DNA of 64,000 nt. It comes from Arthrobacter sp. zg-Y1171 (GTDB lineage Bacteria; Actinomycetota; Actinomycetes; Actinomycetales; Micrococcaceae). A program made the position numbers and the translations under genes. This document shows positions 1-64,000 of this stretch, one piece after another. Numbering within the stretch: position 1 is the first letter of the stretch; each line of letters opens with the position of its first letter. The notes under the pieces are model-generated. The model did no database searches, was not told the origin of the DNA, and was given only the letters and a program-made list of their open reading frames with translations. Where the stretch lies: NCBI RefSeq assembly GCF_025244845.1, contig NZ_CP104264.1, forward strand, positions 2,914,001 through 2,978,000, written 5' to 3'.

Positions 1-1326
1 GACCTCGAGCTGGAAGAACCCTCCCTGGCCGAGCCGGCCCTGAGTGAGGACGCCGTGGAAGCAGCGGCCCTCGACCAGGTTGCCTCGGAAACCGCTGCAG
101 CCGAGGCCAACGCGGCGGAAGCAGGGCGCCTGTCCGGACTTGAACCGGCTCCTGCCGGGACCGAAGTCCAGGTGGACGCTAACGCCGCCGGCACCGATGG
201 GCGCGGAGAAACTGACGAGACGACCGCTCTTTCCGGTTCAACACCCGAAGATGGCGAGGCAACGGCCTCCGGTTCAGCTGCCGGTACCGCTGCGGCCGAC
301 GGCGCGGAGGCTGAAGCCGTGCCGGACGGCACCGACGCCGAAGCCGTTCCGGACGGCACCGACGGTACGGAAGACGCCGCGGCCCACGGAGACGGTGCAG
401 ATAACTCCAACGCCGAGGGCACCGAGACTGAAGCCGTGCCCGACAGCACCGACGAGGCTGAGGGCTTCAAAGCCGATGGCGGCGAAGGTGAAGCCGCCGC
501 AGGGCTAGACGTTCCGGCGTCCGGTGAAACACCTGAACCGGCCGCTGAAGCGGAGCAGGAGCCGTCCGGAGGGGACACTGAACCGCACCCCCTGCATGGC
601 ATCAACGCGGCCGCACCGATGACCGCCGCACCCCAGGAGCGAGCAGTAGCCCCGGTTGCTGCATCCGGCGAACCGGAGCCCGTTGCGGCAGCTGTGCCGG
701 CGGGCGACACCCGCCGGTCACGCCGGCTGGCCGAAAGCCAGGCATCGGGGGCAACAGCAGCCTCCAAGCAGCCCGGCGCAGCCTCCGGCGCCACGGCCTC
801 CGCAACAGGGGCAGGGACGGCGGCAGGCATCGCTCCCGCCGCGGCAAAGGGCAGCGGCAAGAGCAAGAGCAACACCCGCCTGCTTCTGGTACTCGGCGGC
901 GTTGTGCTCGCCGCCGTCGTCGCCATCCTGCTTTTCGTGTTCGTCTTTAACGACAAGGAGGAAGGCGTCATCTCCGAGGATGTGAGCCCCCTGGAGCTGG
1001 TGGAGGGAGCGTGCCTGAAGGATTGGGACGACGTCAACTCCGGCGCCACCGTAGTCACCTGCGAAACACCGCACAACGCCCAGCTGGTCGCCACCGACAG
1101 CTACACCGAGGATGCTGCCTTCCCCGGCACCGGCGCCCTGGAGGAGCGGGTCAACGAGGTCTGCAAGGCCGTGGAGTATGCCGACGCCGCCGCGGAGTCC
1201 CCGGGCTTGAAGCTGACCAAGTCCATCCCTACCGAGCAGACCTGGGCCTCCGGCGACCGCCGCGTGGACTGCATTGTTTTCGCCCCCGAGGGCCAGGACC
1301 TCACCGAGTCCCTGGTGCAGGAGTAA
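1..1326 (+). CDS. Membrane-anchored protein with acidic N-terminal region and septum-formation-like extracytoplasmic domain (5' truncated)
   Basis: The frame is open from base 1, so the gene begins before the window. About 280 visible residues are Ala/Glu/Gly/Pro-rich low complexity, with imperfect repeats of the motif EAVPDGTD encoded by near-identical DNA at about 313-365. A single hydrophobic segment follows (LLLVLGGVVLAAVVAILLFV, coded near 880-945). The C-terminal part of about 110 residues has two spaced Cys and a C-x-x-P-H-N motif that resemble Septum_form (PF13845) domains. I infer a cytoplasmic disordered region, one membrane pass and a small extracytoplasmic domain. What lies upstream, possibly a kinase or an FHA domain, cannot be seen. 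The family call is by eye and function is not established. A strong hairpin follows the stop codon. Confidence 0.6.
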   Translation, partial: DLELEEPSLAEPALSEDAVEAAALDQVASETAAAEANAAEAGRLSGLEPAPAGTEVQVDANAAGTDGRGETDETTALSGSTPEDGEATASGSAAGTAAADGAEAEAVPDGTDAEAVPDGTDGTEDAAAHGDGADNSNAEGTETEAVPDSTDEAEGFKADGGEGEAAAGLDVPASGETPEPAAEAEQEPSGGDTEPHPLHGINAAAPMTAAPQERAVAPVAASGEPEPVAAAVPAGDTRRSRRLAESQASGATAASKQPGAASGATASATGAGTAAGIAPAAAKGSGKSKSNTRLLLVLGGVVLAAVVAILLFVFVFNDKEEGVISEDVSPLELVEGACLKDWDDVNSGATVVTCETPHNAQLVATDSYTEDAAFPGTGALEERVNEVCKAVEYADAAAESPGLKLTKSIPTEQTWASGDRRVDCIVFAPEGQDLTESLVQE

Positions 1327-1359
1327 GCGGGTACGGGAGTAAGCGCAGCCAAACAGCAC

Positions 1360-1398
1360 AAAGGCGCGCGGCGGGCATCATCCGCCGCGCGCCTTTTT
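1360..1398. terminator. Hairpin terminator shared by convergent genes
   Basis: A perfect 15-bp inverted repeat pairs 1360-1374 with 1382-1396 around a 7-base loop. It is followed by a T run on the plus strand. It lies between the stop of the first gene and the stop of clpB on the other strand, so it can end both transcripts. Confidence 0.85.
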
Positions 1399-1409
1399 GG
1401 TCTTCGGAC

Positions 1410-4031
1410 CTAGACCGCTGCCACCGTCAGCCCGGGCTCGGCCACCAGCCCGTCCCCGTCCAGACCGTCTGCGGGCCTATCCACCAGGACCGTGTTGCCG
1501 TCGCTGATCTTTCCGGCCAGGATTCCGCGGGCCAGCTGGTCGCCGATTTCACGCTGCACCAGGCGGCGCAGGGGCCGGGCACCGTACGCAGGGTCGTAGC
1601 CGGTCAGCGCCAGCCATTCCCGTGCTGCATCGGTCACGTCAAGCACCAGCCTGCGCTCGTGGAGGCGGTTGGCCAGGGCACGCACCTGGATGTCCACGAT
1701 CCGGGTCAGGTCCTCCAGGCTCAGCGGATCGAACAGGATCACGTCGTCGAGCCGGTTGAGGAACTCCGGCTTGAAGTTCGCGTTGACCATGGACATCACC
1801 GATTCGCGTTTCTGCTCCTCGGTCAGGCCCGGGTCCACCAGGAACTGGGACCCGAGGTTGGACGTCAGGATCAGGATGACGTTGCGGAAGTCCACCGTCC
1901 GGCCCTGGCCGTCAGTCAGCCGGCCGTCGTCGAGCACCTGCAGCAGGATGTCGAAGACGTCCGGATGCGCCTTCTCCACTTCGTCCAGCAGGATCACCGA
2001 GTAGGGGCGGCGGCGCACTGCTTCGGTGAGCTGGCCGCCCTCTTCATAGCCCACGTATCCGGGAGGCGCACCCACCAGGCGGGATACCGCGTGCTTCTCG
2101 GAGTACTCACTCATGTCGATGCGGACCATGGCCCGCTCGTCGTCGAAGAGGAAGTCCGCCAGGGCCTTCGCCAGCTCGGTCTTGCCGACGCCGGTGGGGC
2201 CTAGGAACAGGAAGGAACCGGTGGGGCGGTCCGGGTCGCTGACGCCTGCCCGCGAGCGGCGCACGGCGTCCGAGACCGCCGCCACGGCCTTGCCCTGCCC
2301 GATCAGGCGCGAGCCGATGGCTTCTTCCATGTCCAGCAGTTTCTGGGATTCGCCCTGCAGCATCCGCCCGGCGGGGATACCCGTCCAGGCGGAGACCACT
2401 TCGGCAATGTCGTCTGCGGTGACTTCCTCGGAGACCATCAGTTCACGGGTTTCTTCTCCGGAACTGTTCGCCTCCGCCTGCTGCGCTGCTTCCAGTTCCT
2501 TCTGGAGAGCCGGGATTTCGCCGTACAGGATGCGGGAGGCTTCCGTGAGGTCGCCGTCGCGCTGGAACTTCTCCGCCTCACTCCGCCGCTCGTCAATCTG
2601 GGCCTTGATGTCACCGACGCGGTTGAGGCCTGCCTTTTCGGCTTCCCACCGGGCGTTGAGCGCGGCCAGCTGTTCCTTTTTATTGGCCATGTCTTCGCGC
2701 AGGACGGCCAGCCGCTCAATCGAGGCCTCGTCCGTTTCATTCGCCAGTGCGAGTTCCTCCATGGTGAGCCGGTCCACGGCACGCCGGAGCTCATCGATCT
2801 CCTCGGGCGCGGAGTCGATTTCCATCCGCAGGCGGGAAGCAGCCTCATCCACCAGGTCAATGGCCTTGTCCGGAAGCTGGCGTCCGGTGATGTAGCGGTT
2901 GGACAGCGTTGCGGCGGCAACCAGGGCGGAGTCGGCGATAGCGACCTTGTGGTGGGCCTCGTACCGCTCCTTCAGGCCGCGCAGGATGCCGATGGTGTCC
3001 GGGACGCTGGGCTCGCCCACGTATACCTGCTGGAAACGGCGCTCCAATGCCGCATCCTTTTCGATATTTTCGCGGTATTCGTCCAGCGTGGTGGCGCCGA
3101 TCAGCCGCAGCTCTCCGCGCGCCAGCATTGGCTTAAGCATATTGCCGGCATCCATGGACCCTTCGGCCGCACCCGCCCCTACTACGGTGTGCAGCTCGTC
3201 GATGAAGGTGACGATCTGGCCTTCGGCATTGGAGATTTCCTCGAGTACGGCTTTGAACCGCTCTTCGAACTCGCCGCGGTACTTGGCACCGGCGACCATG
3301 GATCCCAGGTCAAGGGACAGCAGGGTCTTGCCGCTCAGACTCTCGGGCACGTCCCCAGCAATGATGCGCTGGGCCAGTCCTTCGACGACCGCTGTCTTGC
3401 CCACGCCCGGCTCGCCAATGAGTACCGGGTTGTTCTTGGTGCGGCGGCTGAGTACCTGGATGACGCGCCGGATCTCGGCGTCCCGCCCGATCACGGGGTC
3501 CAGCTTGCCCGAGCGGGCCATTTCCGTCAGGTCGGTACTGAATTTTTCCAGGGCCTGGAAGGTGTTCTCCGGATCAGCGTTGGTCACTTTGCGGTCTCCT
3601 CGTACGGTTGGAAGCACGGCGCTGAGCGCGTCGTGCCCGGCGTTGTTGTCCCGAAGCGCTTTTCCTGCGGGACCGTTGTCGAGGGACAACCCGAGCAGGA
3701 GGTGTTCGGTGGAGACAAAGGCATCCCCCAGCTTCTCTGCCTCCTGCTGCGCCGCGTTGATGACTTGAAGCAGGGGCCTGGAAAACTGGGGCTGCGCCAC
3801 CGAGCTGCCGGAGGAGGAAGGCAGCTGGTGAATGGCGGTGCTGGCAGCGGCGCTGACGGTGTCCACATTGATTCCTGCAGCCTTCAGGAGGGCGACGGCG
3901 ACCCCCTGCCGCTGATCCATAAGCGCTTTCAGCAGATGCGCCGGTTCAATCTGCGGATTCCCCGCAGTGTTCGCGTTCATGGCCGCAGCCGAAAGTGCTT
4001 CCTGGCTCTTGTTCGTGAATTTGGTGTCCAC
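1410..4031 (-). CDS. clpB: ATP-dependent disaggregase ClpB
   Basis: 873 residues, normal for ClpB. It is an AAA+ hexameric chaperone that extracts polypeptides from aggregates together with DnaK. Visible parts are the N-terminal Clp_N repeat region, a first AAA+ domain with Walker A GEPGVGKT near residue 206, and a coiled-coil middle domain near 410-530. The second AAA+ domain has GPTGVGKT near residue 611. The middle domain distinguishes it from ClpC and ClpA. The start is GTG at 4031, with GAGGAG placed about 6 bases upstream. A HAIR operator lies about 50 bases upstream, so HspR repression is expected, matching the dnaK operon at 14115-18363. Confidence 0.97.
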
Positions 4032-4078
4032 GGTGGCTCCTCAAAACCTCAGCGAAGAATGCTTCCGCAATGCTAAAC

Positions 4079-4105
4079 AAAGTTGAGTCTAGTTCGCTCA
4101 ACTTT
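4079..4105. promoter_or_regulatory. HAIR operator (HspR site) upstream of clpB
   Basis: Arms AAAGTTGAGT (4079-4088) and GCTCAACTTT (4096-4105) are inverted with one mismatch around exactly 7 bases. The HspR consensus is CTTGAGT-N7-ACTCAAG. The core TTGAGT-N7-GCTCAA keeps the spacing. The site is 48 bases upstream of the clpB start. Confidence 0.88.
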
Positions 4106-4146
4106 GGAAGTAAAGTTCTCTAGCGCACCACCGCGACTGGGGACGC

Positions 4147-4743
4147 CTAAGGGATGTGCTCCCGGTCAAATTCATCTGCCGTCCTTCGCCAGCGTTCGTT
4201 CCGCGCTTCAAAGAGCTGTGCCAGCGGCCCGGCTGCTTCGATTTCAAAACGGATCCCGGGCGGCTCCTCGGGGATATTCCCGGCCAGGTACTCTTCCAGG
4301 ACGTCGAGGAAGTATTCCCACCCCGCACCGCCGGTCCAGAGTCCTGCGCCGGGGGCCGCGGTTACCGCGAATCCCTTGCGCACCGAGGCGTACCGCAGTT
4401 CCAGCCGGGTATCGCCGTTCTCCCCGGTCAGGTGAAATTCCACCTCGGCAGCGGAGGTTCCTTCCCGCGCCCAGGACACGGTCAGAAGGCGGGGGCCGTC
4501 ACAACGGAGGATCGCTCCGTGGGATCCGTCCGGGAGACTGTAGGTGCCGCCTCGCCGCAGGTCCCCTTCGGGAAGCGCCACCCATTGACCCAATCGTTCC
4601 GGATCCGCGAGGGCGGACCACACTTCTCCGATGGGGTATGGGATATCGCGTGCCATGACGATCATCAGTGCGTGGCCGGCCTGGATCTGCCGCCGCCCGT
4701 AGGACCGCACCGTCTTCTCGAGAATTATGTCCAGATCGGACAT
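4147..4743 (-). CDS. SRPBCC / AHSA1-like domain protein
   Basis: 198 residues from ATG 4743, which is preceded by AGGAG at a good distance; the reading frame extends further upstream without a start signal. Residues from about 30 on match the START-like SRPBCC fold of the AHSA1 group: a VMARDIPYPIGEVWSALADP start, the GGTY turn, a WxYFLDVLEEYLAG helix near the C-terminus, and a beta-rich middle. Members of this fold bind hydrophobic ligands, and a few assist Hsp90. No specific ligand can be inferred. It is transcribed divergently from the penicillin-binding protein gene and away from clpB. Confidence 0.75.
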   Translation of the reverse strand: MSDLDIILEKTVRSYGRRQIQAGHALMIVMARDIPYPIGEVWSALADPERLGQWVALPEGDLRRGGTYSLPDGSHGAILRCDGPRLLTVSWAREGTSAAEVEFHLTGENGDTRLELRYASVRKGFAVTAAPGAGLWTGGAGWEYFLDVLEEYLAGNIPEEPPGIRFEIEAAGPLAQLFEARNERWRRTADEFDREHIP

Positions 4744-4846
4744 TTTGCCCACTCCTGCCGTAGAACAACCGGCAACCGATCCGGTCCTCCAGCGGCCTTT
4801 GCGGCCGTTCCGGCTGTCCGCAGGGTGCCGGTGGAAGCGAGTTGTA

Positions 4847-4877
4847 TTTATAAGGCCACGTCCCTGGCCGTTTCCAA
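4847..4877 (-). promoter_or_regulatory. Candidate promoter of the SRPBCC gene
   Basis: On the minus strand TTGGAA (4872-4877) precedes TATAAA (4847-4852) by 19 bases, or TTATAA by 18. It is the only AT-rich patch in the region and would give a leader of about 95 nt. Confidence 0.45.
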
Positions 4878-5062
4878 AAACCGTAGCAGGGAAAACATGC
4901 CCTGCACAGGGTTCCCGACCGGGGCAAACCGGCCCCGGGATCACAGCAGACGGGCACCGATGGTGAGCCACATCGAGGAAATCGGAACAGCGCAAGTCCC
5001 TTTGATAGATTCCGCACCGTCCTTTTGCGTGTCCGGAATCCATAGTCGGGGCCCGCCCCCGG

Positions 5063-5068
5063 TAGCCT
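5063..5068 (+). promoter_or_regulatory. -10 element of a probably leaderless PBP mRNA
   Basis: TAGCCT lies 6 bases before ATG 5075. No Shine-Dalgarno is present. Confidence 0.55.
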
Positions 5069-5074
5069 GTGCGG

Positions 5075-7030
5075 ATGGGGAAAAACCGTACTTCCGTTTC
5101 CGTCCTTGCCGTGGCCGCCCTGGCCCTGACCCTGGTGTCCTGCTCGGGGGACAAGCCGGCGCCTGACAACGCCGCCGCCGAATTGGCGGAGGGCCTGAGC
5201 CAGATGGATGTTTCGGCGTCTGCCTTTACGGCGGGCACCCCCGCCGACGTGAATGCCGAGCTGGAAGAGCTGCTCGCCGGCATGGGCCCGATCCGCCCTG
5301 CCGTCGCGGTGGCCGGCGTTGAGGAAGACGAGGACGACGACGCCGCCGCCACCGCACGGCTGACCTACGCCTGGGACGTCAACAGTGATTCGGAGCCGGA
5401 CTGGACCTATGAGAGCTCCGCCCAGCTCCGCCGCGGAGAAGACGACAAGTGGCTGGTTGAGTGGGCGCCATCCGTCCTGTTCAGTCCCCTTGTCGACGGC
5501 GATCGGCTGGTCCGCTCCACTACTCCAGGCGGCCGCGCAGACATCCTCGACCGCAACGGGGAACCGCTGATGAACGCGCGGCCGGTGCTCCGCATCGGCA
5601 TCAACAAGCCGGATCTCTCCGAGGAGCAGTATGCGTCCTCGTCGGCGGCACTGGCCGAACTGGTGGGGCTGGACCCATCCTCGTACACCGCCCAGGTGCA
5701 GGCCTCCGGCCCCGAAGCCTTTGTCGAGGCGCTTGTCCAGCGTGAGGAAGCTGAGGGACCGGCAACCCCGGCGGCCATCGAAGCCATCCCCGGCGCACTT
5801 GCCATACCCGCGCAGCGGATCCTGGCGCCCACCCGCAGCTTTGCCCGTGCCCTGCTGGGCACAGTGGGCGAGGCGACTGCGGAATTGGTTGAGGAATCCG
5901 AGGGCAGGGTGTCCGCCGGGGACCAGACCGGTCTGTCCGGGCTGCAGAAGCAGTACAACCCGCAGCTCCAGGGCAGTCCCGGCGTAACAGTCACCGTCGA
6001 AAATGCAGCCGGAACCAGCGACACCGTCAAGAGCATCGACCCGCAGACGGGTGCTGATCTGCAGACCACCCTGGATCCACGGCTGCAGCAGCTGGCTGAG
6101 GAAGTCCTGGAGCAGGAGCCGTCGGCGTCCGCCATCGTGGCCATCCAGCCCTCCACCGGCGAAATCCTGACCGTGGCGAACGGCCCCGGCAGCGAAGGCC
6201 AGCAAACCGCCCTCCTGGGCCAGTACCCGCCGGGATCCACGTTCAAGACAGCCACCGCGCTGGCAATGCTGCGTAACGGCACCACACCGGACAGCACTGT
6301 GGAGTGCCCGTCCGAACTTAACGTCGACGGCCGGAAGTTCAACAACGTCCCCGGCTACCCGGCCGAGGCCACTGGCAGCATCCCACTGCGCACGGCATTC
6401 GCGAACTCGTGCAACACTGCCTTCCTCAATGCCCAGGGCACCGTTTCCCAGCAGGGCCTCTCCGCTGCCGCCGGAGACCTGGGTATCGGTGTGGATGCTT
6501 CGATCGGCACGGACGCGTTCCTGGGCTCCGTGCCGGCGGAGGCTGAAGGCACCGAACATGCAGCCTCGCTGATCGGACAGGGGCAGGTCCTGGTCTCCCC
6601 GCTCGCCATGGCGGTTGCCGGTGCCTCTATCGGCAAGGGTGAACGGGTCTCCCCCACGCTGATCCGGGAATCCGCCTCGCCGGCCCCGGCCGGCGGGTCC
6701 GCTTCGGCTTCTCCCACCGCTTCCGCTCCGGAAACGACAGCTCCGGTGCCGGGGAACCTCACGGCAGAGGAAGCCGCATCGCTGCGGGAAATGATGCGCG
6801 CCGTCGTCGCCGAAGGCGGAGTGCAGATGCTGCTCGGCGTGCCGGGCGAACCCGTGCTCGCCAAGACCGGAACCGCTGAGTTCGGCAGCCAGACGCCGCC
6901 GGAAACCCACGCATGGGTGCTGGCGATCCAGGGCGACCTGGCCGTTGCGGTGTTCGTGGAGCAGGGTGAGCGGGGCTCCACCTCAGGCGGGCCGCTGATG
7001 AAGGCCTTCCTTGAGGGCGCCCAGGGCTAA
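5075..7030 (+). CDS. Lipoprotein penicillin-binding protein (class B type transpeptidase)
   Basis: 651 residues. It would cross-link peptidoglycan outside the membrane. The N-terminus is a signal peptide with a lipobox ending LVSC. Residues of about 50-145 resemble the NTF2-like MecA_N domain, followed by a PBP dimerisation region and the transpeptidase. Active-site motifs are complete: STFK with Ser388, SCN at 445-447, and KTGT from Lys597. A GTG at 5069 is in frame, but ATG 5075 sits 6 bases after a TAGCCT hexamer (5063-5068), so I prefer a leaderless ATG start. The overall build matches the PbpA/MecA-like group. A Ser/Thr/Pro-rich insert lies between SCN and KTG. Confidence 0.9.
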   Translation: MGKNRTSVSVLAVAALALTLVSCSGDKPAPDNAAAELAEGLSQMDVSASAFTAGTPADVNAELEELLAGMGPIRPAVAVAGVEEDEDDDAAATARLTYAWDVNSDSEPDWTYESSAQLRRGEDDKWLVEWAPSVLFSPLVDGDRLVRSTTPGGRADILDRNGEPLMNARPVLRIGINKPDLSEEQYASSSAALAELVGLDPSSYTAQVQASGPEAFVEALVQREEAEGPATPAAIEAIPGALAIPAQRILAPTRSFARALLGTVGEATAELVEESEGRVSAGDQTGLSGLQKQYNPQLQGSPGVTVTVENAAGTSDTVKSIDPQTGADLQTTLDPRLQQLAEEVLEQEPSASAIVAIQPSTGEILTVANGPGSEGQQTALLGQYPPGSTFKTATALAMLRNGTTPDSTVECPSELNVDGRKFNNVPGYPAEATGSIPLRTAFANSCNTAFLNAQGTVSQQGLSAAAGDLGIGVDASIGTDAFLGSVPAEAEGTEHAASLIGQGQVLVSPLAMAVAGASIGKGERVSPTLIRESASPAPAGGSASASPTASAPETTAPVPGNLTAEEAASLREMMRAVVAEGGVQMLLGVPGEPVLAKTGTAEFGSQTPPETHAWVLAIQGDLAVAVFVEQGERGSTSGGPLMKAFLEGAQG

Positions 7031-7046
7031 CCGCGAAGGGAACGGC

Positions 7047-7511
7047 TCAGGAGGGCCACTGCTGCCGGGGTGCAACCCGGCCCTGGTAGCCCGGCTGCCG
7101 GTACGCGTTCCCGGCGTACGGAGTGATCTGCCAGGTGTCCGTAGGCACTATGACCTTGCCCAGCGGCATCAGCGAAATCGGCAGCATCTTCAAATTCGCG
7201 ATGCCCAGCGGAATCCCGACGATGCTCACGAACATGGGGATGGCCGTCAGGATGTGTCCAATGGCGATCCAGATGCCGGCCAGCAGCAGCCAGATGATGT
7301 TTCCCAGCAGGCTGAGCGGGCCGGTGAACCCGCCCCGGTCCACGACCGTCCGACCGAACGGCCAGAGCGCATAGTTGGCGATGCGGAAGGATGCGATACC
7401 GAACGGGATGGTGACAATCAGCAGGCAGCAGACCACACCCGCCAGTGCATAACCGAGGGCAAGCCAGATACCGCCGAACAGAAGCCAGATGACGTTCAGG
7501 ATCGCTTTCAT
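7047..7511 (-). CDS. yccF: YccF-family inner membrane protein
   Basis: 154 residues from ATG 7511 with GGAG just upstream. Two tandem YccF domains (PF03733) are visible: the motif NxIWLLFxGxWLALGY near residues 6-21 recurs as NIIWLLLAGIWIAIGH near 70-85. Each is followed by a hydrophobic stretch and a G-I-P-x-G-I-A segment. Around four membrane segments are likely. The tail is Gln/Arg/Pro-rich. The molecular role of the family is unknown. It is convergent with the PBP gene and divergent from the PNPOx-like gene. Confidence 0.85.
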   Translation of the reverse strand: MKAILNVIWLLFGGIWLALGYALAGVVCCLLIVTIPFGIASFRIANYALWPFGRTVVDRGGFTGPLSLLGNIIWLLLAGIWIAIGHILTAIPMFVSIVGIPLGIANLKMLPISLMPLGKVIVPTDTWQITPYAGNAYRQPGYQGRVAPRQQWPS

Positions 7512-7586
7512 GGCTCCATTGTTCTCTACCCGGTACTGATTAGCCACGGCTTCGCCGCCTGCATACCCGCCCGCCTGCACCTGTCC

Positions 7587-7592
7587 TAGACT
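7587..7592 (+). promoter_or_regulatory. -10 element of a probably leaderless PNPOx-like mRNA
   Basis: TAGACT lies 6 bases before ATG 7599 and no Shine-Dalgarno is visible. Confidence 0.55.
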
Positions 7593-7598
7593 GGCGCC

Positions 7599-8060
7599 AT
7601 GCCGATCAGCGACGAGAACCCCGCAGACCACCTGACTTCCAGCCAGTGCTGGACCTACGTCCGGCAAGCCAAGTTCGGCCGGCTCGCCGTGATTGTCGAC
7701 GGACATCCCGACATTTTCCCCGTTAACTTCGCCGTTGACCACGGCACGGTGGTTTTCCGCACCGCGACCGGAACCAAGCTGGCCGGCGCGCTCTCGGGCA
7801 ATCGGGTTGCGTTCGAAATTGACGGTTATGATGACACGCTGTCCTCCGCCTGGAGCGTGGTGCTCAAGGGCAGCGCCACCCTGCTCGAAGACTTCTCGGA
7901 GATCCTGGATTCCGAGGAACTCCCGCTCTTCCCCTGGCAGACGGGGCCGAAAAACGCGTTTGTCCGCATTGAACCGGAACTGACAACCGGCCGCCGGTTC
8001 CTTCTCTCCAATGCTGCCCGCCGCAATGTGCTGCGTGGAATGGGGCTCTACACGGAGTAG
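7599..8060 (+). CDS. Pyridoxamine 5'-phosphate oxidase-fold, flavin-binding family protein
   Basis: 153 residues. The sequence fits the split-barrel PNPOx-like family (PF12900 type): CWTYVRQAKFGRLAVIVDG near the N-terminus, FPVNFAVDHGTVVFRTATGTK in the middle, then a W-S-V-V-L-K-G-S-A strand. Members bind FMN or F420 and act as small oxidoreductases or sensors. No substrate can be assigned. It is a single gene with its own probable leaderless promoter, and ends at a strong bidirectional terminator facing the helicase gene. Confidence 0.85.
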   Translation: MPISDENPADHLTSSQCWTYVRQAKFGRLAVIVDGHPDIFPVNFAVDHGTVVFRTATGTKLAGALSGNRVAFEIDGYDDTLSSAWSVVLKGSATLLEDFSEILDSEELPLFPWQTGPKNAFVRIEPELTTGRRFLLSNAARRNVLRGMGLYTE

Positions 8061-8086
8061 CCCGCTCGCGCGTAAAGCAGACGCCA

Positions 8087-8123
8087 AAAGAGGCGCCGCA
8101 CCTCGTGGGTGCGGCGCCTCTTT
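8087..8123. terminator. Bidirectional intrinsic terminator
   Basis: A perfect 16-bp inverted repeat (8087-8102 with 8108-8123) around a 5-base loop carries A residues at one end and T residues at the other. It lies between convergent stops at 8060 and 8140. Confidence 0.92.
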
Positions 8124-8139
8124 CGGCTGTTGCTATGCC

Positions 8140-9765
8140 TTAGCGGGAACGGCGTTCGTTCGACGCCGGCGCGGTGGCGCGGCGGGGACCGGCGGCGCGT
8201 GCCGGACGGCCGGAAGCTGCACCGGCGCCGCGGGAGACTCCGCCTGCACGCTGGCCGCCGCCGGCACCCTCGGCGCGCTGGCCGGTTGCCGGGCGGCGGT
8301 TACGGCCGGATGCGGTCGCAGCCGATGCGCTGTTGCGGCGTCCGTCCGAAGACCGGGCCGGACGCTGCGTACGCAGGTCGTCGCCTGCTGCTGCGCGGTC
8401 GTTGCGTTCGCTGCGGTCCGGGCGTTCAGCCGAAACGCGGCCGCGTCCGCCTGTACCGCCGCGTCCGCCGGCGCGGGGAGCACCCGTGCTGCGGGCTGCG
8501 CGCTTGCGCTGGGCGTTGGCGCCGGTGGAGCGGCCGCCGCCCTGCTGCGGGGACTTGGCTGCAAGCTGCGCAGCGCGGACGTGCGGTTCCACAACGGCCG
8601 CGCGTTCGCCGACAAGCTTGGCGATGGACGGCGAATTATGGCTGACCTTCTCGATGGAAACGTCGACGCCGGCAGCCTTCATCAGCTTCGACACCTCGCT
8701 CTTCTGCTCCGGGAGGGTCAGCGTCACCACGGTTCCGCTGGATCCGGCGCGGGCCGTACGGCCTGAACGGTGGAGGTAGGCCTTGTGCTCCGTGGGCGGA
8801 TCAATGTGGACCACGAGTTCAACGTCATCCACGTGGACGCCGCGGGCGGCGACGTCGGTGGCGACCAGGACGCGGACGTCGCCGGACGCGAACTCCGCCA
8901 GGTTGCGGTCACGGGCATTCTGGGACAGGTTGCCGTGCAGGTCCACCGTGGGGATTCCGTTGTCCGTGAGGAACTGGGCCATCTTGCGGGCGTGGTGCTT
9001 GGTGCGCATGAACATGATGCGGCGGCCCTGGCCACCGGCCAGTTCCTTGACCAGCAGCTTCTTGGCGGTCTGGTCCTGGACCAGCAGCACGTGGTGCTCC
9101 ATGGTGGACACCGCTGCCTGCGGCTCATCGACGGAGTGCGTCAGCGGGTTGGACAGGTAACGGCGGACCAGCTTGTCCACGCCGTTGTCCAGCGTGGCGG
9201 AGAACAGCATCCGCTGGCCCTTTTCCGGAGTGCGGTCCAGCAGGCGCTGGACAACCGGCAGGAAGCCGAGGTCCGCCATGTGGTCGGCCTCGTCCAGGAC
9301 GGTGATCTCGACGGACTCGAGGCTGATGACCTTCTGCTTCATCAGGTCTTCGAGGCGGCCCGGGCAGGCGATGACGATATCGACGCCGGCCTTGAGTGCC
9401 TTTTCCTGGCGCTGCTGGGACACGCCGCCGTAAATCACGGTGGTGTTCAGGCCCAGTTCCTTCGCGAGCGGCTCAATCACGTTGTTGATCTGCGTGGCCA
9501 GTTCGCGGGTCGGCGCCAGGACCAGGCCCAGCGGGCGGTTCGGGCGGCGGCGGTAGGCTGCCTCGTTCTCGGCCAGCCGGGTGACCAGCGGGAGGGAGAA
9601 GGCGAGGGTCTTGCCCGAGCCGGTGCGGCCGCGGCCCAGGACGTCGCGGCCCTTGAGGGTGTCCGGAAGGGTTTCCACCTGGATGGGGAAGGCCTCGTCA
9701 ATTCCGGCGGCGGCGAGGGAGGAAACAAGTGCCTTGGGCACACCAAGGGCAGCAAAAGTGGTCAT
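8140..9765 (-). CDS. DEAD-box ATP-dependent RNA helicase with Arg/Gly/Ala-rich tail
   Basis: 541 residues. It carries the full DEAD-box core: the Q-motif region AFPIQVETLP, Walker A GRTGSGKT near 45, PTRELA, DEAD near 158, SAT in motif III, and HRSGRTARAG as motif VI. It would unwind short RNA duplexes in ribosome assembly or RNA decay, as RhlE- and CsdA-type enzymes do. The last 140 or so residues are a basic Arg/Gly/Ala/Ser low-complexity tail, typical of RNA-binding extensions but unusually long. The start ATG 9765 has a leader of up to 280 bases, within which CCCAA/TTGGG arms can pair. I leave the paralog name open. Confidence 0.93.
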   Translation of the reverse strand: MTTFAALGVPKALVSSLAAAGIDEAFPIQVETLPDTLKGRDVLGRGRTGSGKTLAFSLPLVTRLAENEAAYRRRPNRPLGLVLAPTRELATQINNVIEPLAKELGLNTTVIYGGVSQQRQEKALKAGVDIVIACPGRLEDLMKQKVISLESVEITVLDEADHMADLGFLPVVQRLLDRTPEKGQRMLFSATLDNGVDKLVRRYLSNPLTHSVDEPQAAVSTMEHHVLLVQDQTAKKLLVKELAGGQGRRIMFMRTKHHARKMAQFLTDNGIPTVDLHGNLSQNARDRNLAEFASGDVRVLVATDVAARGVHVDDVELVVHIDPPTEHKAYLHRSGRTARAGSSGTVVTLTLPEQKSEVSKLMKAAGVDVSIEKVSHNSPSIAKLVGERAAVVEPHVRAAQLAAKSPQQGGGRSTGANAQRKRAARSTGAPRAGGRGGTGGRGRVSAERPDRSERNDRAAAGDDLRTQRPARSSDGRRNSASAATASGRNRRPATGQRAEGAGGGQRAGGVSRGAGAASGRPARAAGPRRATAPASNERRSR

Positions 9766-10038
9766 TAAAGACAGGCAACTTTCGGTAAGAGGCCCCCAAC
9801 GCCGTTTGGGCCGGGGGTTCGCCGAAGAAAAGTCAGACAGTGTCTACCGCACTGAAGCGGGACAAAAGAAAGCGTTCATCGACGCAGGCTGGACTGCTTA
9901 CACACACTGTTTAAACCTTGGATTTTAAGCACGGTTCAACAGTGGCAGGACCAACATCTGCCTCCAGTTTACCGCAATGCGGAAACTTTCCTAATCGGGG
10001 GCGGGGGCTGCGGTGAAATCCGGACCCGCGGCAGCCGA

Positions 10039-10044
10039 TAGCAT
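10039..10044 (+). promoter_or_regulatory. -10 element of a probably leaderless trmB mRNA
   Basis: TAGCAT lies 8 bases before ATG 10053. No Shine-Dalgarno is visible in front of the start. Confidence 0.55.
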
Positions 10045-10052
10045 TAACAGTA

Positions 10053-10919
10053 ATGACTACTGAACCAGCCCTGCCCGACGCCGCCGAAACCGGGCCGGTG
10101 GATCCCGCCGCCGGCACCGACGAGGAGCAGCATTTCCGCTCTCCGGTGTCCTTTGTCCGGCGCGGCTCGCGCCTGCAGGGCCGCCGCCAGCAGGCCTGGG
10201 ACGAACTCTCCGACCGCTTCGTGGTTGATGTTCCGCGTGACGAAGCGGACACCTCGGTGCACCCCGGGTACGTGTTCGACGCCGCCGCCGAGTTCGGGCG
10301 CACCGCTCCGCTCGTCGTCGAAATCGGCTCCGGCCTGGGTGAAGCCGTTGCCCATGCCGCCGAGCAGAATCCGGACAAGGACTTCCTTGCCGTGGAGGTC
10401 TATCTTCCCGGCCTGGCGCAGACGCTGCAGCGGATCGGCCAGAAGGGCCTGACGAATATCCGCGTGGTCCAGGCAAATGCCCCGGAGGTGCTGGCCAGCA
10501 TGCTCCCGGCCGGGTCCGTGGCGGAGGTTTGGGTGTTCTTCCCCGACCCCTGGCACAAGACCCGCCACCACAAGCGCCGCCTGGTCAAGGAATCCTTCGC
10601 GGAGCTGGTGGCCCGGGTGCTGGAGCCCGGCGGTACGTGGCGCCTGGCAACCGACTGGTCCGACTACGCCGTGCAGATGCGCGAGGTGCTGGATGCATCG
10701 GCGCGGTTCGAGAATCTGCACGCCGGCGAGCGTGCCGGTGAAGAAAGCCCGCTGACGCGCGTGCACCGGGAGGGCCTGGAGAACAAGGCCCCGGAAGACG
10801 ACGTCGATACCCGCGGCGGCTGGGCCCCGCGCTTCGAAGGCCGTACCCTGACCAGCTTCGAGAACAAGGCCCACGAGGCCGGCCGACTGATTTTCGACCT
10901 TGCTTACCGAAGGATCTAA
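10053..10919 (+). CDS. trmB: tRNA (guanine-N7-)-methyltransferase TrmB
   Basis: 288 residues. It makes m7G46 in the tRNA variable loop using SAM. The SAM-binding motif VVEIGSGLGEA lies near residue 90. The family signature FFPDPWHKxRHHKRRL follows near 163, and TDWSDYA near 205. An N-terminal extension of about 60 residues rich in acidic and Ala residues is common in actinobacterial TrmB. It heads an operon: the NYN gene starts 5 bases after the stop, and a methyltransferase gene overlaps that one. Confidence 0.96.
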   Translation: MTTEPALPDAAETGPVDPAAGTDEEQHFRSPVSFVRRGSRLQGRRQQAWDELSDRFVVDVPRDEADTSVHPGYVFDAAAEFGRTAPLVVEIGSGLGEAVAHAAEQNPDKDFLAVEVYLPGLAQTLQRIGQKGLTNIRVVQANAPEVLASMLPAGSVAEVWVFFPDPWHKTRHHKRRLVKESFAELVARVLEPGGTWRLATDWSDYAVQMREVLDASARFENLHAGERAGEESPLTRVHREGLENKAPEDDVDTRGGWAPRFEGRTLTSFENKAHEAGRLIFDLAYRRI

Positions 10920-10924
10920 CTGAA

Positions 10925-11923
10925 ATGACTGAACCGAACGACGCACGCGTCGGCCTCTACATCGATTTCGACAACATTGTCATCTCGCGCTATCAGCAGT
11001 TGCATGGCCGCAACGCGTTCCAGCGCGACGGTATCCGCAATTTCGACCGGACGAACCGCGAGGCCGATCCCGAAGTTGCCGCCAAGCTCACCGCCGCCAC
11101 GGTCGATTTCAACGCCATTATCGATTTCGCCGCTTCCTTCGGCACCCTCGTGGTCAACCGCGCCTATGCCGACTGGTCGGTGCCGGTGAACGCGAGTTAC
11201 CAGCGCCAGCTGATGTCCCGGGCAGTGGACCTCACGCAGCTGTTCACCACCACCACGCGCGGAACCAAGAACGGGGCGGATATCCGCCTCGCCGTGGACG
11301 TCGTCGAAGACCTCTTCCGCCTGCCCGACCTGACCCATGTCATCATCGTGGCCGGCGACAGCGATTACATTGCCCTCGCGCAGAAGTCCAAGCGGCTCGG
11401 CCGCTTCGTCGTCGGCATCGGCGTCGCCGGGTCGACCAGCACGTCCCTCGCTGCGGCCTGCGATGAGTTCGAGGATTACGACTCGCTTCCCGGCATCGAA
11501 GCCGCAGCCGCCGCTCCGGCCGCGGCGGATACCGCTGCCGGGAAAACCGCGGCCCCGACGGATTCCCAGCCCGATCCCGCCCCTGCCCGCAGGCTCACTA
11601 CGGTCCCCATGTTCTCGCACACGGGACAGGCCGGGTTTGAGGAGCCGGAACCCGCCGACGACGTCGACCCGGGTGTCCTCGCCACGGAACTCCTCGTACG
11701 GGCCCTGCAGATCGGCCACGCCAAGGGCGACGCCGACGAGTGGCTCAACACGGGCACGGTCAAGAACCAGATGCGCCGGATGGACCCGGCCTTCAACGAG
11801 AAGCCGCTGGGCTTCCGGTCCTTCACCGATTTCCTCTCCTCGCACGGCGACCTGGTGGAGCTGGACGACGACGGACCCCAGCGCCTTATCCGTCTTCGCC
11901 CGGAGGCTGACACCCGCCGGTGA
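10925..11923 (+). CDS. NYN-domain nuclease-like protein with C-terminal OST-HTH/LOTUS domain
   Basis: 332 residues. Residues 8-190 form a NYN (PIN-like) domain: YIDFDNI, then KNGADIRLAVDVVED and IIVAGDSDYIALA supply the acidic residues expected for metal-dependent RNA cleavage. A Pro/Ala-rich linker leads to a C-terminal LOTUS-type winged helix of about 75 residues, with AKGDADEWLNTGTVKNQMRRM and FRSFTDFL. This architecture occurs in bacterial LabA-like and eukaryotic MARF1-like proteins, and LOTUS modules bind RNA. A role in RNA processing or decay is inferred. Translation is likely coupled to trmB (5 bases apart) and to the next gene (4-base overlap). Confidence 0.85.
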   Translation: MTEPNDARVGLYIDFDNIVISRYQQLHGRNAFQRDGIRNFDRTNREADPEVAAKLTAATVDFNAIIDFAASFGTLVVNRAYADWSVPVNASYQRQLMSRAVDLTQLFTTTTRGTKNGADIRLAVDVVEDLFRLPDLTHVIIVAGDSDYIALAQKSKRLGRFVVGIGVAGSTSTSLAAACDEFEDYDSLPGIEAAAAAPAAADTAAGKTAAPTDSQPDPAPARRLTTVPMFSHTGQAGFEEPEPADDVDPGVLATELLVRALQIGHAKGDADEWLNTGTVKNQMRRMDPAFNEKPLGFRSFTDFLSSHGDLVELDDDGPQRLIRLRPEADTRR

Positions 11924-12570
11924 CACGCAGCGCCGAGCCCTCCGATTTCCAGCCGCGGGATCCTGCAGCCGTCGAGGAGCTGTGGGACCGGCGCTACGCC
12001 GGCAGCAGCGAACTGTGGAGCGGGCAGCCGAATGCCGTGCTGGTCAGCGAGGCCCGGGGGCTCCGGCCCGCGCGCGCCTTGGATGTGGGCTGCGGTGAGG
12101 GTGCAGACGCCCTGTGGCTGGCGGAACAGGGGTGGGACGTCACTGCACTGGACGTCTCGGGGGTAGCCCTCGCCCGGGCGGCCCGCCAAGCCGGGCTGCG
12201 TTCGGTCCGGGTGGAGTGGGTGCATGCCGGTCTGGTCGAGGCTGCCCTGCCGCCGGCGTCCTTTGACCTGGTTTCGGCGCAGTACCCCGTACTCCTGCGG
12301 ACTGACGGGAACGAAGCGGAACACGCGCTGCTTCGCGCCGTCGCGCCGGGCGGGGTTCTCCTGTGGGTGCACCATCCGCCGCCCACTGCGGAGGAAGCGA
12401 AGGCCCGCGGAATTGACCTTCACGAGTACGTGGGAGTTGCCGACGTGGCCGCACTGCTCGATGACGATTGGCGGACAGAGGTCGACGAAACCCGCCCACG
12501 GCACGTTGCCAGCGGTGCGGGCGCCCACCACACCGAGGATGTTGTGCTGCGCGCACGGCGGCTGCGCTAG
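11920..12570 (+). CDS. Class I SAM-dependent methyltransferase
   Basis: 216 residues from GTG 11920, overlapping the preceding stop as GTGA. The Rossmann motif I, ALDVGCGEGADALWLAEQGW, lies near residue 50, followed by VTALDVSGVAL with the acidic ribose-binding residue. The last third is beta-rich. It resembles TehB/UbiE-like small-molecule methyltransferases. The substrate is unknown. Its operon with trmB and the NYN gene suggests, weakly, an RNA-linked role. Confidence 0.8.
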   Translation: MTRSAEPSDFQPRDPAAVEELWDRRYAGSSELWSGQPNAVLVSEARGLRPARALDVGCGEGADALWLAEQGWDVTALDVSGVALARAARQAGLRSVRVEWVHAGLVEAALPPASFDLVSAQYPVLLRTDGNEAEHALLRAVAPGGVLLWVHHPPPTAEEAKARGIDLHEYVGVADVAALLDDDWRTEVDETRPRHVASGAGAHHTEDVVLRARRLR

Positions 12571-12693
12571 CCCTCCGGCTGCTTCCCGGGGGACCGCCTG
12601 CTCGCCTCCCGCTCATTGACAGGTGCAACGCGGCGTCGCGAGCATGGTGCCTGGCACGGTTACCAGTGCCGTCATCAAAACGGGGAGGGCACC

Positions 12694-13320
12694 ATGTCCG
12701 GCCGTGTTTCCATCGATCTGTTTATGACGCTGGACGGTGTCGCCCAGGCTCCGGGCGGCCCGGAGGAAGACCTGGAGGGCGGCTTCGCCTACGGCGGCTG
12801 GCAGGCTCCCCTTCTCGACGAAACCATCGGTGCGCAGGTGGACGAGGGCATCCAGTCCATGGACGCGCTGCTGCTGGGGCGGAAGACGTACGACATCTTC
12901 GCCGCCTACTGGCCGCACCAACTGGAGGGCGAGGACTCCGGCATTGCACGCAGGTTCGATGCCGTCCCCAAATACGTGGCATCGCGGGGAACCCCGGAAC
13001 TGGGCCGGTGGCGGGACTCGCACCTGCTCGACGGGGACCTGGCGACGGCGATGGCAGGCTTACGGGAGCGGCACCGGGAAATCCATGTCATCGGAAGCAT
13101 CGACTTCTCGCGCACCCTCGTCGCGGGCGGCATGTTCGACTCCCTGAACCTGTGGGTGAATCCGGTGGTCGTCGGCCCCGGGAAACGCCTGTTCCCTCCG
13201 GACGGCCCGCCCGCGGAACTGAGACTGCTCGGGGCGCCGGAGGCTTCGGAAAAGGGAGCTGTCCTCCTGCGCTACGGCTGGGCGGGACCGACCCCCGGAA
13301 CCGGACTCGTCGGGTCCTGA
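12694..13320 (+). CDS. Dihydrofolate reductase-fold family protein (RibD C-terminal-like)
   Basis: 208 residues from ATG 12694, preceded by GGGGAGG with 5-base spacing; the frame is open further upstream without signals. It shows the RibD_C/DHFR-like pattern: VSIDLFMTLDGVAQAPG at the start, MDALLLGRKTYDIFAAYWP, then IHVIGSIDFSRTLVAGGMFD and LNLWVNPVVVGPGKRLF. Members reduce unknown substrates with NADPH, and true folate activity is unlikely. A TTGACA at 12616-12621 may be the -35 element, but no clear -10 follows. It converges with the MOSC gene. Confidence 0.88.
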   Translation: MSGRVSIDLFMTLDGVAQAPGGPEEDLEGGFAYGGWQAPLLDETIGAQVDEGIQSMDALLLGRKTYDIFAAYWPHQLEGEDSGIARRFDAVPKYVASRGTPELGRWRDSHLLDGDLATAMAGLRERHREIHVIGSIDFSRTLVAGGMFDSLNLWVNPVVVGPGKRLFPPDGPPAELRLLGAPEASEKGAVLLRYGWAGPTPGTGLVGS

Positions 13321-13342
13321 CCAGAGCGGCGGCACCTAGCCG

Positions 13343-14077
13343 TTACGCGGTTCGGTTGCGGCGAAGGGTGACGACGTCTCCGACCCGCAGCTTCCCGGTC
13401 TGCACGGCATGCGCCTGGAGCCCGAATTCCGCGGAGTGGTGCGCGCCGAGGAGCTTCAACGCCTTGCGCTCCGCCGGGACACCGGCCTGCGCCTGGTCGA
13501 TCATCACGCAGCGCGGCATCCCCTCCCCCAGACGCAAAATGACCTCGCCGCCGAGAACCAGTTCGGCGCCGACCCAGCCGTCCTCGCAGAACGCCGGCCG
13601 GGAACCGGTGTCGATGACGATATTGGCACGGAAGCGGCGCTCATCCACCGCACCGGCCAGGCCCTCGAGTGCGGCAAGTGAGGATGTGGTCACCAGGTGC
13701 AGGGGTGTCTCGTCATGGTGCCTGACGGCGGTTTCGGGCCGCAGGGTCAGTTCCCGGCCGAAGGCCGCGCTCAGCGCCCGGGAGGCGCCCGGATCATCGA
13801 CTCGATATTGACGGCCCTCGGGGCTCAGCAGCAACGGCGCAGTTTCACTGTCCTCGATCCTGGAGGACCACTGCATTAACCCGGGCACGGGGCGGAAGCG
13901 CCGGGTCCGTTTGCCGCTGGCGATGCCGCCGTCGTCGGTGTAAACCGCCCACCGGCGGTCATGCTGCAATCCCCGGTCGGTCACGGTGGAGGCGCGCAGC
14001 GCCTGGCCCGCGGTCGACTTGACCGGATAGCGGTACAACGCCTGGACGCTACCTACGGGGGTTTCCTCATATGGCAT
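13343..14077 (-). CDS. MOSC domain protein with MOSC N-terminal beta-barrel
   Basis: 244 residues. The N-terminal part (VQALYRYPVKSTAGQAL) matches the MOSC_N beta-barrel. The MOSC domain carries the conserved Cys in PRCVMIDQAQ near residue 190, which binds molybdenum in the YiiM and mARC families. It may act as a molybdoenzyme reducing N-hydroxylated compounds or in sulfur transfer. It lies 37 bases downstream of hspR on the same strand, so it may be the last gene of the dnaK transcript, though a short GGCC/GGCC hairpin lies between. Confidence 0.85.
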   Translation of the reverse strand: MPYEETPVGSVQALYRYPVKSTAGQALRASTVTDRGLQHDRRWAVYTDDGGIASGKRTRRFRPVPGLMQWSSRIEDSETAPLLLSPEGRQYRVDDPGASRALSAAFGRELTLRPETAVRHHDETPLHLVTTSSLAALEGLAGAVDERRFRANIVIDTGSRPAFCEDGWVGAELVLGGEVILRLGEGMPRCVMIDQAQAGVPAERKALKLLGAHHSAEFGLQAHAVQTGKLRVGDVVTLRRNRTA

Positions 14078-14114
14078 CCCGGCATTGTGTCATAAAGGCC
14101 CTGCAGGCCGGCGC

Positions 14115-14627
14115 TTAGAGCGACTGGATGTAGCCGTCGTCGGCGTAGTTCCGTTCGGCGGACTTGCCGGCGGGAAGCGCGCGCAGCCGGCTCCGGCGTT
14201 CCATCAGCGAGACCAGGCCCAGCTGCTGCACGGCGGTGGCGGCGGCCGGCGGGCGCTGCCCGCGGCTGAGGGTGACGACGTCGCCGGCGAGCCCGGCAGC
14301 GAAGACGCGGCTGCGGTCGGGGGCGCGCCGCTGGGCCTCGTCCAGTTCGGTGGAGAGTTCCACGATCCGCTGGCGCAGGCCGGTGACTTGGTTCTGCAGC
14401 TCCATGATCCGCTTGATGCCTTCGAGGGAGACCCCCTCCTGGGAGAGCTTCTGGACCTCGCGCAGCAGTTCGATGTCGCGCTGGGAGTAACGGCGGGACC
14501 GCCCCGGAGCCCGGCTGGGACGGACAATCCCGAGCCGGTCGTATTGCCGGAGGGTCTGCGGATGCATCTCCGCGAGCTCAGCGGCAACGGAGATCACGAA
14601 GATAGGCGCATTGACGTCTATGCCCAT
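14115..14627 (-). CDS. hspR: Heat-shock repressor HspR (MerR family)
   Basis: 170 residues from ATG 14627, with AGGAGG 4 bases upstream; an earlier in-frame start at 14672 lacks such a site. The MerR helix-turn-helix is clear (HPQTLRQYDRLGIVRPSR, then GRSRRYSQRDIELLREVQ), followed by a coiled coil of about 30 residues. HspR represses chaperone operons at HAIR sites with DnaK as co-repressor. Here HAIR sites precede dnaK and clpB, so it would control itself and clpB. A C-terminal extension of about 60 residues beyond the coiled coil makes it longer than the 126-residue mycobacterial protein. Confidence 0.95.
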   Translation of the reverse strand: MGIDVNAPIFVISVAAELAEMHPQTLRQYDRLGIVRPSRAPGRSRRYSQRDIELLREVQKLSQEGVSLEGIKRIMELQNQVTGLRQRIVELSTELDEAQRRAPDRSRVFAAGLAGDVVTLSRGQRPPAAATAVQQLGLVSLMERRSRLRALPAGKSAERNYADDGYIQSL

Positions 14628-14696
14628 TGTTCCTCCTTCACTGCTGTTGAAATGGTAACGCGGGAAGTTCACCCTCCGGGGAGCGGAGCGCCGGAA

Positions 14697-15692
14697 TTAC
14701 AACCGTGCTTTTGCTGCCAATCCGGCCCTGGGGTCCTCGCCCTTGGTCGCGTCGGCGAATGCCTCGACGGCTTCCCGGGCGTCCTTGTTCAGGTGGGTGG
14801 GAACGGCGACGTCGATAGTCACCAACAGGTCCCCGTTGCCCTTGGAGGTGTGCACGCCGCGGCCCTTGACCCGCAGGGTGCGTCCCGACGGTGTTCCGGC
14901 GGGTACCTTGAGCCGGACGGTGTCGGAGGTGAGGGTGGGCACCTCGATGGTCGCACCGAGGGCGGCCTCGGGGAACGAGACCGGAACGTGGATCCGGATG
15001 TTGTTGCCCTCGCGGGTGAAGAAATCGTGCGGCGTGACGTGGACGGTGACCATCAGGTCCCCCGCGCCTGCGGCGCCGGGCTGGCCCTTGCCGCGCACCC
15101 GGATCTTCTGGCCGTCCTTGACGCCGGCCGGCACCCGGACCTCCACCACTTCGCCGCTGGGTTCGCGCAGGCCGATCACGGTTCCGTTAATGGACCCGGC
15201 GAAGGAAATGGTGGTGCTGGCCGTGCGGTCGGCACCCTTGGTGGGCGGCGGGGCGCCGAAACCGCCGCCGCCGAAGCCGCCGCCGCCGAAAAGGTCGGCG
15301 AATTCGGGCGGGATGTTGCTGCCGCCCGCGTTGAAGGTGGTCCGCCGGCCGCCGCCGCGTGCGGTCTGGCCGAACAGGTCACCGAAGATGTCCTCGAAGC
15401 CGGCTCCGCCGGCACCGCCGCCGCCCTGGGGGCCGCCGGCAGTAAACCGGGCGCCGCTGCCCATGGCACGGATGGCGTCATACTGCTGGCGTTCCTCGGC
15501 GTCGGACAGGACCGAATACGCCTCGGAGAGGTCCTTGAACATCCGCTCGGAGTTGGCGTCGCCCTGGTTCTGATCGGGATGGTACTTCCGCGCCAGTTTG
15601 CGGTACGCCTTCTTGATGTCGGCGTCGGACGCATCCTTGGGAACACCCAGAATCTTGTAAAAGTCCTTATCGACCCAATCCTGACTAGCCAA
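14697..15692 (-). CDS. dnaJ: DnaJ-type co-chaperone lacking the zinc finger
   Basis: 331 residues from TTG 15692, which has AGGAAGGGA upstream; ATG 15710 is an alternative without a Shine-Dalgarno. The J domain spans 8-75 with HPD at 38-40. A Gly/Phe-rich segment follows, then the two beta-sandwich substrate domains. There is no cysteine anywhere, so the CxxCxGxG zinc-binding repeats of canonical DnaJ are absent; the layout is the CbpA-like type II. It stimulates DnaK ATPase. An intrinsic terminator separates it from grpE, so its expression may depend on read-through. Confidence 0.93.
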
Positions 15693-15789
15693 TTGGTGTC
15701 CCTTCCTCATTTGCGAATCCCGCTGCATTGCCGCGAAAACACGGCTGCCGGGCCTGCTGCCCCTGCTGCGGGACCTGCCGATGGAAAAA

Positions 15790-15821
15790 TGTCCGGGGCC
15801 GCTTTACGGCGGCCCCGGACA
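15790..15821 (-). terminator. Intrinsic terminator or attenuator between grpE and dnaJ
   Basis: A perfect 13-bp GC-rich stem (15790-15802 with 15809-15821) has a 6-base loop. On the minus strand it is followed by TTTTT at 15785-15789. It lies 9 bases after the grpE stop and inside the chaperone operon. Confidence 0.88.
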
Positions 15822-15829
15822 CGGTGCAA

Positions 15830-16474
15830 CTACTGTTCCGGAACCGAAACAATCACCTGCGCGGCTCGCAGGACCCGGTCGCCGGACTTGTAGCCGGCCC
15901 TCAGGATCTGCGTCACCGTATCGAACGTTACGTCCGCGCTCTGCTGCTGGATGAGTGCCTCGTGGATGTTCGGATCGAACTCCACCCCGGTCTCATCGAT
16001 GCGGCTGAGTCCGTACGTCTTCAGCGAGTTTTCCAGCTTGGTAGCGATCGCGGCGAAGGGGCCCTCCGCCAGGTCGCCGTGCTGGCGCGCGGCGTCAATG
16101 TCGTCCAGGACGGGCATCAGGGAGTTCAGCACTCCAATGACAGCCATGTCCCGGGCGACGTCGCGGTCGCGTTCCACCCGCTTGCGGTAGTTCACGTACT
16201 CGGCCTGCAGGCGCAGCAGGTCGTTGCGCAGTTCAGCGGCTTCCGGTGAACCGGACGCGGCAGGCTGGGCCGGTACGTCGGCGTTGTTCAGGATCTGCTC
16301 CGCCTGGGAGAGTGCATCTCCGTCGGCCCCGGCGGCCGGGGCGGAAGCCGAAGCTTCCTCCCCTGCCGCGCCACCGTTGGCGGAATCCGCAGTCTCGCCC
16401 GAGCCGGGCGTTTCCTGGCCCTTTACGGGCTCTTCACCTTCGGGAGTGTTCCCGTGCTCGTTTTCCGCCGGCAT
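15830..16474 (-). CDS. grpE: Nucleotide exchange factor GrpE
   Basis: 214 residues. It releases ADP from DnaK. The acidic Ala/Gly/Glu-rich N-terminal 75 residues are probably disordered. The long coiled coil starts at ELRNDLLRLQAEYVNYRKRVERD. The C-terminal head has GVEFDPNIHEALIQQQ and ends VIVSVPEQ. ATG 16474 follows the dnaK stop after 2 bases, so translation is coupled. A terminator begins 9 bases downstream of its stop. Confidence 0.97.
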   Translation of the reverse strand: MPAENEHGNTPEGEEPVKGQETPGSGETADSANGGAAGEEASASAPAAGADGDALSQAEQILNNADVPAQPAASGSPEAAELRNDLLRLQAEYVNYRKRVERDRDVARDMAVIGVLNSLMPVLDDIDAARQHGDLAEGPFAAIATKLENSLKTYGLSRIDETGVEFDPNIHEALIQQQSADVTFDTVTQILRAGYKSGDRVLRAAQVIVSVPEQ

Positions 16475-16476
16475 GA

Positions 16477-19422
<2,946 letters not shown>

Positions 19423-19433
19423 CCGTTTCTGGC

Positions 19434-19439
19434 TAGGGT
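19434..19439 (+). promoter_or_regulatory. -10 element upstream of the leader peptide and kinase
   Basis: TAGGGT lies 6 bases before ATG 19446, the start of a 16-codon open frame, rather than before the kinase start at 19486. Confidence 0.5.
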
Positions 19440-19445
19440 TAAGGA

Positions 19446-19496
19446 ATGTCCGCCATCATGACCGTGTGCACCGGGAACTCCCCCGATGCCGGTTAG
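19446..19496 (+). CDS. Possible 16-residue leader peptide overlapping the kinase start
   Basis: ATG to TAG encodes MSAIMTVCTGNSPDAG. The stop lies 8 bases inside the following kinase gene. The ATG is placed 6 bases after TAGGGT, as in the other leaderless genes here, so the mRNA may start at this codon. Coupled translation of the kinase is the likely purpose. A chance frame cannot be excluded. Confidence 0.35.
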   Translation: MSAIMTVCTGNSPDAG

Positions 19497-20076
19497 CCCC
19501 GCCGCACCCCTGCTCATTGCGGTGGACGGCTTCTCCGGCGCCGGAAAAACCACCCTGGCCGCCGGGATTGCCGCTGCCCTGTCCCGCTCCGGTTCCGTGC
19601 GGGTGTTCCATCTGGAGGATGTCTACCCCGGCTGGGACGGGCTGGAAGCGGGAATGACCTACTACCGCGAGCACATCCTGCGCCCGCTCGCCCAGGGACG
19701 GGCGGCCCGCTGGCAGTCGTGGGACTGGGCCGCCGGACGCTGCGGCGGCTGGCAGAGAACCGAACCGGCCGACGCCGTGGTCTTCGAAGGCGTCGGCGCC
19801 GCCCACCGCGCTGCCCGGCAGCTGCTGGACACCACGATCTGGGTGGCGGGTGAGGAAAGCGTCCGCCGCCGGGTCGCGCTGGAGCGCGACGGCGGAACCT
19901 ATGCTCCGCACTGGGAACGGTGGGCGGCGCAGGAACGGCGCTGGGCGGCCGACGACGACGCCGCCTCCGCCGCGGATCTCACCGTACGGCTCGTGGGTCC
20001 GCAGGGGAACGCCGCGGCAGCGCTGGGGACCGTCCTGTCCCGGCTGCAGCCGGAACCGCGGAACATTCCCGGCTAG
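19486..20076 (+). CDS. Uridine kinase-like P-loop nucleoside kinase family protein
   Basis: 196 residues. LLIAVDGFSGAGKTTLAAGIA gives a Walker A (GFSGAGKT, residues 15-22) typical of the uridine kinase/phosphoribulokinase family. VFHLEDVYPGWDGL corresponds to the substrate-binding DxxY segment, and VVFEGVGAA to the Walker B-like strand. The central part is Trp/Arg-rich (QSWDWAAGR). It likely phosphorylates a nucleoside or similar small molecule. No in-frame start exists upstream because TGA occurs at 19459, so ATG 19486 is fixed. It converges with cls after 3 bases. Confidence 0.78.
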   Translation: MPVSPAAPLLIAVDGFSGAGKTTLAAGIAAALSRSGSVRVFHLEDVYPGWDGLEAGMTYYREHILRPLAQGRAARWQSWDWAAGRCGGWQRTEPADAVVFEGVGAAHRAARQLLDTTIWVAGEESVRRRVALERDGGTYAPHWERWAAQERRWAADDDAASAADLTVRLVGPQGNAAAALGTVLSRLQPEPRNIPG

Positions 20077-20079
20077 GGA

Positions 20080-21555
20080 CTACTGCAGGGTCGCCGTCAG
20101 CCTGGCCACGTTGTCGATGTACCGCTGCCACAGCGGCCGGCCCACCCAGTTGTCCAGGATGAGCTCCTTGGACAGTGCGCGGTAGGTGTCCTCGATGCGG
20201 CGCATCTGCTCGACGATGGTGCCGTCGAACATCATCACGGAGACCTCGAGGTTCAGCGAGAAGGAGCGCATGTCCATGTTGCTGGACCCCAGCACCGCCA
20301 CCTCATTGTCGATGGTGAAGTGCTTCGCATGCAGTACCAGCGGTTTGGGGTACTGGTAAATCCGCACCCCCGCCCGCAGCAGCGCCTCGTAATAGGAGCG
20401 CTGCGCGTGGTCCACGAGGAACTGGTCGCCTTTCTCGGAGACGAACAGCTCCACTTCCACGCCTCGCTGCGCCGCCGTCGTCACTGCGTAAAGCAGCGTG
20501 TCATCGGGGACGAAGTACGGGCTGGTAATGGAAATGCGGTCGCTCGCCGAATAAATGAGGGACGCGAAGAGGCGCAGGTTGTTTTCGGTGCTGAAACCGG
20601 GACCGCTGGGCACCACCTGGCACGTGACGCCGCCCGGATTGGACGACGATTCGTACAGGCTCAGTTCCCGTTCCAGGTTTTCGTCGGTCTCGGCGTTCCA
20701 GTCCGTGGCGAAGACGACGTTGAGTTCATCCACCACCGGCCCTTCCATCCGGGCCATCAGTTCGACCCATTTGCGTCCGGACCGGCGGTTGCGGCGTTTG
20801 TTGTAGGCCGGTTCCACCAGGTTCTGGGAGCCGGTGAAGCCCACATCCCCGTCCACCACCAGGATCTTGCGGTGGTTGCGCAGATCCGGCCGGCGCCAGC
20901 GCCCGCGGAAGGGATTGACCGGCAGCATCCGCCGCCACTGGATGTCACTGCCGCGCAGTTCGCGCAGCAGCTTCCGGTAACCGGGGATGCGGAGGGTGCC
21001 GATGTGGTCAAACAGGAGCCGGACGGTGACGCCGCGGGCGGCAGCGTCATTCAGTGCCCGGAAAAAGTCGCGGGTGACGGCGTCGTACCCCATGATGTAG
21101 AACTCCACATGGACGTACCGCGTAGCCTTCCCCACGGCCTCGGTCATTTCGAAAACGGACTCGTGGTAGTCACGTTGCAGGTCCACCTTGTTGCCGTCCA
21201 GGGTGGGGAAGGATCCCAGCCGGCGGTTGAGTTCCGCCGCATTCAGCACCCACTCGGGGCCGTCGTAATTGGTGCCCTCGGTTTCCAGTTCCTTGGTGTT
21301 TTCACGGACCAGGCGGCTGATTTCGGCCTGCCGTTTCACCCGGTGCTCGGACAGCCGGTGGTTGCCGAAGAAGGAAAAAAGGATGATCCCGGGAATCGGC
21401 AGGAAGAAGATGCACAACAGCCAGGCCATGGCGGTGGTGGGACGGCGGTTGCCGGGTACAACGCCCAGGGCAATGATCCGGATCGCATAATCCACCGTGG
21501 TCAGGACGACGGCTGTCCACCCGGACACGTCAAAACCCGACACAGACCACCACAC
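20080..21555 (-). CDS. cls: Cardiolipin synthase (phospholipase D family)
   Basis: 491 residues from GTG 21555, with GGGGAGGAG 6 bases upstream; the frame continues upstream without a signal. The N-terminus has two membrane segments. Two HKD motifs are intact: HRKILVVD near residue 227, with GFTGSQN after it, and HAKHFTID near 408, with GSSNMDMRS after it. The enzyme condenses two phosphatidylglycerols, or PG with a lipid donor, at the membrane. It is divergent from pabC. TAGGCT at 21588-21593 on the minus strand fits its -10, giving a leader of about 27 nt. Confidence 0.94.
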   Translation of the reverse strand: MWWSVSGFDVSGWTAVVLTTVDYAIRIIALGVVPGNRRPTTAMAWLLCIFFLPIPGIILFSFFGNHRLSEHRVKRQAEISRLVRENTKELETEGTNYDGPEWVLNAAELNRRLGSFPTLDGNKVDLQRDYHESVFEMTEAVGKATRYVHVEFYIMGYDAVTRDFFRALNDAAARGVTVRLLFDHIGTLRIPGYRKLLRELRGSDIQWRRMLPVNPFRGRWRRPDLRNHRKILVVDGDVGFTGSQNLVEPAYNKRRNRRSGRKWVELMARMEGPVVDELNVVFATDWNAETDENLERELSLYESSSNPGGVTCQVVPSGPGFSTENNLRLFASLIYSASDRISITSPYFVPDDTLLYAVTTAAQRGVEVELFVSEKGDQFLVDHAQRSYYEALLRAGVRIYQYPKPLVLHAKHFTIDNEVAVLGSSNMDMRSFSLNLEVSVMMFDGTIVEQMRRIEDTYRALSKELILDNWVGRPLWQRYIDNVARLTATLQ

Positions 21556-21627
21556 ACCCTGCTCCTCCCCGACGCCGCCTTCCAGACAGCCTATCGGTCC
21601 GGCCGGGCTGGTCGGGCCCGCCGCGGC

Positions 21628-21633
21628 TAGGCT
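21628..21633 (+). promoter_or_regulatory. -10 element of a probably leaderless pabC mRNA
   Basis: TAGGCT lies 6 bases before ATG 21640 and there is no Shine-Dalgarno. The oppositely oriented cls -10 (TAGGCT, 21588-21593) is 34 bases away. Confidence 0.55.
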
Positions 21634-21639
21634 GGGCCC

Positions 21640-22527
21640 ATGACTGTTCTGGTTTTCCTGGATTCCGCCTTTCCCGACGGACGCCCGGCCGACGCCGGAG
21701 TCCCCCAGCTGATGATCAATGACCTGGGCGTGACCCGCGGAGACGGGATCTTCGAATCGCTGCTGGCCGTGGATTCCGTGCCCCGCAAGCCGGATGCCCA
21801 TCTGGACCGGCTGGCGTCCTCCGCGCGGCTGCTGGAACTGGAGATTCCCCCGCGCGGCGCCTGGGAACGGGCCATTGCCACCGCGCTCGCCCTGCACGCG
21901 CAGGCGCAAACCGCCGGCACCGGGTCCCCTGCCCGCGCGGCGGTGAAGCTTGTGGTGACCCGCGGCGTCGAGGGCGCCGGCACGCCCACGGCGTGGGTGC
22001 AGGTCACCCCTGCCGCCGATGCCTCACGGCAGCGTACGGAGGGCATCAAGGTCCTGCTCCTGGACCGCGGTTATGACAGCCTGGCGGCCGCCCGGGCTCC
22101 GTGGCTGCTGCTCGGCGCCAAGACACTCTCCTACGCCGTGAACATGGCGGCCCTGCGCCACGTCCGCGCGAACGGCGCCGATGACGCAATCTTCACCTCC
22201 TCCGACGGCAAGGTCCTCGAAGGGCCCACGTCCACCGTGGTGCTGGCCCGCGAACGCAACGGCGTGCGCACCCTGCTCACTCCGGAGCGCAGGAGCGGCA
22301 TCCTGGCCGGAACCACGCAGGATGCCCTCTTCCGTGCGGCCGAAGCCGCCGGCTGGGAACTGGGATACGGGCCGCTGGTGCCCGAAGACCTGTTCGCGGC
22401 CGACGGCGTCTGGCTGGCGTCCAGCATCCGGCTGCTGGTGCCGGTGCGCTCCATCGACGGCAGGGAACTGCCCTTCTCCGAGGTCCTGAACGCCGAACTC
22501 ACCAAGCTGGCGGACGCGGCCCTCTGA
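21640..22527 (+). CDS. pabC: Aminodeoxychorismate lyase-like class IV aminotransferase (PabC type)
   Basis: 295 residues of the fold-type IV PLP family, which includes 4-amino-4-deoxychorismate lyase, branched-chain and D-amino acid aminotransferases. Evidence is the N-terminal DLGVTRGDGIFESLL with Arg for substrate and PLP phosphate, and the PLP lysine at K161 in LLGAKTLSYAVNM. Further on, DGKVLEGPTSTVV and GILAGTTQDAL match the PLP-phosphate and strand motifs. The RGDGIFE form is typical of PabC-like proteins. Folate p-aminobenzoate synthesis is likely but not proven by context. Confidence 0.82.
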   Translation: MTVLVFLDSAFPDGRPADAGVPQLMINDLGVTRGDGIFESLLAVDSVPRKPDAHLDRLASSARLLELEIPPRGAWERAIATALALHAQAQTAGTGSPARAAVKLVVTRGVEGAGTPTAWVQVTPAADASRQRTEGIKVLLLDRGYDSLAAARAPWLLLGAKTLSYAVNMAALRHVRANGADDAIFTSSDGKVLEGPTSTVVLARERNGVRTLLTPERRSGILAGTTQDALFRAAEAAGWELGYGPLVPEDLFAADGVWLASSIRLLVPVRSIDGRELPFSEVLNAELTKLADAAL

Positions 22528-22547
22528 GCCGGCCGGGCCGGGAGGCC

Positions 22548-23351
22548 TCAGGTCAGGATGAAGTTGAACGTGCCGGCCGCCACCGCGCCTGCCACGGCAG
22601 CGGCGGACACGGCCGCCCCCACCGCGAACACGGCGGCGTCCACCCCGCTGAAGGTCGACGTTCGAGCCCAGGTCCGTTCCGCGGCGCCGAAGCCGCGCGC
22701 TTCCATTGCCGTCGCAAGGCGGGTGGCCCGGCGGATCGCCTGCACCAGCAGCGCGAGGGACTGCCCCGCGAACCCCCGCAGCCGGGCCGCTCCCCCGGCA
22801 TCCGGTCCCGCACCGCGGGCGTGCCGGGCCAGTCCGATGGTGCGCCATTCCTCCACCAGCAGCCCCACCAGACGCATGGCCGCCAACGCGCCCAGGACAA
22901 AGCGGTGCGGCAGCCCCAGTTTCTGGGCCAGGGCGTCGGCCAGGTCCGTGGGATCAGTGGTGGCCAGCAGGTAGATTCCCGGCAGGGCTATCGCCAGGCC
23001 GCGCAGCCCGATGGCGATGCCCGCGGCTACGGAGCCGGAGGTGAACACCAGCGGCCCGGCCTCGAGCAGCACCGTCCCGGTCTTTTCCGCCAGCAGCGCC
23101 GTGCCCCACGCACCGATCAGCGCCGCGGCCAGCAGCGGCCAGATCCGCCGGACCAGCGTTCCGATCCGGATGTGCAGCAGCGGCAGCAGGGCCAGTTCGG
23201 CGGTGAGGACGACGGCGGCACTCACCCAGTCCACCGTCACTAGTACTGCCAGGGTCAGCAGCACAGCCGCGGCAAGCTTGGAGAGCGGGTTGGCGCGGGC
23301 CAGGAACGTGCCGGCGGGGCGGGCCGGAGCCGCGGCAGCTGCAGCGCTCAT
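22548..23351 (-). CDS. ecfT: ECF transporter transmembrane component EcfT
   Basis: 267 residues with about five or six membrane segments. It couples ATP hydrolysis by EcfA to substrate transfer by the S component. The coupling helices carry the A-R-G type motifs: LARHARGAG near residue 175 and AMEARGFG near 218. Its ATG overlaps the EcfA stop as ATGA, and it is the last gene of the TPP-controlled unit. Confidence 0.9.
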   Translation of the reverse strand: MSAAAAAAPARPAGTFLARANPLSKLAAAVLLTLAVLVTVDWVSAAVVLTAELALLPLLHIRIGTLVRRIWPLLAAALIGAWGTALLAEKTGTVLLEAGPLVFTSGSVAAGIAIGLRGLAIALPGIYLLATTDPTDLADALAQKLGLPHRFVLGALAAMRLVGLLVEEWRTIGLARHARGAGPDAGGAARLRGFAGQSLALLVQAIRRATRLATAMEARGFGAAERTWARTSTFSGVDAAVFAVGAAVSAAAVAGAVAAGTFNFILT

Positions 23352-24976
23352 CGCCGCACCCGGACGTCGCTTGCCGTTCCGGCGTCACGGGCCGTTCCGG
23401 CGTCGTCGGCAGGAACAACAGGGGTGAGCACCCCGTCCGCCGCCCGGAGGTTCCGGGAGGCCAGCGCCTCGATGAACTCGGCGTCATGCGTCACGGAAAC
23501 CACGCAGCGCCCTTCCGACAACTGGCCGCGCAGCAGGGCCACCAGTTCTGCCCAGGTGCGGGCGTCCTGTCCGAAGGTCGGCTCATCCAGCAGCAGGATG
23601 GACGGCTCAGTGGCAAGCATGGTTGCCACTGACAGGCGGCGTTTCTCCCCGCCCGAAAGCGTGAACGGGTTGGCCTCGAGCAGTTTGTCCAGCCGGAGCC
23701 GTTCCGCCAGGTGGTGCACCCGTGCCAGCACCTGCGCGTCCGTCTCCCGGCCCAGCCGACGCGGCCCGAAGGCCAGTTCGTCCAGCACGGTGTTGGCCAG
23801 GAACTGGTGCTCGGGCTCCTGGAAGACGGTGCCGATGCGGTCCACCAGCTGCGCGGAGGTCCAGCGGCCGGGTTCCGGGCGGGCTGCGCCGGCCAGGGCC
23901 GGGGCCGCGGTGAGGGTTCCTTCCCTTGGCCGGAGCAGGCCGCCGAGAGTCAGGGCAAGCGTGGATTTGCCTGCACCGTTCGGTCCGGTGATCCCGACGG
24001 CGGTGCCGGCGTCCAGGCTCAGGTCCGCTCCGGTGAGCACGGCGGGACCGCGGAGTGAACGCGCAACGGCCAGCCCGCGGGCCTCCAGCAGCCGGGGACC
24101 GGCCGCAGCCGGCGCCCAGGGTCCGCCAGGAATTTCCGGCCTGGTACCGGGCAGCCAGACACCGGACTCCGCCAGGGTGCTGCGGTGCGCGGGATTGCCC
24201 AGTACCTGTTCCGGGGAACCGTCCGCCAGCACGCCGCCGCCGGCGGCGAGGACAATAACGCGGTCCACAACGCCGGCCCAGACATCCACCCGGTGCTCCA
24301 CCACGATGAGCGTGGCACCGGTGCGGTCCAACACCCGGGTCACGGCGTCGCGGATTTCCACCACGCCGTCCGGGTCCAGGTTGGCCGTCGGCTCATCGAG
24401 CAGCAGCAGGCCCGGTTCCATGGCCATCACTGACGCGAGGGCCAGGCGTTGCTTCTGTCCGCCGGAGAGCGCGGCGGTGGAGCGGTCCAGCGGAACCTCC
24501 AGTCCGACGTCGGCCAGTGCCGCATGCACCCGCGGCCAGATTTCCGCCGCCGGAACGGCCAGGTTTTCCGCGCCGAAGGCCACTTCGTCTCCGACCCGGG
24601 ACAGGACGGTCTGGGAGTCGGGGTCCTGCAGGACCAGCCCGGTCCGTCCGCGGGCGTTCGCGGGATGGACGCCGTCGAGCGTCAGGACCCCCTGTTCCTC
24701 CCCGCCGGTATCCGGGCCGAGGACACCGGCAAGAGCGTGCAGGAACGTGGATTTTCCGGCGCCGGAAGCGCCCAGCAGCAGCACCCGCTCACCCGGGGAA
24801 ATCACCAGGTCCAGGCCTGACACCGCCGAGCCGGTCCGTCCCCCGTGCTGCCAGCCCCAGCCGCGGGCTGCGACGGCGGCCGGGCGGGGCCGGCGTCGGG
24901 AGCCCGGGGCGGCGTCCCGCAACGGAATGGAAGCCGCTGCAGGCGGGCGTCTCCCGCCCTTCTTCCCGAACAGCAC
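23348..24976 (-). CDS. ecfA: ECF transporter fused ATPase (EcfA1-EcfA2)
   Basis: 542 residues from GTG 24976, 2 bases after the ykoE stop. Two complete ABC ATPase modules are joined. The first has GASGAGKS, LSGGQKQRLALASVMAMEP and LLLLDEPTANLD. The second has GPNGAGKS, LSGGEKRRLSVATML and ILLLDEPTFGQD. This matches the YkoD layout in ykoEDC. About 45 Arg/Pro-rich residues precede the first module, so the exact start is uncertain. It energises thiamine-precursor import. Confidence 0.92.
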   Translation of the reverse strand: MLFGKKGGRRPPAAASIPLRDAAPGSRRRPRPAAVAARGWGWQHGGRTGSAVSGLDLVISPGERVLLLGASGAGKSTFLHALAGVLGPDTGGEEQGVLTLDGVHPANARGRTGLVLQDPDSQTVLSRVGDEVAFGAENLAVPAAEIWPRVHAALADVGLEVPLDRSTAALSGGQKQRLALASVMAMEPGLLLLDEPTANLDPDGVVEIRDAVTRVLDRTGATLIVVEHRVDVWAGVVDRVIVLAAGGGVLADGSPEQVLGNPAHRSTLAESGVWLPGTRPEIPGGPWAPAAAGPRLLEARGLAVARSLRGPAVLTGADLSLDAGTAVGITGPNGAGKSTLALTLGGLLRPREGTLTAAPALAGAARPEPGRWTSAQLVDRIGTVFQEPEHQFLANTVLDELAFGPRRLGRETDAQVLARVHHLAERLRLDKLLEANPFTLSGGEKRRLSVATMLATEPSILLLDEPTFGQDARTWAELVALLRGQLSEGRCVVSVTHDAEFIEALASRNLRAADGVLTPVVPADDAGTARDAGTASDVRVRR

Positions 24977-24978
24977 CG

Positions 24979-25596
24979 TTACGCCGTTCCCGTCCGACCC
25001 GATGCGAAGGGTGCAAGGGCACCCGTCCGTGCCAGCGCGCGGACCGCCAGCCAGGACAGCCCGCCGGCAATGACCGCTCCCGAGACGCAGGTGAGCAGCG
25101 CGTACAGCAGCTGCCACTGTGCAGCCCATTCCACGTTGTACAGGACGTTTTCGCTCAGGCCGAGGAACAGGCCGGACCCCAGCCCGGCCAGCAGTGCCAC
25201 GGGAAGGGAGAACCGCCGGTACAGGAACAGCAGGAACACCAGCTCGGCGCCCAGGCCCTGCAGGAAGCCCGAAAGCAGCACGGAGAGGCCGAACTGCGTG
25301 CCCAGCACGCCTGACACGGCGGATGCCAGCATCTCGCAGTAGATCGCCGCGCCGGGTTTACGGATGATGAGCCCGCCCAACACCCCGGCAATCAGCCAGC
25401 CGCCGGTGTAAAGCCCGGCGAGCGGCGGAAACGCCGCGGTGAGTACGCTGATCCCGGCGTAGCCCAGGGACCAGGCCCAGAAAATCACGCCCACGGCCAC
25501 CGCGAGCACGGAGGCAACAACAATGTCCACCACCCGCCAGGAACGCCTTGGGGCTGCGGGCCGGGTGCGGTCGGGTGCTGCGGATTGGTCTTTCAT
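24979..25596 (-). CDS. ykoE: YkoE-family ECF substrate-binding component (thiamine precursor)
   Basis: 205 residues with about five membrane helices, for example VDIVVASVLAVAVGVIFWAW and LIAGVLGGLIIRKPGAAIYCEM. The IIRKPGAAIYCEMLASAVSGVLG stretch is characteristic of YkoE. The adjacent EcfA fusion and EcfT match the ykoEDC arrangement. The TPP riboswitch upstream points to thiamine or hydroxymethylpyrimidine as substrate. ATG 25596 has an ideal AGGAGG 6 bases upstream, but that sequence is one arm of a perfect hairpin. Confidence 0.9.
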   Translation of the reverse strand: MKDQSAAPDRTRPAAPRRSWRVVDIVVASVLAVAVGVIFWAWSLGYAGISVLTAAFPPLAGLYTGGWLIAGVLGGLIIRKPGAAIYCEMLASAVSGVLGTQFGLSVLLSGFLQGLGAELVFLLFLYRRFSLPVALLAGLGSGLFLGLSENVLYNVEWAAQWQLLYALLTCVSGAVIAGGLSWLAVRALARTGALAPFASGRTGTA

Positions 25597-25602
25597 GAAT
25601 AT

Positions 25603-25620
25603 CCTCCTGAGGTCAGGAGG
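25603..25620 (-). promoter_or_regulatory. Hairpin that sequesters the ykoE Shine-Dalgarno
   Basis: In the mRNA, CCTCCTGA and TCAGGAGG are perfect 8-base complements separated by 2 bases. The AGGAGG inside the second arm is the ribosome-binding site of ykoE. This is the expected expression platform of a translational TPP switch. Confidence 0.75.
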
Positions 25621-25699
25621 GGAGGGTGATGCTGCACCGGTAAACCGGCGCGCTTCCCCGCGGGCCGTTGCCGGCCAACGGGGAATTTCCCTGAGTTCT

Positions 25700-25816
25700 C
25701 GACTCCCTTCGCCGGTACTAACCGGATCAGGTTCGAGGGTCTGCGGATATCCGCACTCTCAGCGCCTTGTCCTTCGCGGTCCGAAGACCTGCTGCGGGAC
25801 GGCGCTCCCCTGTCGT
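25700..25816 (-). ncRNA. TPP riboswitch (THI element)
   Basis: Read on the minus strand, the conserved cores occur in order: GGGGAGC near the 5' end, then CTGAGAGTGCGG, then ACCCTCGAACCTGATCCGG, then GTTAGTACCGGCGAAGGGAG. The ends CGAC and GTCG can close P1. It lies about 105 bases upstream of ykoE. A TAGAGT hexamer at 25831-25836 fits the -10 for a start near 25824. Confidence 0.95.
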
Positions 25817-25830
25817 ATGTTTGCGGTTCC

Positions 25831-25836
25831 ACTCTA
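25831..25836 (-). promoter_or_regulatory. -10 element upstream of the TPP riboswitch
   Basis: TAGAGT on the minus strand is 14 bases before the aptamer P1 5' arm. Confidence 0.5.
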
Positions 25837-25876
25837 CACACGTGTTCCTGATCCGGCGACGGGCAAACAGGTACCG

Positions 25877-25882
25877 TAGGGT
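25877..25882 (+). promoter_or_regulatory. -10 element of the DUF4235 gene
   Basis: TAGGGT lies 30 bases before ATG 25913. Unlike the leaderless cases, this gene has a Shine-Dalgarno (AGGAG) 5 bases before its start. Confidence 0.5.
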
Positions 25883-25912
25883 TAGGAAAAACGCCCGAAG
25901 CTAGGAGTATTC

Positions 25913-26176
25913 ATGAACCTGATCCTCAAACTGCTCGGAACCGGAGCGAGCATCCTCTCCGGAATCGTCGCCGCCAAGGTGCTGGACTTCGCCTGGACCA
26001 AGGCCACCGGCAACGAGCCGCCGAAGGATGCCGAGGGCAGCCTGGAAAACAGCCTCCGTTCCGCCGTGGCGTTCGCCGTGGTTTCGGGTGCCGTCAGCCA
26101 GGTCATCCGCGTGCTGACCAACCGCGGCACGCAGCGGGCCATCCAGCGCTACCAGAAGACGCCGGAAATCGTCTAA
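25913..26176 (+). CDS. DUF4235 family membrane protein
   Basis: 87 residues with two hydrophobic segments (near residues 3-24 and 47-67) separated by an acidic and basic loop. The pattern KLLGTGASILSGIVAAKVLDFAWTKATGNEPP matches DUF4235 (PF14019), a short actinobacterial family of unknown role. It has a TAGGGT promoter and an AGGAG site. Two back-to-back hairpins follow before the convergent mnhG stop. Confidence 0.85.
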   Translation: MNLILKLLGTGASILSGIVAAKVLDFAWTKATGNEPPKDAEGSLENSLRSAVAFAVVSGAVSQVIRVLTNRGTQRAIQRYQKTPEIV

Positions 26177-26178
26177 GC

Positions 26179-26212
26179 CTTCGATTATCGAAGCCTCCGC
26201 CTTTGGCGGAGG
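26179..26212. terminator. Two tandem hairpins between convergent genes
   Basis: CTTCGAT/ATCGAAG (26179-26185 with 26187-26193) is a palindrome with a one-base centre. CCTCCGCC/GGCGGAGG (26194-26201 with 26205-26212) has a 3-base loop. Neither has a T run, so terminator function for DUF4235 or mnhG is only probable. Confidence 0.5.
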
Positions 26213-26220
26213 AGCCGCGC

Positions 26221-26754
26221 TCAGCCCTCGGGGTTTTTCCCCGGGCGCTGGGCGTCGCTGTTTAACGCCCCGCCTGCGCCGGTTCCCCGGGCGCGCAGCA
26301 TCTCGTCGTCGTCGAGCTCCCCGGTGTAGCTGTGCCCCGGATCGTCGTCCACGCGGGGATCGTCATCCTCGTCTTCGAGCACTTCCTCTTCCGCTTCCCG
26401 GAGCAGTCGCTGGGCACGCTCGACGACGTCGTCCAGTTCGTCGATGACCAGCAGTTCGGGCCGCAGGTGCTTGGTCCGGTAACCGGCGCGGCCAACCATG
26501 TGGGCCGAGACCGGTGCGGTCAGGAGCATAAAGATCCAGGCCACGAACAGGATCGGCAGCAGCTTCCAGCTGCGGAATTCCACGGCCATGGCCAGCAGGA
26601 ACAGCAGGAGCCCCAGCACCTGGGGTTTGGTGGCTGCGTGCATACGGCTGAGCAGGTCGGGGAATCGGATCAGGCCGATGGCGGCGGCCAGGGACATCAG
26701 GGCGCCGCCGAGCATCAGCACGGCTGTGATCACGTCATAGACGGTCTCCTCCAT
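26221..26754 (-). CDS. mnhG: Mrp antiporter subunit G with long acidic tail
   Basis: 177 residues. The first 100 or so form the MnhG/MrpG unit of three membrane segments (TAVLMLGGALMSLAAAIGLIRFPDLLSRMHAATKPQVLG). The remaining 75 are cytoplasmic, with dense Asp/Glu clusters, well beyond the usual length of about 110-120. Mrp complexes exchange Na+ for H+ and support pH and salt tolerance. It is the last gene of the operon. Confidence 0.92.
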   Translation of the reverse strand: MEETVYDVITAVLMLGGALMSLAAAIGLIRFPDLLSRMHAATKPQVLGLLLFLLAMAVEFRSWKLLPILFVAWIFMLLTAPVSAHMVGRAGYRTKHLRPELLVIDELDDVVERAQRLLREAEEEVLEDEDDDPRVDDDPGHSYTGELDDDEMLRARGTGAGGALNSDAQRPGKNPEG

Positions 26755-26758
26755 GGTG

Positions 26759-27019
26759 CTACCGCCTGTCCGTTACGAAACGGGCAACGGTCACGGAGCC
26801 GATGAAGCCGATCAGGGAGATAGCGACCACTAGGGCCAGGTAGTCCAGGTTGCGGTAAACGATCATGTCCGTGATCAGGGCCGCACCCACAATGGCCAGC
26901 AGCACGTCCGAGGCCAGTACCCGGTCCAGGATCGAGGGGCCCCGGGCAATCCGGTAAATGGCGCCGGCGCCGGCCACTGCCAACATGACGGACACGGCCA
27001 CCACAGCTGCGCTCATCAT
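26759..27019 (-). CDS. mnhF: Mrp antiporter subunit F
   Basis: 86 residues with three membrane segments. The conserved region RIARGPSILDRVLASDVLLAIVGA is typical of MrpF. Its ATG is at 27019 and overlaps the mnhE stop. The gap to mnhG is 4 bases. Confidence 0.93.
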   Translation of the reverse strand: MMSAAVVAVSVMLAVAGAGAIYRIARGPSILDRVLASDVLLAIVGAALITDMIVYRNLDYLALVVAISLIGFIGSVTVARFVTDRR

Positions 27020-27612
27020 GCCCGGCCTCCAATCTTTCGTTTCCGTGTTTCAGCGGTTTCGGCGCGCAGGGCGGCCAGCTCCTCTTTGGTTCCCAGGGTG
27101 CGGATCAGCCAGGCCTCGGCGTCCAGGGCATCGGCCCGCACCTTTTCGGCCTGTTCCGCTGTGGACACGTTCAGCGCGTGCAGGTACAGGGTCGAGGTGG
27201 AACGGTCGACGTCGACAATCAACGAGCCGGGGATCAGGGAGAGCACGTGGCCGGTGGCCGTGACCAGCAGGTCCGAGCGGCTGCGCAGCTTCACCCCGAT
27301 GACCCCGTTGCGGATCCGCGGGCCGCGGACTAGCGCGAGCCAGAGCACATGGAAGCTGGCCTGCACCAGCTTGTAGAGGAAGCGTCCGGCGAAGAGCAGC
27401 CCGTAGAGCGGGTTGAACCTGCCGCTGAGTTCCACGGGCGGGAGGTAGAAGATGTTCGCCACGAAGAAGGCGATCACCGCCCCGAAGACCAGGTTCCCGG
27501 CACTGAAGTCCTGCCACAGCGCCCCCCACAGGAACACCAGCCAGATCAGCAGGGGCAGTTCCTGCAGCAGCGGAACGCGGGACCGGCTGCGCATGCGTGC
27601 TTCCTTGGTCAT
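27016..27612 (-). CDS. mnhE: Mrp antiporter subunit E
   Basis: 198 residues. Two N-terminal hydrophobic segments are followed by a cytoplasmic domain with VTATGHVLSLIPGSLIVDVDRSTSTLYLHALNV, the MnhE signature. Overlaps on both sides indicate coupled translation. Confidence 0.93.
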   Translation of the reverse strand: MTKEARMRSRSRVPLLQELPLLIWLVFLWGALWQDFSAGNLVFGAVIAFFVANIFYLPPVELSGRFNPLYGLLFAGRFLYKLVQASFHVLWLALVRGPRIRNGVIGVKLRSRSDLLVTATGHVLSLIPGSLIVDVDRSTSTLYLHALNVSTAEQAEKVRADALDAEAWLIRTLGTKEELAALRAETAETRKRKIGGRA

Positions 27613-29219
27613 TGTGCTGCCCCCTCGCCCAGTACCGCTTCAATGTACGGGGTGCGGTCCAGCAGGTCCCGGGCGGCGTCGTCGCTGAGGGAAAACAGTG
27701 GTCCGGCAGCCACGGTCAGGGCGACGCCGAGGGCAACCAGGCCCACGGTCGGGTACACCATGGTCCGGGGCAGCAGGTCCACGGACTCCCTGCCGGAGAA
27801 CCGTCCCGTGGCATGCTCGATGACATGCTCGGAGCTGCGCAGGCTGGATCCGTCGGTGCTGGTGGCCAGCAGGATGGGATCCGGGTGCACGGCATCCTCG
27901 GGGGTACGCCAGAATGCACGGTTCCAGACCCGGGCCATGACCAGCAGGGTCAGCAGGCTGGTGGCGGCTCCTGCACCGACCAGGACGTAGGCCAGCGGCG
28001 TGCCGAGGTCCACGCCCGCCTGCATCAGGCCGAGCTTGCCCAGGAAGCCGGAGAACGGCGGGATGCCGGCCAGGTTGATGGCGGGAATGAAGTACAGCAC
28101 CGCCAGCAGCGGCGACAGCCGTGCCAGCCCGCCGAGCCGGTCCATGTTGGCGGTTCCGCCGCGGCGTTCGATCAGGCCCGTCACCAGGAACAGCGAAGTC
28201 TGCACCGTAATGTGGTGCACCACGTAGAACACGGTGGAACCGATGCCCATCACGGAGGCAATCGCCAGGCCGAACACCATGTAGCCGATGTGGCTGACCA
28301 GGGTGAAGGAGAGCATACGTTTGATGTCGGTCTGCGCCAGGGCACCCAGGATGCCCACCAGCATGGTCAGCCCCGCCACCACCATCAGCAGCGTGTTGAT
28401 CCTGTCCCCGGGGAAGAGCAGGGTCTCGGTGCGGACCATGGCATACACACCCACCTTGGTCAGCAGGCCGGCGAACACAGCGGTGACCGGGGCCGGTGCG
28501 GTGGGATAGGAGTCCGGCAGCCAGAAGGACAACGGGAAAATGGCGGCCTTGATGCCGAATGCCACCAGGAGCATGAGGTGCAGCATCAGCTGGGTCGCCG
28601 GATCCAGCTCGCCGAGCTTCAGGGCCAGGTCGGCCATGTTCACGGTGCCGGTGGCCGCGTAGACCATGGCAATGGAAATCAGGAACAGCAGCGACGACAC
28701 CACGCTGACCACTACATACGTCACGCCGGCGCGGATCCGCGGCGTTGTCCCGCCGAGGGTCATCAGGACATAGCTGGCGGTCAGCAGGATTTCGAAGCCC
28801 ACGTACAGGTTGAACAGGTCCCCGGCGAGGAAGGCATTGGAAACGCCTGCCACCAGGATGAGGTAGGTCGGGTGGAAGATCGAAATGGGTCCGTCTTCGT
28901 CGCCGTCGGCCATGCCCTGGCCGGCGGCATAGATCAGCACGGAGAGGCTGATCGCCGAAGAGACCACCAGCATCAACGCGGAGAACTGGTCCACCACCAT
29001 GGTGATGCCGAACGGTGGAAGCCAGGCACCCAGGTTCACGGCCTGCGCGCCTGCTGTCCAGACGGAGCCCAGCAGGACGATTTCCAGGATCAGGGTTCCG
29101 CTGAGGATGCTGATGCTGACTACCCGCTGGGCGCGCTGGTGCCGGATCAGGATGAACGCGAGGGCGGCACCGAAGACCGGGAGCACCACCGCCAGCGGTG
29201 CAAGGCTGGCTGTGTTCAT
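27609..29219 (-). CDS. mnhD: Mrp antiporter subunit D
   Basis: 536 residues with about fourteen membrane segments, homologous to respiratory complex I antiporter-like subunits. Key features are FHPTYLILVAGVSNAFLAGDLFNLYVGFEILL with its glutamate, HLMLLVAFGIKAAIFPLSFWLPDSYPTAP with the lysine, and IKRMLSFTLVSHIGYM. It forms the second ion-translocating unit of the complex along with MnhA. Confidence 0.96.
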   Translation of the reverse strand: MNTASLAPLAVVLPVFGAALAFILIRHQRAQRVVSISILSGTLILEIVLLGSVWTAGAQAVNLGAWLPPFGITMVVDQFSALMLVVSSAISLSVLIYAAGQGMADGDEDGPISIFHPTYLILVAGVSNAFLAGDLFNLYVGFEILLTASYVLMTLGGTTPRIRAGVTYVVVSVVSSLLFLISIAMVYAATGTVNMADLALKLGELDPATQLMLHLMLLVAFGIKAAIFPLSFWLPDSYPTAPAPVTAVFAGLLTKVGVYAMVRTETLLFPGDRINTLLMVVAGLTMLVGILGALAQTDIKRMLSFTLVSHIGYMVFGLAIASVMGIGSTVFYVVHHITVQTSLFLVTGLIERRGGTANMDRLGGLARLSPLLAVLYFIPAINLAGIPPFSGFLGKLGLMQAGVDLGTPLAYVLVGAGAATSLLTLLVMARVWNRAFWRTPEDAVHPDPILLATSTDGSSLRSSEHVIEHATGRFSGRESVDLLPRTMVYPTVGLVALGVALTVAAGPLFSLSDDAARDLLDRTPYIEAVLGEGAAQ

Positions 29220-29701
29220 CGGTTCACCTCCGGTTCGTTTGGTGTGTTGCCGCGCTGGGAGCCGGGAGCCTCTTCGGCTTCCTCCGGCGGTGTGAATTCC
29301 GTGGTGTCCTCCGGGACGTCTGCGTCATCTTCGGCGTCGAAGCTGCTCTGGCTTGCCACGCGCCGGTCCTCAACGTCGTCCTGGACCTCGTCCTGCCGGC
29401 CCAGCACCCAGGACCGGTAAATGATGCCGAGCATAAAGGCGGTGACCGAGAAGGAAATGACGATCGAGGTCAGGATGAAGGCCTGCGGCAGCGGATCGTT
29501 GTAGGCATCCGCGGCAATGTCCTTGTTGAAGATCGGTGCGAGCCCCGCCGGCCCGCCGGTGGCGAGCAGCAGGATGTTCGTTGCATTGGTGAGCATGGCC
29601 AGGCCAAGCACCACCCGGGTCAGGCTCCGCTCAAGCAGCAGGTAGATGCCGGCTGCATACAGGCACCCCATGACCACGAGGAGGGTGAGGTTAACAGTCA
29701 C
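29216..29701 (-). CDS. mnhC: Mrp antiporter subunit C
   Basis: 161 residues. The first 110 are the NuoK-like MnhC core of three membrane segments (LLLERSLTRVVLGLAMLTNATNILLL, DPLPQAFILTSIVISFSVTAFML). A C-terminal acidic tail of about 50 residues follows, as in MnhG of this operon. Confidence 0.95.
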   Translation of the reverse strand: MTVNLTLLVVMGCLYAAGIYLLLERSLTRVVLGLAMLTNATNILLLATGGPAGLAPIFNKDIAADAYNDPLPQAFILTSIVISFSVTAFMLGIIYRSWVLGRQDEVQDDVEDRRVASQSSFDAEDDADVPEDTTEFTPPEEAEEAPGSQRGNTPNEPEVNR

Positions 29702-32700
29702 CGTGACACCTCTTCCTCTTCGGGACGGGCGGCAACGTCGATGATTTCCGGTTCCTCCACAGTGTTTTCGTCGTCGTCCTCATCGTCGGCATCACCCTCG
29801 CTGCGCTCGTCGATCTCCGAGCCCAGGCTGCGCAGGACGTCCAGCACCAGCCCCACCACCACCAGGTACACGCCGATGTCGAAGATCGTGGAGGTGACGA
29901 ATTTGACCTCCCCGAAGATCGGCCAGGTGAACTTGAGGATTGCGCTTTGCAGGATCTGCCCGCCGAAGAACAGGGGCGCCGCAGCGGACAGGGCAATCAC
30001 GCCCAAGCCGCCGCCCAGCAGCGTTCCGGCGCTGACCGGGCTGGCTTCGGCCAGCTCGAAGCGGCCGCCGGCCAGGTAACGGATGGTCAGCGCCAGTCCG
30101 GCCATCAGCCCGCCGGCGAACCCGCCGCCGGGCAGGTTGTGGCCGGCAATCAGCAGGTAGACGGAGAACAGGATGACGGAGTGGAACAGCAGCCGGGTAA
30201 TCACCTCGAAGATGATGGACCGGCGCTCGGGCGCCAGCGTCCGGCCGGCCACCAGCCAGGCGTCACGGCCCACGCTGGAGAACCTGCGGGCCATAACGAG
30301 GGTGGCCTGTCGCCGGGCAGTGGGGGCAAACTGCTCCCGCCCCCGGTCCACGGAACCGCTGGCCACGCCCTCGGCCCGGCGCCGCTTGTCGCCGCGTCCG
30401 CGGACGAAGATCAGGGACGCAAGGCCCGTGGCCGCGATGGCCAGCACGGTGATTTCACCGAATGTATCCCAGGCACGGATATCCACCAGGGTGACGTTGA
30501 CAATGTTGGAACCACCGCCGCCGTCGTAGGCCAGCTGCGGGAAGTCGAGGGATACGGGCGTGGCGACACGGGAAGCCATGGCGGTCATGGCGAACACGAC
30601 CATGCTGGCGCCGAAGGCGATGCCCAGCAGTGCCCTCAGGAAGCGGTGGCGCTTGGGCTCGCGCTTCCACAAGCGGGCCGGCAGGGACCGCAGGGCCAGC
30701 ACGAACGCCACCAGGACAATGGTTTCGACGAGCATCTGGGTGAGGGCCAGGTCCGGGGCTCCCTGCAGCGCGAAGATCAGCGCAATGCCGTAACCGCTGA
30801 CGGACACCATCAGCACGGCCAGGAAACGCTTCGTCGCGCGGGCCGCGGCAACGGCGCCCAGGACCACTGCAGCGCCGATCACGGCCTGCAGCGGAGTATC
30901 GAACCAGCGGAAGTCCTGCGGCAGGGGCGCGGACCGCAGGATCAGTGCCGTCAGCGGCGTCAGGATCGCCATGGTCAGGATGACGAACAGGTAGAACAGC
31001 AGCGAACCGCGCTGCGTGCGCCCGGTAACCCACACGGCGACGTCGTCGAGTACCCCGATGGCGCCTCGGTAGGACCGCTCGGCGTCGACCGGGAAGGCGA
31101 CATCCCGCTGGAGGTCCTCTACCTGCCGGGCCAGCAGGAACAGGACGACGCCGACCCCGAGGGTGAGCACGGTCAGGCCCAGCGCCGGGGTCAGGCCGTG
31201 CCAGAGGGCCAGGTGGGTGGGCTTGCCTTCGGCAGGGAAGAGATCCGCGTAGGACGCAATCGCAGAATCCAGCGGTGCAGGCCAGAGCCCGAACAGTACT
31301 GTGACACCGGCCAGGATCGCCGGAGCGGCGAGGAAGGACCAGGACACCGCCTTGAACGGGGTAGGTGTGCGGCCCTCCTTGGCTGCAAAGGCGCCCCAGA
31401 TGAAGCGGGCACTGTAGGCGAAGGTGAGGATGGAACCGGTCACCACGCCGGCCAGCAGGAGCCAAGCCGCGATGGTGCCCTGCTGCTCGCCGTAATGCAC
31501 AAAGGTCTCATAGACCGATTCCTTGGCCACGAAGCCCAGCAGCGGCGGCACACCTGCCATGGATGCCGCACCGATGACGGCGACGACGGCCAGTTTCGGT
31601 GCTGCCCGGAAGATTCCCGAGAGTTTGCGGATGTCCCGGGTGCCGGCCTGGTGGTCGATAATCCCGACCACCAGGAACAGGGTCGCCTTGAAGAAGCCGT
31701 GCGCCAGGAGCAGTCCCATCCCGGCGACTGCGGCCTCCCGGCTGCCGAGGCCCACCACCAGGGTAAGGAAACCGAGCTGGCTGACCGTGCCGTAGGCGAG
31801 GATCAGTTTGATGTCGTACTGGCGCAGGGCGCGCCAGCCGCCCAGCAGCATGGTTGTCAGGCCCAGGAGCAGCACGATGGGGTGCCACAGCAGCGTCTCG
31901 GAGAAGCCGGGGGCCAGCCGGGCGATGAGGTAGATGCCGGCCTTCACCATCGCGGCGGCATGCAGATAGGCGCTGACCGGGGTGGGTGCCGCCATGGCGG
32001 CGGGCAGCCAGAAGTGGAAGGGCACGAGGGCGGATTTGGAGACGGCGCCGACCAGCAGCAGGGCGATGGCAACGTTGACCATCGTCCCGGCGTTCACCAG
32101 TTCCGGTGCCTGCGCCAGGATTTCCGAAATCCGGTACGTCCCTGCGGCGGTGCCGAGCATGATCATGCCGACCAGCATCGCCAGGCCGCCGAAGGTGGTG
32201 ACGATCAGTGCCTGCAGGGCCGCGCGGCGGGCAGAGAGCCGGTGCGCCGAGTACCCGATCAGCAGGTAGGAAAGGATGGTGGTCAGTTCCCAGAAAATGA
32301 ACAGCAGGATGAGGTCATCCGCCGTAACCAAGCCGAACATGGCGGCGGCGAACGCCAGCAGCTGGGCACCGAAGCTGCCCATTTTCGGGTCATTCGGCCG
32401 GAAGTACCGGGCGCAGTAGAAGAGGACCAGGGCGCCTACGCCGAGGATCAGGATGGACAGCACGGCCGCAAGGGTGTCCATCCGGAAGGCCAGTTCCACC
32501 CGGAGGTCGGGAATCCAGGCAATGGTGACCGACGGCGGCGCGTTCGGGGCGCCGGAGGCCAGCGTCTGGTCTGCACCGGTGTACCGGGGGAAAGTGGCTA
32601 TCAGCCAAATGAACGCGGCGGCAGGGAAGGCCGCGAGAATGTAGAACGCCGACCGGCCGACTTTGCGGAACACCAAGGGCGCAACCAATGCCACCGTAAA

Positions 32701-32724
32701 CAAAACGGTGAGCACAAACAGCAC
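29698..32724 (-). CDS. mnhA: Mrp antiporter subunit A fused to subunit B
   Basis: 1008 residues from GTG 32724, with GGGAG 6 bases upstream. The first 750 or so residues are the NuoL-like MnhA part with ATFGGLAMLVGMIMLG, the Lys-containing SALVPFHFWLPAAMAAPTPVSAYLHAAAMVKAG and a C-terminal MbhD/E-like region. From about residue 820 the sequence is MnhB, seen in ITRLLFHSVILFSVYLLIAGHNLPGGGFAGG. There is no separate mnhB. This A/B fusion is common in actinobacteria. It is the first gene of the antiporter operon. Confidence 0.95.
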   Translation of the reverse strand: MLFVLTVLFTVALVAPLVFRKVGRSAFYILAAFPAAAFIWLIATFPRYTGADQTLASGAPNAPPSVTIAWIPDLRVELAFRMDTLAAVLSILILGVGALVLFYCARYFRPNDPKMGSFGAQLLAFAAAMFGLVTADDLILLFIFWELTTILSYLLIGYSAHRLSARRAALQALIVTTFGGLAMLVGMIMLGTAAGTYRISEILAQAPELVNAGTMVNVAIALLLVGAVSKSALVPFHFWLPAAMAAPTPVSAYLHAAAMVKAGIYLIARLAPGFSETLLWHPIVLLLGLTTMLLGGWRALRQYDIKLILAYGTVSQLGFLTLVVGLGSREAAVAGMGLLLAHGFFKATLFLVVGIIDHQAGTRDIRKLSGIFRAAPKLAVVAVIGAASMAGVPPLLGFVAKESVYETFVHYGEQQGTIAAWLLLAGVVTGSILTFAYSARFIWGAFAAKEGRTPTPFKAVSWSFLAAPAILAGVTVLFGLWPAPLDSAIASYADLFPAEGKPTHLALWHGLTPALGLTVLTLGVGVVLFLLARQVEDLQRDVAFPVDAERSYRGAIGVLDDVAVWVTGRTQRGSLLFYLFVILTMAILTPLTALILRSAPLPQDFRWFDTPLQAVIGAAVVLGAVAAARATKRFLAVLMVSVSGYGIALIFALQGAPDLALTQMLVETIVLVAFVLALRSLPARLWKREPKRHRFLRALLGIAFGASMVVFAMTAMASRVATPVSLDFPQLAYDGGGGSNIVNVTLVDIRAWDTFGEITVLAIAATGLASLIFVRGRGDKRRRAEGVASGSVDRGREQFAPTARRQATLVMARRFSSVGRDAWLVAGRTLAPERRSIIFEVITRLLFHSVILFSVYLLIAGHNLPGGGFAGGLMAGLALTIRYLAGGRFELAEASPVSAGTLLGGGLGVIALSAAAPLFFGGQILQSAILKFTWPIFGEVKFVTSTIFDIGVYLVVVGLVLDVLRSLGSEIDERSEGDADDEDDDENTVEEPEIIDVAARPEEEEVSR

Positions 32725-32912
32725 TATGATCTCCCGGGCTTTTTCGTCGATGTTTCAGCCTGATTTTGGCTGCAGTTATCAAGGGGGGCGGTCAAGGTCG
32801 TATGTACATTCTACCCATGGCATACCTACGCCCTCCTATTCGGGCGGTTCTGCACCGGAACCGGCCACCGGCGTTTTGGGGGTTGAATACCGTTCCGGGC
32901 CGCGGCAGCCGC

Positions 32913-32918
32913 TAGGCT
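32913..32918 (+). promoter_or_regulatory. -10 element of a probably leaderless MFS transporter mRNA
   Basis: TAGGCT lies 7 bases before ATG 32926. No Shine-Dalgarno is present. Confidence 0.55.
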
Positions 32919-32925
32919 CAGCGGC

Positions 32926-34302
32926 ATGAGTCTCAGCACAAAAAATACGTCTCCGGGTGTCCCCGCGCCGCGCGCCTCCGCACCTGCACGCTGGAAACAG
33001 GTGGCGGCCTGGGCTGCCTGGGACTGGGGGTCCGCTTCCTTCAATGCAGTGATGACCACTTTTGTGTTCACTGTCTACCTGACGTCCGCCCAATTCGGTG
33101 ATAAAGACGAGAACTCCGCCGTCCTCGGCGCAGGCCTCGCCCTTGCCGGCGTCGCCGTGGCCGTCCTGGCGCCGGTCACCGGCCAACGGTCGGACGCGGG
33201 TGGACGCCGCCGCACCTGGCTCACCGTCAACACCCTGCTGACCTGCGCCCTGGTCGCGGCGTGCTGGTTCGTCTTCCCGTCGCCCGACTATCTGATCCTG
33301 GGTGTGGCACTGATCGCCGCGGCAAACCTGTTCTTCGAATTTGCGGGCGTGAACTACAACGCCATGCTCAGCCAGATCTCCACACCGGCTACCGTCGGCA
33401 AAATCAGCGGCCTGGGCTGGGCCATGGGCTATGTAGGCGGAATCGCTGCCCTGGCGCTGGTACTCGTGGGCTTTGTGCAGCCCGACGTCGGCTGGTTCGG
33501 CGTCACCTCCGAAGACGGAATGAACATCCGCTTCGTCGCACTGTTTTCCGCCGTTTGGTTCCTGCTGTTCGCCCTGCCGCTGATGTTCACCGTGCCCGAG
33601 GTTCCCCGGCAGGAGGCGCTGGCACGGCTGGGGATTCTTGCGTCCTACAAGCTCCTCTTCAAGCGCATCAAGGCCCTCTTCCGGACCGACCCGCACACCA
33701 TTTACTTCCTGCTCGCCAGCGCCGTCTTCCGCGACGGCCTGGCGGCAGTGTTCACCTTCGGCGGCGTTATCGCGTCCGGCACTTTCGACTGGGAACTGTC
33801 AGAGGTGATTATGTTCGCCATCTTCGGCAACGTGGTCGCCGCCGCCGGGTCCGTGGTCGGCGGCTTCCTCGATGACCGCTCCGGCCCCAAGGCCGTGATC
33901 GTCGGTTCGCTGATCGGACTGATCCTTGCCGGCACGGCCATTGTGGTCCTGGGCCCGGATGACCAGGACCTGTTTGGACTGCAGTGGACCGGCGACACCA
34001 CGTTCTGGATCTTCGGCCTGCTGCTGTGCTTGTTCGTGGGCCCGGCCCAGTCCGCGTCCCGGGCGTTCCTCGCCAGGCTCGCCCCGGAAGGGAAGGAAGG
34101 CGAGCTGTTCGGCCTCTATGCCACCACCGGGCGGGCGGTCAGCTTCCTGGCCCCCATGCTGTTCTCCACCTGCATCGTGATCTTCGGCTCCCAGCGGTAC
34201 GGCATCATCGGCATCATGGCCGTGCTGCTGATCGGCCTGCTGGTGCTGCTCCCGGTCCGCTCCCCCGCCGCACGGACCGCTCTGCCCGTCGGTAAGGAGT
34301 AG
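32926..34302 (+). CDS. MFS transporter of the UMF1/Atg22-like group
   Basis: 458 residues with about twelve membrane segments. The N-terminal AAWAAWDWGSASFNAVMTTFVFTVYLT is the signature of the UMF1 (vacuole effluxer Atg22-like) family of the major facilitator superfamily. Later segments include GWAMGYVGGIAALAL and LDDRSGPKAVIVGSLIG. Substrates of bacterial members are unknown, although the fungal relative exports amino acids from vacuoles. It is a single gene, transcribed away from the Mrp operon and followed by repeats. Confidence 0.85.
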   Translation: MSLSTKNTSPGVPAPRASAPARWKQVAAWAAWDWGSASFNAVMTTFVFTVYLTSAQFGDKDENSAVLGAGLALAGVAVAVLAPVTGQRSDAGGRRRTWLTVNTLLTCALVAACWFVFPSPDYLILGVALIAAANLFFEFAGVNYNAMLSQISTPATVGKISGLGWAMGYVGGIAALALVLVGFVQPDVGWFGVTSEDGMNIRFVALFSAVWFLLFALPLMFTVPEVPRQEALARLGILASYKLLFKRIKALFRTDPHTIYFLLASAVFRDGLAAVFTFGGVIASGTFDWELSEVIMFAIFGNVVAAAGSVVGGFLDDRSGPKAVIVGSLIGLILAGTAIVVLGPDDQDLFGLQWTGDTTFWIFGLLLCLFVGPAQSASRAFLARLAPEGKEGELFGLYATTGRAVSFLAPMLFSTCIVIFGSQRYGIIGIMAVLLIGLLVLLPVRSPAARTALPVGKE

Positions 34303-34310
34303 GGCTCGCG

Positions 34311-34407
34311 GGCCTGGCTCCGGGACCGGCCTACGGGCCTGGCTCCGGGACCGGCCTGGCTCCGGGACCGGCCTGGCTCCGGGACCGGCCTACGGGCCTG
34401 GCTCCGG
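34311..34407. repeat. Short tandem repeat array of a 17-bp unit
   Basis: The unit GGCCTGGCTCCGGGACC occurs complete at 34311-34327, 34336-34352, 34353-34369 and 34370-34386, and partly at 34395-34407. An 8-base spacer GGCCTACG follows copies 1 and 4. So the array is built from 17-bp units and 25-bp units (unit plus spacer). It starts 8 bases after the MFS stop. Confidence 0.9.
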
Positions 34408-34494
34408 CGGCAACGAAATTCCTTCGCTCGCAGAGCTCGCTTGGAATATTAAAGCCGCCTCCGCCAGGCCCTACAGCCGGACGGTGCCGCCCCC

Positions 34495-34563
34495 TCCTCG
34501 CCAGCCCTTAGGAGGCGCTGACGGTCCCGCCGCGTCCTCGCCAGCCCTTAGGAGGCGCTGACG
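34495..34563. repeat. Direct duplication covering the 3' end of dcd
   Basis: A 29-bp sequence (34495-34523) is repeated exactly at 34535-34563, period 40. The second copy contains the dcd stop codon and its last codons. The first lies downstream of the gene on its strand, so this is a copied gene end. The gap 34408-34494 shows only a weak hairpin, ATTCC/GGAAT. Confidence 0.88.
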
Positions 34564-35168
34564 CCCGCCGTGTCCTCGTCATTCGACGCAGCAGTGACAT
34601 CGGTGCGGTGGAAGTTCAGGTGGCTGCGCGACGCCGTCGGGCCCCGCTGGCCCTGGTACCGGTTGCCGTAGCGGCCCGAGCCGTACGCGTGCTCCGCCGG
34701 GGAGCTGAGCCGGAAGAAGCACAGCTGGCCGATCTTGGAGCCGGGCCACAGCTTGATGGGCAGCGTTGCCATGTTGGAAAGCTCCAGCGTGACGTGGCCG
34801 GAGAAGCCGGGATCAATGAAGCCAGCCGTGGAGTGTGTCAGCAGCCCAAGCCGGCCCAGCGAGGACTTGCCCTCCAGCCGCGCGGCGATATCGTCCGGCA
34901 GGGTCACCTGCTCGTAGGTGGAACCCAGGACAAACTCCCCGGGGTGGAGGATGAACGGCTCATCCGGATCCACTTCCACCAGGCGGGTCAGCTCAGGTTG
35001 GTCCTGCGAGGGGTCGATGTGGGCGTACTTATGGTTGTCGAATAGCCGGAAGAAGCGGTCGATGCGCACATCGACGCTGGAAGGCTGGACCATGGCGGGG
35101 TCATAGGGGTCCAGGGCAATCCGGTTGTCGGCAATCTCGGCTCGGATGTCGCGGTCAGAAATCAGCAC
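34548..35168 (-). CDS. dcd: dCTP deaminase (actinobacterial dUMP-forming type)
   Basis: 206 residues from GTG 35168. It converts dCTP to dUTP and, in the actinobacterial bifunctional group, directly to dUMP. Motifs are [60 protein letters not shown] with the catalytic Arg and Glu, and [20 protein letters not shown] hexamer (35175-35180) lies 6 bases before the start, consistent with a leaderless mRNA. The bifunctional assignment rests on lineage and length. Confidence 0.95.
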
Positions 35169-35174
35169 TCTTCA

Positions 35175-35180
35175 AAAATA
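35175..35180 (-). promoter_or_regulatory. -10 element of a probably leaderless dcd mRNA
   Basis: On the minus strand TATTTT precedes GTG 35168 by 6 bases. Confidence 0.5.
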
Positions 35181-35190
35181 GCGCATGCCC

Positions 35191-36045
35191 CTAGCGGCCG
35201 ATTTCGGTCCGCACCGCATAGAGCTCGGGGAAGAACGTCAGTTCGAGGGCACGCCGCAGGAAGCCGGCACCGCTGGAACCGCCCGTACCCCGCTTCATGC
35301 CGATAGTGCGTTCCACGGTTTTCAGGTGTCGGAAACGCCACAGCTGGAAATTGTCCTCGAGGTCCACCAGCTCTTCGCAGGCCTCATAGACATCCCAGTT
35401 CCCGGCGGCGTTTTCGTAGACGTACTTGTAGACCGCCAGCAGTGACTCGTCATACACATGTGCCTGCGTCACGTCGCGGTCCAGGAGCTCCGGCGCCACG
35501 GCATAGCCGCGGCGGGCAAGATAGCGGATGAACTCGTCGTAGATGCTGGTTTCGGAAAGCAGGCCGGACAGCAGCTCCTGAGCGGCGGGGTCTGCCGCAA
35601 ACACCGCAATCATTGCCTCGTTCTTGTTGCCCAGCAGGAACTCGACGGCACGGTACTGGTAGGACTGGAAGCCGCTCGAGGCGCCCAGATCATCGCGGAA
35701 TTCGGCGTACTCGGACGGGGTCAGCGTCGCCAGCACGGACCACTGTTCAGTCAGCGAGCGCTGGATGTGCTTGATCCGGGCAATTCCCTTCATGGCCGAA
35801 CGCAGGTCATCCGCCGCCAGGCGTGCACGCACGGCCAGCAACTCATGCAGGACGAGCTTCAGCCACAGTTCCGAGGTCTGGTGCTGGATGATGAACAGCA
35901 TCTCGTCATGGTGCTCCGGGCTGCTCACCGGATGCTGTGCGGATAGCAGTTCATCCAGGGCAAGGTAGGACCCGTAGCTCATCTTGTCGCTGAAGTCCCG
36001 CTCGATGCCTGCTTCGAGGCTGCGGGTGTTCTCGTTCGGACTCAT
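35191..36045 (-). CDS. kynA: Tryptophan 2,3-dioxygenase
   Basis: 284 residues from ATG 36045. It is a heme enzyme that opens the indole ring of tryptophan to give N-formylkynurenine. Diagnostic motifs are MSYGSYLALDELLSAQ and EHHDEMLFIIQHQTSELWLKL near the N-terminus, FRDDLGASSGFQSYQYRAVEFLLGNK in the middle, and LWRFRHLKTVERTIGMKRGTGGSSG near the C-terminus, with the heme-ligand His and substrate-binding residues. No other kynurenine-pathway gene is nearby. TACCGT (36053-36058) lies 7 bases before the chosen start; GTG 36054 is an alternative. Confidence 0.96.
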   Translation of the reverse strand: MSPNENTRSLEAGIERDFSDKMSYGSYLALDELLSAQHPVSSPEHHDEMLFIIQHQTSELWLKLVLHELLAVRARLAADDLRSAMKGIARIKHIQRSLTEQWSVLATLTPSEYAEFRDDLGASSGFQSYQYRAVEFLLGNKNEAMIAVFAADPAAQELLSGLLSETSIYDEFIRYLARRGYAVAPELLDRDVTQAHVYDESLLAVYKYVYENAAGNWDVYEACEELVDLEDNFQLWRFRHLKTVERTIGMKRGTGGSSGAGFLRRALELTFFPELYAVRTEIGR

Positions 36046-36114
36046 GCCCACCACGGTATCCGCTCCATATGCCAGACTTGGGGTTTTGGCACCGAGCCCT
36101 GAGAAGGAGTCCCC

Positions 36115-36597
36115 ATGGAACCGGACAACACCCCCGAGATCCCGACAATGCCGCTGGCCCAGGACGACGTCGAAGCGCCCGGCGCCGCGCTTGAAGAAGC
36201 CATCACCGCCGGCCGTGAGGGCAGGCTCACCAACCGCGAGGTCATGTCCGTCATCTGGACGTCGGAACTACTGAGCGTGGGGCGCCTGACGAAGGCCGAC
36301 GATCCCTCCACCTTCCAGACAGTGGTCCTGAAGGCCCCGGACGCCGACTACTCCGTGGCTGCCACCTTCACCTCCGCGGACCGCATCCCCGCGCAGCTGC
36401 GCGAAGCAGCACCGGCGGTCGTCAAGGCCAGCGGCGAAGCCACCATCCGCAGCATTGCCCCGGGATACGGCATGTCCGTCAATCCGGGACACGAAGTAGG
36501 GCTGGAGATCGGCCCGGACGTTGTGGCTTCACTTGTCGAGGCGTCCGAAAAGGCCGCCGCGCAGGCACAGGACCCTGCCGGCACGGAACAGGACTGA
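36115..36597 (+). CDS. SseB-like domain protein
   Basis: 160 residues from ATG 36115, with AAGGAG upstream. After about 30 variable residues, the sequence AATFTSADRIPAQLREAAPA and IAPGYGMSVNPGHEVGLEIGPDVV fits the SseB N-terminal-like family (PF07179), found as small cytosolic proteins in actinobacteria. No enzymatic motif is visible and the role is unknown. It is divergent from kynA. Confidence 0.65.
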   Translation: MEPDNTPEIPTMPLAQDDVEAPGAALEEAITAGREGRLTNREVMSVIWTSELLSVGRLTKADDPSTFQTVVLKAPDADYSVAATFTSADRIPAQLREAAPAVVKASGEATIRSIAPGYGMSVNPGHEVGLEIGPDVVASLVEASEKAAAQAQDPAGTEQD

Positions 36598-36635
36598 TCC
36601 AGCCGTAGAAGGGTCGATCCAGCCGTAGAAGGGTC
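36596..36635. repeat. Perfect 20-bp tandem duplication after the SseB-like gene
   Basis: The 20-base block at 36596-36615 is repeated exactly at 36616-36635. Its first two bases belong to the stop codon of the preceding gene. Confidence 0.9.
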
Positions 36636-36694
36636 GAAAACAGCCGATTAGGTTGCGTTATGGCCATTTGATGCCGTTTTTGCAGGCCTAGCGC

Positions 36695-36722
36695 TTGCAG
36701 TGTCAGTGCCGGGGCCTACGCT
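36695..36722 (+). promoter_or_regulatory. Candidate promoter of the protealysin-emfourin pair
   Basis: TTGCAG (36695-36700), a 16-base spacer and TACGCT (36717-36722) lie 32 bases before GTG 36755. Confidence 0.55.
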
Positions 36723-36754
36723 GGGGAACCTCACAACAGAGGGAGGGCTGTACC

Positions 36755-37822
36755 GTGACCAACTCAAGCGTTGCTTCTTCGATCTGTTCCATCGTTCCGC
36801 CGTATCTGCTTGCCCGCCTGGCCGCCGCCGAAGACCCTGCAAAGGCAACGGCGGCGAAGGCGGCCCGCCGCGCCCTGACCGGGATCGACGGCGTGGAATC
36901 CGCGCGCTCGGCGCCGCGTTCTGCGCCGTCCCGCGGATCAGGCACGGCGTTTACCCCGTCCCTGCGCCGCACCATCTCCGATGCCCTGGGCCTGGAGGAA
37001 CTGCCGGGCACGGTAGTGCGGACCGAGGGCGAACCGGACACGGGCGACCCGGCGGTGGACGAAACCTATGCCGGCCTCGGCGCCACGTACCGTCTCTTCA
37101 GCGATGCCTACGGACGATCCTCGCTCGACGGCGCGGGGCGGGCCTTGGAGGCCACCGTCCACTATGGACACGCCTACGACAACGCTTTCTGGGACGGTTC
37201 CCGGATGGTGCTCGGAGACGGCGACGGCGAGGTGTTTGAACGCTTCAGCAAATCCCTCACCGTGATCGGCCACGAGCTGGCCCACGGAATCATCCAGTAC
37301 ACCGCGCAGCTGGACTACCGTGACCAGTCCGGGGCACTCAACGAATCAGTAGCGGATGTCTTCGGCGTCCTGGTCGAGCAGAAACTGCTGGGACAGACAG
37401 CGGACCAGGCCGGCTGGCTGGTTGGCGAGGGCCTGTTCACGGACCTGGTGCAGGGGCAGGCACTGCGGTCCCTGAAGGCACCGGGCACTGCCTACGACGA
37501 CGACGTGCTTGGCAAGGATCCGCAGCCGGCGTCCATGGCTGACTTCGTGAAGACCGCGGCGGACAACGGCGGTGTCCACATCAACTCCGGAATCCCCAAC
37601 CGCGCCTTCTACCTGGTGGCTGAAGCCCTGGGCGGGTATGCCTGGGAACGCGCCGGCAAGATCTGGTACGACACCATCACCGAACGGAATTTTCCCTCCG
37701 ACGCCACCTTCGCCGTCTTCGCCGCCGCCACGGTCACCGCAGCGGAAAAACGGTACGGAGCGGGGACGGAGGAAAGTACTGCTGTGCAGGCCGCATGGAA
37801 AGAGGTTAACGTCTTGGTATGA
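36755..37822 (+). CDS. Protealysin-like M4 metalloprotease
   Basis: 355 residues from GTG 36755, with GGGAGGG 7 bases upstream. Zinc site: H173-E-x-x-H177 in VIGHELAHGIIQYTAQL and E197 in GALNESVADVFG. H275 in VHINSGIPNRAFYLVA fits the catalytic histidine of thermolysin relatives. There is no signal peptide. Instead the N-terminus reads SIVPPYLLARLA, the PPYL box of the short protealysin propeptide, so an intracellular or non-classically exported enzyme is likely. The next gene overlaps it by 4 bases and encodes an emfourin-like inhibitor. Confidence 0.93.
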   Translation: MTNSSVASSICSIVPPYLLARLAAAEDPAKATAAKAARRALTGIDGVESARSAPRSAPSRGSGTAFTPSLRRTISDALGLEELPGTVVRTEGEPDTGDPAVDETYAGLGATYRLFSDAYGRSSLDGAGRALEATVHYGHAYDNAFWDGSRMVLGDGDGEVFERFSKSLTVIGHELAHGIIQYTAQLDYRDQSGALNESVADVFGVLVEQKLLGQTADQAGWLVGEGLFTDLVQGQALRSLKAPGTAYDDDVLGKDPQPASMADFVKTAADNGGVHINSGIPNRAFYLVAEALGGYAWERAGKIWYDTITERNFPSDATFAVFAAATVTAAEKRYGAGTEESTAVQAAWKEVNVLV

Positions 37823-38097
37823 GACTGGTTGTAGTGCGCAGCGGCGGCTTTGCGGGCATGCAGCGCACCTGGAGCACGCAGGTCAGCTCCGAAGAGGCAC
37901 AGGAGCGGTGGCTGCCGCTCCTCAGCGATCCGCCCGAAGCCCCGGACAGCGAACCGGACCGGTTCACGTATGAGATCTCCGTGGGCCCGGCCGCCGTCAC
38001 CATCCCGGAGCGGCAGGTCAAGGGCAGGTGGCGCGAACTCGTGGAGCGGGCCCGCGCCGGCGCCGATTCCGAACCCGGCGAGGGCTCCGAAGACTAG
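37819..38097 (+). CDS. Emfourin-like protealysin inhibitor
   Basis: 92 residues; ATG overlaps the protease stop as ATGA. It starts RLVVVRSGGFAGMQRTW, matching the RxGGFAG start of emfourin (PF20242), the inhibitor encoded next to protealysin in Serratia. Adjacent beta strands (FTYEISVGPAAVTIPERQV) also fit. It probably binds the protease and keeps it silent in the cytoplasm. The acidic C-terminus (EPGEGSED) is extra. Confidence comes mainly from the gene pairing. Confidence 0.85.
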   Translation: MRLVVVRSGGFAGMQRTWSTQVSSEEAQERWLPLLSDPPEAPDSEPDRFTYEISVGPAAVTIPERQVKGRWRELVERARAGADSEPGEGSED

Positions 38098-38214
38098 GCT
38101 GGCCGGTGTTTGGGCAACCCGTCCGGAAACCTTTCGGCAGCACCGGCGAACGAATTAGGCAACCGGCGGGTTCCATGTAAAGTTAGGAGCTGTGCCGGAT
38201 TCCTTCCGGACACT

Positions 38215-38288
38215 GCGGGCGTAGCTCAATGGTAGAGCGCTAGCTTCCCAAGCTTGATACGCGGGTTCGATTCCCGTCGCCCGCTCCA
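38215..38288 (+). tRNA. tRNA-Gly (anticodon CCC)
   Basis: 74 nt. The acceptor stem GCGGGCG/CGCCCGC is perfect. The D arm GCTC/GAGC and T arm with TTCGATT loop are present, and the 3' CCA is encoded. The anticodon loop TTCCCAA gives CCC, reading GGG. The anticodon stem has one T-T mismatch and the T stem one G-U pair. Confidence 0.95.
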
Positions 38289-38376
38289 CTTCGGGGCAAG
38301 ACTCCATCCCTCCCCCTGCACTGCACTTTCGCTGTCAGCGTGTCAACCCCCGGCTCAAAGTCCGGGGTATTCGGCG

Positions 38377-38382
38377 TAGACT
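38377..38382 (+). promoter_or_regulatory. -10 element of a probably leaderless panD mRNA
   Basis: TAGACT lies 8 bases before ATG 38391, with no Shine-Dalgarno. Confidence 0.5.
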
Positions 38383-38390
38383 TATCCGCG

Positions 38391-38852
38391 ATGAACCGGA
38401 AAATGTTTAAGTCCAAAATCCACCGCGCCACGGTGACCCATGCCGACCTGCACTACGTGGGGTCCGTGACGGTTGACCTTGACCTCCTTGAAGCCGCGGA
38501 CATCCTGCCCGGCGAGCTCGTCTCGATCGTCGACGTCGACAACGGCGCCCGGCTTGAGACGTACACCATCGCCGGCGAACGCGGCTCGGGGGTGCTGGGC
38601 ATCAACGGTGCAGCGGCCCACCTGGTGCATGTGGGCGACACGGTCATCCTCATTACCTATGCCGATATGACCACCGATGAGGCCCGCTCCTTCGTGCCGA
38701 CGGTTGTCCACGTTGATTCCGCCAACCGGATCCTGGAACTGGGGACGGACCCGGCCGAGGCCGTGACGGAAGGCACCGAGCGTCCTCCGCTGGCCCTGGA
38801 CAACACCCAGGTCATGGCCGGCAACCCGGGCGCCGCAGCCGAAGCCAGATAG
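38391..38852 (+). CDS. panD: Aspartate 1-decarboxylase PanD
   Basis: 153 residues from ATG 38391. It makes beta-alanine for pantothenate. Self-cleavage at Gly24-Ser25 (HYVGSVTVD) leaves the pyruvoyl cofactor; this numbering matches the family only with this start. The conserved [21 protein letters not shown] and [17 protein letters not shown] are present. A C-terminal extension of about 20 residues follows, typical of actinobacterial PanD. No other pan gene is nearby. The AEC carrier gene begins 10 bases downstream. Confidence 0.96.
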
Positions 38853-38861
38853 CAGCATCCG

Positions 38862-39788
38862 GTGCTGGGGGTACTCACCGGATTCGCCGTTGTCTGGATC
38901 ATCATCCTTACCGGGTATGCCATCGGCCGGCTCGGCATACTTGGTGAAAACGCCCAGACCGTACTGAGCCGCCTGGCGTTCTTCGTTGCATCGCCCGCGC
39001 TCCTGCTCGTTACCCTCAGCGATGCGGACCTGCCCACTGTCTTCTCGTTTCCGCTGCTGGTGGCCGCCGCCAGCGCCGGAGCCACGGCAGTCCTCTATGT
39101 GCTCATTACCCGCTGGTGGCTGCGCCGTCCGCTGCCGGAAATGCTTATTTCGGCCATGTCTTCGTCCCTGGTCAATGCCGCCAATCTTGGGTTGCCCATC
39201 TGCGTGTACGTCCTCGGGGACGCCGCCTATATCGCACCCGTGCTGATTTTCCAGCTCGCTTTCTTCACCCCGCTCTTCCTGATGATGATGGATTCGGCCA
39301 CCAGCGGCCGGCGGACCTCAGTCCGGGTTTTCGCCGCGCAGGTGGTCCGCAACCCGATAATCGTCGGCTCGCTGATCGGCCTGCTGCTGGCCGCCACCGG
39401 CACGCAGCTGCCCGAAATCATCCATGAACCGGTGTCCCTGATCGGCGGTGCAGCGGTTCCCGCCATGCTGCTTGCCTTCGGGCTTTCGCTGGTGGGGTCG
39501 CGGCCCCTGAATGCCGACGGCGGCAGGCGGGCCGACGTCATCCTCGCCTCTGCCTTCAAGCTCCTTGTCCAGCCGCTGCTGGCTTTCCTGCTGGCCCGCT
39601 TCATCCTGGGGATGGAAGGACACCTGCTTTTCGCCGTCGTGGTCACCGCTGCCCTTCCCACCGCCCAGAATGTCTTCGTTGCTGCTGCCCGCTACGAAGA
39701 AGGCGTGCTGGTGGCCAAGGACACCGTGCTGCTCACCACCATTGCCTCGCTGCCCGTGCTGGTCCTGGCCGCAGCGCTGCTGACCTGA
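38862..39788 (+). CDS. AEC family transporter (auxin efflux carrier-like)
   Basis: 308 residues from GTG 38862 with about ten membrane segments in two halves. It shows features of the AEC family (PF03547): the N-terminal GFAVVWIIILTGYAIGRLGILGE and AMSSSLVNAANLGLPICVYVLG in the middle, with a second N-L-G-like break in the C-terminal half. Substrate could be an organic acid or amino acid; members export malate-like compounds or auxins. It may be cotranscribed with panD because the gap is 10 bases. Confidence 0.85.
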   Translation: MLGVLTGFAVVWIIILTGYAIGRLGILGENAQTVLSRLAFFVASPALLLVTLSDADLPTVFSFPLLVAAASAGATAVLYVLITRWWLRRPLPEMLISAMSSSLVNAANLGLPICVYVLGDAAYIAPVLIFQLAFFTPLFLMMMDSATSGRRTSVRVFAAQVVRNPIIVGSLIGLLLAATGTQLPEIIHEPVSLIGGAAVPAMLLAFGLSLVGSRPLNADGGRRADVILASAFKLLVQPLLAFLLARFILGMEGHLLFAVVVTAALPTAQNVFVAAARYEEGVLVAKDTVLLTTIASLPVLVLAAALLT

Positions 39789-39928
39789 TGAAACGCCCGG
39801 TTTGACCGGCAGGAATGTGGCGTAAATTACGTTCAAGGCATATGGTCAAACTGAAGGCTGCTTAGTGTGTGGCCCGTCTCAGGCAACGCCGCAGGGGACA
39901 CTTACGACGAGGTGGAGGCACAGTACCG

Positions 39929-41251
39929 ATGCCAAACGACGCAAGATACTGGGGTCGTACCCGGAAAGGGGCACGGGCTGCGGCCGGCGTTGCTCTGGCC
40001 TTGGGCGCAACCCTCCTGACCGGCTGCGGATCCGACGAGGGCGCAGCACCCACCTTGACCTGGTACATCAATCCGGATGCCGGTGGACAGGCCGAACTGG
40101 CGAAGCAGTGCAGCGATGCCTCCGGGGGCGCCTACACCATCGAGACCTCCCTGCTGCCGAACGATGCCGCCTCCCAGCGTGAACAGCTGGCCCGGCGCCT
40201 CGCGGCCGGGGACAAGAGCATGGACATCATGAGCCTGGATCCGCCCAACGTTCCCGAGTACGCGGAGCCGGGTTACCTGGCACCCGTACCCGATGACGTA
40301 GCGGAGCGGACCACGGAGGGCGTGCTGGAAGGCGCCCTGGCCGGGGCAAAGTGGAAAGACAAAGTGGTGGCCGTACCGTTCTGGGCCAACACCCAGATCC
40401 TCTGGTACCGCAAATCCGTGGCCGAGGCGGCACAGCTGGACATGACCAAGCCGGTGACCTGGGACCAGATCATCGATGCCGCGCAGAGCCAGGATAAATA
40501 CATCGGCGTCCAGGGCGCCCGCGCGGAGTCCATGACCGTGTGGGTGAACGCCCTGGTGGCGTCTGCCGGCGGTGAAATCGTGCAGAATCCGGACGCGTCG
40601 GCGGATGAACTGCAGCTGGGTCTCGACACCGAGGCCGGAAAGCAGGCAGCAGAGGTTGTCTCCACGATCGGCAAGGAGGGCCTGGGCGGTCCCGGTCTGC
40701 CCACCCAGACGGAAAACACCTCCATGATCCAGTTCCAGGGTGACCAGGGTTCGTTCATGGTCAACTATCCCTTCGTCTGGCCGGCCACCAACGCGTCGGT
40801 CGAGGAGGGTGCCTTGCCTGCGTCCCTCATCGACGACATCGGCTGGGCCCTCTACCCGGCCATGAACGAGGGCGAGGATACGGCTCCCCCGCTGGGCGGC
40901 ATCAACCTCGGTGTGGGCTCCAACAGCGAGCACCCCGACCTGGCGTTCGAGGCCATCGAATGCATCGTCTCGCCCGAGAACCAGGCCCAGTACTTCACCA
41001 CCAACGGCAACCCGCCGTCGAACGAAGAGGCCTACAACGCTCCGGGGATCGAAGAGACATTCCCGATGGCCCCGGTCATCCGGGACTCGCTGGAACTGGC
41101 CGTGCCCCGGCCGCAGACCCCCTACTACAACGAGATCTCCACCGGCATCCAGCAGACCTGGACTCCGCCGAGCGACGTCAACCCCGATACCACCCCGGCC
41201 GAGAGCCAGGAATTCATTCTCGCAGTCCTTAGAGGGGAGAAACTGCTGTGA
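39929..41251 (+). CDS. Sugar ABC transporter substrate-binding lipoprotein (LpqY-like)
   Basis: 440 residues from ATG 39929, with GGTGGAGG upstream. The signal peptide ends with lipobox LLTGC. The mature part is a type-1 solute-binding protein with TWYINPDAGG at its start and GGINLGVGSNSEHPDLAFEAIECIVSPENQAQYF in its second half. Gene order binding protein, permease, permease, ATPase equals mycobacterial lpqY-sugA-sugB-sugC, the trehalose recycling importer. Trehalose is likely but maltodextrin cannot be excluded. Its stop overlaps the next start by 4 bases. Confidence 0.9.
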   Translation: MPNDARYWGRTRKGARAAAGVALALGATLLTGCGSDEGAAPTLTWYINPDAGGQAELAKQCSDASGGAYTIETSLLPNDAASQREQLARRLAAGDKSMDIMSLDPPNVPEYAEPGYLAPVPDDVAERTTEGVLEGALAGAKWKDKVVAVPFWANTQILWYRKSVAEAAQLDMTKPVTWDQIIDAAQSQDKYIGVQGARAESMTVWVNALVASAGGEIVQNPDASADELQLGLDTEAGKQAAEVVSTIGKEGLGGPGLPTQTENTSMIQFQGDQGSFMVNYPFVWPATNASVEEGALPASLIDDIGWALYPAMNEGEDTAPPLGGINLGVGSNSEHPDLAFEAIECIVSPENQAQYFTTNGNPPSNEEAYNAPGIEETFPMAPVIRDSLELAVPRPQTPYYNEISTGIQQTWTPPSDVNPDTTPAESQEFILAVLRGEKLL

Positions 41252-42210
41252 GCACTTCCGTCGAAGCGGTCCGGGACGCCCCGGCCAAGCCCACTCCGTC
41301 CAAACAGCCCCTCAGTGACCGCGCCAAAGCGGAGCGGCGGCTGGGTTTCTGGCTCGCCGGGCCCGCCTTCATCATCATGCTCGCGGTCACCGCCTATCCG
41401 ATCCTCCTGGCGCTCTGGGAATCGCTGTTCAAGTACCGCCTGACCGCCCCGGCGGACCGGGAGTTCGTGGGACTGGGCAACTACGCGACCATCCTTTCGG
41501 ACGGCCTGTTCTGGCGGGACCTGGGGGTGACGGTGCTGATCACGGTCATCACCGTCGTCGTCGAGCTGATTCTCGGCTTTGCCCTGGCCCTGGTGATGAA
41601 CAGCGCGCTGAAGGCCGTCCGCGGCTGGCTGCGCACCGCGATCCTCGTGCCGTACGGCATCATCACCGTGGTTTCCGCCTTCGCCTGGTTCTATGCCTTC
41701 GACATCAACTCCGGCTACATCAACAGCTGGTTCAACTGGGTGCCCGGTATCGACTCGGACCTGAACTGGTTCGCCGACACCTGGACGGCACTGTCCGTCA
41801 TCATGGCCTCGGAAATCTGGAAGACCACCCCGTTCATCTCCCTGCTGCTGCTGGCGGGCCTGGCCCAGGTTCCGGGCGAGCTGACGGAAGCGGCAGAGGT
41901 TGACGGCGCGTCCTGGTGGCAGCGGATGTCCAAGGTGATCATCCCGAACATGAAGGCCGCCATCATGGTCGCCGTCCTGTTCCGCGCACTGGACGCCTTC
42001 CGCATCTTCGACAACGTCTACATCATGACCAACGGCGCGTACGGCACCGAGGTGCTTTCGCTGCTGGCCTACCGGACTTCGATTACCCGCCTGGAAATCG
42101 GCATGGGCTCGGCCGTGTCGGTGCTGCTGTTCATCTGCGTCATCATCATCTGTTTCATCGCCATCAAACTGTTCAAAGTGGACCTTTCCGGCGCACGAGG
42201 GGGTAAATAA
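41248..42210 (+). CDS. Sugar ABC permease (SugA-like)
   Basis: 320 residues with six membrane segments. The EAA motif (EAAEVDGASWWQRMSKVIIPNMK) near residue 212 contacts the ATPase. The start GTG 41248 overlaps the preceding stop codon. It is immediately followed, with no spacing, by the second permease. Confidence 0.93.
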   Translation: MSTSVEAVRDAPAKPTPSKQPLSDRAKAERRLGFWLAGPAFIIMLAVTAYPILLALWESLFKYRLTAPADREFVGLGNYATILSDGLFWRDLGVTVLITVITVVVELILGFALALVMNSALKAVRGWLRTAILVPYGIITVVSAFAWFYAFDINSGYINSWFNWVPGIDSDLNWFADTWTALSVIMASEIWKTTPFISLLLLAGLAQVPGELTEAAEVDGASWWQRMSKVIIPNMKAAIMVAVLFRALDAFRIFDNVYIMTNGAYGTEVLSLLAYRTSITRLEIGMGSAVSVLLFICVIIICFIAIKLFKVDLSGARGGK

Positions 42211-43053
42211 GTGAAGTCCTCACCTGCCAAACGGCGGACAATCTGGACCATTATTTCGGTTCTGGTTGTCCTGTACGCGCTGTTCCCCGTGGCATCGATC
42301 CTGGCCACCTCGTTCAAGCTGCCCAGCGACCTGACTTCCGGGACCTTCCTCCCGACCAACTGGTCATGGAGCAACTACGAGCAGATCCTCGTCGGCGACG
42401 CGCAGGGGCTGTTCCTGAGCAGCCTGCGCAACTCCATCGGCATCTGCCTGATCGCCACCTTCATCGCGGTCATCCTGGCCACCCTGTGCGCCTATGCAAT
42501 TGCCCGCCTGGACTTCCCGGGCAAGAAACTGGTGCTGACCACGGCGCTGGGTGTCTCGATCTTCCCGGTGATCTCCATCGTGACCCCGCTGTTCAACCTC
42601 TGGCGCAACATCGGGCTCTACGACACGTGGCCCGGACTCATCATCCCCTACCTGTCCCTGACGCTGCCGATCTCCATCTGGACCCTGGCGGCATTCTTCC
42701 GGCAGATCCCGTGGGAGCTGGAGCAGGCAGCCCAGGTTGACGGCGCCACCACGTGGCAGGCGTTCCGCAAGGCCATCGTTCCCCTGGCCGCCCCCGGCGT
42801 CTTCACCACCGCGATCATTGCGTTCTTCATCGCCTGGAATGACTTCGTGTACGGCATATCGCTGACCTCCACCGAGGCGGCGCGGCCGGTACCGGCAGCC
42901 CTGGCGTTCTTCACCGGCGCTTCACAGTTCGAGGAGCCCACCGGTGCCATCTCCGCCGCGGCGATCATCGTCACCATTCCCGTAGTTGTCCTGGTGCTCG
43001 CGTTCCAGCGCCAAATCGTCTCCGGCCTAACCCAGGGCGCCGTCAAGGGCTAG
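42211..43053 (+). CDS. Sugar ABC permease (SugB-like)
   Basis: 280 residues with six membrane segments and the EAA motif EQAAQVDGATTWQAFRKAIVP near residue 170. The GTG start directly follows the TAA of sugA. It pairs with SugA to form the membrane pore. Confidence 0.93.
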   Translation: MKSSPAKRRTIWTIISVLVVLYALFPVASILATSFKLPSDLTSGTFLPTNWSWSNYEQILVGDAQGLFLSSLRNSIGICLIATFIAVILATLCAYAIARLDFPGKKLVLTTALGVSIFPVISIVTPLFNLWRNIGLYDTWPGLIIPYLSLTLPISIWTLAAFFRQIPWELEQAAQVDGATTWQAFRKAIVPLAAPGVFTTAIIAFFIAWNDFVYGISLTSTEAARPVPAALAFFTGASQFEEPTGAISAAAIIVTIPVVVLVLAFQRQIVSGLTQGAVKG

Positions 43054-43094
43054 TTCCCTTTCGGCACCCGGACTGAAGAAAAGGATCCCTAACC

Positions 43095-44354
43095 ATGGCA
43101 TCTATCACCCTCAAGAACCTCGTCAAGAAGTACGGCGACGGTTTTCCGGCCGTCAACGATGTCAGCCTGGACATTGCCGACGGCGAGTTCATCATCCTGG
43201 TGGGCCCGTCGGGCTGCGGAAAATCGACGTTGCTGCGCATGATCGTAGGGCTGGAGGACATCACCTCCGGTGATCTGCTTATCAACGGAGAGCGCGTCAA
43301 TGACAAGGCACCGCGTGACCGCAACCTGGCCATGGTGTTCCAGAACTACGCGCTCTACCCGCACCTCACGGTCTACGAGAACATCGCGTTCCCGCTGCGC
43401 CTGAACAAGGGAAAGTACAACGACGAGCAGGTCCGCAAGCTCGTGACCGATGCCGCCGCAACACTGGAACTGACCGACCACCTGGACCGCAAGCCGGCCA
43501 ACCTCTCAGGCGGCCAGCGGCAGCGGGTGGCCATGGGCCGCGCCATCGTCCGGCAGGCCGATGCGTTCCTCTTCGATGAGCCGCTCTCGAACCTGGACGC
43601 GAAGCTGCGCGGCCAGATGCGTTCGGAGATTGCGCAGATGCAGCGCCGCCTGGGCACCACCAGCGTCTACGTCACCCATGACCAGACCGAGGCCATGACG
43701 CTTGGTGACCGTGTGGCGGTGCTGAAGAAGGGCATCCTGCAGCAGGTCGCCTCCCCGCGCGAGCTCTACGAACAGCCCATCAACCTGTTCGTGGCCGGCT
43801 TCATCGGATCCCCCTCCATGAACTTCCTGCCTGCAACGCTGGAGAACGGGGTGCTGAAGACCGCCGTCGGCGACATCCGCGTCCCCGAAGACAAGGCAGC
43901 AAAGGCCGCCGGCAAGCAGGTTGTGCTGGTGGGCATCCGCCCGGAGTTCTTCGAGGATGCCTCCCTGGTGGAGGAAAGCAAGCTGCAGCACGGTTCCACG
44001 TTCACGGCACCGATCACGCATACGGAGTGGCTGGGCAACGAGCAGTACGGGTACATCCACTTCGACCCCACCCCCGAGGTACGCGAGCTGCTGAACAACC
44101 TGGCCCGGGACATGGACGCCGACGAGCTGCGCCCGCAGGTGGTGGTGACGCTCGACGCCGCCAGCCGGATCCGCGGCGGACGCGACGCCGAGCTGTGGCT
44201 GGACACACGCAAGGTGCACCTCTTCGACCCGGAAACCGGTGAAAACCTCACACGCGACGCCGCAGCGGGCGCCGAGCTGACCGAGGAAGCCAATGCTGCC
44301 CGGGCCGAGGAGATCGCCGCTGCCCACGAGTCCGTCCCGGCGGCAGCGTCCTAG
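43095..44354 (+). CDS. Sugar ABC ATPase (SugC/UgpC/MsmX type)
   Basis: 419 residues. Walker A GPSGCGKS lies near residue 38, signature [17 protein letters not shown] near 136 and Walker [13 protein letters not shown] near 157. The TOBE-type regulatory region starts near 240 and continues for about 170 residues, longer than the typical total length of about 360-370. The extra C-terminus is acidic and Ala-rich. A 12-bp hairpin ends the operon. Confidence 0.94.
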
Positions 44355-44396
44355 CAGCGGGACAACTGGCACAGCCCTCCCCCCAGGGCAGCTGAC

Positions 44397-44431
44397 ACGA
44401 AGGCCGGACGGGAAACCGATCCGGCCTTCGT
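44397..44431 (+). terminator. Hairpin terminator after the sugar ABC operon
   Basis: A 12-bp perfect stem pairs 44397-44408 with 44420-44431. Little T run follows. It precedes the next promoter at 44445. Confidence 0.6.
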
Positions 44432-44444
44432 CCGTCCGGGCAGG

Positions 44445-44450
44445 TAACGT
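44445..44450 (+). promoter_or_regulatory. -10 element of a probably leaderless mRNA
   Basis: TAACGT lies 7 bases before GTG 44458. This spacing fits the other leaderless starts. Confidence 0.5.
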
Positions 44451-44457
44451 AAGAGCA

Positions 44458-45435
44458 GTGCAGGGAACATCACCGGTAATCAAGGCAGTAGCCGCCTGGC
44501 TGCTTGCCCTCATGCTCACCATCGCGGCCGCCGTCGTCGTGATCTACTTCGTTAACGCCAAGACGTACGGCCCCGAGAAACACGTCGAGAGCTATCTGCA
44601 GAAGCTGGCCGACGGCGAGGGCGAACAGGCACTCGGGATGCTCAACGCGCAGGTCCCCGAGGCCAACGCCGCACTGCTGGACGGCGATGCCCTCCGTGCC
44701 TCCGTGAAGGGGCAGCAGGTGCGTGAAATCGGCGACGCCGAGGAGATCGGCGGGAACCGCGTCGAGGTTGCGGTGGACTACGCCTACGGCGAGGCCGAGG
44801 GAACAACCAGGTTCGTGCTGGAGAACACCGGCAAACGCTGGCTCTTCTTCGACACCTGGGACTTTGTGCCGGCCACGCTGCCGACCGTTCAGGTCAATGC
44901 TCCGGCGCTGCGGGAAGCAACCCTCAACGGGGTCCGGGTAACGCTCCCGGAGGGCGCCAATACGTTCGCCGCCTTCCCGGCGTCGCGGGTGACGGCCTCC
45001 TATGACAGCCAGTACCTGGCCGCCGCGGAGCGGGAGATCCTGGTGTCGGACGACGCCGAGCCGCAGCTCACCCTCGTGCCGGAGGCAACCAAGGAACTGG
45101 TTTCCAAGATTGATGCCGGTATCCGCGAGTTCCTCGACGGCTGCACGGCCGCTGACCGTCTGGCGCCTCCGGGCTGTCCGTTCTACCACCTCACCAACAA
45201 CCGGGTGGACCAGCCAATCAGGTGGAGCATCACCGACTACCCCGACGTTGAACTGACCCAGGCTGAGGGCGCCTGGGTGCTCAGCCCGCTGAGCGGCACC
45301 GCGCAGGTCACCGCCACCCAGGTGGACCTCTTCAGCGGCGACAAGAGCCCGCTGGTGGCCGATGAGCCCTTCACCTTCAGTGCTTCCCTCCGCGTGGACG
45401 GCGAAAACGTCACGCTGAGCCCGCAGGTCGACTAG
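44458..45435 (+). CDS. Membrane-anchored extracytoplasmic protein of unknown function
   Basis: 325 residues from GTG 44458. One membrane segment near residues 9-32 (AVAAWLLALMLTIAAAVVVIYF) is followed by an exported domain rich in beta strand: NTF2-like N-terminal half (HVESYLQKLADGEGEQALGML) and a C-terminal half with two Cys (DGCTAADRLAPPGC) that may form a disulfide. I recognise no enzyme motif. It stands alone after the sugar ABC operon and before a 17-bp terminator. Confidence 0.55.
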   Translation: MQGTSPVIKAVAAWLLALMLTIAAAVVVIYFVNAKTYGPEKHVESYLQKLADGEGEQALGMLNAQVPEANAALLDGDALRASVKGQQVREIGDAEEIGGNRVEVAVDYAYGEAEGTTRFVLENTGKRWLFFDTWDFVPATLPTVQVNAPALREATLNGVRVTLPEGANTFAAFPASRVTASYDSQYLAAAEREILVSDDAEPQLTLVPEATKELVSKIDAGIREFLDGCTAADRLAPPGCPFYHLTNNRVDQPIRWSITDYPDVELTQAEGAWVLSPLSGTAQVTATQVDLFSGDKSPLVADEPFTFSASLRVDGENVTLSPQVD

Positions 45436-45450
45436 CAGCCCTCAACAAAG

Positions 45451-45488
45451 CGCAGGCGGCGGCATGGATTCCCATGCCGCCGCCTGCG
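45451..45488. terminator. Perfect 17-bp hairpin between convergent genes
   Basis: Arms 45451-45467 and 45472-45488 pair perfectly around a 4-base loop. T runs are short on both sides. It lies between the stops at 45435 and 45535. Confidence 0.8.
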
Positions 45489-45534
45489 TCGTTAAGCGGG
45501 CCCGGTCAGGGCCGCCCTGTCAGGGAAGATGTGC

Positions 45535-47487
45535 TCAGTCCAGTCCGCGCAGGTCCAGGACCAGCTCGGACTCGCCGCCGGCCTGCAGCACTACCGGAAT
45601 GCCCCAGTCCTGCTGGTACATGTGGCAGGCCGCGTGGTCCGGGATCTCCCCGCCCGGCTCTCCGTCGCAGGCGGCAGCACGGGCGGTGATGTGGAGTACT
45701 CCATCCGTCACCGTGTCGGAGAGCACGAGCTCACGGGTCAGCCCCGTGGCCGTACCGCCGCCGGAAACGAGCAGTGCCTCCGGGGAGGCGGAGATCTTTA
45801 ACTGCGTGGGATCGCCCCAGCGGTCATCGAGCTTCTGGCCCTTGGGAGCGGCAAAGCGCACCGTCAGGGACATTGGTCCGGCTTCCACGGGGGTCTTCGG
45901 CCGCTGCGTCTGCCGGGCGCCTTCATCCACGGACTGGGCTTCCTTCGGGATGGGCAGGCGGACCAGCTGGTGCCGGTTGGACTCGACCACAATCAGCAGC
46001 GGTTCGGCGGCGCTGTTGTCCACCAGCACGTCCGAAGGCTCGGAAAGTCCGCGGGCCAGGGTGGACACGGTGCCCGTGACCGGATCGTAGCGCCGCACCG
46101 CACCGTTGTAGGTGTCGGCAACGGCCACGGAACCGTCCGGCAGCACGGCTACGCCCAGCGGGTGCTGCAGCCGGGCCTGGGAGGCGGCGCCGTCGCGGAA
46201 GCCAAAGTCGAACAGGCCGGTGCCGACGGCGGTTTCCACCTGGATGCCGGTGCCGTCCAGGGACAGCTTGCGCAGGGCGGACGTCTCGGAGTCCGCCACC
46301 CAGAGGTTTCCTTCGTTGTCTTCGGCGAGGCCGGAGGACTGGGCGAACCAGGCCGCGGAGGCGGCACCGTCGAGCAGGCCTTCCAGTCCCGTGCCGGCCA
46401 GGACGGCTACGGCCCCGGTTACCGGATCAAAGCTGAAGATCTGGTGGGTGCCGGCCATGGCGATGACCAGCTGCTGCAGCTTCGAGGACCAGACCAGGTC
46501 CCACGGCGAGGACAGCGAAATGTTGAGCGGGTCGGCGCCCAGCAGATCGGAGGAATCGGAGGGGGCACTGTCCCCCGCGGCTTCACCGGATCCGGCGGAT
46601 GCCGCACCCGCCTTGGTCTGGTTCCCGGCGTCCAGCAGCCGCTGCACGCCGTTGCCGGCGATGGTCTGGACGGCACCGGTAGCGAGGTTCACCAAACGCA
46701 GGCGGTGGTTGACCGTGTCCGCCACTACGACGTCGTACCCTGCCTTTTCCGCCACGTCGGCAGGCAGCAGGGCCACACCCTGGGGTTCGTTGAAGCGTGC
46801 CGTCCCGGCGTCGCCGTCCCGCCAGCCCTTGGTGCCGTCGCCGATGGTCCGGCGGACGCCCGTCAGGTCCGCTTCCAGCTCCACGAGGCGGTGGTGGCCC
46901 GTATCGGCAACCAGGAAGGTGCCCCCGGGCAGCGCGGTCACCTTTCCCGGGAACCGCAGGTCCCCGGCGGTGGGTTCAGCCGGGACGTAGGGGCCGTCGC
47001 CGCGGTGCAGTGTCCCCTTGGCCTCGTGTTCCTCCACAAGCTCGGCCACAAGCGATTCCAGGCCCGCTGCGTGCCCTTCGCCGGACAGGTGCGCCACGAT
47101 GTACCCCTCGGGGTCCAGGACCACCAGGGTGGGCCAGGCACGGGCGGTGTAGGCCTGCCAGGTGAGCAGCTCCGGGTCATCCAGCACGGGGTGGTGGATT
47201 TCGTAGCGCTCCACAGCGGCGGCGAGGGCCACCGGGTCCGCTTCGTGCTCGAACTTCGGGGAATGGACTCCCACCGTGACCAGCACGTCGGAGAACTTTT
47301 CCTCCAGGGGCCGGAGCTCGTCCAGCACGTGCAGGCAGTTGATGCAGCAGAAAGTCCAGAAATCCAGCAACACGATCTTGCCGCGGAGATCCTCCAGGTT
47401 CAGCTGCCGGCCGCCGGTGTTCAGCCAGTTGCGGCCCTCAAGCTCCGAGGCCCGCACCCGGTATCCGGCGCGCACGGTTTCAGTCAT
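45535..47487 (-). CDS. NHLRC2-like thioredoxin-domain and NHL-repeat protein
   Basis: 650 residues. The N-terminal thioredoxin-like domain carries FCCINCLHV (C47-C48-I-N-C51) after WTF, the same unusual CCINC motif as animal NHLRC2. NHL repeats forming a beta-propeller follow (GVALLPADV, VVADTVNHRLRLVNL, and others), then a C-terminal beta-sandwich-like region. A redox or scaffold role is inferred; the substrate is unknown. Its start is within the last base of the CtaG stop (TAATG), so the two are translationally coupled. Confidence 0.9.
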   Translation of the reverse strand: MTETVRAGYRVRASELEGRNWLNTGGRQLNLEDLRGKIVLLDFWTFCCINCLHVLDELRPLEEKFSDVLVTVGVHSPKFEHEADPVALAAAVERYEIHHPVLDDPELLTWQAYTARAWPTLVVLDPEGYIVAHLSGEGHAAGLESLVAELVEEHEAKGTLHRGDGPYVPAEPTAGDLRFPGKVTALPGGTFLVADTGHHRLVELEADLTGVRRTIGDGTKGWRDGDAGTARFNEPQGVALLPADVAEKAGYDVVVADTVNHRLRLVNLATGAVQTIAGNGVQRLLDAGNQTKAGAASAGSGEAAGDSAPSDSSDLLGADPLNISLSSPWDLVWSSKLQQLVIAMAGTHQIFSFDPVTGAVAVLAGTGLEGLLDGAASAAWFAQSSGLAEDNEGNLWVADSETSALRKLSLDGTGIQVETAVGTGLFDFGFRDGAASQARLQHPLGVAVLPDGSVAVADTYNGAVRRYDPVTGTVSTLARGLSEPSDVLVDNSAAEPLLIVVESNRHQLVRLPIPKEAQSVDEGARQTQRPKTPVEAGPMSLTVRFAAPKGQKLDDRWGDPTQLKISASPEALLVSGGGTATGLTRELVLSDTVTDGVLHITARAAACDGEPGGEIPDHAACHMYQQDWGIPVVLQAGGESELVLDLRGLD

Positions 47488-49697
47488 TAACGATCTCCTT
47501 GATCCGGGGTCCCGGCATCACGCTGTGCCAGGTTTGCAAACATGTTGTTGTAAGCAGTCAGATCGGCGTCATTATTCCGCTCCGCTGCGCGGTCCAGCCG
47601 CCGGGTTTCCCGGGCGTCGCTCTTGGACCACTGATAAGCCACCCCGATGGCCACGAACAGGGTCGGAATTTCACCGATTCCCCACATCAACGAACCGCCC
47701 AGCTGCTGGTCCGCCAGGGCCGACAGTCCCCATTCCCGGCCCATGTTCCCGAAGTAGGAAGCCTGGATCAATGCCGTTCCGCCCATCACCGCCACTCCGA
47801 AGAAGGCGTGGAAGGCCATGGTGGCGAGCAGGATCACCAGGCGCAGCGGGTACGGCGCGCGGCCGGGCAGCGGGTCGATCCCGATCATCGTCAGGATGAA
47901 GATGTAACCGGTCAGCAGGAAGTGCACCACCATCAGCTCGTGCCCAACGTGTTCGCGCAGGGCCAGCCCGAAGAGGTCCGAATAGTAGAAGACCACAATG
48001 GAGCCGGCAAAGTTCACGGCGGCCACGATCGGGTTGGTGATGATCTTCGAGAAGCGTGAATGCACTCCGATGAGGATCCATTCCCGGATCCCGCGGGTAC
48101 CGTCGGTGCGGGGAGTCAGTGCCTTGAGCGCCAGGGTGACCGGGGCTCCCAGGACGAGGAACAGCGGCACCACCATGGTCAGGGCCATGTGCGCCAGCAT
48201 GTGCGTGCTGAACAGGACCATGCCGTAAACCTGCGGCGCGCCGCAGGTGATGTAGCCGAGGGCCAGCAGGCCAACCAGCCAGCAGGCCGTGCGCCGGACC
48301 GGCCATTTGTCTCCACGGCGGCGCAGCCGCACCGCGCCGATGAGATAGGACGTGGCCAGCGTCAGGATGACGGCAACCCAGAGCCAGTCCGGCCGCCACT
48401 CGGTGAGGTAGCGTTCCGGCGTCAGCTCGGGCGGGAGGTCGTAGCCGGTCAGGATACGAGCCGGGGAGGCATCCTGGGGAAGCTCTTCGGAACGCGGCGG
48501 CGCGGTGCGGCCCAGGGCCACGGCCACGCCGGACACGGCACCCATCACGGCCAGTTCCACGGCAATGAGCTGCCACAGCACCCGTTGGGCCGACAGCCCT
48601 CCGTTGGGGACCGCCGTGCCGGCGGGCACCGGGGTACGGGACGGGTGGGAACCGGCGAGGCGCGGAATGATCCAGTTGCGGTGCATCAGCCCCAGAACGC
48701 CCAGGAGCAGCGTGAGCCCGGCTTTGGTGAGGACCAGGCCGCCCCAGGGCGTCCCCAGCTGGTCCAGCGAATTGATCCGCAGGGACGCATTGACGACGCC
48801 GGAGAGGAAGACCAGCGCGAAGGCGAAGCCGGCGAGGGCCGAGAACCTGGCAAGGACTACGCCCGTGATGGAACCCAGCTGCCTGGATACGACGGCCAGG
48901 ACAATGATTCCGCCGATCCAAAGGCATACGCCCAGCAGGTGCAGCCCGATCGAGTTCACCGCTGCGGCATGATCGTCCCCGCCGGCGGAGTGCCCGATCA
49001 GGGCGGTGGGGAGCAGGGCGCCGACGGCGAGGACCAGTGTGAAGGCCAGCATGCCGAGGGACCGCACGCCGAAGGACAGTGCGGTGACTACGGCGGCGAT
49101 GATGCTCACTGCCAGCCAGGCCCGGCCGGTGGAAAAGTCAGTCAGGAAGGACGCCAGGCCCGCCGTGTAGGTGGAGTCGGTGCCGAGCGGCAGGCCGGAA
49201 ACATCCGAGTACGTAAACACCATCACCGCCAGCGCGGAGAGCGTCCAGACGACCGCGGCAACCGAGGTCAGGGTCAGCGCACGGGTGAACGCAGGATGCT
49301 CGGGCTCAGCAGGTGCAGGCCGGCCGGACGTGTTTTTCCGCACGCGTCGAAAATTCAGGCTTTTGGGCAGGATCGTCACGGCGAAAACAAGCGAGCCTAT
49401 AACGGCAGCCATGGAAATATTCTGCACGGCCTTCGCTGCGGGGAGCGCCCAGCGGGTCAGCGATCCGGGATCCCCCAGCTGCGTTGCTCCGGCGGCACCG
49501 GTGAAAAGCATGGCCGCTGCCAGGGCGATGAAGGCGAGGGCGCCGGCGGCTGCAAGCCAGCCGGTGCGCACGCCGGGAACAGCGCTGCTGCTCGCCCCTG
49601 CTGCGCTTGGGTCGCCCCCGTTGCCGTGCTGCGGAAGCCGCGAACTGCCGGCGGGGCGATCGGTCTGGGTTTTGACGGATTTTGGCACAGTACCCAT
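47487..49697 (-). CDS. CopD-CtaG fusion: copper resistance and cytochrome oxidase assembly protein
   Basis: 736 residues with about fifteen membrane segments. The N-terminal half fits CopD (copper import or resistance; HSAGGDDHAAAVNSIGLHLLGVCLWIGGIIVLAVVS). The C-terminal half fits CtaG of the Caa3_CtaG family (YGMVLFSTHMLAHMALTMVVPLFLVLGAPVTL, HELMVVHFLLTGYIFILTMIGIDPLPG). This fusion is common in actinobacteria and delivers copper to cytochrome oxidase. Coupling with the thiol protein downstream suggests a shared role in oxidase maturation. Confidence 0.92.
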   Translation of the reverse strand: MGTVPKSVKTQTDRPAGSSRLPQHGNGGDPSAAGASSSAVPGVRTGWLAAAGALAFIALAAAMLFTGAAGATQLGDPGSLTRWALPAAKAVQNISMAAVIGSLVFAVTILPKSLNFRRVRKNTSGRPAPAEPEHPAFTRALTLTSVAAVVWTLSALAVMVFTYSDVSGLPLGTDSTYTAGLASFLTDFSTGRAWLAVSIIAAVVTALSFGVRSLGMLAFTLVLAVGALLPTALIGHSAGGDDHAAAVNSIGLHLLGVCLWIGGIIVLAVVSRQLGSITGVVLARFSALAGFAFALVFLSGVVNASLRINSLDQLGTPWGGLVLTKAGLTLLLGVLGLMHRNWIIPRLAGSHPSRTPVPAGTAVPNGGLSAQRVLWQLIAVELAVMGAVSGVAVALGRTAPPRSEELPQDASPARILTGYDLPPELTPERYLTEWRPDWLWVAVILTLATSYLIGAVRLRRRGDKWPVRRTACWLVGLLALGYITCGAPQVYGMVLFSTHMLAHMALTMVVPLFLVLGAPVTLALKALTPRTDGTRGIREWILIGVHSRFSKIITNPIVAAVNFAGSIVVFYYSDLFGLALREHVGHELMVVHFLLTGYIFILTMIGIDPLPGRAPYPLRLVILLATMAFHAFFGVAVMGGTALIQASYFGNMGREWGLSALADQQLGGSLMWGIGEIPTLFVAIGVAYQWSKSDARETRRLDRAAERNNDADLTAYNNMFANLAQRDAGTPDQGDR

Positions 49698-49812
49698 TCT
49701 CTACCCGCTGTAAAAATAGGGCCAATCATTGTCGCGGCTGTCACGGGTTTGCAGCCGGTGCGGCCGCGGCGGCATTTCGGCTGGGCTCCCCGGCCGGTAC
49801 CCGAAAACACGG

Positions 49813-49843
49813 GAGGGCCGGCATCTTCGCGATGCCGGCCCTC
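49813..49843 (-). terminator. Intrinsic terminator of hup
   Basis: A perfect 13-bp stem pairs 49813-49825 with 49831-49843 around 5 bases. On the minus strand it ends near CCGTGTTTTCGG. It is downstream of the HU stop at 49878. Confidence 0.8.
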
Positions 49844-49877
49844 TCAAATGCTGCGGCAGGTTGCCGCTGGTGTTCTG

Positions 49878-50165
49878 CTACTTCTTGGTGGAGACGGCAG
49901 CCTTCAGCTTGGAGCCGGCGGTCAGCTTGACGCTGTGGCCTGCCGGGATCTGAATGGTTTCGCCGGTCTGCGGGTTGCGGCCCGTACGTGCAGCGCGGTC
50001 GGTGCGCTCAACTGCCAGCCAACCCGGGATGGTGATCTTCTCGCCCTTGGCAACGGAATCTACGAAGATGTCGAAGACGGCATCCAGCACGCCGTTGACT
50101 GCGGTCTGGCTGTTGCCGGACTTTTCTGCAACTGCGGCAACAAGTTCACTGCGGTTCATAGCCAA
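49878..50165 (-). CDS. hup: DNA-binding protein HU
   Basis: 95 residues. It bends DNA and organises the nucleoid. The sequence MNRSELVAAVAEKSG, the beta arm GRNPQTGETIQIPAGHSVKLTAGSKLK and the helical core match HU. The start is taken as TTG 50165, because AGGAGG is 7 bases upstream of it but 13 from ATG 50159. Confidence 0.96.
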   Translation of the reverse strand: MAMNRSELVAAVAEKSGNSQTAVNGVLDAVFDIFVDSVAKGEKITIPGWLAVERTDRAARTGRNPQTGETIQIPAGHSVKLTAGSKLKAAVSTKK

Positions 50166-50454
50166 TTTATGTCCTCCTGGACTCTGGGGTAACTCGAGCG
50201 GAACGCGGATGCGAAACCGCCGCTGTTCGAAAACTTACCAGCTTGGACCCCCAACTCCGGCAAAAACCCCTGCATTTAGCGGATTTTTCCCGATAACCCG
50301 GCCGAAAAGTGGCTTTTTGCCCTCAATAAGCAGTCAACTCGCGTGGAAGCTGGTCCCGTGATATGCGGTTGCCGGCGGGGCCGTCGGAGCCGGCGCCCGC
50401 GGGTCTTGTTCCTCCGCCGCGGGGCCTCGGCCGACCCCGCCCCGCATCCGGTGT

Positions 50455-50497
50455 GCAGATAACGGGCTTATCCGGGGCCCGTAACCCCGATATCTGC
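50455..50497. repeat. Nested inverted repeat
   Basis: Outer arms of 7 bp and inner arms of 6 bp are both perfect. An alternative pairing GATAA/TTATC (50458-50462 with 50468-50472) competes with it. Confidence 0.7.
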
Positions 50498-50598
50498 GCT
50501 ATCAGTGCCGGACCGGCCTCCGGACGGGTGGGACAGCGAAATCCTTGTCAGGGAATTCCATCCGGTGAGGCCGGCCCGCAAAAGGGTCGTTAACAGCA

Positions 50599-50631
50599 AG
50601 AAGGACGGCCCCGTTGAGGGACCGTCCTTCT
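50599..50631 (-). terminator. Hairpin downstream of rpsN
   Basis: A 10-bp arm (50599-50608 with 50622-50631) extends by CCC/GGG toward the loop with one bulge. It lies 18 bases after the rpsN stop on the minus strand. Confidence 0.65.
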
Positions 50632-50648
50632 AAAGCGGTAGGCAGTGC

Positions 50649-50954
50649 TTACCAGCTGGACTTCTTGATGCCCGGCAGTTCGCCTGCGTGGGCCATGTTG
50701 CGGAAACGCACACGCGAGATACCGAACTTCTGGAGGGTACCGCGGGGGCGGCCGTCAATCTGGTCGCGGTTACGAAGGCGGACCGGGGAAGCGTTGCGCG
50801 GAAGCTTCTGCAGGCCGAGGCGTGCAGCTTCGCGGGCTTCGTCGGTAGCGTTAGCGTCGACCAGGGTCTTCTTCAGTTCGAGGCGCTTGGCAGCGTAGCG
50901 CTCAACAACAACCTTGCGCTGCTCATTGCGGGCAATCTTGGACTTCTTTGCCAT
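50649..50954 (-). CDS. rpsN: 30S ribosomal protein S14 (zinc-free form)
   Basis: 101 residues without cysteine, so it lacks the CxxC zinc pairs of the zinc-binding S14. It has the C-minus family sequence [23 protein letters not shown] and [34 protein letters not shown]. It is the third gene of rpmB-rpmG-rpsN, with 2 bases between it and rpmG. Confidence 0.97.
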
Positions 50955-50956
50955 TC

Positions 50957-51124
50957 TTAGCGCTCCTCACGGAAATCGACGTGCTGGCGGATCTTGGGAT
51001 CGTACTTCTTCAGAACCATACGATCCGGATCGTTACGACGGTTCTTGCGAGTTACGTAGGTGTAGCCGGTGCCCGCAGTGGACTTCAGCTTGATGATCGG
51101 ACGTACGTCCTTGTCCTTAGCCAC
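50957..51124 (-). CDS. rpmG: 50S ribosomal protein L33 (zinc-free form)
   Basis: 55 residues from GTG 51124, read as [20 protein letters not shown], then [23 protein letters not shown]. No cysteine is present, so it is the type that needs no zinc. Its start shares one base with the rpmB stop (TAGTG) and its stop is 2 bases from rpsN. Its short length could easily make it missed. Confidence 0.97.
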
Positions 51125-51360
51125 TACAGCTTCACACCCTTCGCGATCAGATCGGTAACAACAGCGTCGATGCCGCGGATGTCAATCGTCTTGATGCCGC
51201 GTGCAGAAACCTGCAGCGTCACGTTGCGGCGCAGGGACGGAACCCAGTAGCGCTTCTTCTGAATATTCGGGTCGAACCGACGCTTGTTGCGGCGGTGCGA
51301 GTGCGAAATGCTGTGACCAAAGCCGGGGATGGCTCCGGTTACCTGGCAGTAAGCTGCCAT
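51124..51360 (-). CDS. rpmB: 50S ribosomal protein L28
   Basis: 78 residues from ATG 51360, with GGAGGAGAG upstream; an earlier ATG in frame has no such site. It has [33 protein letters not shown] and [18 protein letters not shown], typical of L28. A single Cys means it lacks the paired cysteines of the zinc-binding form. It is the first gene of the operon. Confidence 0.97.
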
Positions 51361-51734
51361 GATCTCTCCTCCAGTTGTAGTAAATATGACGGTCCTCAAA
51401 AAACAGACACAAGGCGGAAGCGCCTAAGCACCTGCCATAAAGAGCGTCCCGCCACCAGTTTTGACACCGTTATTACTGCGACTTTCCGGAGGTTAACCTG
51501 GCGGGGTGAGATCCAGCCGAAGTGCCTCGCCGCGGGGAAGACGGTGAAGTTCAGGCAGCCGAACGGGAGAACCCGGCTCGACAGCCTTCAATTCTAGGTT
51601 TATACGGGTGGCCGTGCAAATACTCCCCTGCCCGCGCGGAGCGGAACAGGTTAACACACACACGACTTAACGCCTCTCTATCCTAGGGGCAACGGGCGTT
51701 TCGTTCAAACTCGGAGGTACCTGCGTGCCGGGTA
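51361..51734. other. 374-bp intergenic region with no recognised gene
   Basis: It contains the rpmB upstream sequence and the 3' side of the GlgC-family gene. I looked for an actinobacterial Zur-type inverted repeat and saw none. A terminator for the GlgC gene is not obvious either. Confidence 0.5.
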
Positions 51735-52877
51735 TCACGACGACGGCGCGTCCGCCTTTGAATCGCGTCCCACCACGGCCACGCCGTTTTCGGGATCCAG
51801 CTCCGCGCCGTCCAGTTTCCGCCCTCCGCCGATCACCGTCGTGGAGTCCACGATCAGGTTTGCGATCCGCGCTCCGGACCGGACCACCACGCCGTCCAGC
51901 AGCACGCAGGAATCCACTTCGGCACCGGCCTCCACTACTGCACCGGCGCTGAGAACGCTGCGGCGGACGCTGCCTTCGACCCGGGCACCGGGAGACAGCA
52001 GGCTCTCCACGGCGACACCGTTCGGCCCGACATAGGCCGGCAGCCGCCGCGGGCTGGCGGAGAGGATCGGCCACTGCGGATCATCAAAATCCAGGCCGTT
52101 GCCCTCGATCAGGTCCAGGTGCGCCTGGTGGTAACTGCGCGGCGTGCCCATGTCCCGCCAGTACCCCGGCAGCCGGTATTCCACGACCTTTTCCTGCTCC
52201 ACCAGGTAGGGAATGAGCTGGTCGCCGTAATCCTCGAGCTGGCCGTCCCGCTTCACCAGGGTGTCCAGTGCGTTCAGGAGGACATCGGTGTCATAGAGGA
52301 AGATCTCCGCCGCCACCAGGTCCGTCTTCGGGTCCTGGGGCTTGTACTCGAATCCGGTGACCAGCCCGTCGGTTACCTCGACCACCCCGTGGTCTCCCGG
52401 GTTGTTGTTGATCTTCGTGGTGACCAGGGTCAGGGCCGCCCCGTTTGCCTGATGCGTTTCGACGACGTCGCGGTAGTCCAGACGGTAGAGATGGTCGGCG
52501 CTGAGCACCAGCACGAGGTCCGGATCAAATTCGCGGATGTACTCCGCCTGGCGGTACAGCGCGTCCGCGTTGCCCTGGGCGAAGCCTTCGCCGTCGCCGC
52601 CTTGGAAGGGCGGAAGCACCCGCAGCCCGCCCTGGGTGCGGTCAAGGTCCCAGGGCCGCCCGCTGACCATCTGGTCATTGAGCGACTGGGGCTTGTACTG
52701 CTCCACAATCCAGACATCGCCGAAGCCGCTGTTGTGCAGGTTGGAGAGGGAAATGTCGATGAGGTTGTAGGACCCGGCAACCGGGATGGCCGGTTTCGCT
52801 CGGTGGTCCGTTAAGCTGCCCAACCGTCCGCCGGCACCGCCGGCGAGGACTACGGTCAGGATTCGGGGTACGCGCAT
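51735..52877 (-). CDS. Glucose-1-phosphate adenylyltransferase (GlgC)-family protein
   Basis: 380 residues. The nucleotidyltransferase domain begins TVVLAGGAGGRLGSLTDHRAKPAIPVAG, with the GlgC pyrophosphorylase signature. YNLIDISLSNLHNSGFGDVWIVEQYKPQ, NADALYRQAEY and LSADHLYRLDYRDVVETH (substrate Asp) follow. A left-handed beta-helix domain with hexapeptide-like repeats ends the protein. It would make ADP-glucose for glycogen or trehalose, but the sequence differs from ordinary GlgC, so another sugar nucleotide is possible. A start with GAGAGG upstream is at 52877. Confidence 0.82.
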   Translation of the reverse strand: MRVPRILTVVLAGGAGGRLGSLTDHRAKPAIPVAGSYNLIDISLSNLHNSGFGDVWIVEQYKPQSLNDQMVSGRPWDLDRTQGGLRVLPPFQGGDGEGFAQGNADALYRQAEYIREFDPDLVLVLSADHLYRLDYRDVVETHQANGAALTLVTTKINNNPGDHGVVEVTDGLVTGFEYKPQDPKTDLVAAEIFLYDTDVLLNALDTLVKRDGQLEDYGDQLIPYLVEQEKVVEYRLPGYWRDMGTPRSYHQAHLDLIEGNGLDFDDPQWPILSASPRRLPAYVGPNGVAVESLLSPGARVEGSVRRSVLSAGAVVEAGAEVDSCVLLDGVVVRSGARIANLIVDSTTVIGGGRKLDGAELDPENGVAVVGRDSKADAPSS

Positions 52878-52913
52878 GCTGTGGTGCCTCTCATCGTGCC
52901 GTGGATATCGAGC

Positions 52914-52939
52914 GTTAGCTCAGTACTAACCACGTTAAC
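52914..52939. promoter_or_regulatory. Inverted repeat upstream of the GlgC-family gene
   Basis: GTTAG (52914-52918) and CTAAC (52926-52930) are inverted with 7 bases between. A GTTAAC palindrome follows at 52934-52939. It lies 37 bases upstream of the start at 52877 and may be an operator. Confidence 0.4.
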
Positions 52940-52975
52940 AAGGGCAGGCACCCGGGCAACAAGTTGACTTTGGCG

Positions 52976-53470
52976 CTACGGTGCCTGATTCGGCCCGAGA
53001 ATGCCGTTGCCGGGGTCGAGGCGGGCGAGTATCTTCTTTCCCACCCGTTCCAGATCCGCGACGTCTTCGTCGGAGAGGGCATCGAAGACCGCCTTCCGGA
53101 CGGATTCAACATGTTCCGGCGCGAGTCCTTCGAGGGCGGCCATGCCTTCATCCGTCAGTGCCGCCGTCGTCACCCGGGCATCCGCAGGCGAGGGAGTCCG
53201 GGACATCCAGCCGCGCTGCTCCAGTTTCTTCACCACATGGGAAAGCCGGGACAGCGAAGCGTTGGAGCGCGCGGCCAGCTCGCTCATCGGCAGGGACCTG
53301 CCTTCGGCCTCGGAGACCATGGCCAGGACGTGGTAATCGAAGAGGGTGATCCGCGCACGGCGGAACAGATCGGCGTCGAGCGCGGCCGGGAGAAGGCCCG
53401 ATACCGCGTACAGGGCCAGCCAGGCCTGCCGTTCCGGGGCGCTTAGCCAGCGGGGGGTGCTCTCAGTCAT
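52976..53470 (-). CDS. MarR-family transcriptional regulator
   Basis: 164 residues from ATG 53470, with GAGAGGAA upstream. The winged helix is clear: LAARSNASLSRLSHVVKKLEQRGWMSRTPSPADARVTTAALTDEG, with the DxR wing motif. Flanking helices make the dimer interface. Its ligand and targets are unknown. It sits between the GlgC-family gene and the ProP-like gene on the same strand and may regulate either, or itself. Confidence 0.92.
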   Translation of the reverse strand: MTESTPRWLSAPERQAWLALYAVSGLLPAALDADLFRRARITLFDYHVLAMVSEAEGRSLPMSELAARSNASLSRLSHVVKKLEQRGWMSRTPSPADARVTTAALTDEGMAALEGLAPEHVESVRKAVFDALSDEDVADLERVGKKILARLDPGNGILGPNQAP

Positions 53471-53547
53471 CCCGGCGTTCCTCTCGTCAAAGCTTTACGT
53501 TTCAATGATCGCAGGGTTGGGGCTGCGCTCCAACCGGTGCCCAACGG

Positions 53548-53588
53548 CAGGAGCCGGCCGGTCGCGCGGGGCGTCCGGCCGGCTCCTG
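53548..53588 (-). terminator. GC-rich 14-bp hairpin after the ProP-type gene
   Basis: Perfect arms 53548-53561 and 53575-53588 enclose 13 bases. No T run follows, so it may act as a stabiliser or a weak terminator. Confidence 0.55.
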
Positions 53589-53606
53589 TGGCTGGCGGTA
53601 TTGCGG

Positions 53607-55193
53607 TTAGCGGCTGACGCCGGGCTCCGCGCGGTTGTCAGCGGGCTGTGCAGTGGAGGGCGCCTGCTGGCTTCCCAGGGTGTCGAACGGCAGCGAATCG
53701 ACGTCGAGCAGCGGGTTCTCGTCCTGGCCGGCCACCAGTTCGTGTGCCTCGGCGTGGGTGTCCACGCTCGGCATGGAACCGGGCATCGGCCGGTTGGCCG
53801 ATTCCTTCATAACGCCCACGGCAATGGCACCCGCCACGGAGGTGAACATCAGCCAGTAGGCCGGCATCATGTCGTTGTCCGTAAGGGTGATCAGGCCCTG
53901 CATGATCAGCGGCGCGGTGCCGCCGAAGATGGCAACGGCGAAGTTGTAGGAGATGCCCATGGCACCGTAGCGGCTGGCAGTCGGGAAGAGCGCCGGCAGT
54001 GCGGAGGCCAGGTTGGACACGTAGAAGGTCACCGGGACGGCGAGCAGCGCCAGGCCAAGCAGGGTGGTGGCAACCGGACCCTGGCCAATCAGCCAGAAGG
54101 ACGGAACGGCCAGGACGATGGTGGAGCCGGCACCCATCCACAGCACCGGACGGCGTCCGATGCGGTCGGAGAGCTTGCCGGTGAGCGGAATGCACAGTGC
54201 CATCAGAACCAGCACGGGGATGGTCAGCATGGTGCCGTGGACCGGATCGTAGCCCTTGGAATCCGTCAGGTAGGAGGGCATGTAGGACGTCAGCGCGTAG
54301 CCCACGGTGTTGGCTGCGGCCACGAGGACCATGGCCAGCACGATCGGACGCCAGTAGGCACGGAAAATGCCCATGGTGCCCAGCGACTCGGTTTCGTCGC
54401 CGGCCTTGGCGCCGGCTTCCTGTGCATCCAGGGTGGCCTGGAACGCCGGGGATTCTTCGATCTTGAGCCGGAAGTAAATGGCGACGGCGCCCATCGGCCC
54501 CGCAACCAGGAACGGGATGCGCCAGCCCCAGTCCACCATGTCGGCGTCGGAGAGCAGCAGCTGCATTACCGATACGACGGCTGCACCCAGGGCGAAGCCC
54601 AGGTAGCTGCCCAGGTCCAGGATGCTGGCGAGGAAGCCGCGCCGCTTGTCGGAGGCGTATTCGGTAACAAAGGTGGTGGCACCGGCGTACTCGCCGCCGG
54701 TGGAGAAGCCCTGCAGCAGCTTCATGAGCACCAGCAGGATCGGAGCCCAGATGCCGATGGTGCCGTAGCTGGGCAGCAGGCCGATGACGAAAGTGGAACC
54801 GGCCATCATGATCAGCGTGATGGCCAGGGTCTTCTGGCGGCCCATACGGTCGCCGAGGCGCCCGAAGACGACGCCGCCCAGCGGACGGGCGATGAAGGTG
54901 GCAGCGAAGACGCCGAGGCTGAAGAGCAGCTGCGCGTCCTTGTCGGCGTCGGACAGGAAGACGGCACCCATGGTGACGGCGAGGTAGCCGTAGACACCGA
55001 CGTCGAACCATTCCATGGTGTTGCCGACAACCGTGCCGCCGACAGCCTTTTTCATCATGGACTTGTCGACGACATTTACGTCGTCCACCTCAAGACGGCG
55101 GCGCCGCAGGGGGGACCTGCGGGTCTTGCGGGCCGTCGGTCTGGACGGTGAATCCGGGGTTCCGGAGACGTGGGGGGGTGCATCTTTCGGCAT
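53607..55193 (-). CDS. ProP-type MFS transporter (metabolite:H+ symporter family)
   Basis: 528 residues from ATG 55193, with GGGAAGG upstream; a longer frame to 55253 is less likely. Twelve membrane segments. Signatures of the MHS family are GNTMEWFDVGVYGYLAVTMGAVF, ATFIARPLGGVVFGRLGDRMGRQKTL and the RxGR-type repeat GKLSDRIGRRPVLWMG. Members import proline, betaine or organic acids. It has no osmoprotectant synthesis genes nearby. The first 55 residues are Pro/Arg-rich and cytoplasmic. Confidence 0.9.
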   Translation of the reverse strand: MPKDAPPHVSGTPDSPSRPTARKTRRSPLRRRRLEVDDVNVVDKSMMKKAVGGTVVGNTMEWFDVGVYGYLAVTMGAVFLSDADKDAQLLFSLGVFAATFIARPLGGVVFGRLGDRMGRQKTLAITLIMMAGSTFVIGLLPSYGTIGIWAPILLVLMKLLQGFSTGGEYAGATTFVTEYASDKRRGFLASILDLGSYLGFALGAAVVSVMQLLLSDADMVDWGWRIPFLVAGPMGAVAIYFRLKIEESPAFQATLDAQEAGAKAGDETESLGTMGIFRAYWRPIVLAMVLVAAANTVGYALTSYMPSYLTDSKGYDPVHGTMLTIPVLVLMALCIPLTGKLSDRIGRRPVLWMGAGSTIVLAVPSFWLIGQGPVATTLLGLALLAVPVTFYVSNLASALPALFPTASRYGAMGISYNFAVAIFGGTAPLIMQGLITLTDNDMMPAYWLMFTSVAGAIAVGVMKESANRPMPGSMPSVDTHAEAHELVAGQDENPLLDVDSLPFDTLGSQQAPSTAQPADNRAEPGVSR

Positions 55194-55405
55194 GTGGGCC
55201 TTCCCTCGATCGAAGTCGGCTGCTGGAGACAGAAGCAACCACCCGAACACCACACGGTGCCGGGCAGGCCTACAAGTTTAGGAAAAATGCGGTGCATCCA
55301 CCGAATCGAGGAACGTAATTTCCCTTGTCAGGGCAGGGGCCGGGAGCGGTTTCGGTAGACAAACAGCGTACTTATCGCCGCATATGTGATTTCCCGCACG
55401 GGCGT

Positions 55406-56182
55406 TTACGAAGCGGGCAGCGGCGGGTGCGTCAGGTCCGGATAACGGGGGCTGAGGTTGTCCCCGGAAGACACTCCGCGGAGCCTGCGGCTCACCCACG
55501 GACCGAGGTATTCGCGCGCCCACTGGGCATCCCGGCGGAGCTGCTCCACCCGGTTGCGCGCGGGCAGCTCCTCCAGCTCCGGAGTGCTAATGGCGTCCGT
55601 TCCGCGGAGCACTTCCAGCACCTTCTTGGCGGTCAGCATGTGACCGGCCGGGGACATGTGCAGGCGGTCCACGGCCCAGTACCGTTCGTCCTGGAGGTTC
55701 TTCATGCGCCAGTAGTCCACCAGCACGGCGTCGTTCTTCTCCACCGCCTCGCGGACCAGTTCGTTGTAGATCGCCGTGCGTCCGCGGGTGCGGCCGAAGA
55801 CCGGGGAGTTGCCCGAATCGAATCCCGTGAAGACAAGCACCGCGGCACCGCTGGAGCACAGCTTCGCAATCCCGGCGTCGTAGGCGGCAACTATGGCGTC
55901 AATGTCCACCTTGGGACGCAGGATGTCATTGCCCCCGGCATAGATGGTCACCAGCGTGGGCGACAGCGCGATGGCGGCATCCACCTGCTCGTTCAGGACC
56001 TGGTGCAGCTTCTTGCCGCGGATGGCGAGGTTCGCATACCCCCAGGAGCTGTCCGCGAGCACCAGTTGCTCGGCCACGCGGTCCGCCCAGCCACGCACGC
56101 CGTTGGGACGGGTCTCATCCTCGTCCCCCACGCCTTCCGTAAACGAATCACCCAGGGCCACGTATCGCTGCTTGAAAGTCAC
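55406..56182 (-). CDS. SGNH/GDSL hydrolase
   Basis: 258 residues from GTG 56182. Block I is YVALGDSFTEGVGDE with the nucleophile Ser. Block II has the G in LAIRGKKLHQ, block III the GGND motif (IYAGGNDILRP) and block V DRLHMSPAGHML with the catalytic Asp and His. No signal peptide is visible. Three consecutive GTG codons occur at 56182-56188. TAATCT at 56189-56194 lies 6 bases before the third, so the leaderless pattern picks GTG 56182. Confidence 0.93.
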   Translation of the reverse strand: MTFKQRYVALGDSFTEGVGDEDETRPNGVRGWADRVAEQLVLADSSWGYANLAIRGKKLHQVLNEQVDAAIALSPTLVTIYAGGNDILRPKVDIDAIVAAYDAGIAKLCSSGAAVLVFTGFDSGNSPVFGRTRGRTAIYNELVREAVEKNDAVLVDYWRMKNLQDERYWAVDRLHMSPAGHMLTAKKVLEVLRGTDAISTPELEELPARNRVEQLRRDAQWAREYLGPWVSRRLRGVSSGDNLSPRYPDLTHPPLPAS

Positions 56183-56188
56183 CACCAC

Positions 56189-56194
56189 AGATTA
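56189..56194 (-). promoter_or_regulatory. -10 element of a probably leaderless SGNH hydrolase mRNA
   Basis: On the minus strand TAATCT lies 6 bases before GTG 56182. Confidence 0.5.
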
Positions 56195-56264
56195 CAAGCT
56201 TCCTCGGGAAACTCCCGTTCCAAGCAGGATGCCGCGCACGCCGCCGACGGGCTCCGTGCCGGGC

Positions 56265-56270
56265 TAGACT
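56265..56270 (+). promoter_or_regulatory. -10 element of the DAG kinase gene
   Basis: TAGACT lies 41 bases before ATG 56312, which has a Shine-Dalgarno (AAGGA) with 5-base spacing; this gene is therefore leadered. Confidence 0.5.
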
Positions 56271-56311
56271 CAGAGCCGGACCATAGTTCGCATGCTTACG
56301 ATAAGGACACC

Positions 56312-57274
56312 ATGACCAGCCCAGACACCCAGTCGCGTCCCCGTGCCGCCGTCATTGTGAACCCCATCAAGAAGACGGATTTTGACGTCCGGGTGCGGGT
56401 TGCGGAAATCTGCGCCGACGAAGGCTGGGATGAGCCGTTGTTCTTCGACACCGAGGAAGCGGACCCGGGGCACTCCATGGCGCGCAAGGCCATGGAAGCC
56501 GGTGTCGACCTGGTGATTGCCGCCGGCGGAGACGGTACAGTGCGCTGCGTCGCCGCGGAGCTGGCCGGCACCTCCTTCCCCATGGGCCTGCTGCCGCTGG
56601 GCACCGGCAACCTCCTGGCCCGCAACCTTGACATCGGCGTCGATGACCCGGAGCAGGCGGTCCGCGCCGCCCTCAACGGCACGGAGCGGCGCATCGACGT
56701 CGTCCACGTCACCGTTGACGAAGCCGTGGACAGTGACACTTTCCTGGTGATGGCGGGGCTGGGCTACGACGCCGGCATGATGGCGGACACCAAGGACACG
56801 CTCAAGGACAAGATCGGCTGGCTGGCGTACGTCGACGCCGGCATCCGGAACCTTCCCGGCAAGCCCGTGAAGACCACCATTTCGATTGACGGCGGCAAGC
56901 CGGTCCACCGCCGTCTCCGCAGCGTCATGGGTGGCAACTGCGGCAAGATCACCGGCGGCCTGGAGATTTTCCCGGGTGCCAAACTCGATGACGGCCTGCT
57001 CGACATCCTGACCCTGGCGCCCAAGGGCAAGCTGGGCTGGGTTGGCGTGGTGACCGGGCTGCTGCGCCGCGGCAAGGGCAGCAGCACCGCAGTGGAGTAC
57101 TACCAGTGCAAGCGTGCCGAGGTGTGGGCCGAGTCGCCGCTGGACTTCGAAATGGACGGCGACCATCTGGGCAACGCCACCCATATCCTGTTCGAGATGG
57201 ATGCCAGTGCCCTGCGCATCCGGATGCCCCACGGCAAGAAGGACCCTGCGGTCCTCACCAACCCGGTGCCGTAA
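56312..57274 (+). CDS. Diacylglycerol kinase-family lipid kinase (DagK/YegS-like)
   Basis: 320 residues. The catalytic domain contains VIVNPIKKTDFDV, the nucleotide motif LVIAAGGDGTVRCVAAEL and PLGTGNLLARNLDIGVD, all typical of DAGK_cat. The C-terminal beta domain includes VMGGNCGKITGGLEIFPGAKLDDGLLD. It phosphorylates diacylglycerol or a related lipid at the membrane. The start ATG 56312 follows AAGGACAC. It ends at a hairpin that overlaps the neighbouring stop codon. Confidence 0.93.
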   Translation: MTSPDTQSRPRAAVIVNPIKKTDFDVRVRVAEICADEGWDEPLFFDTEEADPGHSMARKAMEAGVDLVIAAGGDGTVRCVAAELAGTSFPMGLLPLGTGNLLARNLDIGVDDPEQAVRAALNGTERRIDVVHVTVDEAVDSDTFLVMAGLGYDAGMMADTKDTLKDKIGWLAYVDAGIRNLPGKPVKTTISIDGGKPVHRRLRSVMGGNCGKITGGLEIFPGAKLDDGLLDILTLAPKGKLGWVGVVTGLLRRGKGSSTAVEYYQCKRAEVWAESPLDFEMDGDHLGNATHILFEMDASALRIRMPHGKKDPAVLTNPVP

Positions 57275-57280
57275 CCCGTG

Positions 57281-57308
57281 AACCGGGCCGTCTCCGGACG
57301 GCCCGGTT
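57281..57308. terminator. Hairpin between convergent genes
   Basis: A 12-bp perfect stem (57281-57292 with 57297-57308) with a TCCG loop. Its right arm overlaps the M23 peptidase stop codon. There are no long T runs. Confidence 0.65.
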
Positions 57309-58263
57309 ACAACCAGCCCATCGGGTCTTCGTAGTCCCCGTGGCGCAGCACTTCGAAGTGCAGGTGCGGCCCGGTGGAGTTGCCGGTGCTGCCGACTCCA
57401 CCCACCACCGCGCCGGCGTCCACGGCCTGCCCCACACTCACGTCAATGCTGTTGAGGTGGTTGTAGGTGGTCTGCAGGCCGTCGCCGTGGTCAACAACCA
57501 CGCGCAGCCCGCCGCCGCCGGTGGTATGCCAGCCGGCTTCGGTGACGGTGCCGCCGAGCATGGCCTTCACCGGGGTTCCGGTCACCGCGCCGAAGTCCGT
57601 TCCGGTATGGAATTCCAAGGCGCCCGGGGCCAGCGGGTTGTTCCGGTTGCCGAACGGAGACGTGACCACCATGTCGTCCACGGGCGGGACAGGTCCCGGG
57701 TCCGGTTCGGCAACCGGTTCCGGAGCAGGCTCGGCGGCCGGTTCCGCTGCAGCCGGTTCCGCCGCAGCTGCCGGTTCGGGCGCCTCCCCTGCCGGGGCAC
57801 CGGCGTCCGCGCCGTCCGTACCGTCTCCGCCGTCCGTGCGGTGGACTGTGGGCACCTCGGACACCACAACCTGGCGTTCAATCCGCAGGTCCGGTTCGAC
57901 TGCTCCGGCCGTTCCGGTGACGAGCCCGCCGATAGCGACGGCGGCGGCGATGGACAGTGCACCGGTCCGCCGGTTAGGGGCATCGTTCTCCTGGATCCAG
58001 TTCCTGGTCCGTGCGCCCAGCACCTTGGCGTGGGCCCCCAGTTCCTTTGCCCGGGCCCCCGCCTCCTTAACCGCACGGCCGCTCAGGTCTTCAGCCCGCG
58101 TACGGAGCGTTCCGGCCTGGGTGCGCAGGTCCTTTGCGCGGGCCCGCACGCGTTCGGCGGAGATCCGGAGATCAAGGGGATTTCGCTTGGGAGCCTGTTC
58201 GCCCGCAGGGAAGGAATCGGAGTTCTTTGAATGTGCGGAGTCTAAAAAGTGCTCGGTCAACAA
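57307..58263 (-). CDS. M23 (LytM-type) peptidase with coiled coil and membrane segment
   Basis: 318 residues. An Arg/Ala/Leu coiled coil of about 60 residues (RISAERVRARAKDLRTQ and repeats) precedes a membrane segment (GALSIAAAVAIGGLVTGTAGAV), then an Ala/Pro/Glu-rich linker. The LytM domain follows, with HTGTDFG (H-x3-D zinc ligands) and GPHLHFE (HxH). All zinc residues are present, so it should cut peptidoglycan cross-bridges. The start is uncertain: TTG codons at 58263 and 58260 follow GAGGTGA. The 5' leader is highly structured. Confidence 0.88.
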   Translation of the reverse strand: MLTEHFLDSAHSKNSDSFPAGEQAPKRNPLDLRISAERVRARAKDLRTQAGTLRTRAEDLSGRAVKEAGARAKELGAHAKVLGARTRNWIQENDAPNRRTGALSIAAAVAIGGLVTGTAGAVEPDLRIERQVVVSEVPTVHRTDGGDGTDGADAGAPAGEAPEPAAAAEPAAAEPAAEPAPEPVAEPDPGPVPPVDDMVVTSPFGNRNNPLAPGALEFHTGTDFGAVTGTPVKAMLGGTVTEAGWHTTGGGGLRVVVDHGDGLQTTYNHLNSIDVSVGQAVDAGAVVGGVGSTGNSTGPHLHFEVLRHGDYEDPMGWL

Positions 58264-58430
58264 TCACCTCAGTGTGCGTTGGTCAAGGACTCTTCTGTGA
58301 TCCGGACTTTCTGCCGTCCGTTGCGTTCTCCGGGCCCGGGTAGCCTTCACCGGGTTCCCCGGAGCACTCAAGCCGGATTGGAACGTACCTGCGGGACCAT
58401 CCCGGTCCTCCGCATGGCAATCCGGCCCGC
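58264..58430 (-). ncRNA. Structured 5' leader of the M23 peptidase gene (class unassigned)
   Basis: On the minus strand, GCCGGATTG and CAATCCGGC (58418-58426 with 58372-58380) form a perfect outer helix enclosing a GGACC/GGTCC hairpin. Then CTCCGGG pairs with CCCGGAG around CCCGG/CCGGG. Finally CGGAC pairs with GTCCG. GGGGAACC and GGTGAA also occur, as in c-di-AMP (ydaO) elements, which precede peptidase genes in actinobacteria, but the ydaO 3' core CAGCTAACC is missing. The 58431-58557 gap upstream shows only the promoter. Confidence 0.6.
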
Positions 58431-58435
58431 TTTTA

Positions 58436-58441
58436 ATTTTA
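58436..58441 (-). promoter_or_regulatory. -10 element of the M23 peptidase leader
   Basis: TAAAAT on the minus strand would start the RNA near 58428, at the beginning of the first helix. The -35 region is not recognisable. Confidence 0.6.
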
Positions 58442-58557
58442 GGAACCGGGAGGCCGCCGGTCCCCCTTTTGTGGCCAATCCCAACACACCCCGTGACCCG
58501 TGTCCGGCACCCCCGTGTCAGGGCTCTCGCCAACGCCGGGCCCACGGCCGGTCCGGC

Positions 58558-59643
58558 TCAGAGCACGCCCTTGCGTGCTTCCCCGAACAACAGGTAGCCC
58601 AGGTAGAGGCTGCCCAGGGCCGCGGTGAAGATGCCCACGGGAAGGGCCGCACCGACGTCGATCTGCTGGACGGCGAAGTCGGACAGCGTCAGTACCAGCG
58701 CACCTACCAGCGCCGGTGCGACAACACCGGGTGAGGAAACCCCGAGCAGGCGCAGCGCGATCTGCGGGGCAACCAGGGCCACGAACGCCACGGGCCCGCA
58801 CACGCTGACGGCCGCTGCAGCCAACACCACCGCCAGTAGGACGGCGACCGTACGGGTACGCACCACCCGGACGCCGAGCCCGGCGGCTATGTCATCGCCG
58901 AGGGACACCAGGTTCAACTGCCGCTGCAGTGCTGCCGCGGCGGGCAGTACAAGGACGACGGCGACGGCGATCGTGGCCACATGGGACCAGGACCGGGAAG
59001 CCAGGGACCCGTTGAGGTAGAAGGCCAGTGTCTGCGCCTGCTGTTCCCCCACAGTCGTCATCGCCAGCGAGGTCAGGGCGGTTGCTACGGCGGAAATGCC
59101 GATACCGGCCACAATCAGCTTCCCGGGCCGCGCGAATCCGCGGCCGGTACTGAGCCAGACCAGTCCCACTGCCACGGCACCGCCCAGGATCGCGGCGACG
59201 GGTACGGGCAGGTAGCCCGGCCAAAGCGTGGTGGCGGCGGCTCCGGCAGCCGCACCGCTGGTCAAACCAACCACCTCGGGACTGCCCAGCGGGTTGCGGG
59301 TGACCGTTTGGAAGAGGGATCCGGCCACACCGAACGCGATGCCTGCGCCCACTGCGGTCAGGAACCGCGGCCCGCGCAGCCGTTCGAGCACAAAGGAAGC
59401 ACTTCCCTCCGGCGGCGAGACGGCAAGTCCGAACAACTCGCGCCAGGTCAGCCCCAGCTCCCCTGCGGTCAGCGTGAATGCTCCCACCAGGATCAGTGCG
59501 CTGGTCAGGAGGAGGCAGATCAGGAGGCTGCGCCTGCGGTACTGGAAGCTCACGCGCTTCCCCAGGCGGAAGGTGCGGGTTCCGGGTGCCGTGCGAACGC
59601 CGCGCGTGGTGCGGTTCCCCGGCACGGTGCGGACGCCGCTCAT
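58558..59643 (-). CDS. FecCD-family siderophore ABC permease
   Basis: 361 residues from ATG 59643, overlapping the upstream permease stop as ATGA. About nine membrane segments. The family motifs include LRGPRFLTAVGAGIAFGVAGSLFQTVTRNPLGSPEVVGLTSGAAAGA and VSVCGPVAFVALVAPQIALRLLG, with the coupling-helix Gly. It forms a dimer with its neighbour. Confidence 0.92.
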   Translation of the reverse strand: MSGVRTVPGNRTTRGVRTAPGTRTFRLGKRVSFQYRRRSLLICLLLTSALILVGAFTLTAGELGLTWRELFGLAVSPPEGSASFVLERLRGPRFLTAVGAGIAFGVAGSLFQTVTRNPLGSPEVVGLTSGAAAGAAATTLWPGYLPVPVAAILGGAVAVGLVWLSTGRGFARPGKLIVAGIGISAVATALTSLAMTTVGEQQAQTLAFYLNGSLASRSWSHVATIAVAVVLVLPAAAALQRQLNLVSLGDDIAAGLGVRVVRTRTVAVLLAVVLAAAAVSVCGPVAFVALVAPQIALRLLGVSSPGVVAPALVGALVLTLSDFAVQQIDVGAALPVGIFTAALGSLYLGYLLFGEARKGVL

Positions 59644-60755
59644 GCCACTGCCCGCATCCGGCGGACGGCCAGGATCAGCAGCGGTGCGCCCAGCAGGGCG
59701 GTGATGACGCCGGTAAGCATTTCCCCGGGCTGTGCCACGAGGCGGCCGGCGACATCCGCAAACAGGAGCAGGGCAGGCCCGACAACGGCGCTCAGGACCA
59801 GCAGCCAGCGGTGGTCCGGGCCGGTAAAGCTGCGCACGATGTGGGGCACCGCGAGGCCGACAAAGCCGATGGGCCCGACGGCTGCGGTCGCCGAGGCGCA
59901 CAGGAGAGCGGCGGCCAGGGCACCGGTGACCTTGGCGGTCTGCGGCCGCAGCCCGAGTGATGCCGCCGCTTCCTCGCCCAGTGCCAGGGCATTCAGGGTC
60001 CGGCCGGTGGCGAGGGCGGCAACCAGTCCCACCAGGAAGAACGGCAGCACGTCATAGGCCTGTTCCATGGTCCGGCCGCTAAGGGACCCCACTGCCCAGA
60101 ACCGGTACATGGTGAACACATCCGGCCGGGTCAGGGCAATGGCCTGGATGTAGGAGAGCAGCACCGCAGAGATCACGGTGCCGGCCAGCACCAGCCGGAC
60201 CGGCGTCGAACCGCGCCGGCCGGAGGCCAGGCCGTACACCACCAGTACGGTGAGCAGCGCACCGGGCAGGGCTACCCAGACATTCGCGCTCGTGGCGCCG
60301 AGGCCGAAGAACGCCATGCCCGTGACCATCGCGGCTGCGGCTCCAGCGTTGACGCCCAGGATGCCGGGATCCGCGAGCGGATTGCGGGTCAGGCCCTGCA
60401 TGATTACCCCGGCCACGGCCAGGGCGGCTCCGGCCACCATGCCCAGGACGGTCCGCGGCATCCGGCTGGCTACCACGTCATCTGCATAGGTGCTGCCGGT
60501 GCCGCTGATTTCCGTCCACAGCGAGGCCGCGACCTCCGCCGGGCTCAGCTGGTGGGCGCCGACGGCGAGGCTGGTGATGACCGCGAGGAACAACATGCCC
60601 AGCCCTGCGGCCAGCAGTGCCGTCCCGCGCCCGGCGCCCAGCAGCGGACGCCGGGGAGCGGCCTGCGCACCTGCACCGGCCGCTCCCGGGTTTCCGGCCT
60701 GCGCCGGAACCAAGCCAGGCGTCGAATTAGTCGACCTTGGCAACTGCTTCTTCAA
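59640..60755 (-). CDS. FecCD-family siderophore ABC permease
   Basis: 371 residues from ATG 60755, overlapping the binding-protein gene by 29 bases; a later start codon is possible because the first 50 residues are Pro/Ala-rich. It shows MPRTVLGMVAGAALAVAGVIMQGLTRNPLADPGILGVNAGAAAA and GPIGFVGLAVPHIVR, typical of the family. About nine membrane segments. Confidence 0.92.
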   Translation of the reverse strand: MKKQLPRSTNSTPGLVPAQAGNPGAAGAGAQAAPRRPLLGAGRGTALLAAGLGMLFLAVITSLAVGAHQLSPAEVAASLWTEISGTGSTYADDVVASRMPRTVLGMVAGAALAVAGVIMQGLTRNPLADPGILGVNAGAAAAMVTGMAFFGLGATSANVWVALPGALLTVLVVYGLASGRRGSTPVRLVLAGTVISAVLLSYIQAIALTRPDVFTMYRFWAVGSLSGRTMEQAYDVLPFFLVGLVAALATGRTLNALALGEEAAASLGLRPQTAKVTGALAAALLCASATAAVGPIGFVGLAVPHIVRSFTGPDHRWLLVLSAVVGPALLLFADVAGRLVAQPGEMLTGVITALLGAPLLILAVRRMRAVA

Positions 60756-61755
60756 TCATCGGCTCGAACCGATCCAGGACCCACGGAACGCTCAACGGCG
60801 TCAGGAAGCTGGAGGCCATGCCGACCTGGCGGTCCAGGCTGCGCACCACGGAGTCGCGTTCAACCGCGGGGATCTGCGCGAAAAGCCGCTGTTCTTCGGT
60901 GCGCTGCTGCTCTGCTTCGTCGTTGTACCAGGTGAACAGCACGTCGACGTCGTTCAGCTTGCCTGCGTTCTCCAGCCCCAGGTCCGAGGTGAAGCTTCCC
61001 TCGCTCGAGGGAATGTCCCGCACCTCGGGGGCCACGGTCATGCCCAGCGCGGTGAGGATATCCACGCGTGCGTCACCCTCGTTGTAAAGCACCAGGGAGC
61101 CGGGGGCGCCGCCGCCCCAGACATAGGCGAAGGTCTTTCCGGCAAACTCGGGATGCTCGGCGGCGCTGTCCGCAAGGGACTGTCCGATGCCGTCAACTGC
61201 GTCCTGTGCTGCCTCCGGTTCGCCGAGGGCTTTGCCGATGAGCGAAATCTGGTCATCCCAGCTGATGTTCCAGGCCTGCTCCGGGTAGGCCACTGTGGGA
61301 GCGAGATCGTTGAGGATGTCGAAGTCCTCCTGGGTGATGCCGGAGTTCGGGGCCAGGATCAGGTCCGGTTCCAGGGCAACAATGGCATCAATGTCAATGT
61401 CCTGCCCTCCGGTGAAGGTGGCCGGGAAATCGTCGCCGCGCTCCTCGATGGCTTCGCTGACCCACGGGTAGTTGCCGTGTTCGTCGTTGCCCCAGGTGAC
61501 TTCTTCGACGCCCACCGGCGTGGTGCCCAGCGCGACGGCGGTGTCCGCGGAGCCCCAGCCGATGGTGACCACGCGTTCGGGCTTTTCCTCAACCACGGCC
61601 TGCCCCAGGGCGGAGTCGATGGTTACCGGGAAGTGCTCCGACCCTGCGGTGCTTGCCCCGGCCTCCGGGCTGTCCCCCGCGTCTGCGCCGCAGCCGCTCA
61701 GGGCCAGCAGGACCGCAGGGACCACCAGCGCAGCGGCAATCGGAGTTCTTTTCAT
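60727..61755 (-). CDS. Iron-siderophore ABC substrate-binding lipoprotein
   Basis: 342 residues. The signal peptide ends in lipobox LSGC. It is a FecB/FepB-type binding protein: PERVVTIGWGSADTAVALG, EEVTWGNDEHGNYPW, then DIDAIVALEPDLILAPNSGITQEDFDILNDLAPTVAYP. The two lobes are joined by a single helix. SD-like GGAAGAAC lies before ATG 61755. A 28-base hairpin lies between this gene and the SIP gene. Confidence 0.93.
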   Translation of the reverse strand: MKRTPIAAALVVPAVLLALSGCGADAGDSPEAGASTAGSEHFPVTIDSALGQAVVEEKPERVVTIGWGSADTAVALGTTPVGVEEVTWGNDEHGNYPWVSEAIEERGDDFPATFTGGQDIDIDAIVALEPDLILAPNSGITQEDFDILNDLAPTVAYPEQAWNISWDDQISLIGKALGEPEAAQDAVDGIGQSLADSAAEHPEFAGKTFAYVWGGGAPGSLVLYNEGDARVDILTALGMTVAPEVRDIPSSEGSFTSDLGLENAGKLNDVDVLFTWYNDEAEQQRTEEQRLFAQIPAVERDSVVRSLDRQVGMASSFLTPLSVPWVLDRFEPMIEEAVAKVD

Positions 61756-61773
61756 GGTTCTTCCTCTCAGGAG

Positions 61774-61801
61774 GACGGGCCCGCCGTGTGGCAGGCCCGT
61801 C
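61774..61801 (-). promoter_or_regulatory. Intercistronic hairpin between SIP and binding-protein genes
   Basis: GACGGGCC (61774-61781) pairs with GGCCCGTC (61794-61801), 8 bp around 12 bases. It lies about 20 bases upstream of the binding-protein start in the mRNA. It may stabilise the binding-protein part of the message or reduce read-through. There is no T run. Confidence 0.55.
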
Positions 61802-61827
61802 GAATGAAAAATCAGGTGGGGAATCCG

Positions 61828-62943
61828 TTAGGAAAGCTCGGCGCGGCCCTTGCGCCAGTAGCCCATAAAGGCCACCTGCTTGCGGTCGATCCCGACGTCG
61901 CGCACCAGGTAGCGGCGCAGGCCGCGCACCACGGCGGCCTCTCCGGCAATCCAGGCATAGAAGGGAAGGGCACCGGACGGGGCGTGCGGATTCCGTGAGG
62001 CTTCCACCACGGCGGGATCCAGCCGCTGCGGGGTTTCCCACAGGATGGCCTCGTCCACGTTGACTTCCTCGGGTTCCCGCAGGGTGGGGCTGGGACGGAA
62101 CGGTGCGCCGTCGGCCGTCTCCACCGATGCCCAGCCCGGCAGCGCCACGACCTGCCGCACCGCGGCGTCGAGCAGTTCGCCGTGCGGCCGGGAGCCGCGG
62201 GCCAACCAGATCATCTGCACGCCGGAGTTGGTGCTGACCTCCTGGCGGTCGCCGCTGGACGGAATTTCCATCAGGGCGTGGCCGGTGACGTCTTCGGGCA
62301 GCGACTCCAGGATTGCGGTGATGGCCGGTACGGCGGTTTCATCCCCGGCGAGCAGCACGTGCCGGGCCATGCCGGGACGCCATTCGATGCCGCCGTAGGA
62401 CTCGGCGGTGACGCACTGGGCAACGTTCGGTCCAATGATGCAGACCCGGTCCCCCGGTTCCGCGGAGGCCGCCCAGCTGGAAGCCGGCCCGCCCTTGCCG
62501 TCCTCGTCGAAGTGCATCACGAAGTCGACGTCGATCTCCGGTTCGGGTCCGGAGCAGCGTGCATCGCGGACGGTGTAAGTGCGCATGCAGCCGCGGGTGG
62601 CCGGATCCAGCTTCAGCCAGGCCTGGTACCAGCCGGCGTCCAGCGTGGACAGGTCCGGCAGCGGCAGGGAGGTGCCGTCCGCGTCGACGCAGGGAACAAT
62701 CACCTTGATCCGCAGGTCATGGGTCAGTCCCTGCACGCCGAAGTCGGCCAGGCAGGGACCGGCGAAGGTGACGCGCTGGAAGTTGGTACCCACCCGGGCA
62801 ATCCGTTTGACCTCAACGTCGAAGGACATCACGGCGCCGGCGCTTCGGGCCCGGCGGCCGTGGCGGGCCGGAACGGGTGCGGCGGGTGCGGCGGTTGCGG
62901 CGGAAGCCGCAGTTGCCCCGTTGGCGGAGCGGACGTGCGTCAT
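61828..62943 (-). CDS. Siderophore-interacting protein (SIP, ViuB/FscN-like)
   Basis: 371 residues. It releases iron by reducing ferric siderophores in the cytoplasm, using FAD and NAD(P)H. The FAD domain has GTNFQRVTFAGP and MRTYTVRDAR (R-x-Y-T with FAD contact). The C-terminal domain contains LLAGDETAVPAI and ends in GYWRKGRAELS. The N-terminal 40 residues are Ala-rich and may be variable. Its position between ATPase and binding protein ties it to this import system. Confidence 0.94.
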   Translation of the reverse strand: MTHVRSANGATAASAATAAPAAPVPARHGRRARSAGAVMSFDVEVKRIARVGTNFQRVTFAGPCLADFGVQGLTHDLRIKVIVPCVDADGTSLPLPDLSTLDAGWYQAWLKLDPATRGCMRTYTVRDARCSGPEPEIDVDFVMHFDEDGKGGPASSWAASAEPGDRVCIIGPNVAQCVTAESYGGIEWRPGMARHVLLAGDETAVPAITAILESLPEDVTGHALMEIPSSGDRQEVSTNSGVQMIWLARGSRPHGELLDAAVRQVVALPGWASVETADGAPFRPSPTLREPEEVNVDEAILWETPQRLDPAVVEASRNPHAPSGALPFYAWIAGEAAVVRGLRRYLVRDVGIDRKQVAFMGYWRKGRAELS

Positions 62944-63857
62944 GATGCGGCCTCCATGGGCTCGTTGATGCCGGACCGGCGCTGGCCGTCCCCCGGATTG
63001 GGCAGGTAGCCCCGTGGTTTTTCCGGCTCCGGTTCGGGTTCCGGCTCCGATTCCGTTTCCGGTGCGGCGCTGTGGTGGCGGCCAAGCGGGACGACCATCG
63101 GCGTGCCGGAGACCGGGTCCGGGATGACGCGGGAGGCCAGCCCGAAGACGGTGCCCACCAGTTCCTCGGTCACGACGTCGGCCGGGGCGCCTTCCGCGGC
63201 AATCTTCCCGTCCTTCATGGCCACCAGGTGGTCCGCGTAACGGGCGGCCAGGTTCAAATCGTGCAGCACGATGGCCACGGTGGTGCCGGCCCGCCGGTTG
63301 AGGTCGGTAATCAGGTCCAGGACTTCGATCTGGTGGGTGACGTCCAGGAAGGTGGTGGGTTCGTCCAGCAGCAGGATGTCTGTTTCCTGTGCCAGGGCCA
63401 TGGCAATCCAGACCCGCTGGCGCTGGCCGCCGGAAAGCTCATCCACGCTGCGTCCGGCCAGGTCCACCGTGTCCGTGGCGGCCAGTGCGGCGGCCACCGC
63501 GTCGTCGTCGGCGGAGGTCCACTGCCGGAACCAGCCCTGGTGGGGGTAGCGGCCGCGGCCCACCAGGTCCGCCACCGTGATCCCCTCGGGGGCGGTGGGT
63601 GTCTGCGGAAGCAGTCCGAGCGTGCGCGCCACCTGCCGGCTGGGCACGGCGGAGATGTCCTTGCCGTTCAGGTAGACGGTGCCGGCGGTGGGCTTCAGCA
63701 GCCGGGCCAGGCCCCGCAGCAGGGTGGACTTTCCGCAGGCATTGGCACCGACGATGATCGTGATTTTCCCGGCGGGGAGGGTGAGCGAAAGCGAGTCCAC
63801 CACTTTGCGCTCGTCGTAGCCGAGCTCCAGCTTTTCAGCGGAAAGCAGGTTCTCCAT
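62940..63857 (-). CDS. Ferric-siderophore ABC ATPase (FecE-like)
   Basis: 305 residues. Walker A is GANACGKS, the signature [17 protein letters not shown] and Walker B ILLLDEPTTFLDVTHQIEVLDL. The C-terminal tail of about 55 residues is Pro/Glu-rich low complexity. ATG 63857 lies 1 base after the stop of the upstream permease gene, so translation is coupled. Its stop overlaps the SIP start. Confidence 0.95.
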   Translation of the reverse strand: MENLLSAEKLELGYDERKVVDSLSLTLPAGKITIIVGANACGKSTLLRGLARLLKPTAGTVYLNGKDISAVPSRQVARTLGLLPQTPTAPEGITVADLVGRGRYPHQGWFRQWTSADDDAVAAALAATDTVDLAGRSVDELSGGQRQRVWIAMALAQETDILLLDEPTTFLDVTHQIEVLDLITDLNRRAGTTVAIVLHDLNLAARYADHLVAMKDGKIAAEGAPADVVTEELVGTVFGLASRVIPDPVSGTPMVVPLGRHHSAAPETESEPEPEPEPEKPRGYLPNPGDGQRRSGINEPMEAAS

Positions 63858-63858
63858 G

Positions 63859-64000
63859 TCAGCCTCCTTGGCCTACGCGGTTTGACGTGACCAGCAGCCA
63901 CAGAAGGAAAGGGGCCCCGAGGGCGCCGGTCACCACGCCCACGGGCAGGGTGACGCCGGGGACGAGGTTGGCACCGACGAAGTCCGCTGCCAGGACAATG
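63859..64000 (-). CDS. FecCD-family permease, C-terminal end only (5' truncated by window edge)
   Basis: The final 47 codons are visible. They read IVLAADFVGANLVPGVTLP, then VGVVTGALGAPFLLWLLVTS, the usual C-terminus of FecCD permeases, then a short tail and TGA at 63859-63861. The rest lies beyond 64000. A companion permease is likely upstream. Confidence 0.88.
   Translation of the reverse strand, partial: IVLAADFVGANLVPGVTLPVGVVTGALGAPFLLWLLVTSNRVGQGG

Follow-up and report, generated by a model that had tools for sequence, protein, structure and literature searches.

TANNNT hexamers close to start codons and predicted leaderless mRNAs in an Arthrobacter genome

The window analysed here is a 64,000-nucleotide stretch of the genome of Arthrobacter sp. 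zg-Y1171 (contig NZ_CP104264.1, positions 2,914,001 to 2,978,000). Twelve of its reading frames have a TANNNT hexamer shortly before the start codon, and we call the number of bases between the two the gap. On the plus strand these are TAGCCT (5063..5068, gap 6) before ATG 5075 of a penicillin-binding protein (PBP) gene, TAGACT (7587..7592, gap 6) before ATG 7599 of a PNPOx-like gene, TAGCAT (10039..10044, gap 8) before ATG 10053 of trmB, TAGGGT (18607..18612, gap 6) before ATG 18619 of a methyltransferase gene, TAGGGT (19434..19439, gap 6) before ATG 19446, TAGGCT (21628..21633, gap 6) before ATG 21640 of pabC (aminodeoxychorismate lyase), TAGGCT (32913..32918, gap 7) before ATG 32926 of an MFS transporter gene, TAGACT (38377..38382, gap 8) before ATG 38391 of panD, and TAACGT (44445..44450, gap 7) before GTG 44458. 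The minus strand has TATTTT (35175..35180, gap 6) before GTG 35168 of dcd, TACCGT (36053..36058, gap 7) before ATG 36045 of kynA (tryptophan 2,3-dioxygenase), and TAATCT (56189..56194, gap 6) before GTG 56182 of a gene noted as SGNH. The protein starting at GTG 44458 has no match in Pfam or NCBIfam; the one noted as SGNH has no NCBIfam match.

All 12 hexamers, with their strands and gaps, are exactly as a preliminary description of this DNA gave them, and each precedes an ATG or GTG that opens a reading frame. That most read TAG is true of the noted set (8/12) but reflects only a mild preference, with TAG in 37 of 67 hexamers at gap 6 against 41% among 345 upstream TANNNT. A listing of every candidate start among the classified genes of the window, at gaps 5–9, gave three further matches: TAACGT at gap 6 before 37819, in a gene that overlaps the upstream one by 4 bases, one at gap 7 before a TTG inside 13343-14077, and one at gap 9 before 56312.

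A scan of first genes against a shuffled control, as the preliminary description had proposed, found a real excess of the hexamer. We sampled one quarter of the same genome, in which a home-made caller, whose starts are uncertain, predicted 490 first genes (39 in the window and 451 outside), and used 200 dinucleotide shuffles as control. TANNNT stands 6–8 bases before ATG or GTG in 105 of the 490, against a mean of 18.9 and a maximum of 31 in the shuffles. The window alone gives 10/39 (mean 1.6, maximum 5 in 200 shuffles) and the rest of the sample 95/451 (17.0 in the shuffles). Two of the twelve noted starts lie outside the 39 first genes, as dcd, 22 bases after kynA, is classed as operon-internal and the frame at 19446 is not a called gene. 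Operon-internal genes have 9/190 matches against 3.7 in the shuffles, and they show a small signal at gap 6 (7/190). Roughly one-fifth of the sampled first genes carry the box at a set distance from the start codon.

The spacing was scanned in 420 first genes of this genome and in 382 of a second species of the genus (G024), two samples that have orthologues in common. Matches pile up sharply at gap 6 and to a lesser extent at gap 7, and the second species repeats this. For gaps 5, 6, 7, 8 and 9, ATG counts are 3, 40, 17, 9 and 5 in this genome (background near 3) and 3, 47, 18, 1 and 2 in G024, without an excess at gap 8 in the latter; the GTG counts are 2, 21, 8, 0, 0 and 0, 14, 10, 0, 0. 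TTG shows no peak in either sample (2, 0, 1, 1, 0 and 1, 0, 1, 0, 1). The excess above background at gaps 6–9 amounts to 18.4% and 20.0% of the predicted first genes, respectively.

There are about 3.25 possible starts for each first gene, which leaves the scan room for choice. In the set of motif starts (n=104), to which only ATG and GTG were admitted while TTG was examined separately in the spacing scan, 33 differ from the coding-optimal start. The hexamers might therefore reflect selection, in which the preliminary description, or our own choice among candidates, picked starts that chance to have TANNNT; TAG or TAA at gap 6 is also an in-frame stop. We hold this to be very improbable, since coding-optimal starts chosen blind to the motif still match 47 times at gap 6 and 15 times at gap 7, compared with 1.75 for each gap, which largely refutes it. 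Non-stop hexamers peak as well: at gap 6 TA[CT]NNT does (18, 19) and TGANNT does not (1, 0), and a stop-codon bias at this gap was rejected. In this genome's sample the hexamer read in reverse has no peak of similar size (ATG count of 9 at gap 6, range 0–10 over all gaps). It does clump in the named loci, the surroundings of kynA from named genomes, for instance at gap 7 with 10 against 14 forward in Arthrobacter and 12 against 18 in other Micrococcaceae, because these loci share genes and are not independent; some of the named records are possibly conspecific with other genomes used, and a few rows are nearly equal.

We believe, with a probability of about 0.9, that the hexamers are −10 boxes of the housekeeping sigma factor, that transcription starts with the start codon's first base, and that the predicted mRNAs are leaderless. 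As a promoter-like box stands at a set distance, the mRNAs would likely begin at the start codon. The main sigma factor would recognise the hexamer, RNA synthesis would start on the start codon, as the first purine 7–8 bases past the hexamer, and ribosomes would begin translation right at the 5′ end with no need of a Shine-Dalgarno sequence. The leaderless reading in the preliminary description is supported by the excess in two species, the concentration in first genes, the limitation to ATG and GTG, and conservation. No −35 signal precedes the motif starts, and matches to TTGACA, which we take to be the −35 consensus, are at the control level.

The mean anti-Shine-Dalgarno pairing energy, calculated with what we presume to be the letters of the 16S tail, is −2.6 at the 104 motif starts against −5.05 at other first genes and −3.75 in shuffled sequence. 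The earlier claim that these starts have no Shine-Dalgarno sequence holds for the set, but the methyltransferase (−7.1) and the protein at 44458 (−7.3) have a pairing sequence that lies upstream of the hexamer or overlaps it. AT-rich sites can assist translation initiation in some bacteria, and the hexamer might aid translation instead of transcription, for instance by keeping the stretch ahead of the codon AT-rich and unstructured. This is hardly credible, as the reversed hexamer has no comparable peak and the signal is weak in operon-internal genes, which also need translation signals. Moreover, the fixed T-A-T with free NNN corresponds to actinobacterial −10 positions in the parts of two mapping studies available to us (PMC3898074, PMC3890552).

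The base before the codon bears on where transcription from such −10 boxes would begin. At gap 7, 33 of 36 ATG starts have a pyrimidine there and 3/36 a purine (this genome and G024), which makes the A of ATG the first purine available for initiation. A purine stands there in 4/36 in the named loci and in 43–56% of control ATGs. RNA synthesis might still often start 1–5 bases before the codon and give very short leaders, so that the mRNAs would not be strictly leaderless. The ATG cases at gaps 8 and 9 (9 and 5 in this genome), the purine at hexamer+7 in 7 of 8 gap-9 cases, and the purine before GTG at gap 6 in 27/37 (this genome and G024), contrary to the pyrimidine rule, would all suit such leaders. 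We nevertheless find them unlikely, given that the peak is at gap 6 and that the possible earlier start at gap 7 is so often a pyrimidine. The GTG bias is only 13/41 in the named loci, and a purine preference before leaderless GTG was dropped.

Both the phenomenon and the method are already known from Zheng et al. 2011 (PMC3160421). That study called leaderless genes by a TANNNT close to the start, and such TA-led genes average 19.2% of genes in 86 of 89 actinobacterial genomes (PMC3160421). The Arthrobacter starts resemble them in having TANNNT about 12 bases before the start in excess over dinucleotide shuffles. The main text of that study does not mention Arthrobacter by name; our results add to it, for one genus, the distribution of gaps, the exclusion of TTG, the preference for the first purine and the conservation among orthologues (PMC3160421). 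GeneMarkS-2, which uses several upstream models per genome, predicted leaderless transcription in 21.6% of bacterial species (PMC9581028). Literature on Arthrobacter or Micrococc- contained no map of transcription starts for the family that we recognised by titles and abstract openings, which does not prove absence. The leaderless transcriptome of Mycobacterium tuberculosis was reportedly described by Cortes et al. in 2013. In that species leaderless genes account for 26% of those that have a primary start site, and it has in common with our set a TANNNT −10 box, no conserved −35 motif, and both ATG and GTG, although its 5′ ends were measured by sequencing and the Arthrobacter ones are predicted (PMC3898074). 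Corynebacterium glutamicum, from another family and likewise measured, has 33% leaderless transcripts, all with AUG (79%) or GUG (21%), compared with 73/104 ATG and 31/104 GTG in our predicted set, which is limited to both; a weak −35 motif was reported in 704 of 2,522 of its promoters, unlike here (PMC3890552).

The preliminary description considered the pattern strong enough to choose starts. This is sound at gap 6 and fair at gap 7, but not at gap 8 alone, as judged from the estimated false shares: 4% for coding-optimal starts, 19% for upstream and 28% for downstream alternatives at gap 6; 12%, 45% and 17% at gap 7; and 19%, 100% and 85% at gap 8. In G024 the false share at gap 8 is 100% for all three classes. 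Within the genus, starts with TANNNT at gap 6–7 could thus be set with estimated error rates. In the MFS transporter the hexamer selects ATG 32926, 25 codons upstream of the coding-score optimum at 33001, and the annotation of genes like this one would move accordingly. A plasmid search with the MFS N-terminus gave no match, an uninformative result.

Eleven of the 12 starts have a conserved hexamer, namely those of ten genes and of SGNH (8/8 relatives). For the ten genes it is retained in 173 of 188 usable orthologue rows: 7/7 for PBP, 9/9 for PNPOx, 18/18 for trmB, 20/20 for the methyltransferase, 21/21 for pabC, 12/12 for MFS, 30/30 for dcd, 19/29 for kynA, 17/21 for panD and 20/21 for the protein at 44458. 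Rows were left out where the aligned start is not a start codon, the alignment begins after residue 12, or the locus end is near, which left 7 of 11 rows for PBP, 9 of 12 for PNPOx and 12 of 27 for MFS. In PNPOx of G007 and G022 and in several MFS rows, the hexamer and ATG can be seen at a shifted position. In close relatives T1, A2 and T6 are fully conserved in nine of the ten genes (0.8–1.0 in MFS), whereas the 30 bases upstream agree by 48–92%. The flanks of dcd, kynA and the protein at 44458 are themselves 87–92% conserved, so hexamer conservation there says little. As gap 8 has no excess in G024, trmB and panD rest on conservation.

The kynA orthologues form a natural series of hexamer-to-GGAG switches. 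GGAG stands 5–6 bases before ATG in 8 of the 10 without the hexamer and in 0 of the 19 with it. Exceptions among the 19 are two rows with GGAG one base before ATG and one with GAGG before the hexamer. This swap and the base preference at gap 7 agree with transcription from the start codon.

The hexamer at 19434..19439 is the predicted promoter of a 16-codon ORF, MSAIMTVCTGNSPDAG (19446..19496, plus strand). Its stop overlaps the ATG of a P-loop kinase-like gene (19486..20076, plus strand) with a weak match to the phosphoribulokinase/uridine kinase family, and the two frames share 11 bases. Previously described as a leader peptide, the ORF looks like a gene relic and not a regulatory leader. 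Most likely it is what remains of a low-molecular-weight tyrosine phosphatase gene with a leaderless mRNA, whose promoter and start codon it would have inherited and whose larger part was deleted. In all 3 relatives scanned, the intact gene at this place has an LMWPc domain (E from 9.8e-28 to 6.6e-31). The active-site pattern C.GN.CRS, of our own making, is missing from the window ORF, which retains only VCTGN, and from 9 of 9 truncated relatives scanned; the ORF would be a relic and no functional member of the family. Intact phosphatase copies near the same kinase have the motif in 37 of 38 cases, in a scan that accepted an in-frame ATG or GTG anywhere between 60 bases before and 30 bases after the aligned start. 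G009, G025 and G022, which lie on the other strand, were read there as having no stub, and their stubs come from separate comparisons.

The kinase gene is likely translated by coupling to the stub. We tentatively propose, at somewhat less than even odds, that loss of the phosphatase leaves its promoter, start codon and a 10–16-codon in-frame stub as a leaderless fore-cistron for the kinase. Ribosomes would bind the leaderless 5′ end, translate the stub, terminate on top of the next start and begin again on the kinase gene, which itself has little Shine-Dalgarno sequence. Separate deletions would converge on this layout, and a stop codon (TAG, TAA or TGA) would persist in the stub even as the overlapped kinase residues change. 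A constrained regulatory peptide was rejected, as variable columns number 10, 10 and 8 by codon position in nine sequences. The idea that leaderless short ORFs form a class, each coupled to the gene downstream, was also rejected: in this genome, G024 and two named sets, gaps 6–7 have no excess over other gaps or the reversed hexamer, which makes the kinase stub a single case in the sample and not a recurring device. We found no work joining leaderless genes and low-molecular-weight tyrosine phosphatases in actinobacteria, and a search on leaderless genes, translational coupling, gene remnants and pseudogenes gave nothing on the stub layout among the titles listed.

If the proposal is true, a leaderless start can outlive its own gene and serve the next one, a possible route to leaderless upstream ORFs. 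Leaderless small ORFs upstream of mycobacterial genes were described by Shell et al. 2015 (PMC4633059), and a synthetic leaderless bicistronic design was made in C. glutamicum (PMC10367133). Like both, the ORF 19446-19496 is short, lies upstream of another gene to which it is probably coupled, and is predicted to start at the 5′ end. Unlike both, as far as the available parts of those papers go, its overlap is 11 bases instead of RTGA, and it looks like a phosphatase relic with at least two origins in one genus (PMC4633059, PMC10367133): at least two separate truncations there have left a short stub.

The window (bases 2914001-2978000; GC 66.5%) comes from a genome of 3.42 Mb in a single contig and contains all 12 TANNNT hexamers of the preliminary description with the gaps to the start codon as claimed there. 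The six best named relatives in the kynA comparison are all Arthrobacter (identity 87-82%), which suggests an Arthrobacter-like source. Pfam or NCBIfam matches back the labels of PBP, PNPOx-like, TrmB, methyltransferase, PabC, MFS, dCTP deaminase, tryptophan 2,3-dioxygenase and PanD. The protein labelled SGNH has no match in NCBIfam, the sole library run on it, and the unknown protein (window 44458-45435) has none in Pfam or NCBIfam. The first dozen or so codons after the GTG of the latter look strongly conserved in the DNA of relatives in which whole-protein identity is only 54-60%.

The hexamer is in clear excess over chance. Forty 20-kb stretches spread over the same genome, together with the window, yielded 739 genes with a purpose-written script, of which 680 could be classified; 420 were clear first genes, and 490 under a laxer class. 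As the preliminary description had predicted, the motif exceeded a shuffled control, standing at gap 6-8 before ATG or GTG in 105 of the 490 first genes against 18.9 in 200 dinucleotide shuffles (sd 4.0, maximum 31). The window alone gave 10 of 39 first genes (1.6 in shuffles) and operon-internal genes 9 of 190 (3.7 in shuffles). Among the 420 first genes, ATG candidates carried the motif 3, 40, 17, 9 and 5 times at gaps 5, 6, 7, 8 and 9 (about 3 at other gaps), GTG candidates 2, 21, 8, 0 and 0 times, and TTG candidates 2, 0, 1, 1 and 0 times. The excess at gaps 6-9 amounts to 18.4% of first genes, and to 20.0% in G024, a genome of a second species. Genome-wide, TAGNNT-N6-ATG occurs 149 times, and the pattern read backwards 75 times. 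Forward peaks are also present in the named kynA-region loci; the reversed control clumps there too (gap-7 counts of 10 and 12 for the two Micrococcaceae sets) because the loci share genes, and we therefore place no weight on those counts.

Two artefacts were tested. TAG and TAA are in-frame stops at gap 6, so the peak might simply mark the border of the open frame; TA[CT]NNT peaks there too (18 in this genome, 19 in G024), and TGANNT shows no peak (1 and 0). Choice among several start candidates might also raise the number of hits, but starts picked by coding score only had the motif 47 times at gap 6 and 15 times at gap 7, over a background of 1.75 per gap.

The spacing fits transcription beginning on the start codon. 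The A or G of the codon is base +7 after the hexamer at gap 6; for an ATG at gap 7, its A is base +8. At gap-7 ATGs, base +7 is a purine in only 3 of 36 cases in this genome and G024 together and in 4 of 36 cases from the named loci, whereas control ATGs have one there in 43-56%, so the start codon supplies the first purine available within the initiation zone. The GTG peak without a TTG peak agrees with this rule. A purine just before the codon at gap-6 GTGs, opposite to ATG, was seen in 27 of 37 cases in this genome and G024, which counts against the rule, but the named loci did not reproduce it (13 of 41). No -35 preference was detected, the best TTGACA matches equalling those of three control sets. 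In line with the claimed absence of a Shine-Dalgarno sequence, mean 16S-tail pairing is weaker at motif starts (-2.6) than in shuffles (-3.75); this is partly mechanical, since the hexamer occupies that place. Other first genes pair more (mean -5.05).

Whether the pattern can choose starts, as had been proposed, depends on the gap. False shares were estimated, for gaps 6, 7 and 8, at 4%, 12% and 19% where the start is coding-optimal (G024: 3%, 6%, 100%), at upstream starts 19%, 45% and 100% (10%, 28%, 100%), and at downstream starts 28%, 17% and 85% (50%, 50%, 100%). For coding-optimal starts gap 6 is therefore good on its own; a gap of 7 calls for further support, and gap 8 is unusable without conservation. 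The hexamer is conserved in both gap-8 genes, trmB (18 of 18) and panD (17 of 21).

Orthologues of ten genes were sought in 32 relatives (20 genus genomes and 12 named loci), and TANNNT at gap 6-8 is kept in 173 of the 188 rows in which a start codon aligns with that of the window. Among close relatives, T1, A2 and T6 are kept at 100% for nine genes and at 0.8-1.0 for MFS, while agreement over the 30 bases upstream is 48-92%. The contrast is small for three genes, dcd, kynA and that of the unknown protein, because their flanks are 87-92% alike. The SGNH hexamer is kept in 8 of 8. The exception is kynA (window 36043-36058; orthologues in loci L150-L189 and L041-L054), where the hexamer stands at gap 6-7 in 19 of 29 rows. 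Eight of the ten rows lacking it have GGAG 5-6 bases before the ATG, and two have neither motif; GGAG at that distance occurs in none of the 19, two of which have it one base before the ATG and one GAGG before the hexamer. Among these rows, kynA toggles between a hexamer start and a GGAG-led start. Over all rows, 16S-tail pairing is -4.6 without the hexamer at gap 6-9 (13 rows) versus -2.7 with it (175 rows).

The signal is the same as that defined by Zheng et al. 2011 (PMC3160421), described there as present in 86 of 89 actinobacterial genomes. Measured leaderless shares are reported as 26% of genes with a primary start site in M. tuberculosis (PMC3898074) and 33% of mRNAs in C. glutamicum (PMC3890552), and a 5'-end ATG or GTG as necessary and sufficient in mycobacteria (PMC4633059). 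GeneMarkS-2 is described as choosing starts with several upstream models (PMC9581028). Given this work, the predicted leaderless starts of this genome are a solid further example of a phenomenon already known.

The ORF at 19446-19496 (+), previously called a leader peptide, is most likely what a deletion has left of a leaderless low-molecular-weight tyrosine phosphatase gene (cf. L164:14258-14824; L184 is the G022 locus). Eight of ten close relatives have the ORF, with 16 codons in every case, and its stop (TAG, TAA or TGA) always lies 11 bases into the P-loop kinase-like gene (19486-20076, +). Nine sequences show 10, 10 and 8 variable columns by codon position; third positions are not favoured and the peptide therefore seems free, which speaks against a leader peptide. 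In its place, G016, G026 and nine more distant relatives (of the 20 read) carry a gene of 166-188 residues, which Pfam assigned to the low-molecular-weight tyrosine phosphatases in all three cases scanned. The phosphatase begins M[FY]RI with [VI]CTGN[IV]CRSP shortly after, an N-terminus matched by the window ORF and more clearly by the relatives' MFRILTVCTGN, and the stub stop sits where that of the phosphatase does (+11 in G016). The methyltransferase-kinase distance is 65-66 bases with the stub and 533-643 with the phosphatase gene (121 in G022), so the simplest reading is that about 500 internal bases were deleted in frame. In the literature on leaderless genes with tyrosine phosphatase, coupling or gene remnants, we found no description of such a stub.

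Across 29 genomes of the genus, the gene is intact in 18 and reduced to a stub in 11. The G022 stub differs (MHRDVTGTAR with TAATG, after TAGGCT at gap 6), and in a pabC tree G022 groups with G002, G003 and G019, all with the phosphatase gene. This tree requires three gene/stub changes, of which at least two are imposed by branches with good support. The other is due to the intact G016 and G026, which fall among the ten remaining stub genomes on branches whose support is mixed; those ten stubs may have more than one origin, or the tree, built from a single gene, may be wrong at this point. Most likely, at least two truncations occurred, each leaving promoter, start and a short ORF overlapping the kinase start. 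A family survey of 149 genomes gave 30 loci, eight being genus loci already counted; in 20 of the 22 further loci the phosphatase gene lies within 1.5 kb of the kinase, and in two it is absent there. Of the 38 intact genes taken together, 37 have TANNNT at gap 6-7, in 31 cases before the aligned start and in six before an in-frame start 3-6 codons upstream. The phosphatase is therefore probably leaderless across the family, and the promoter probably outlived the gene. Stub-like leaderless ORFs before genes are not in excess in the sampled genomes, so the stub is not a class. Its overlap with the kinase gene and the weak anti-SD pairing of the latter (-4.3) suggest that it might feed ribosomes to the kinase. 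Elsewhere in the window, the gene at 37819-38097 has TAACGT at gap 6 before its ATG, which overlaps the upstream gene by 4 bases; this may be an internal leaderless promoter, or chance.
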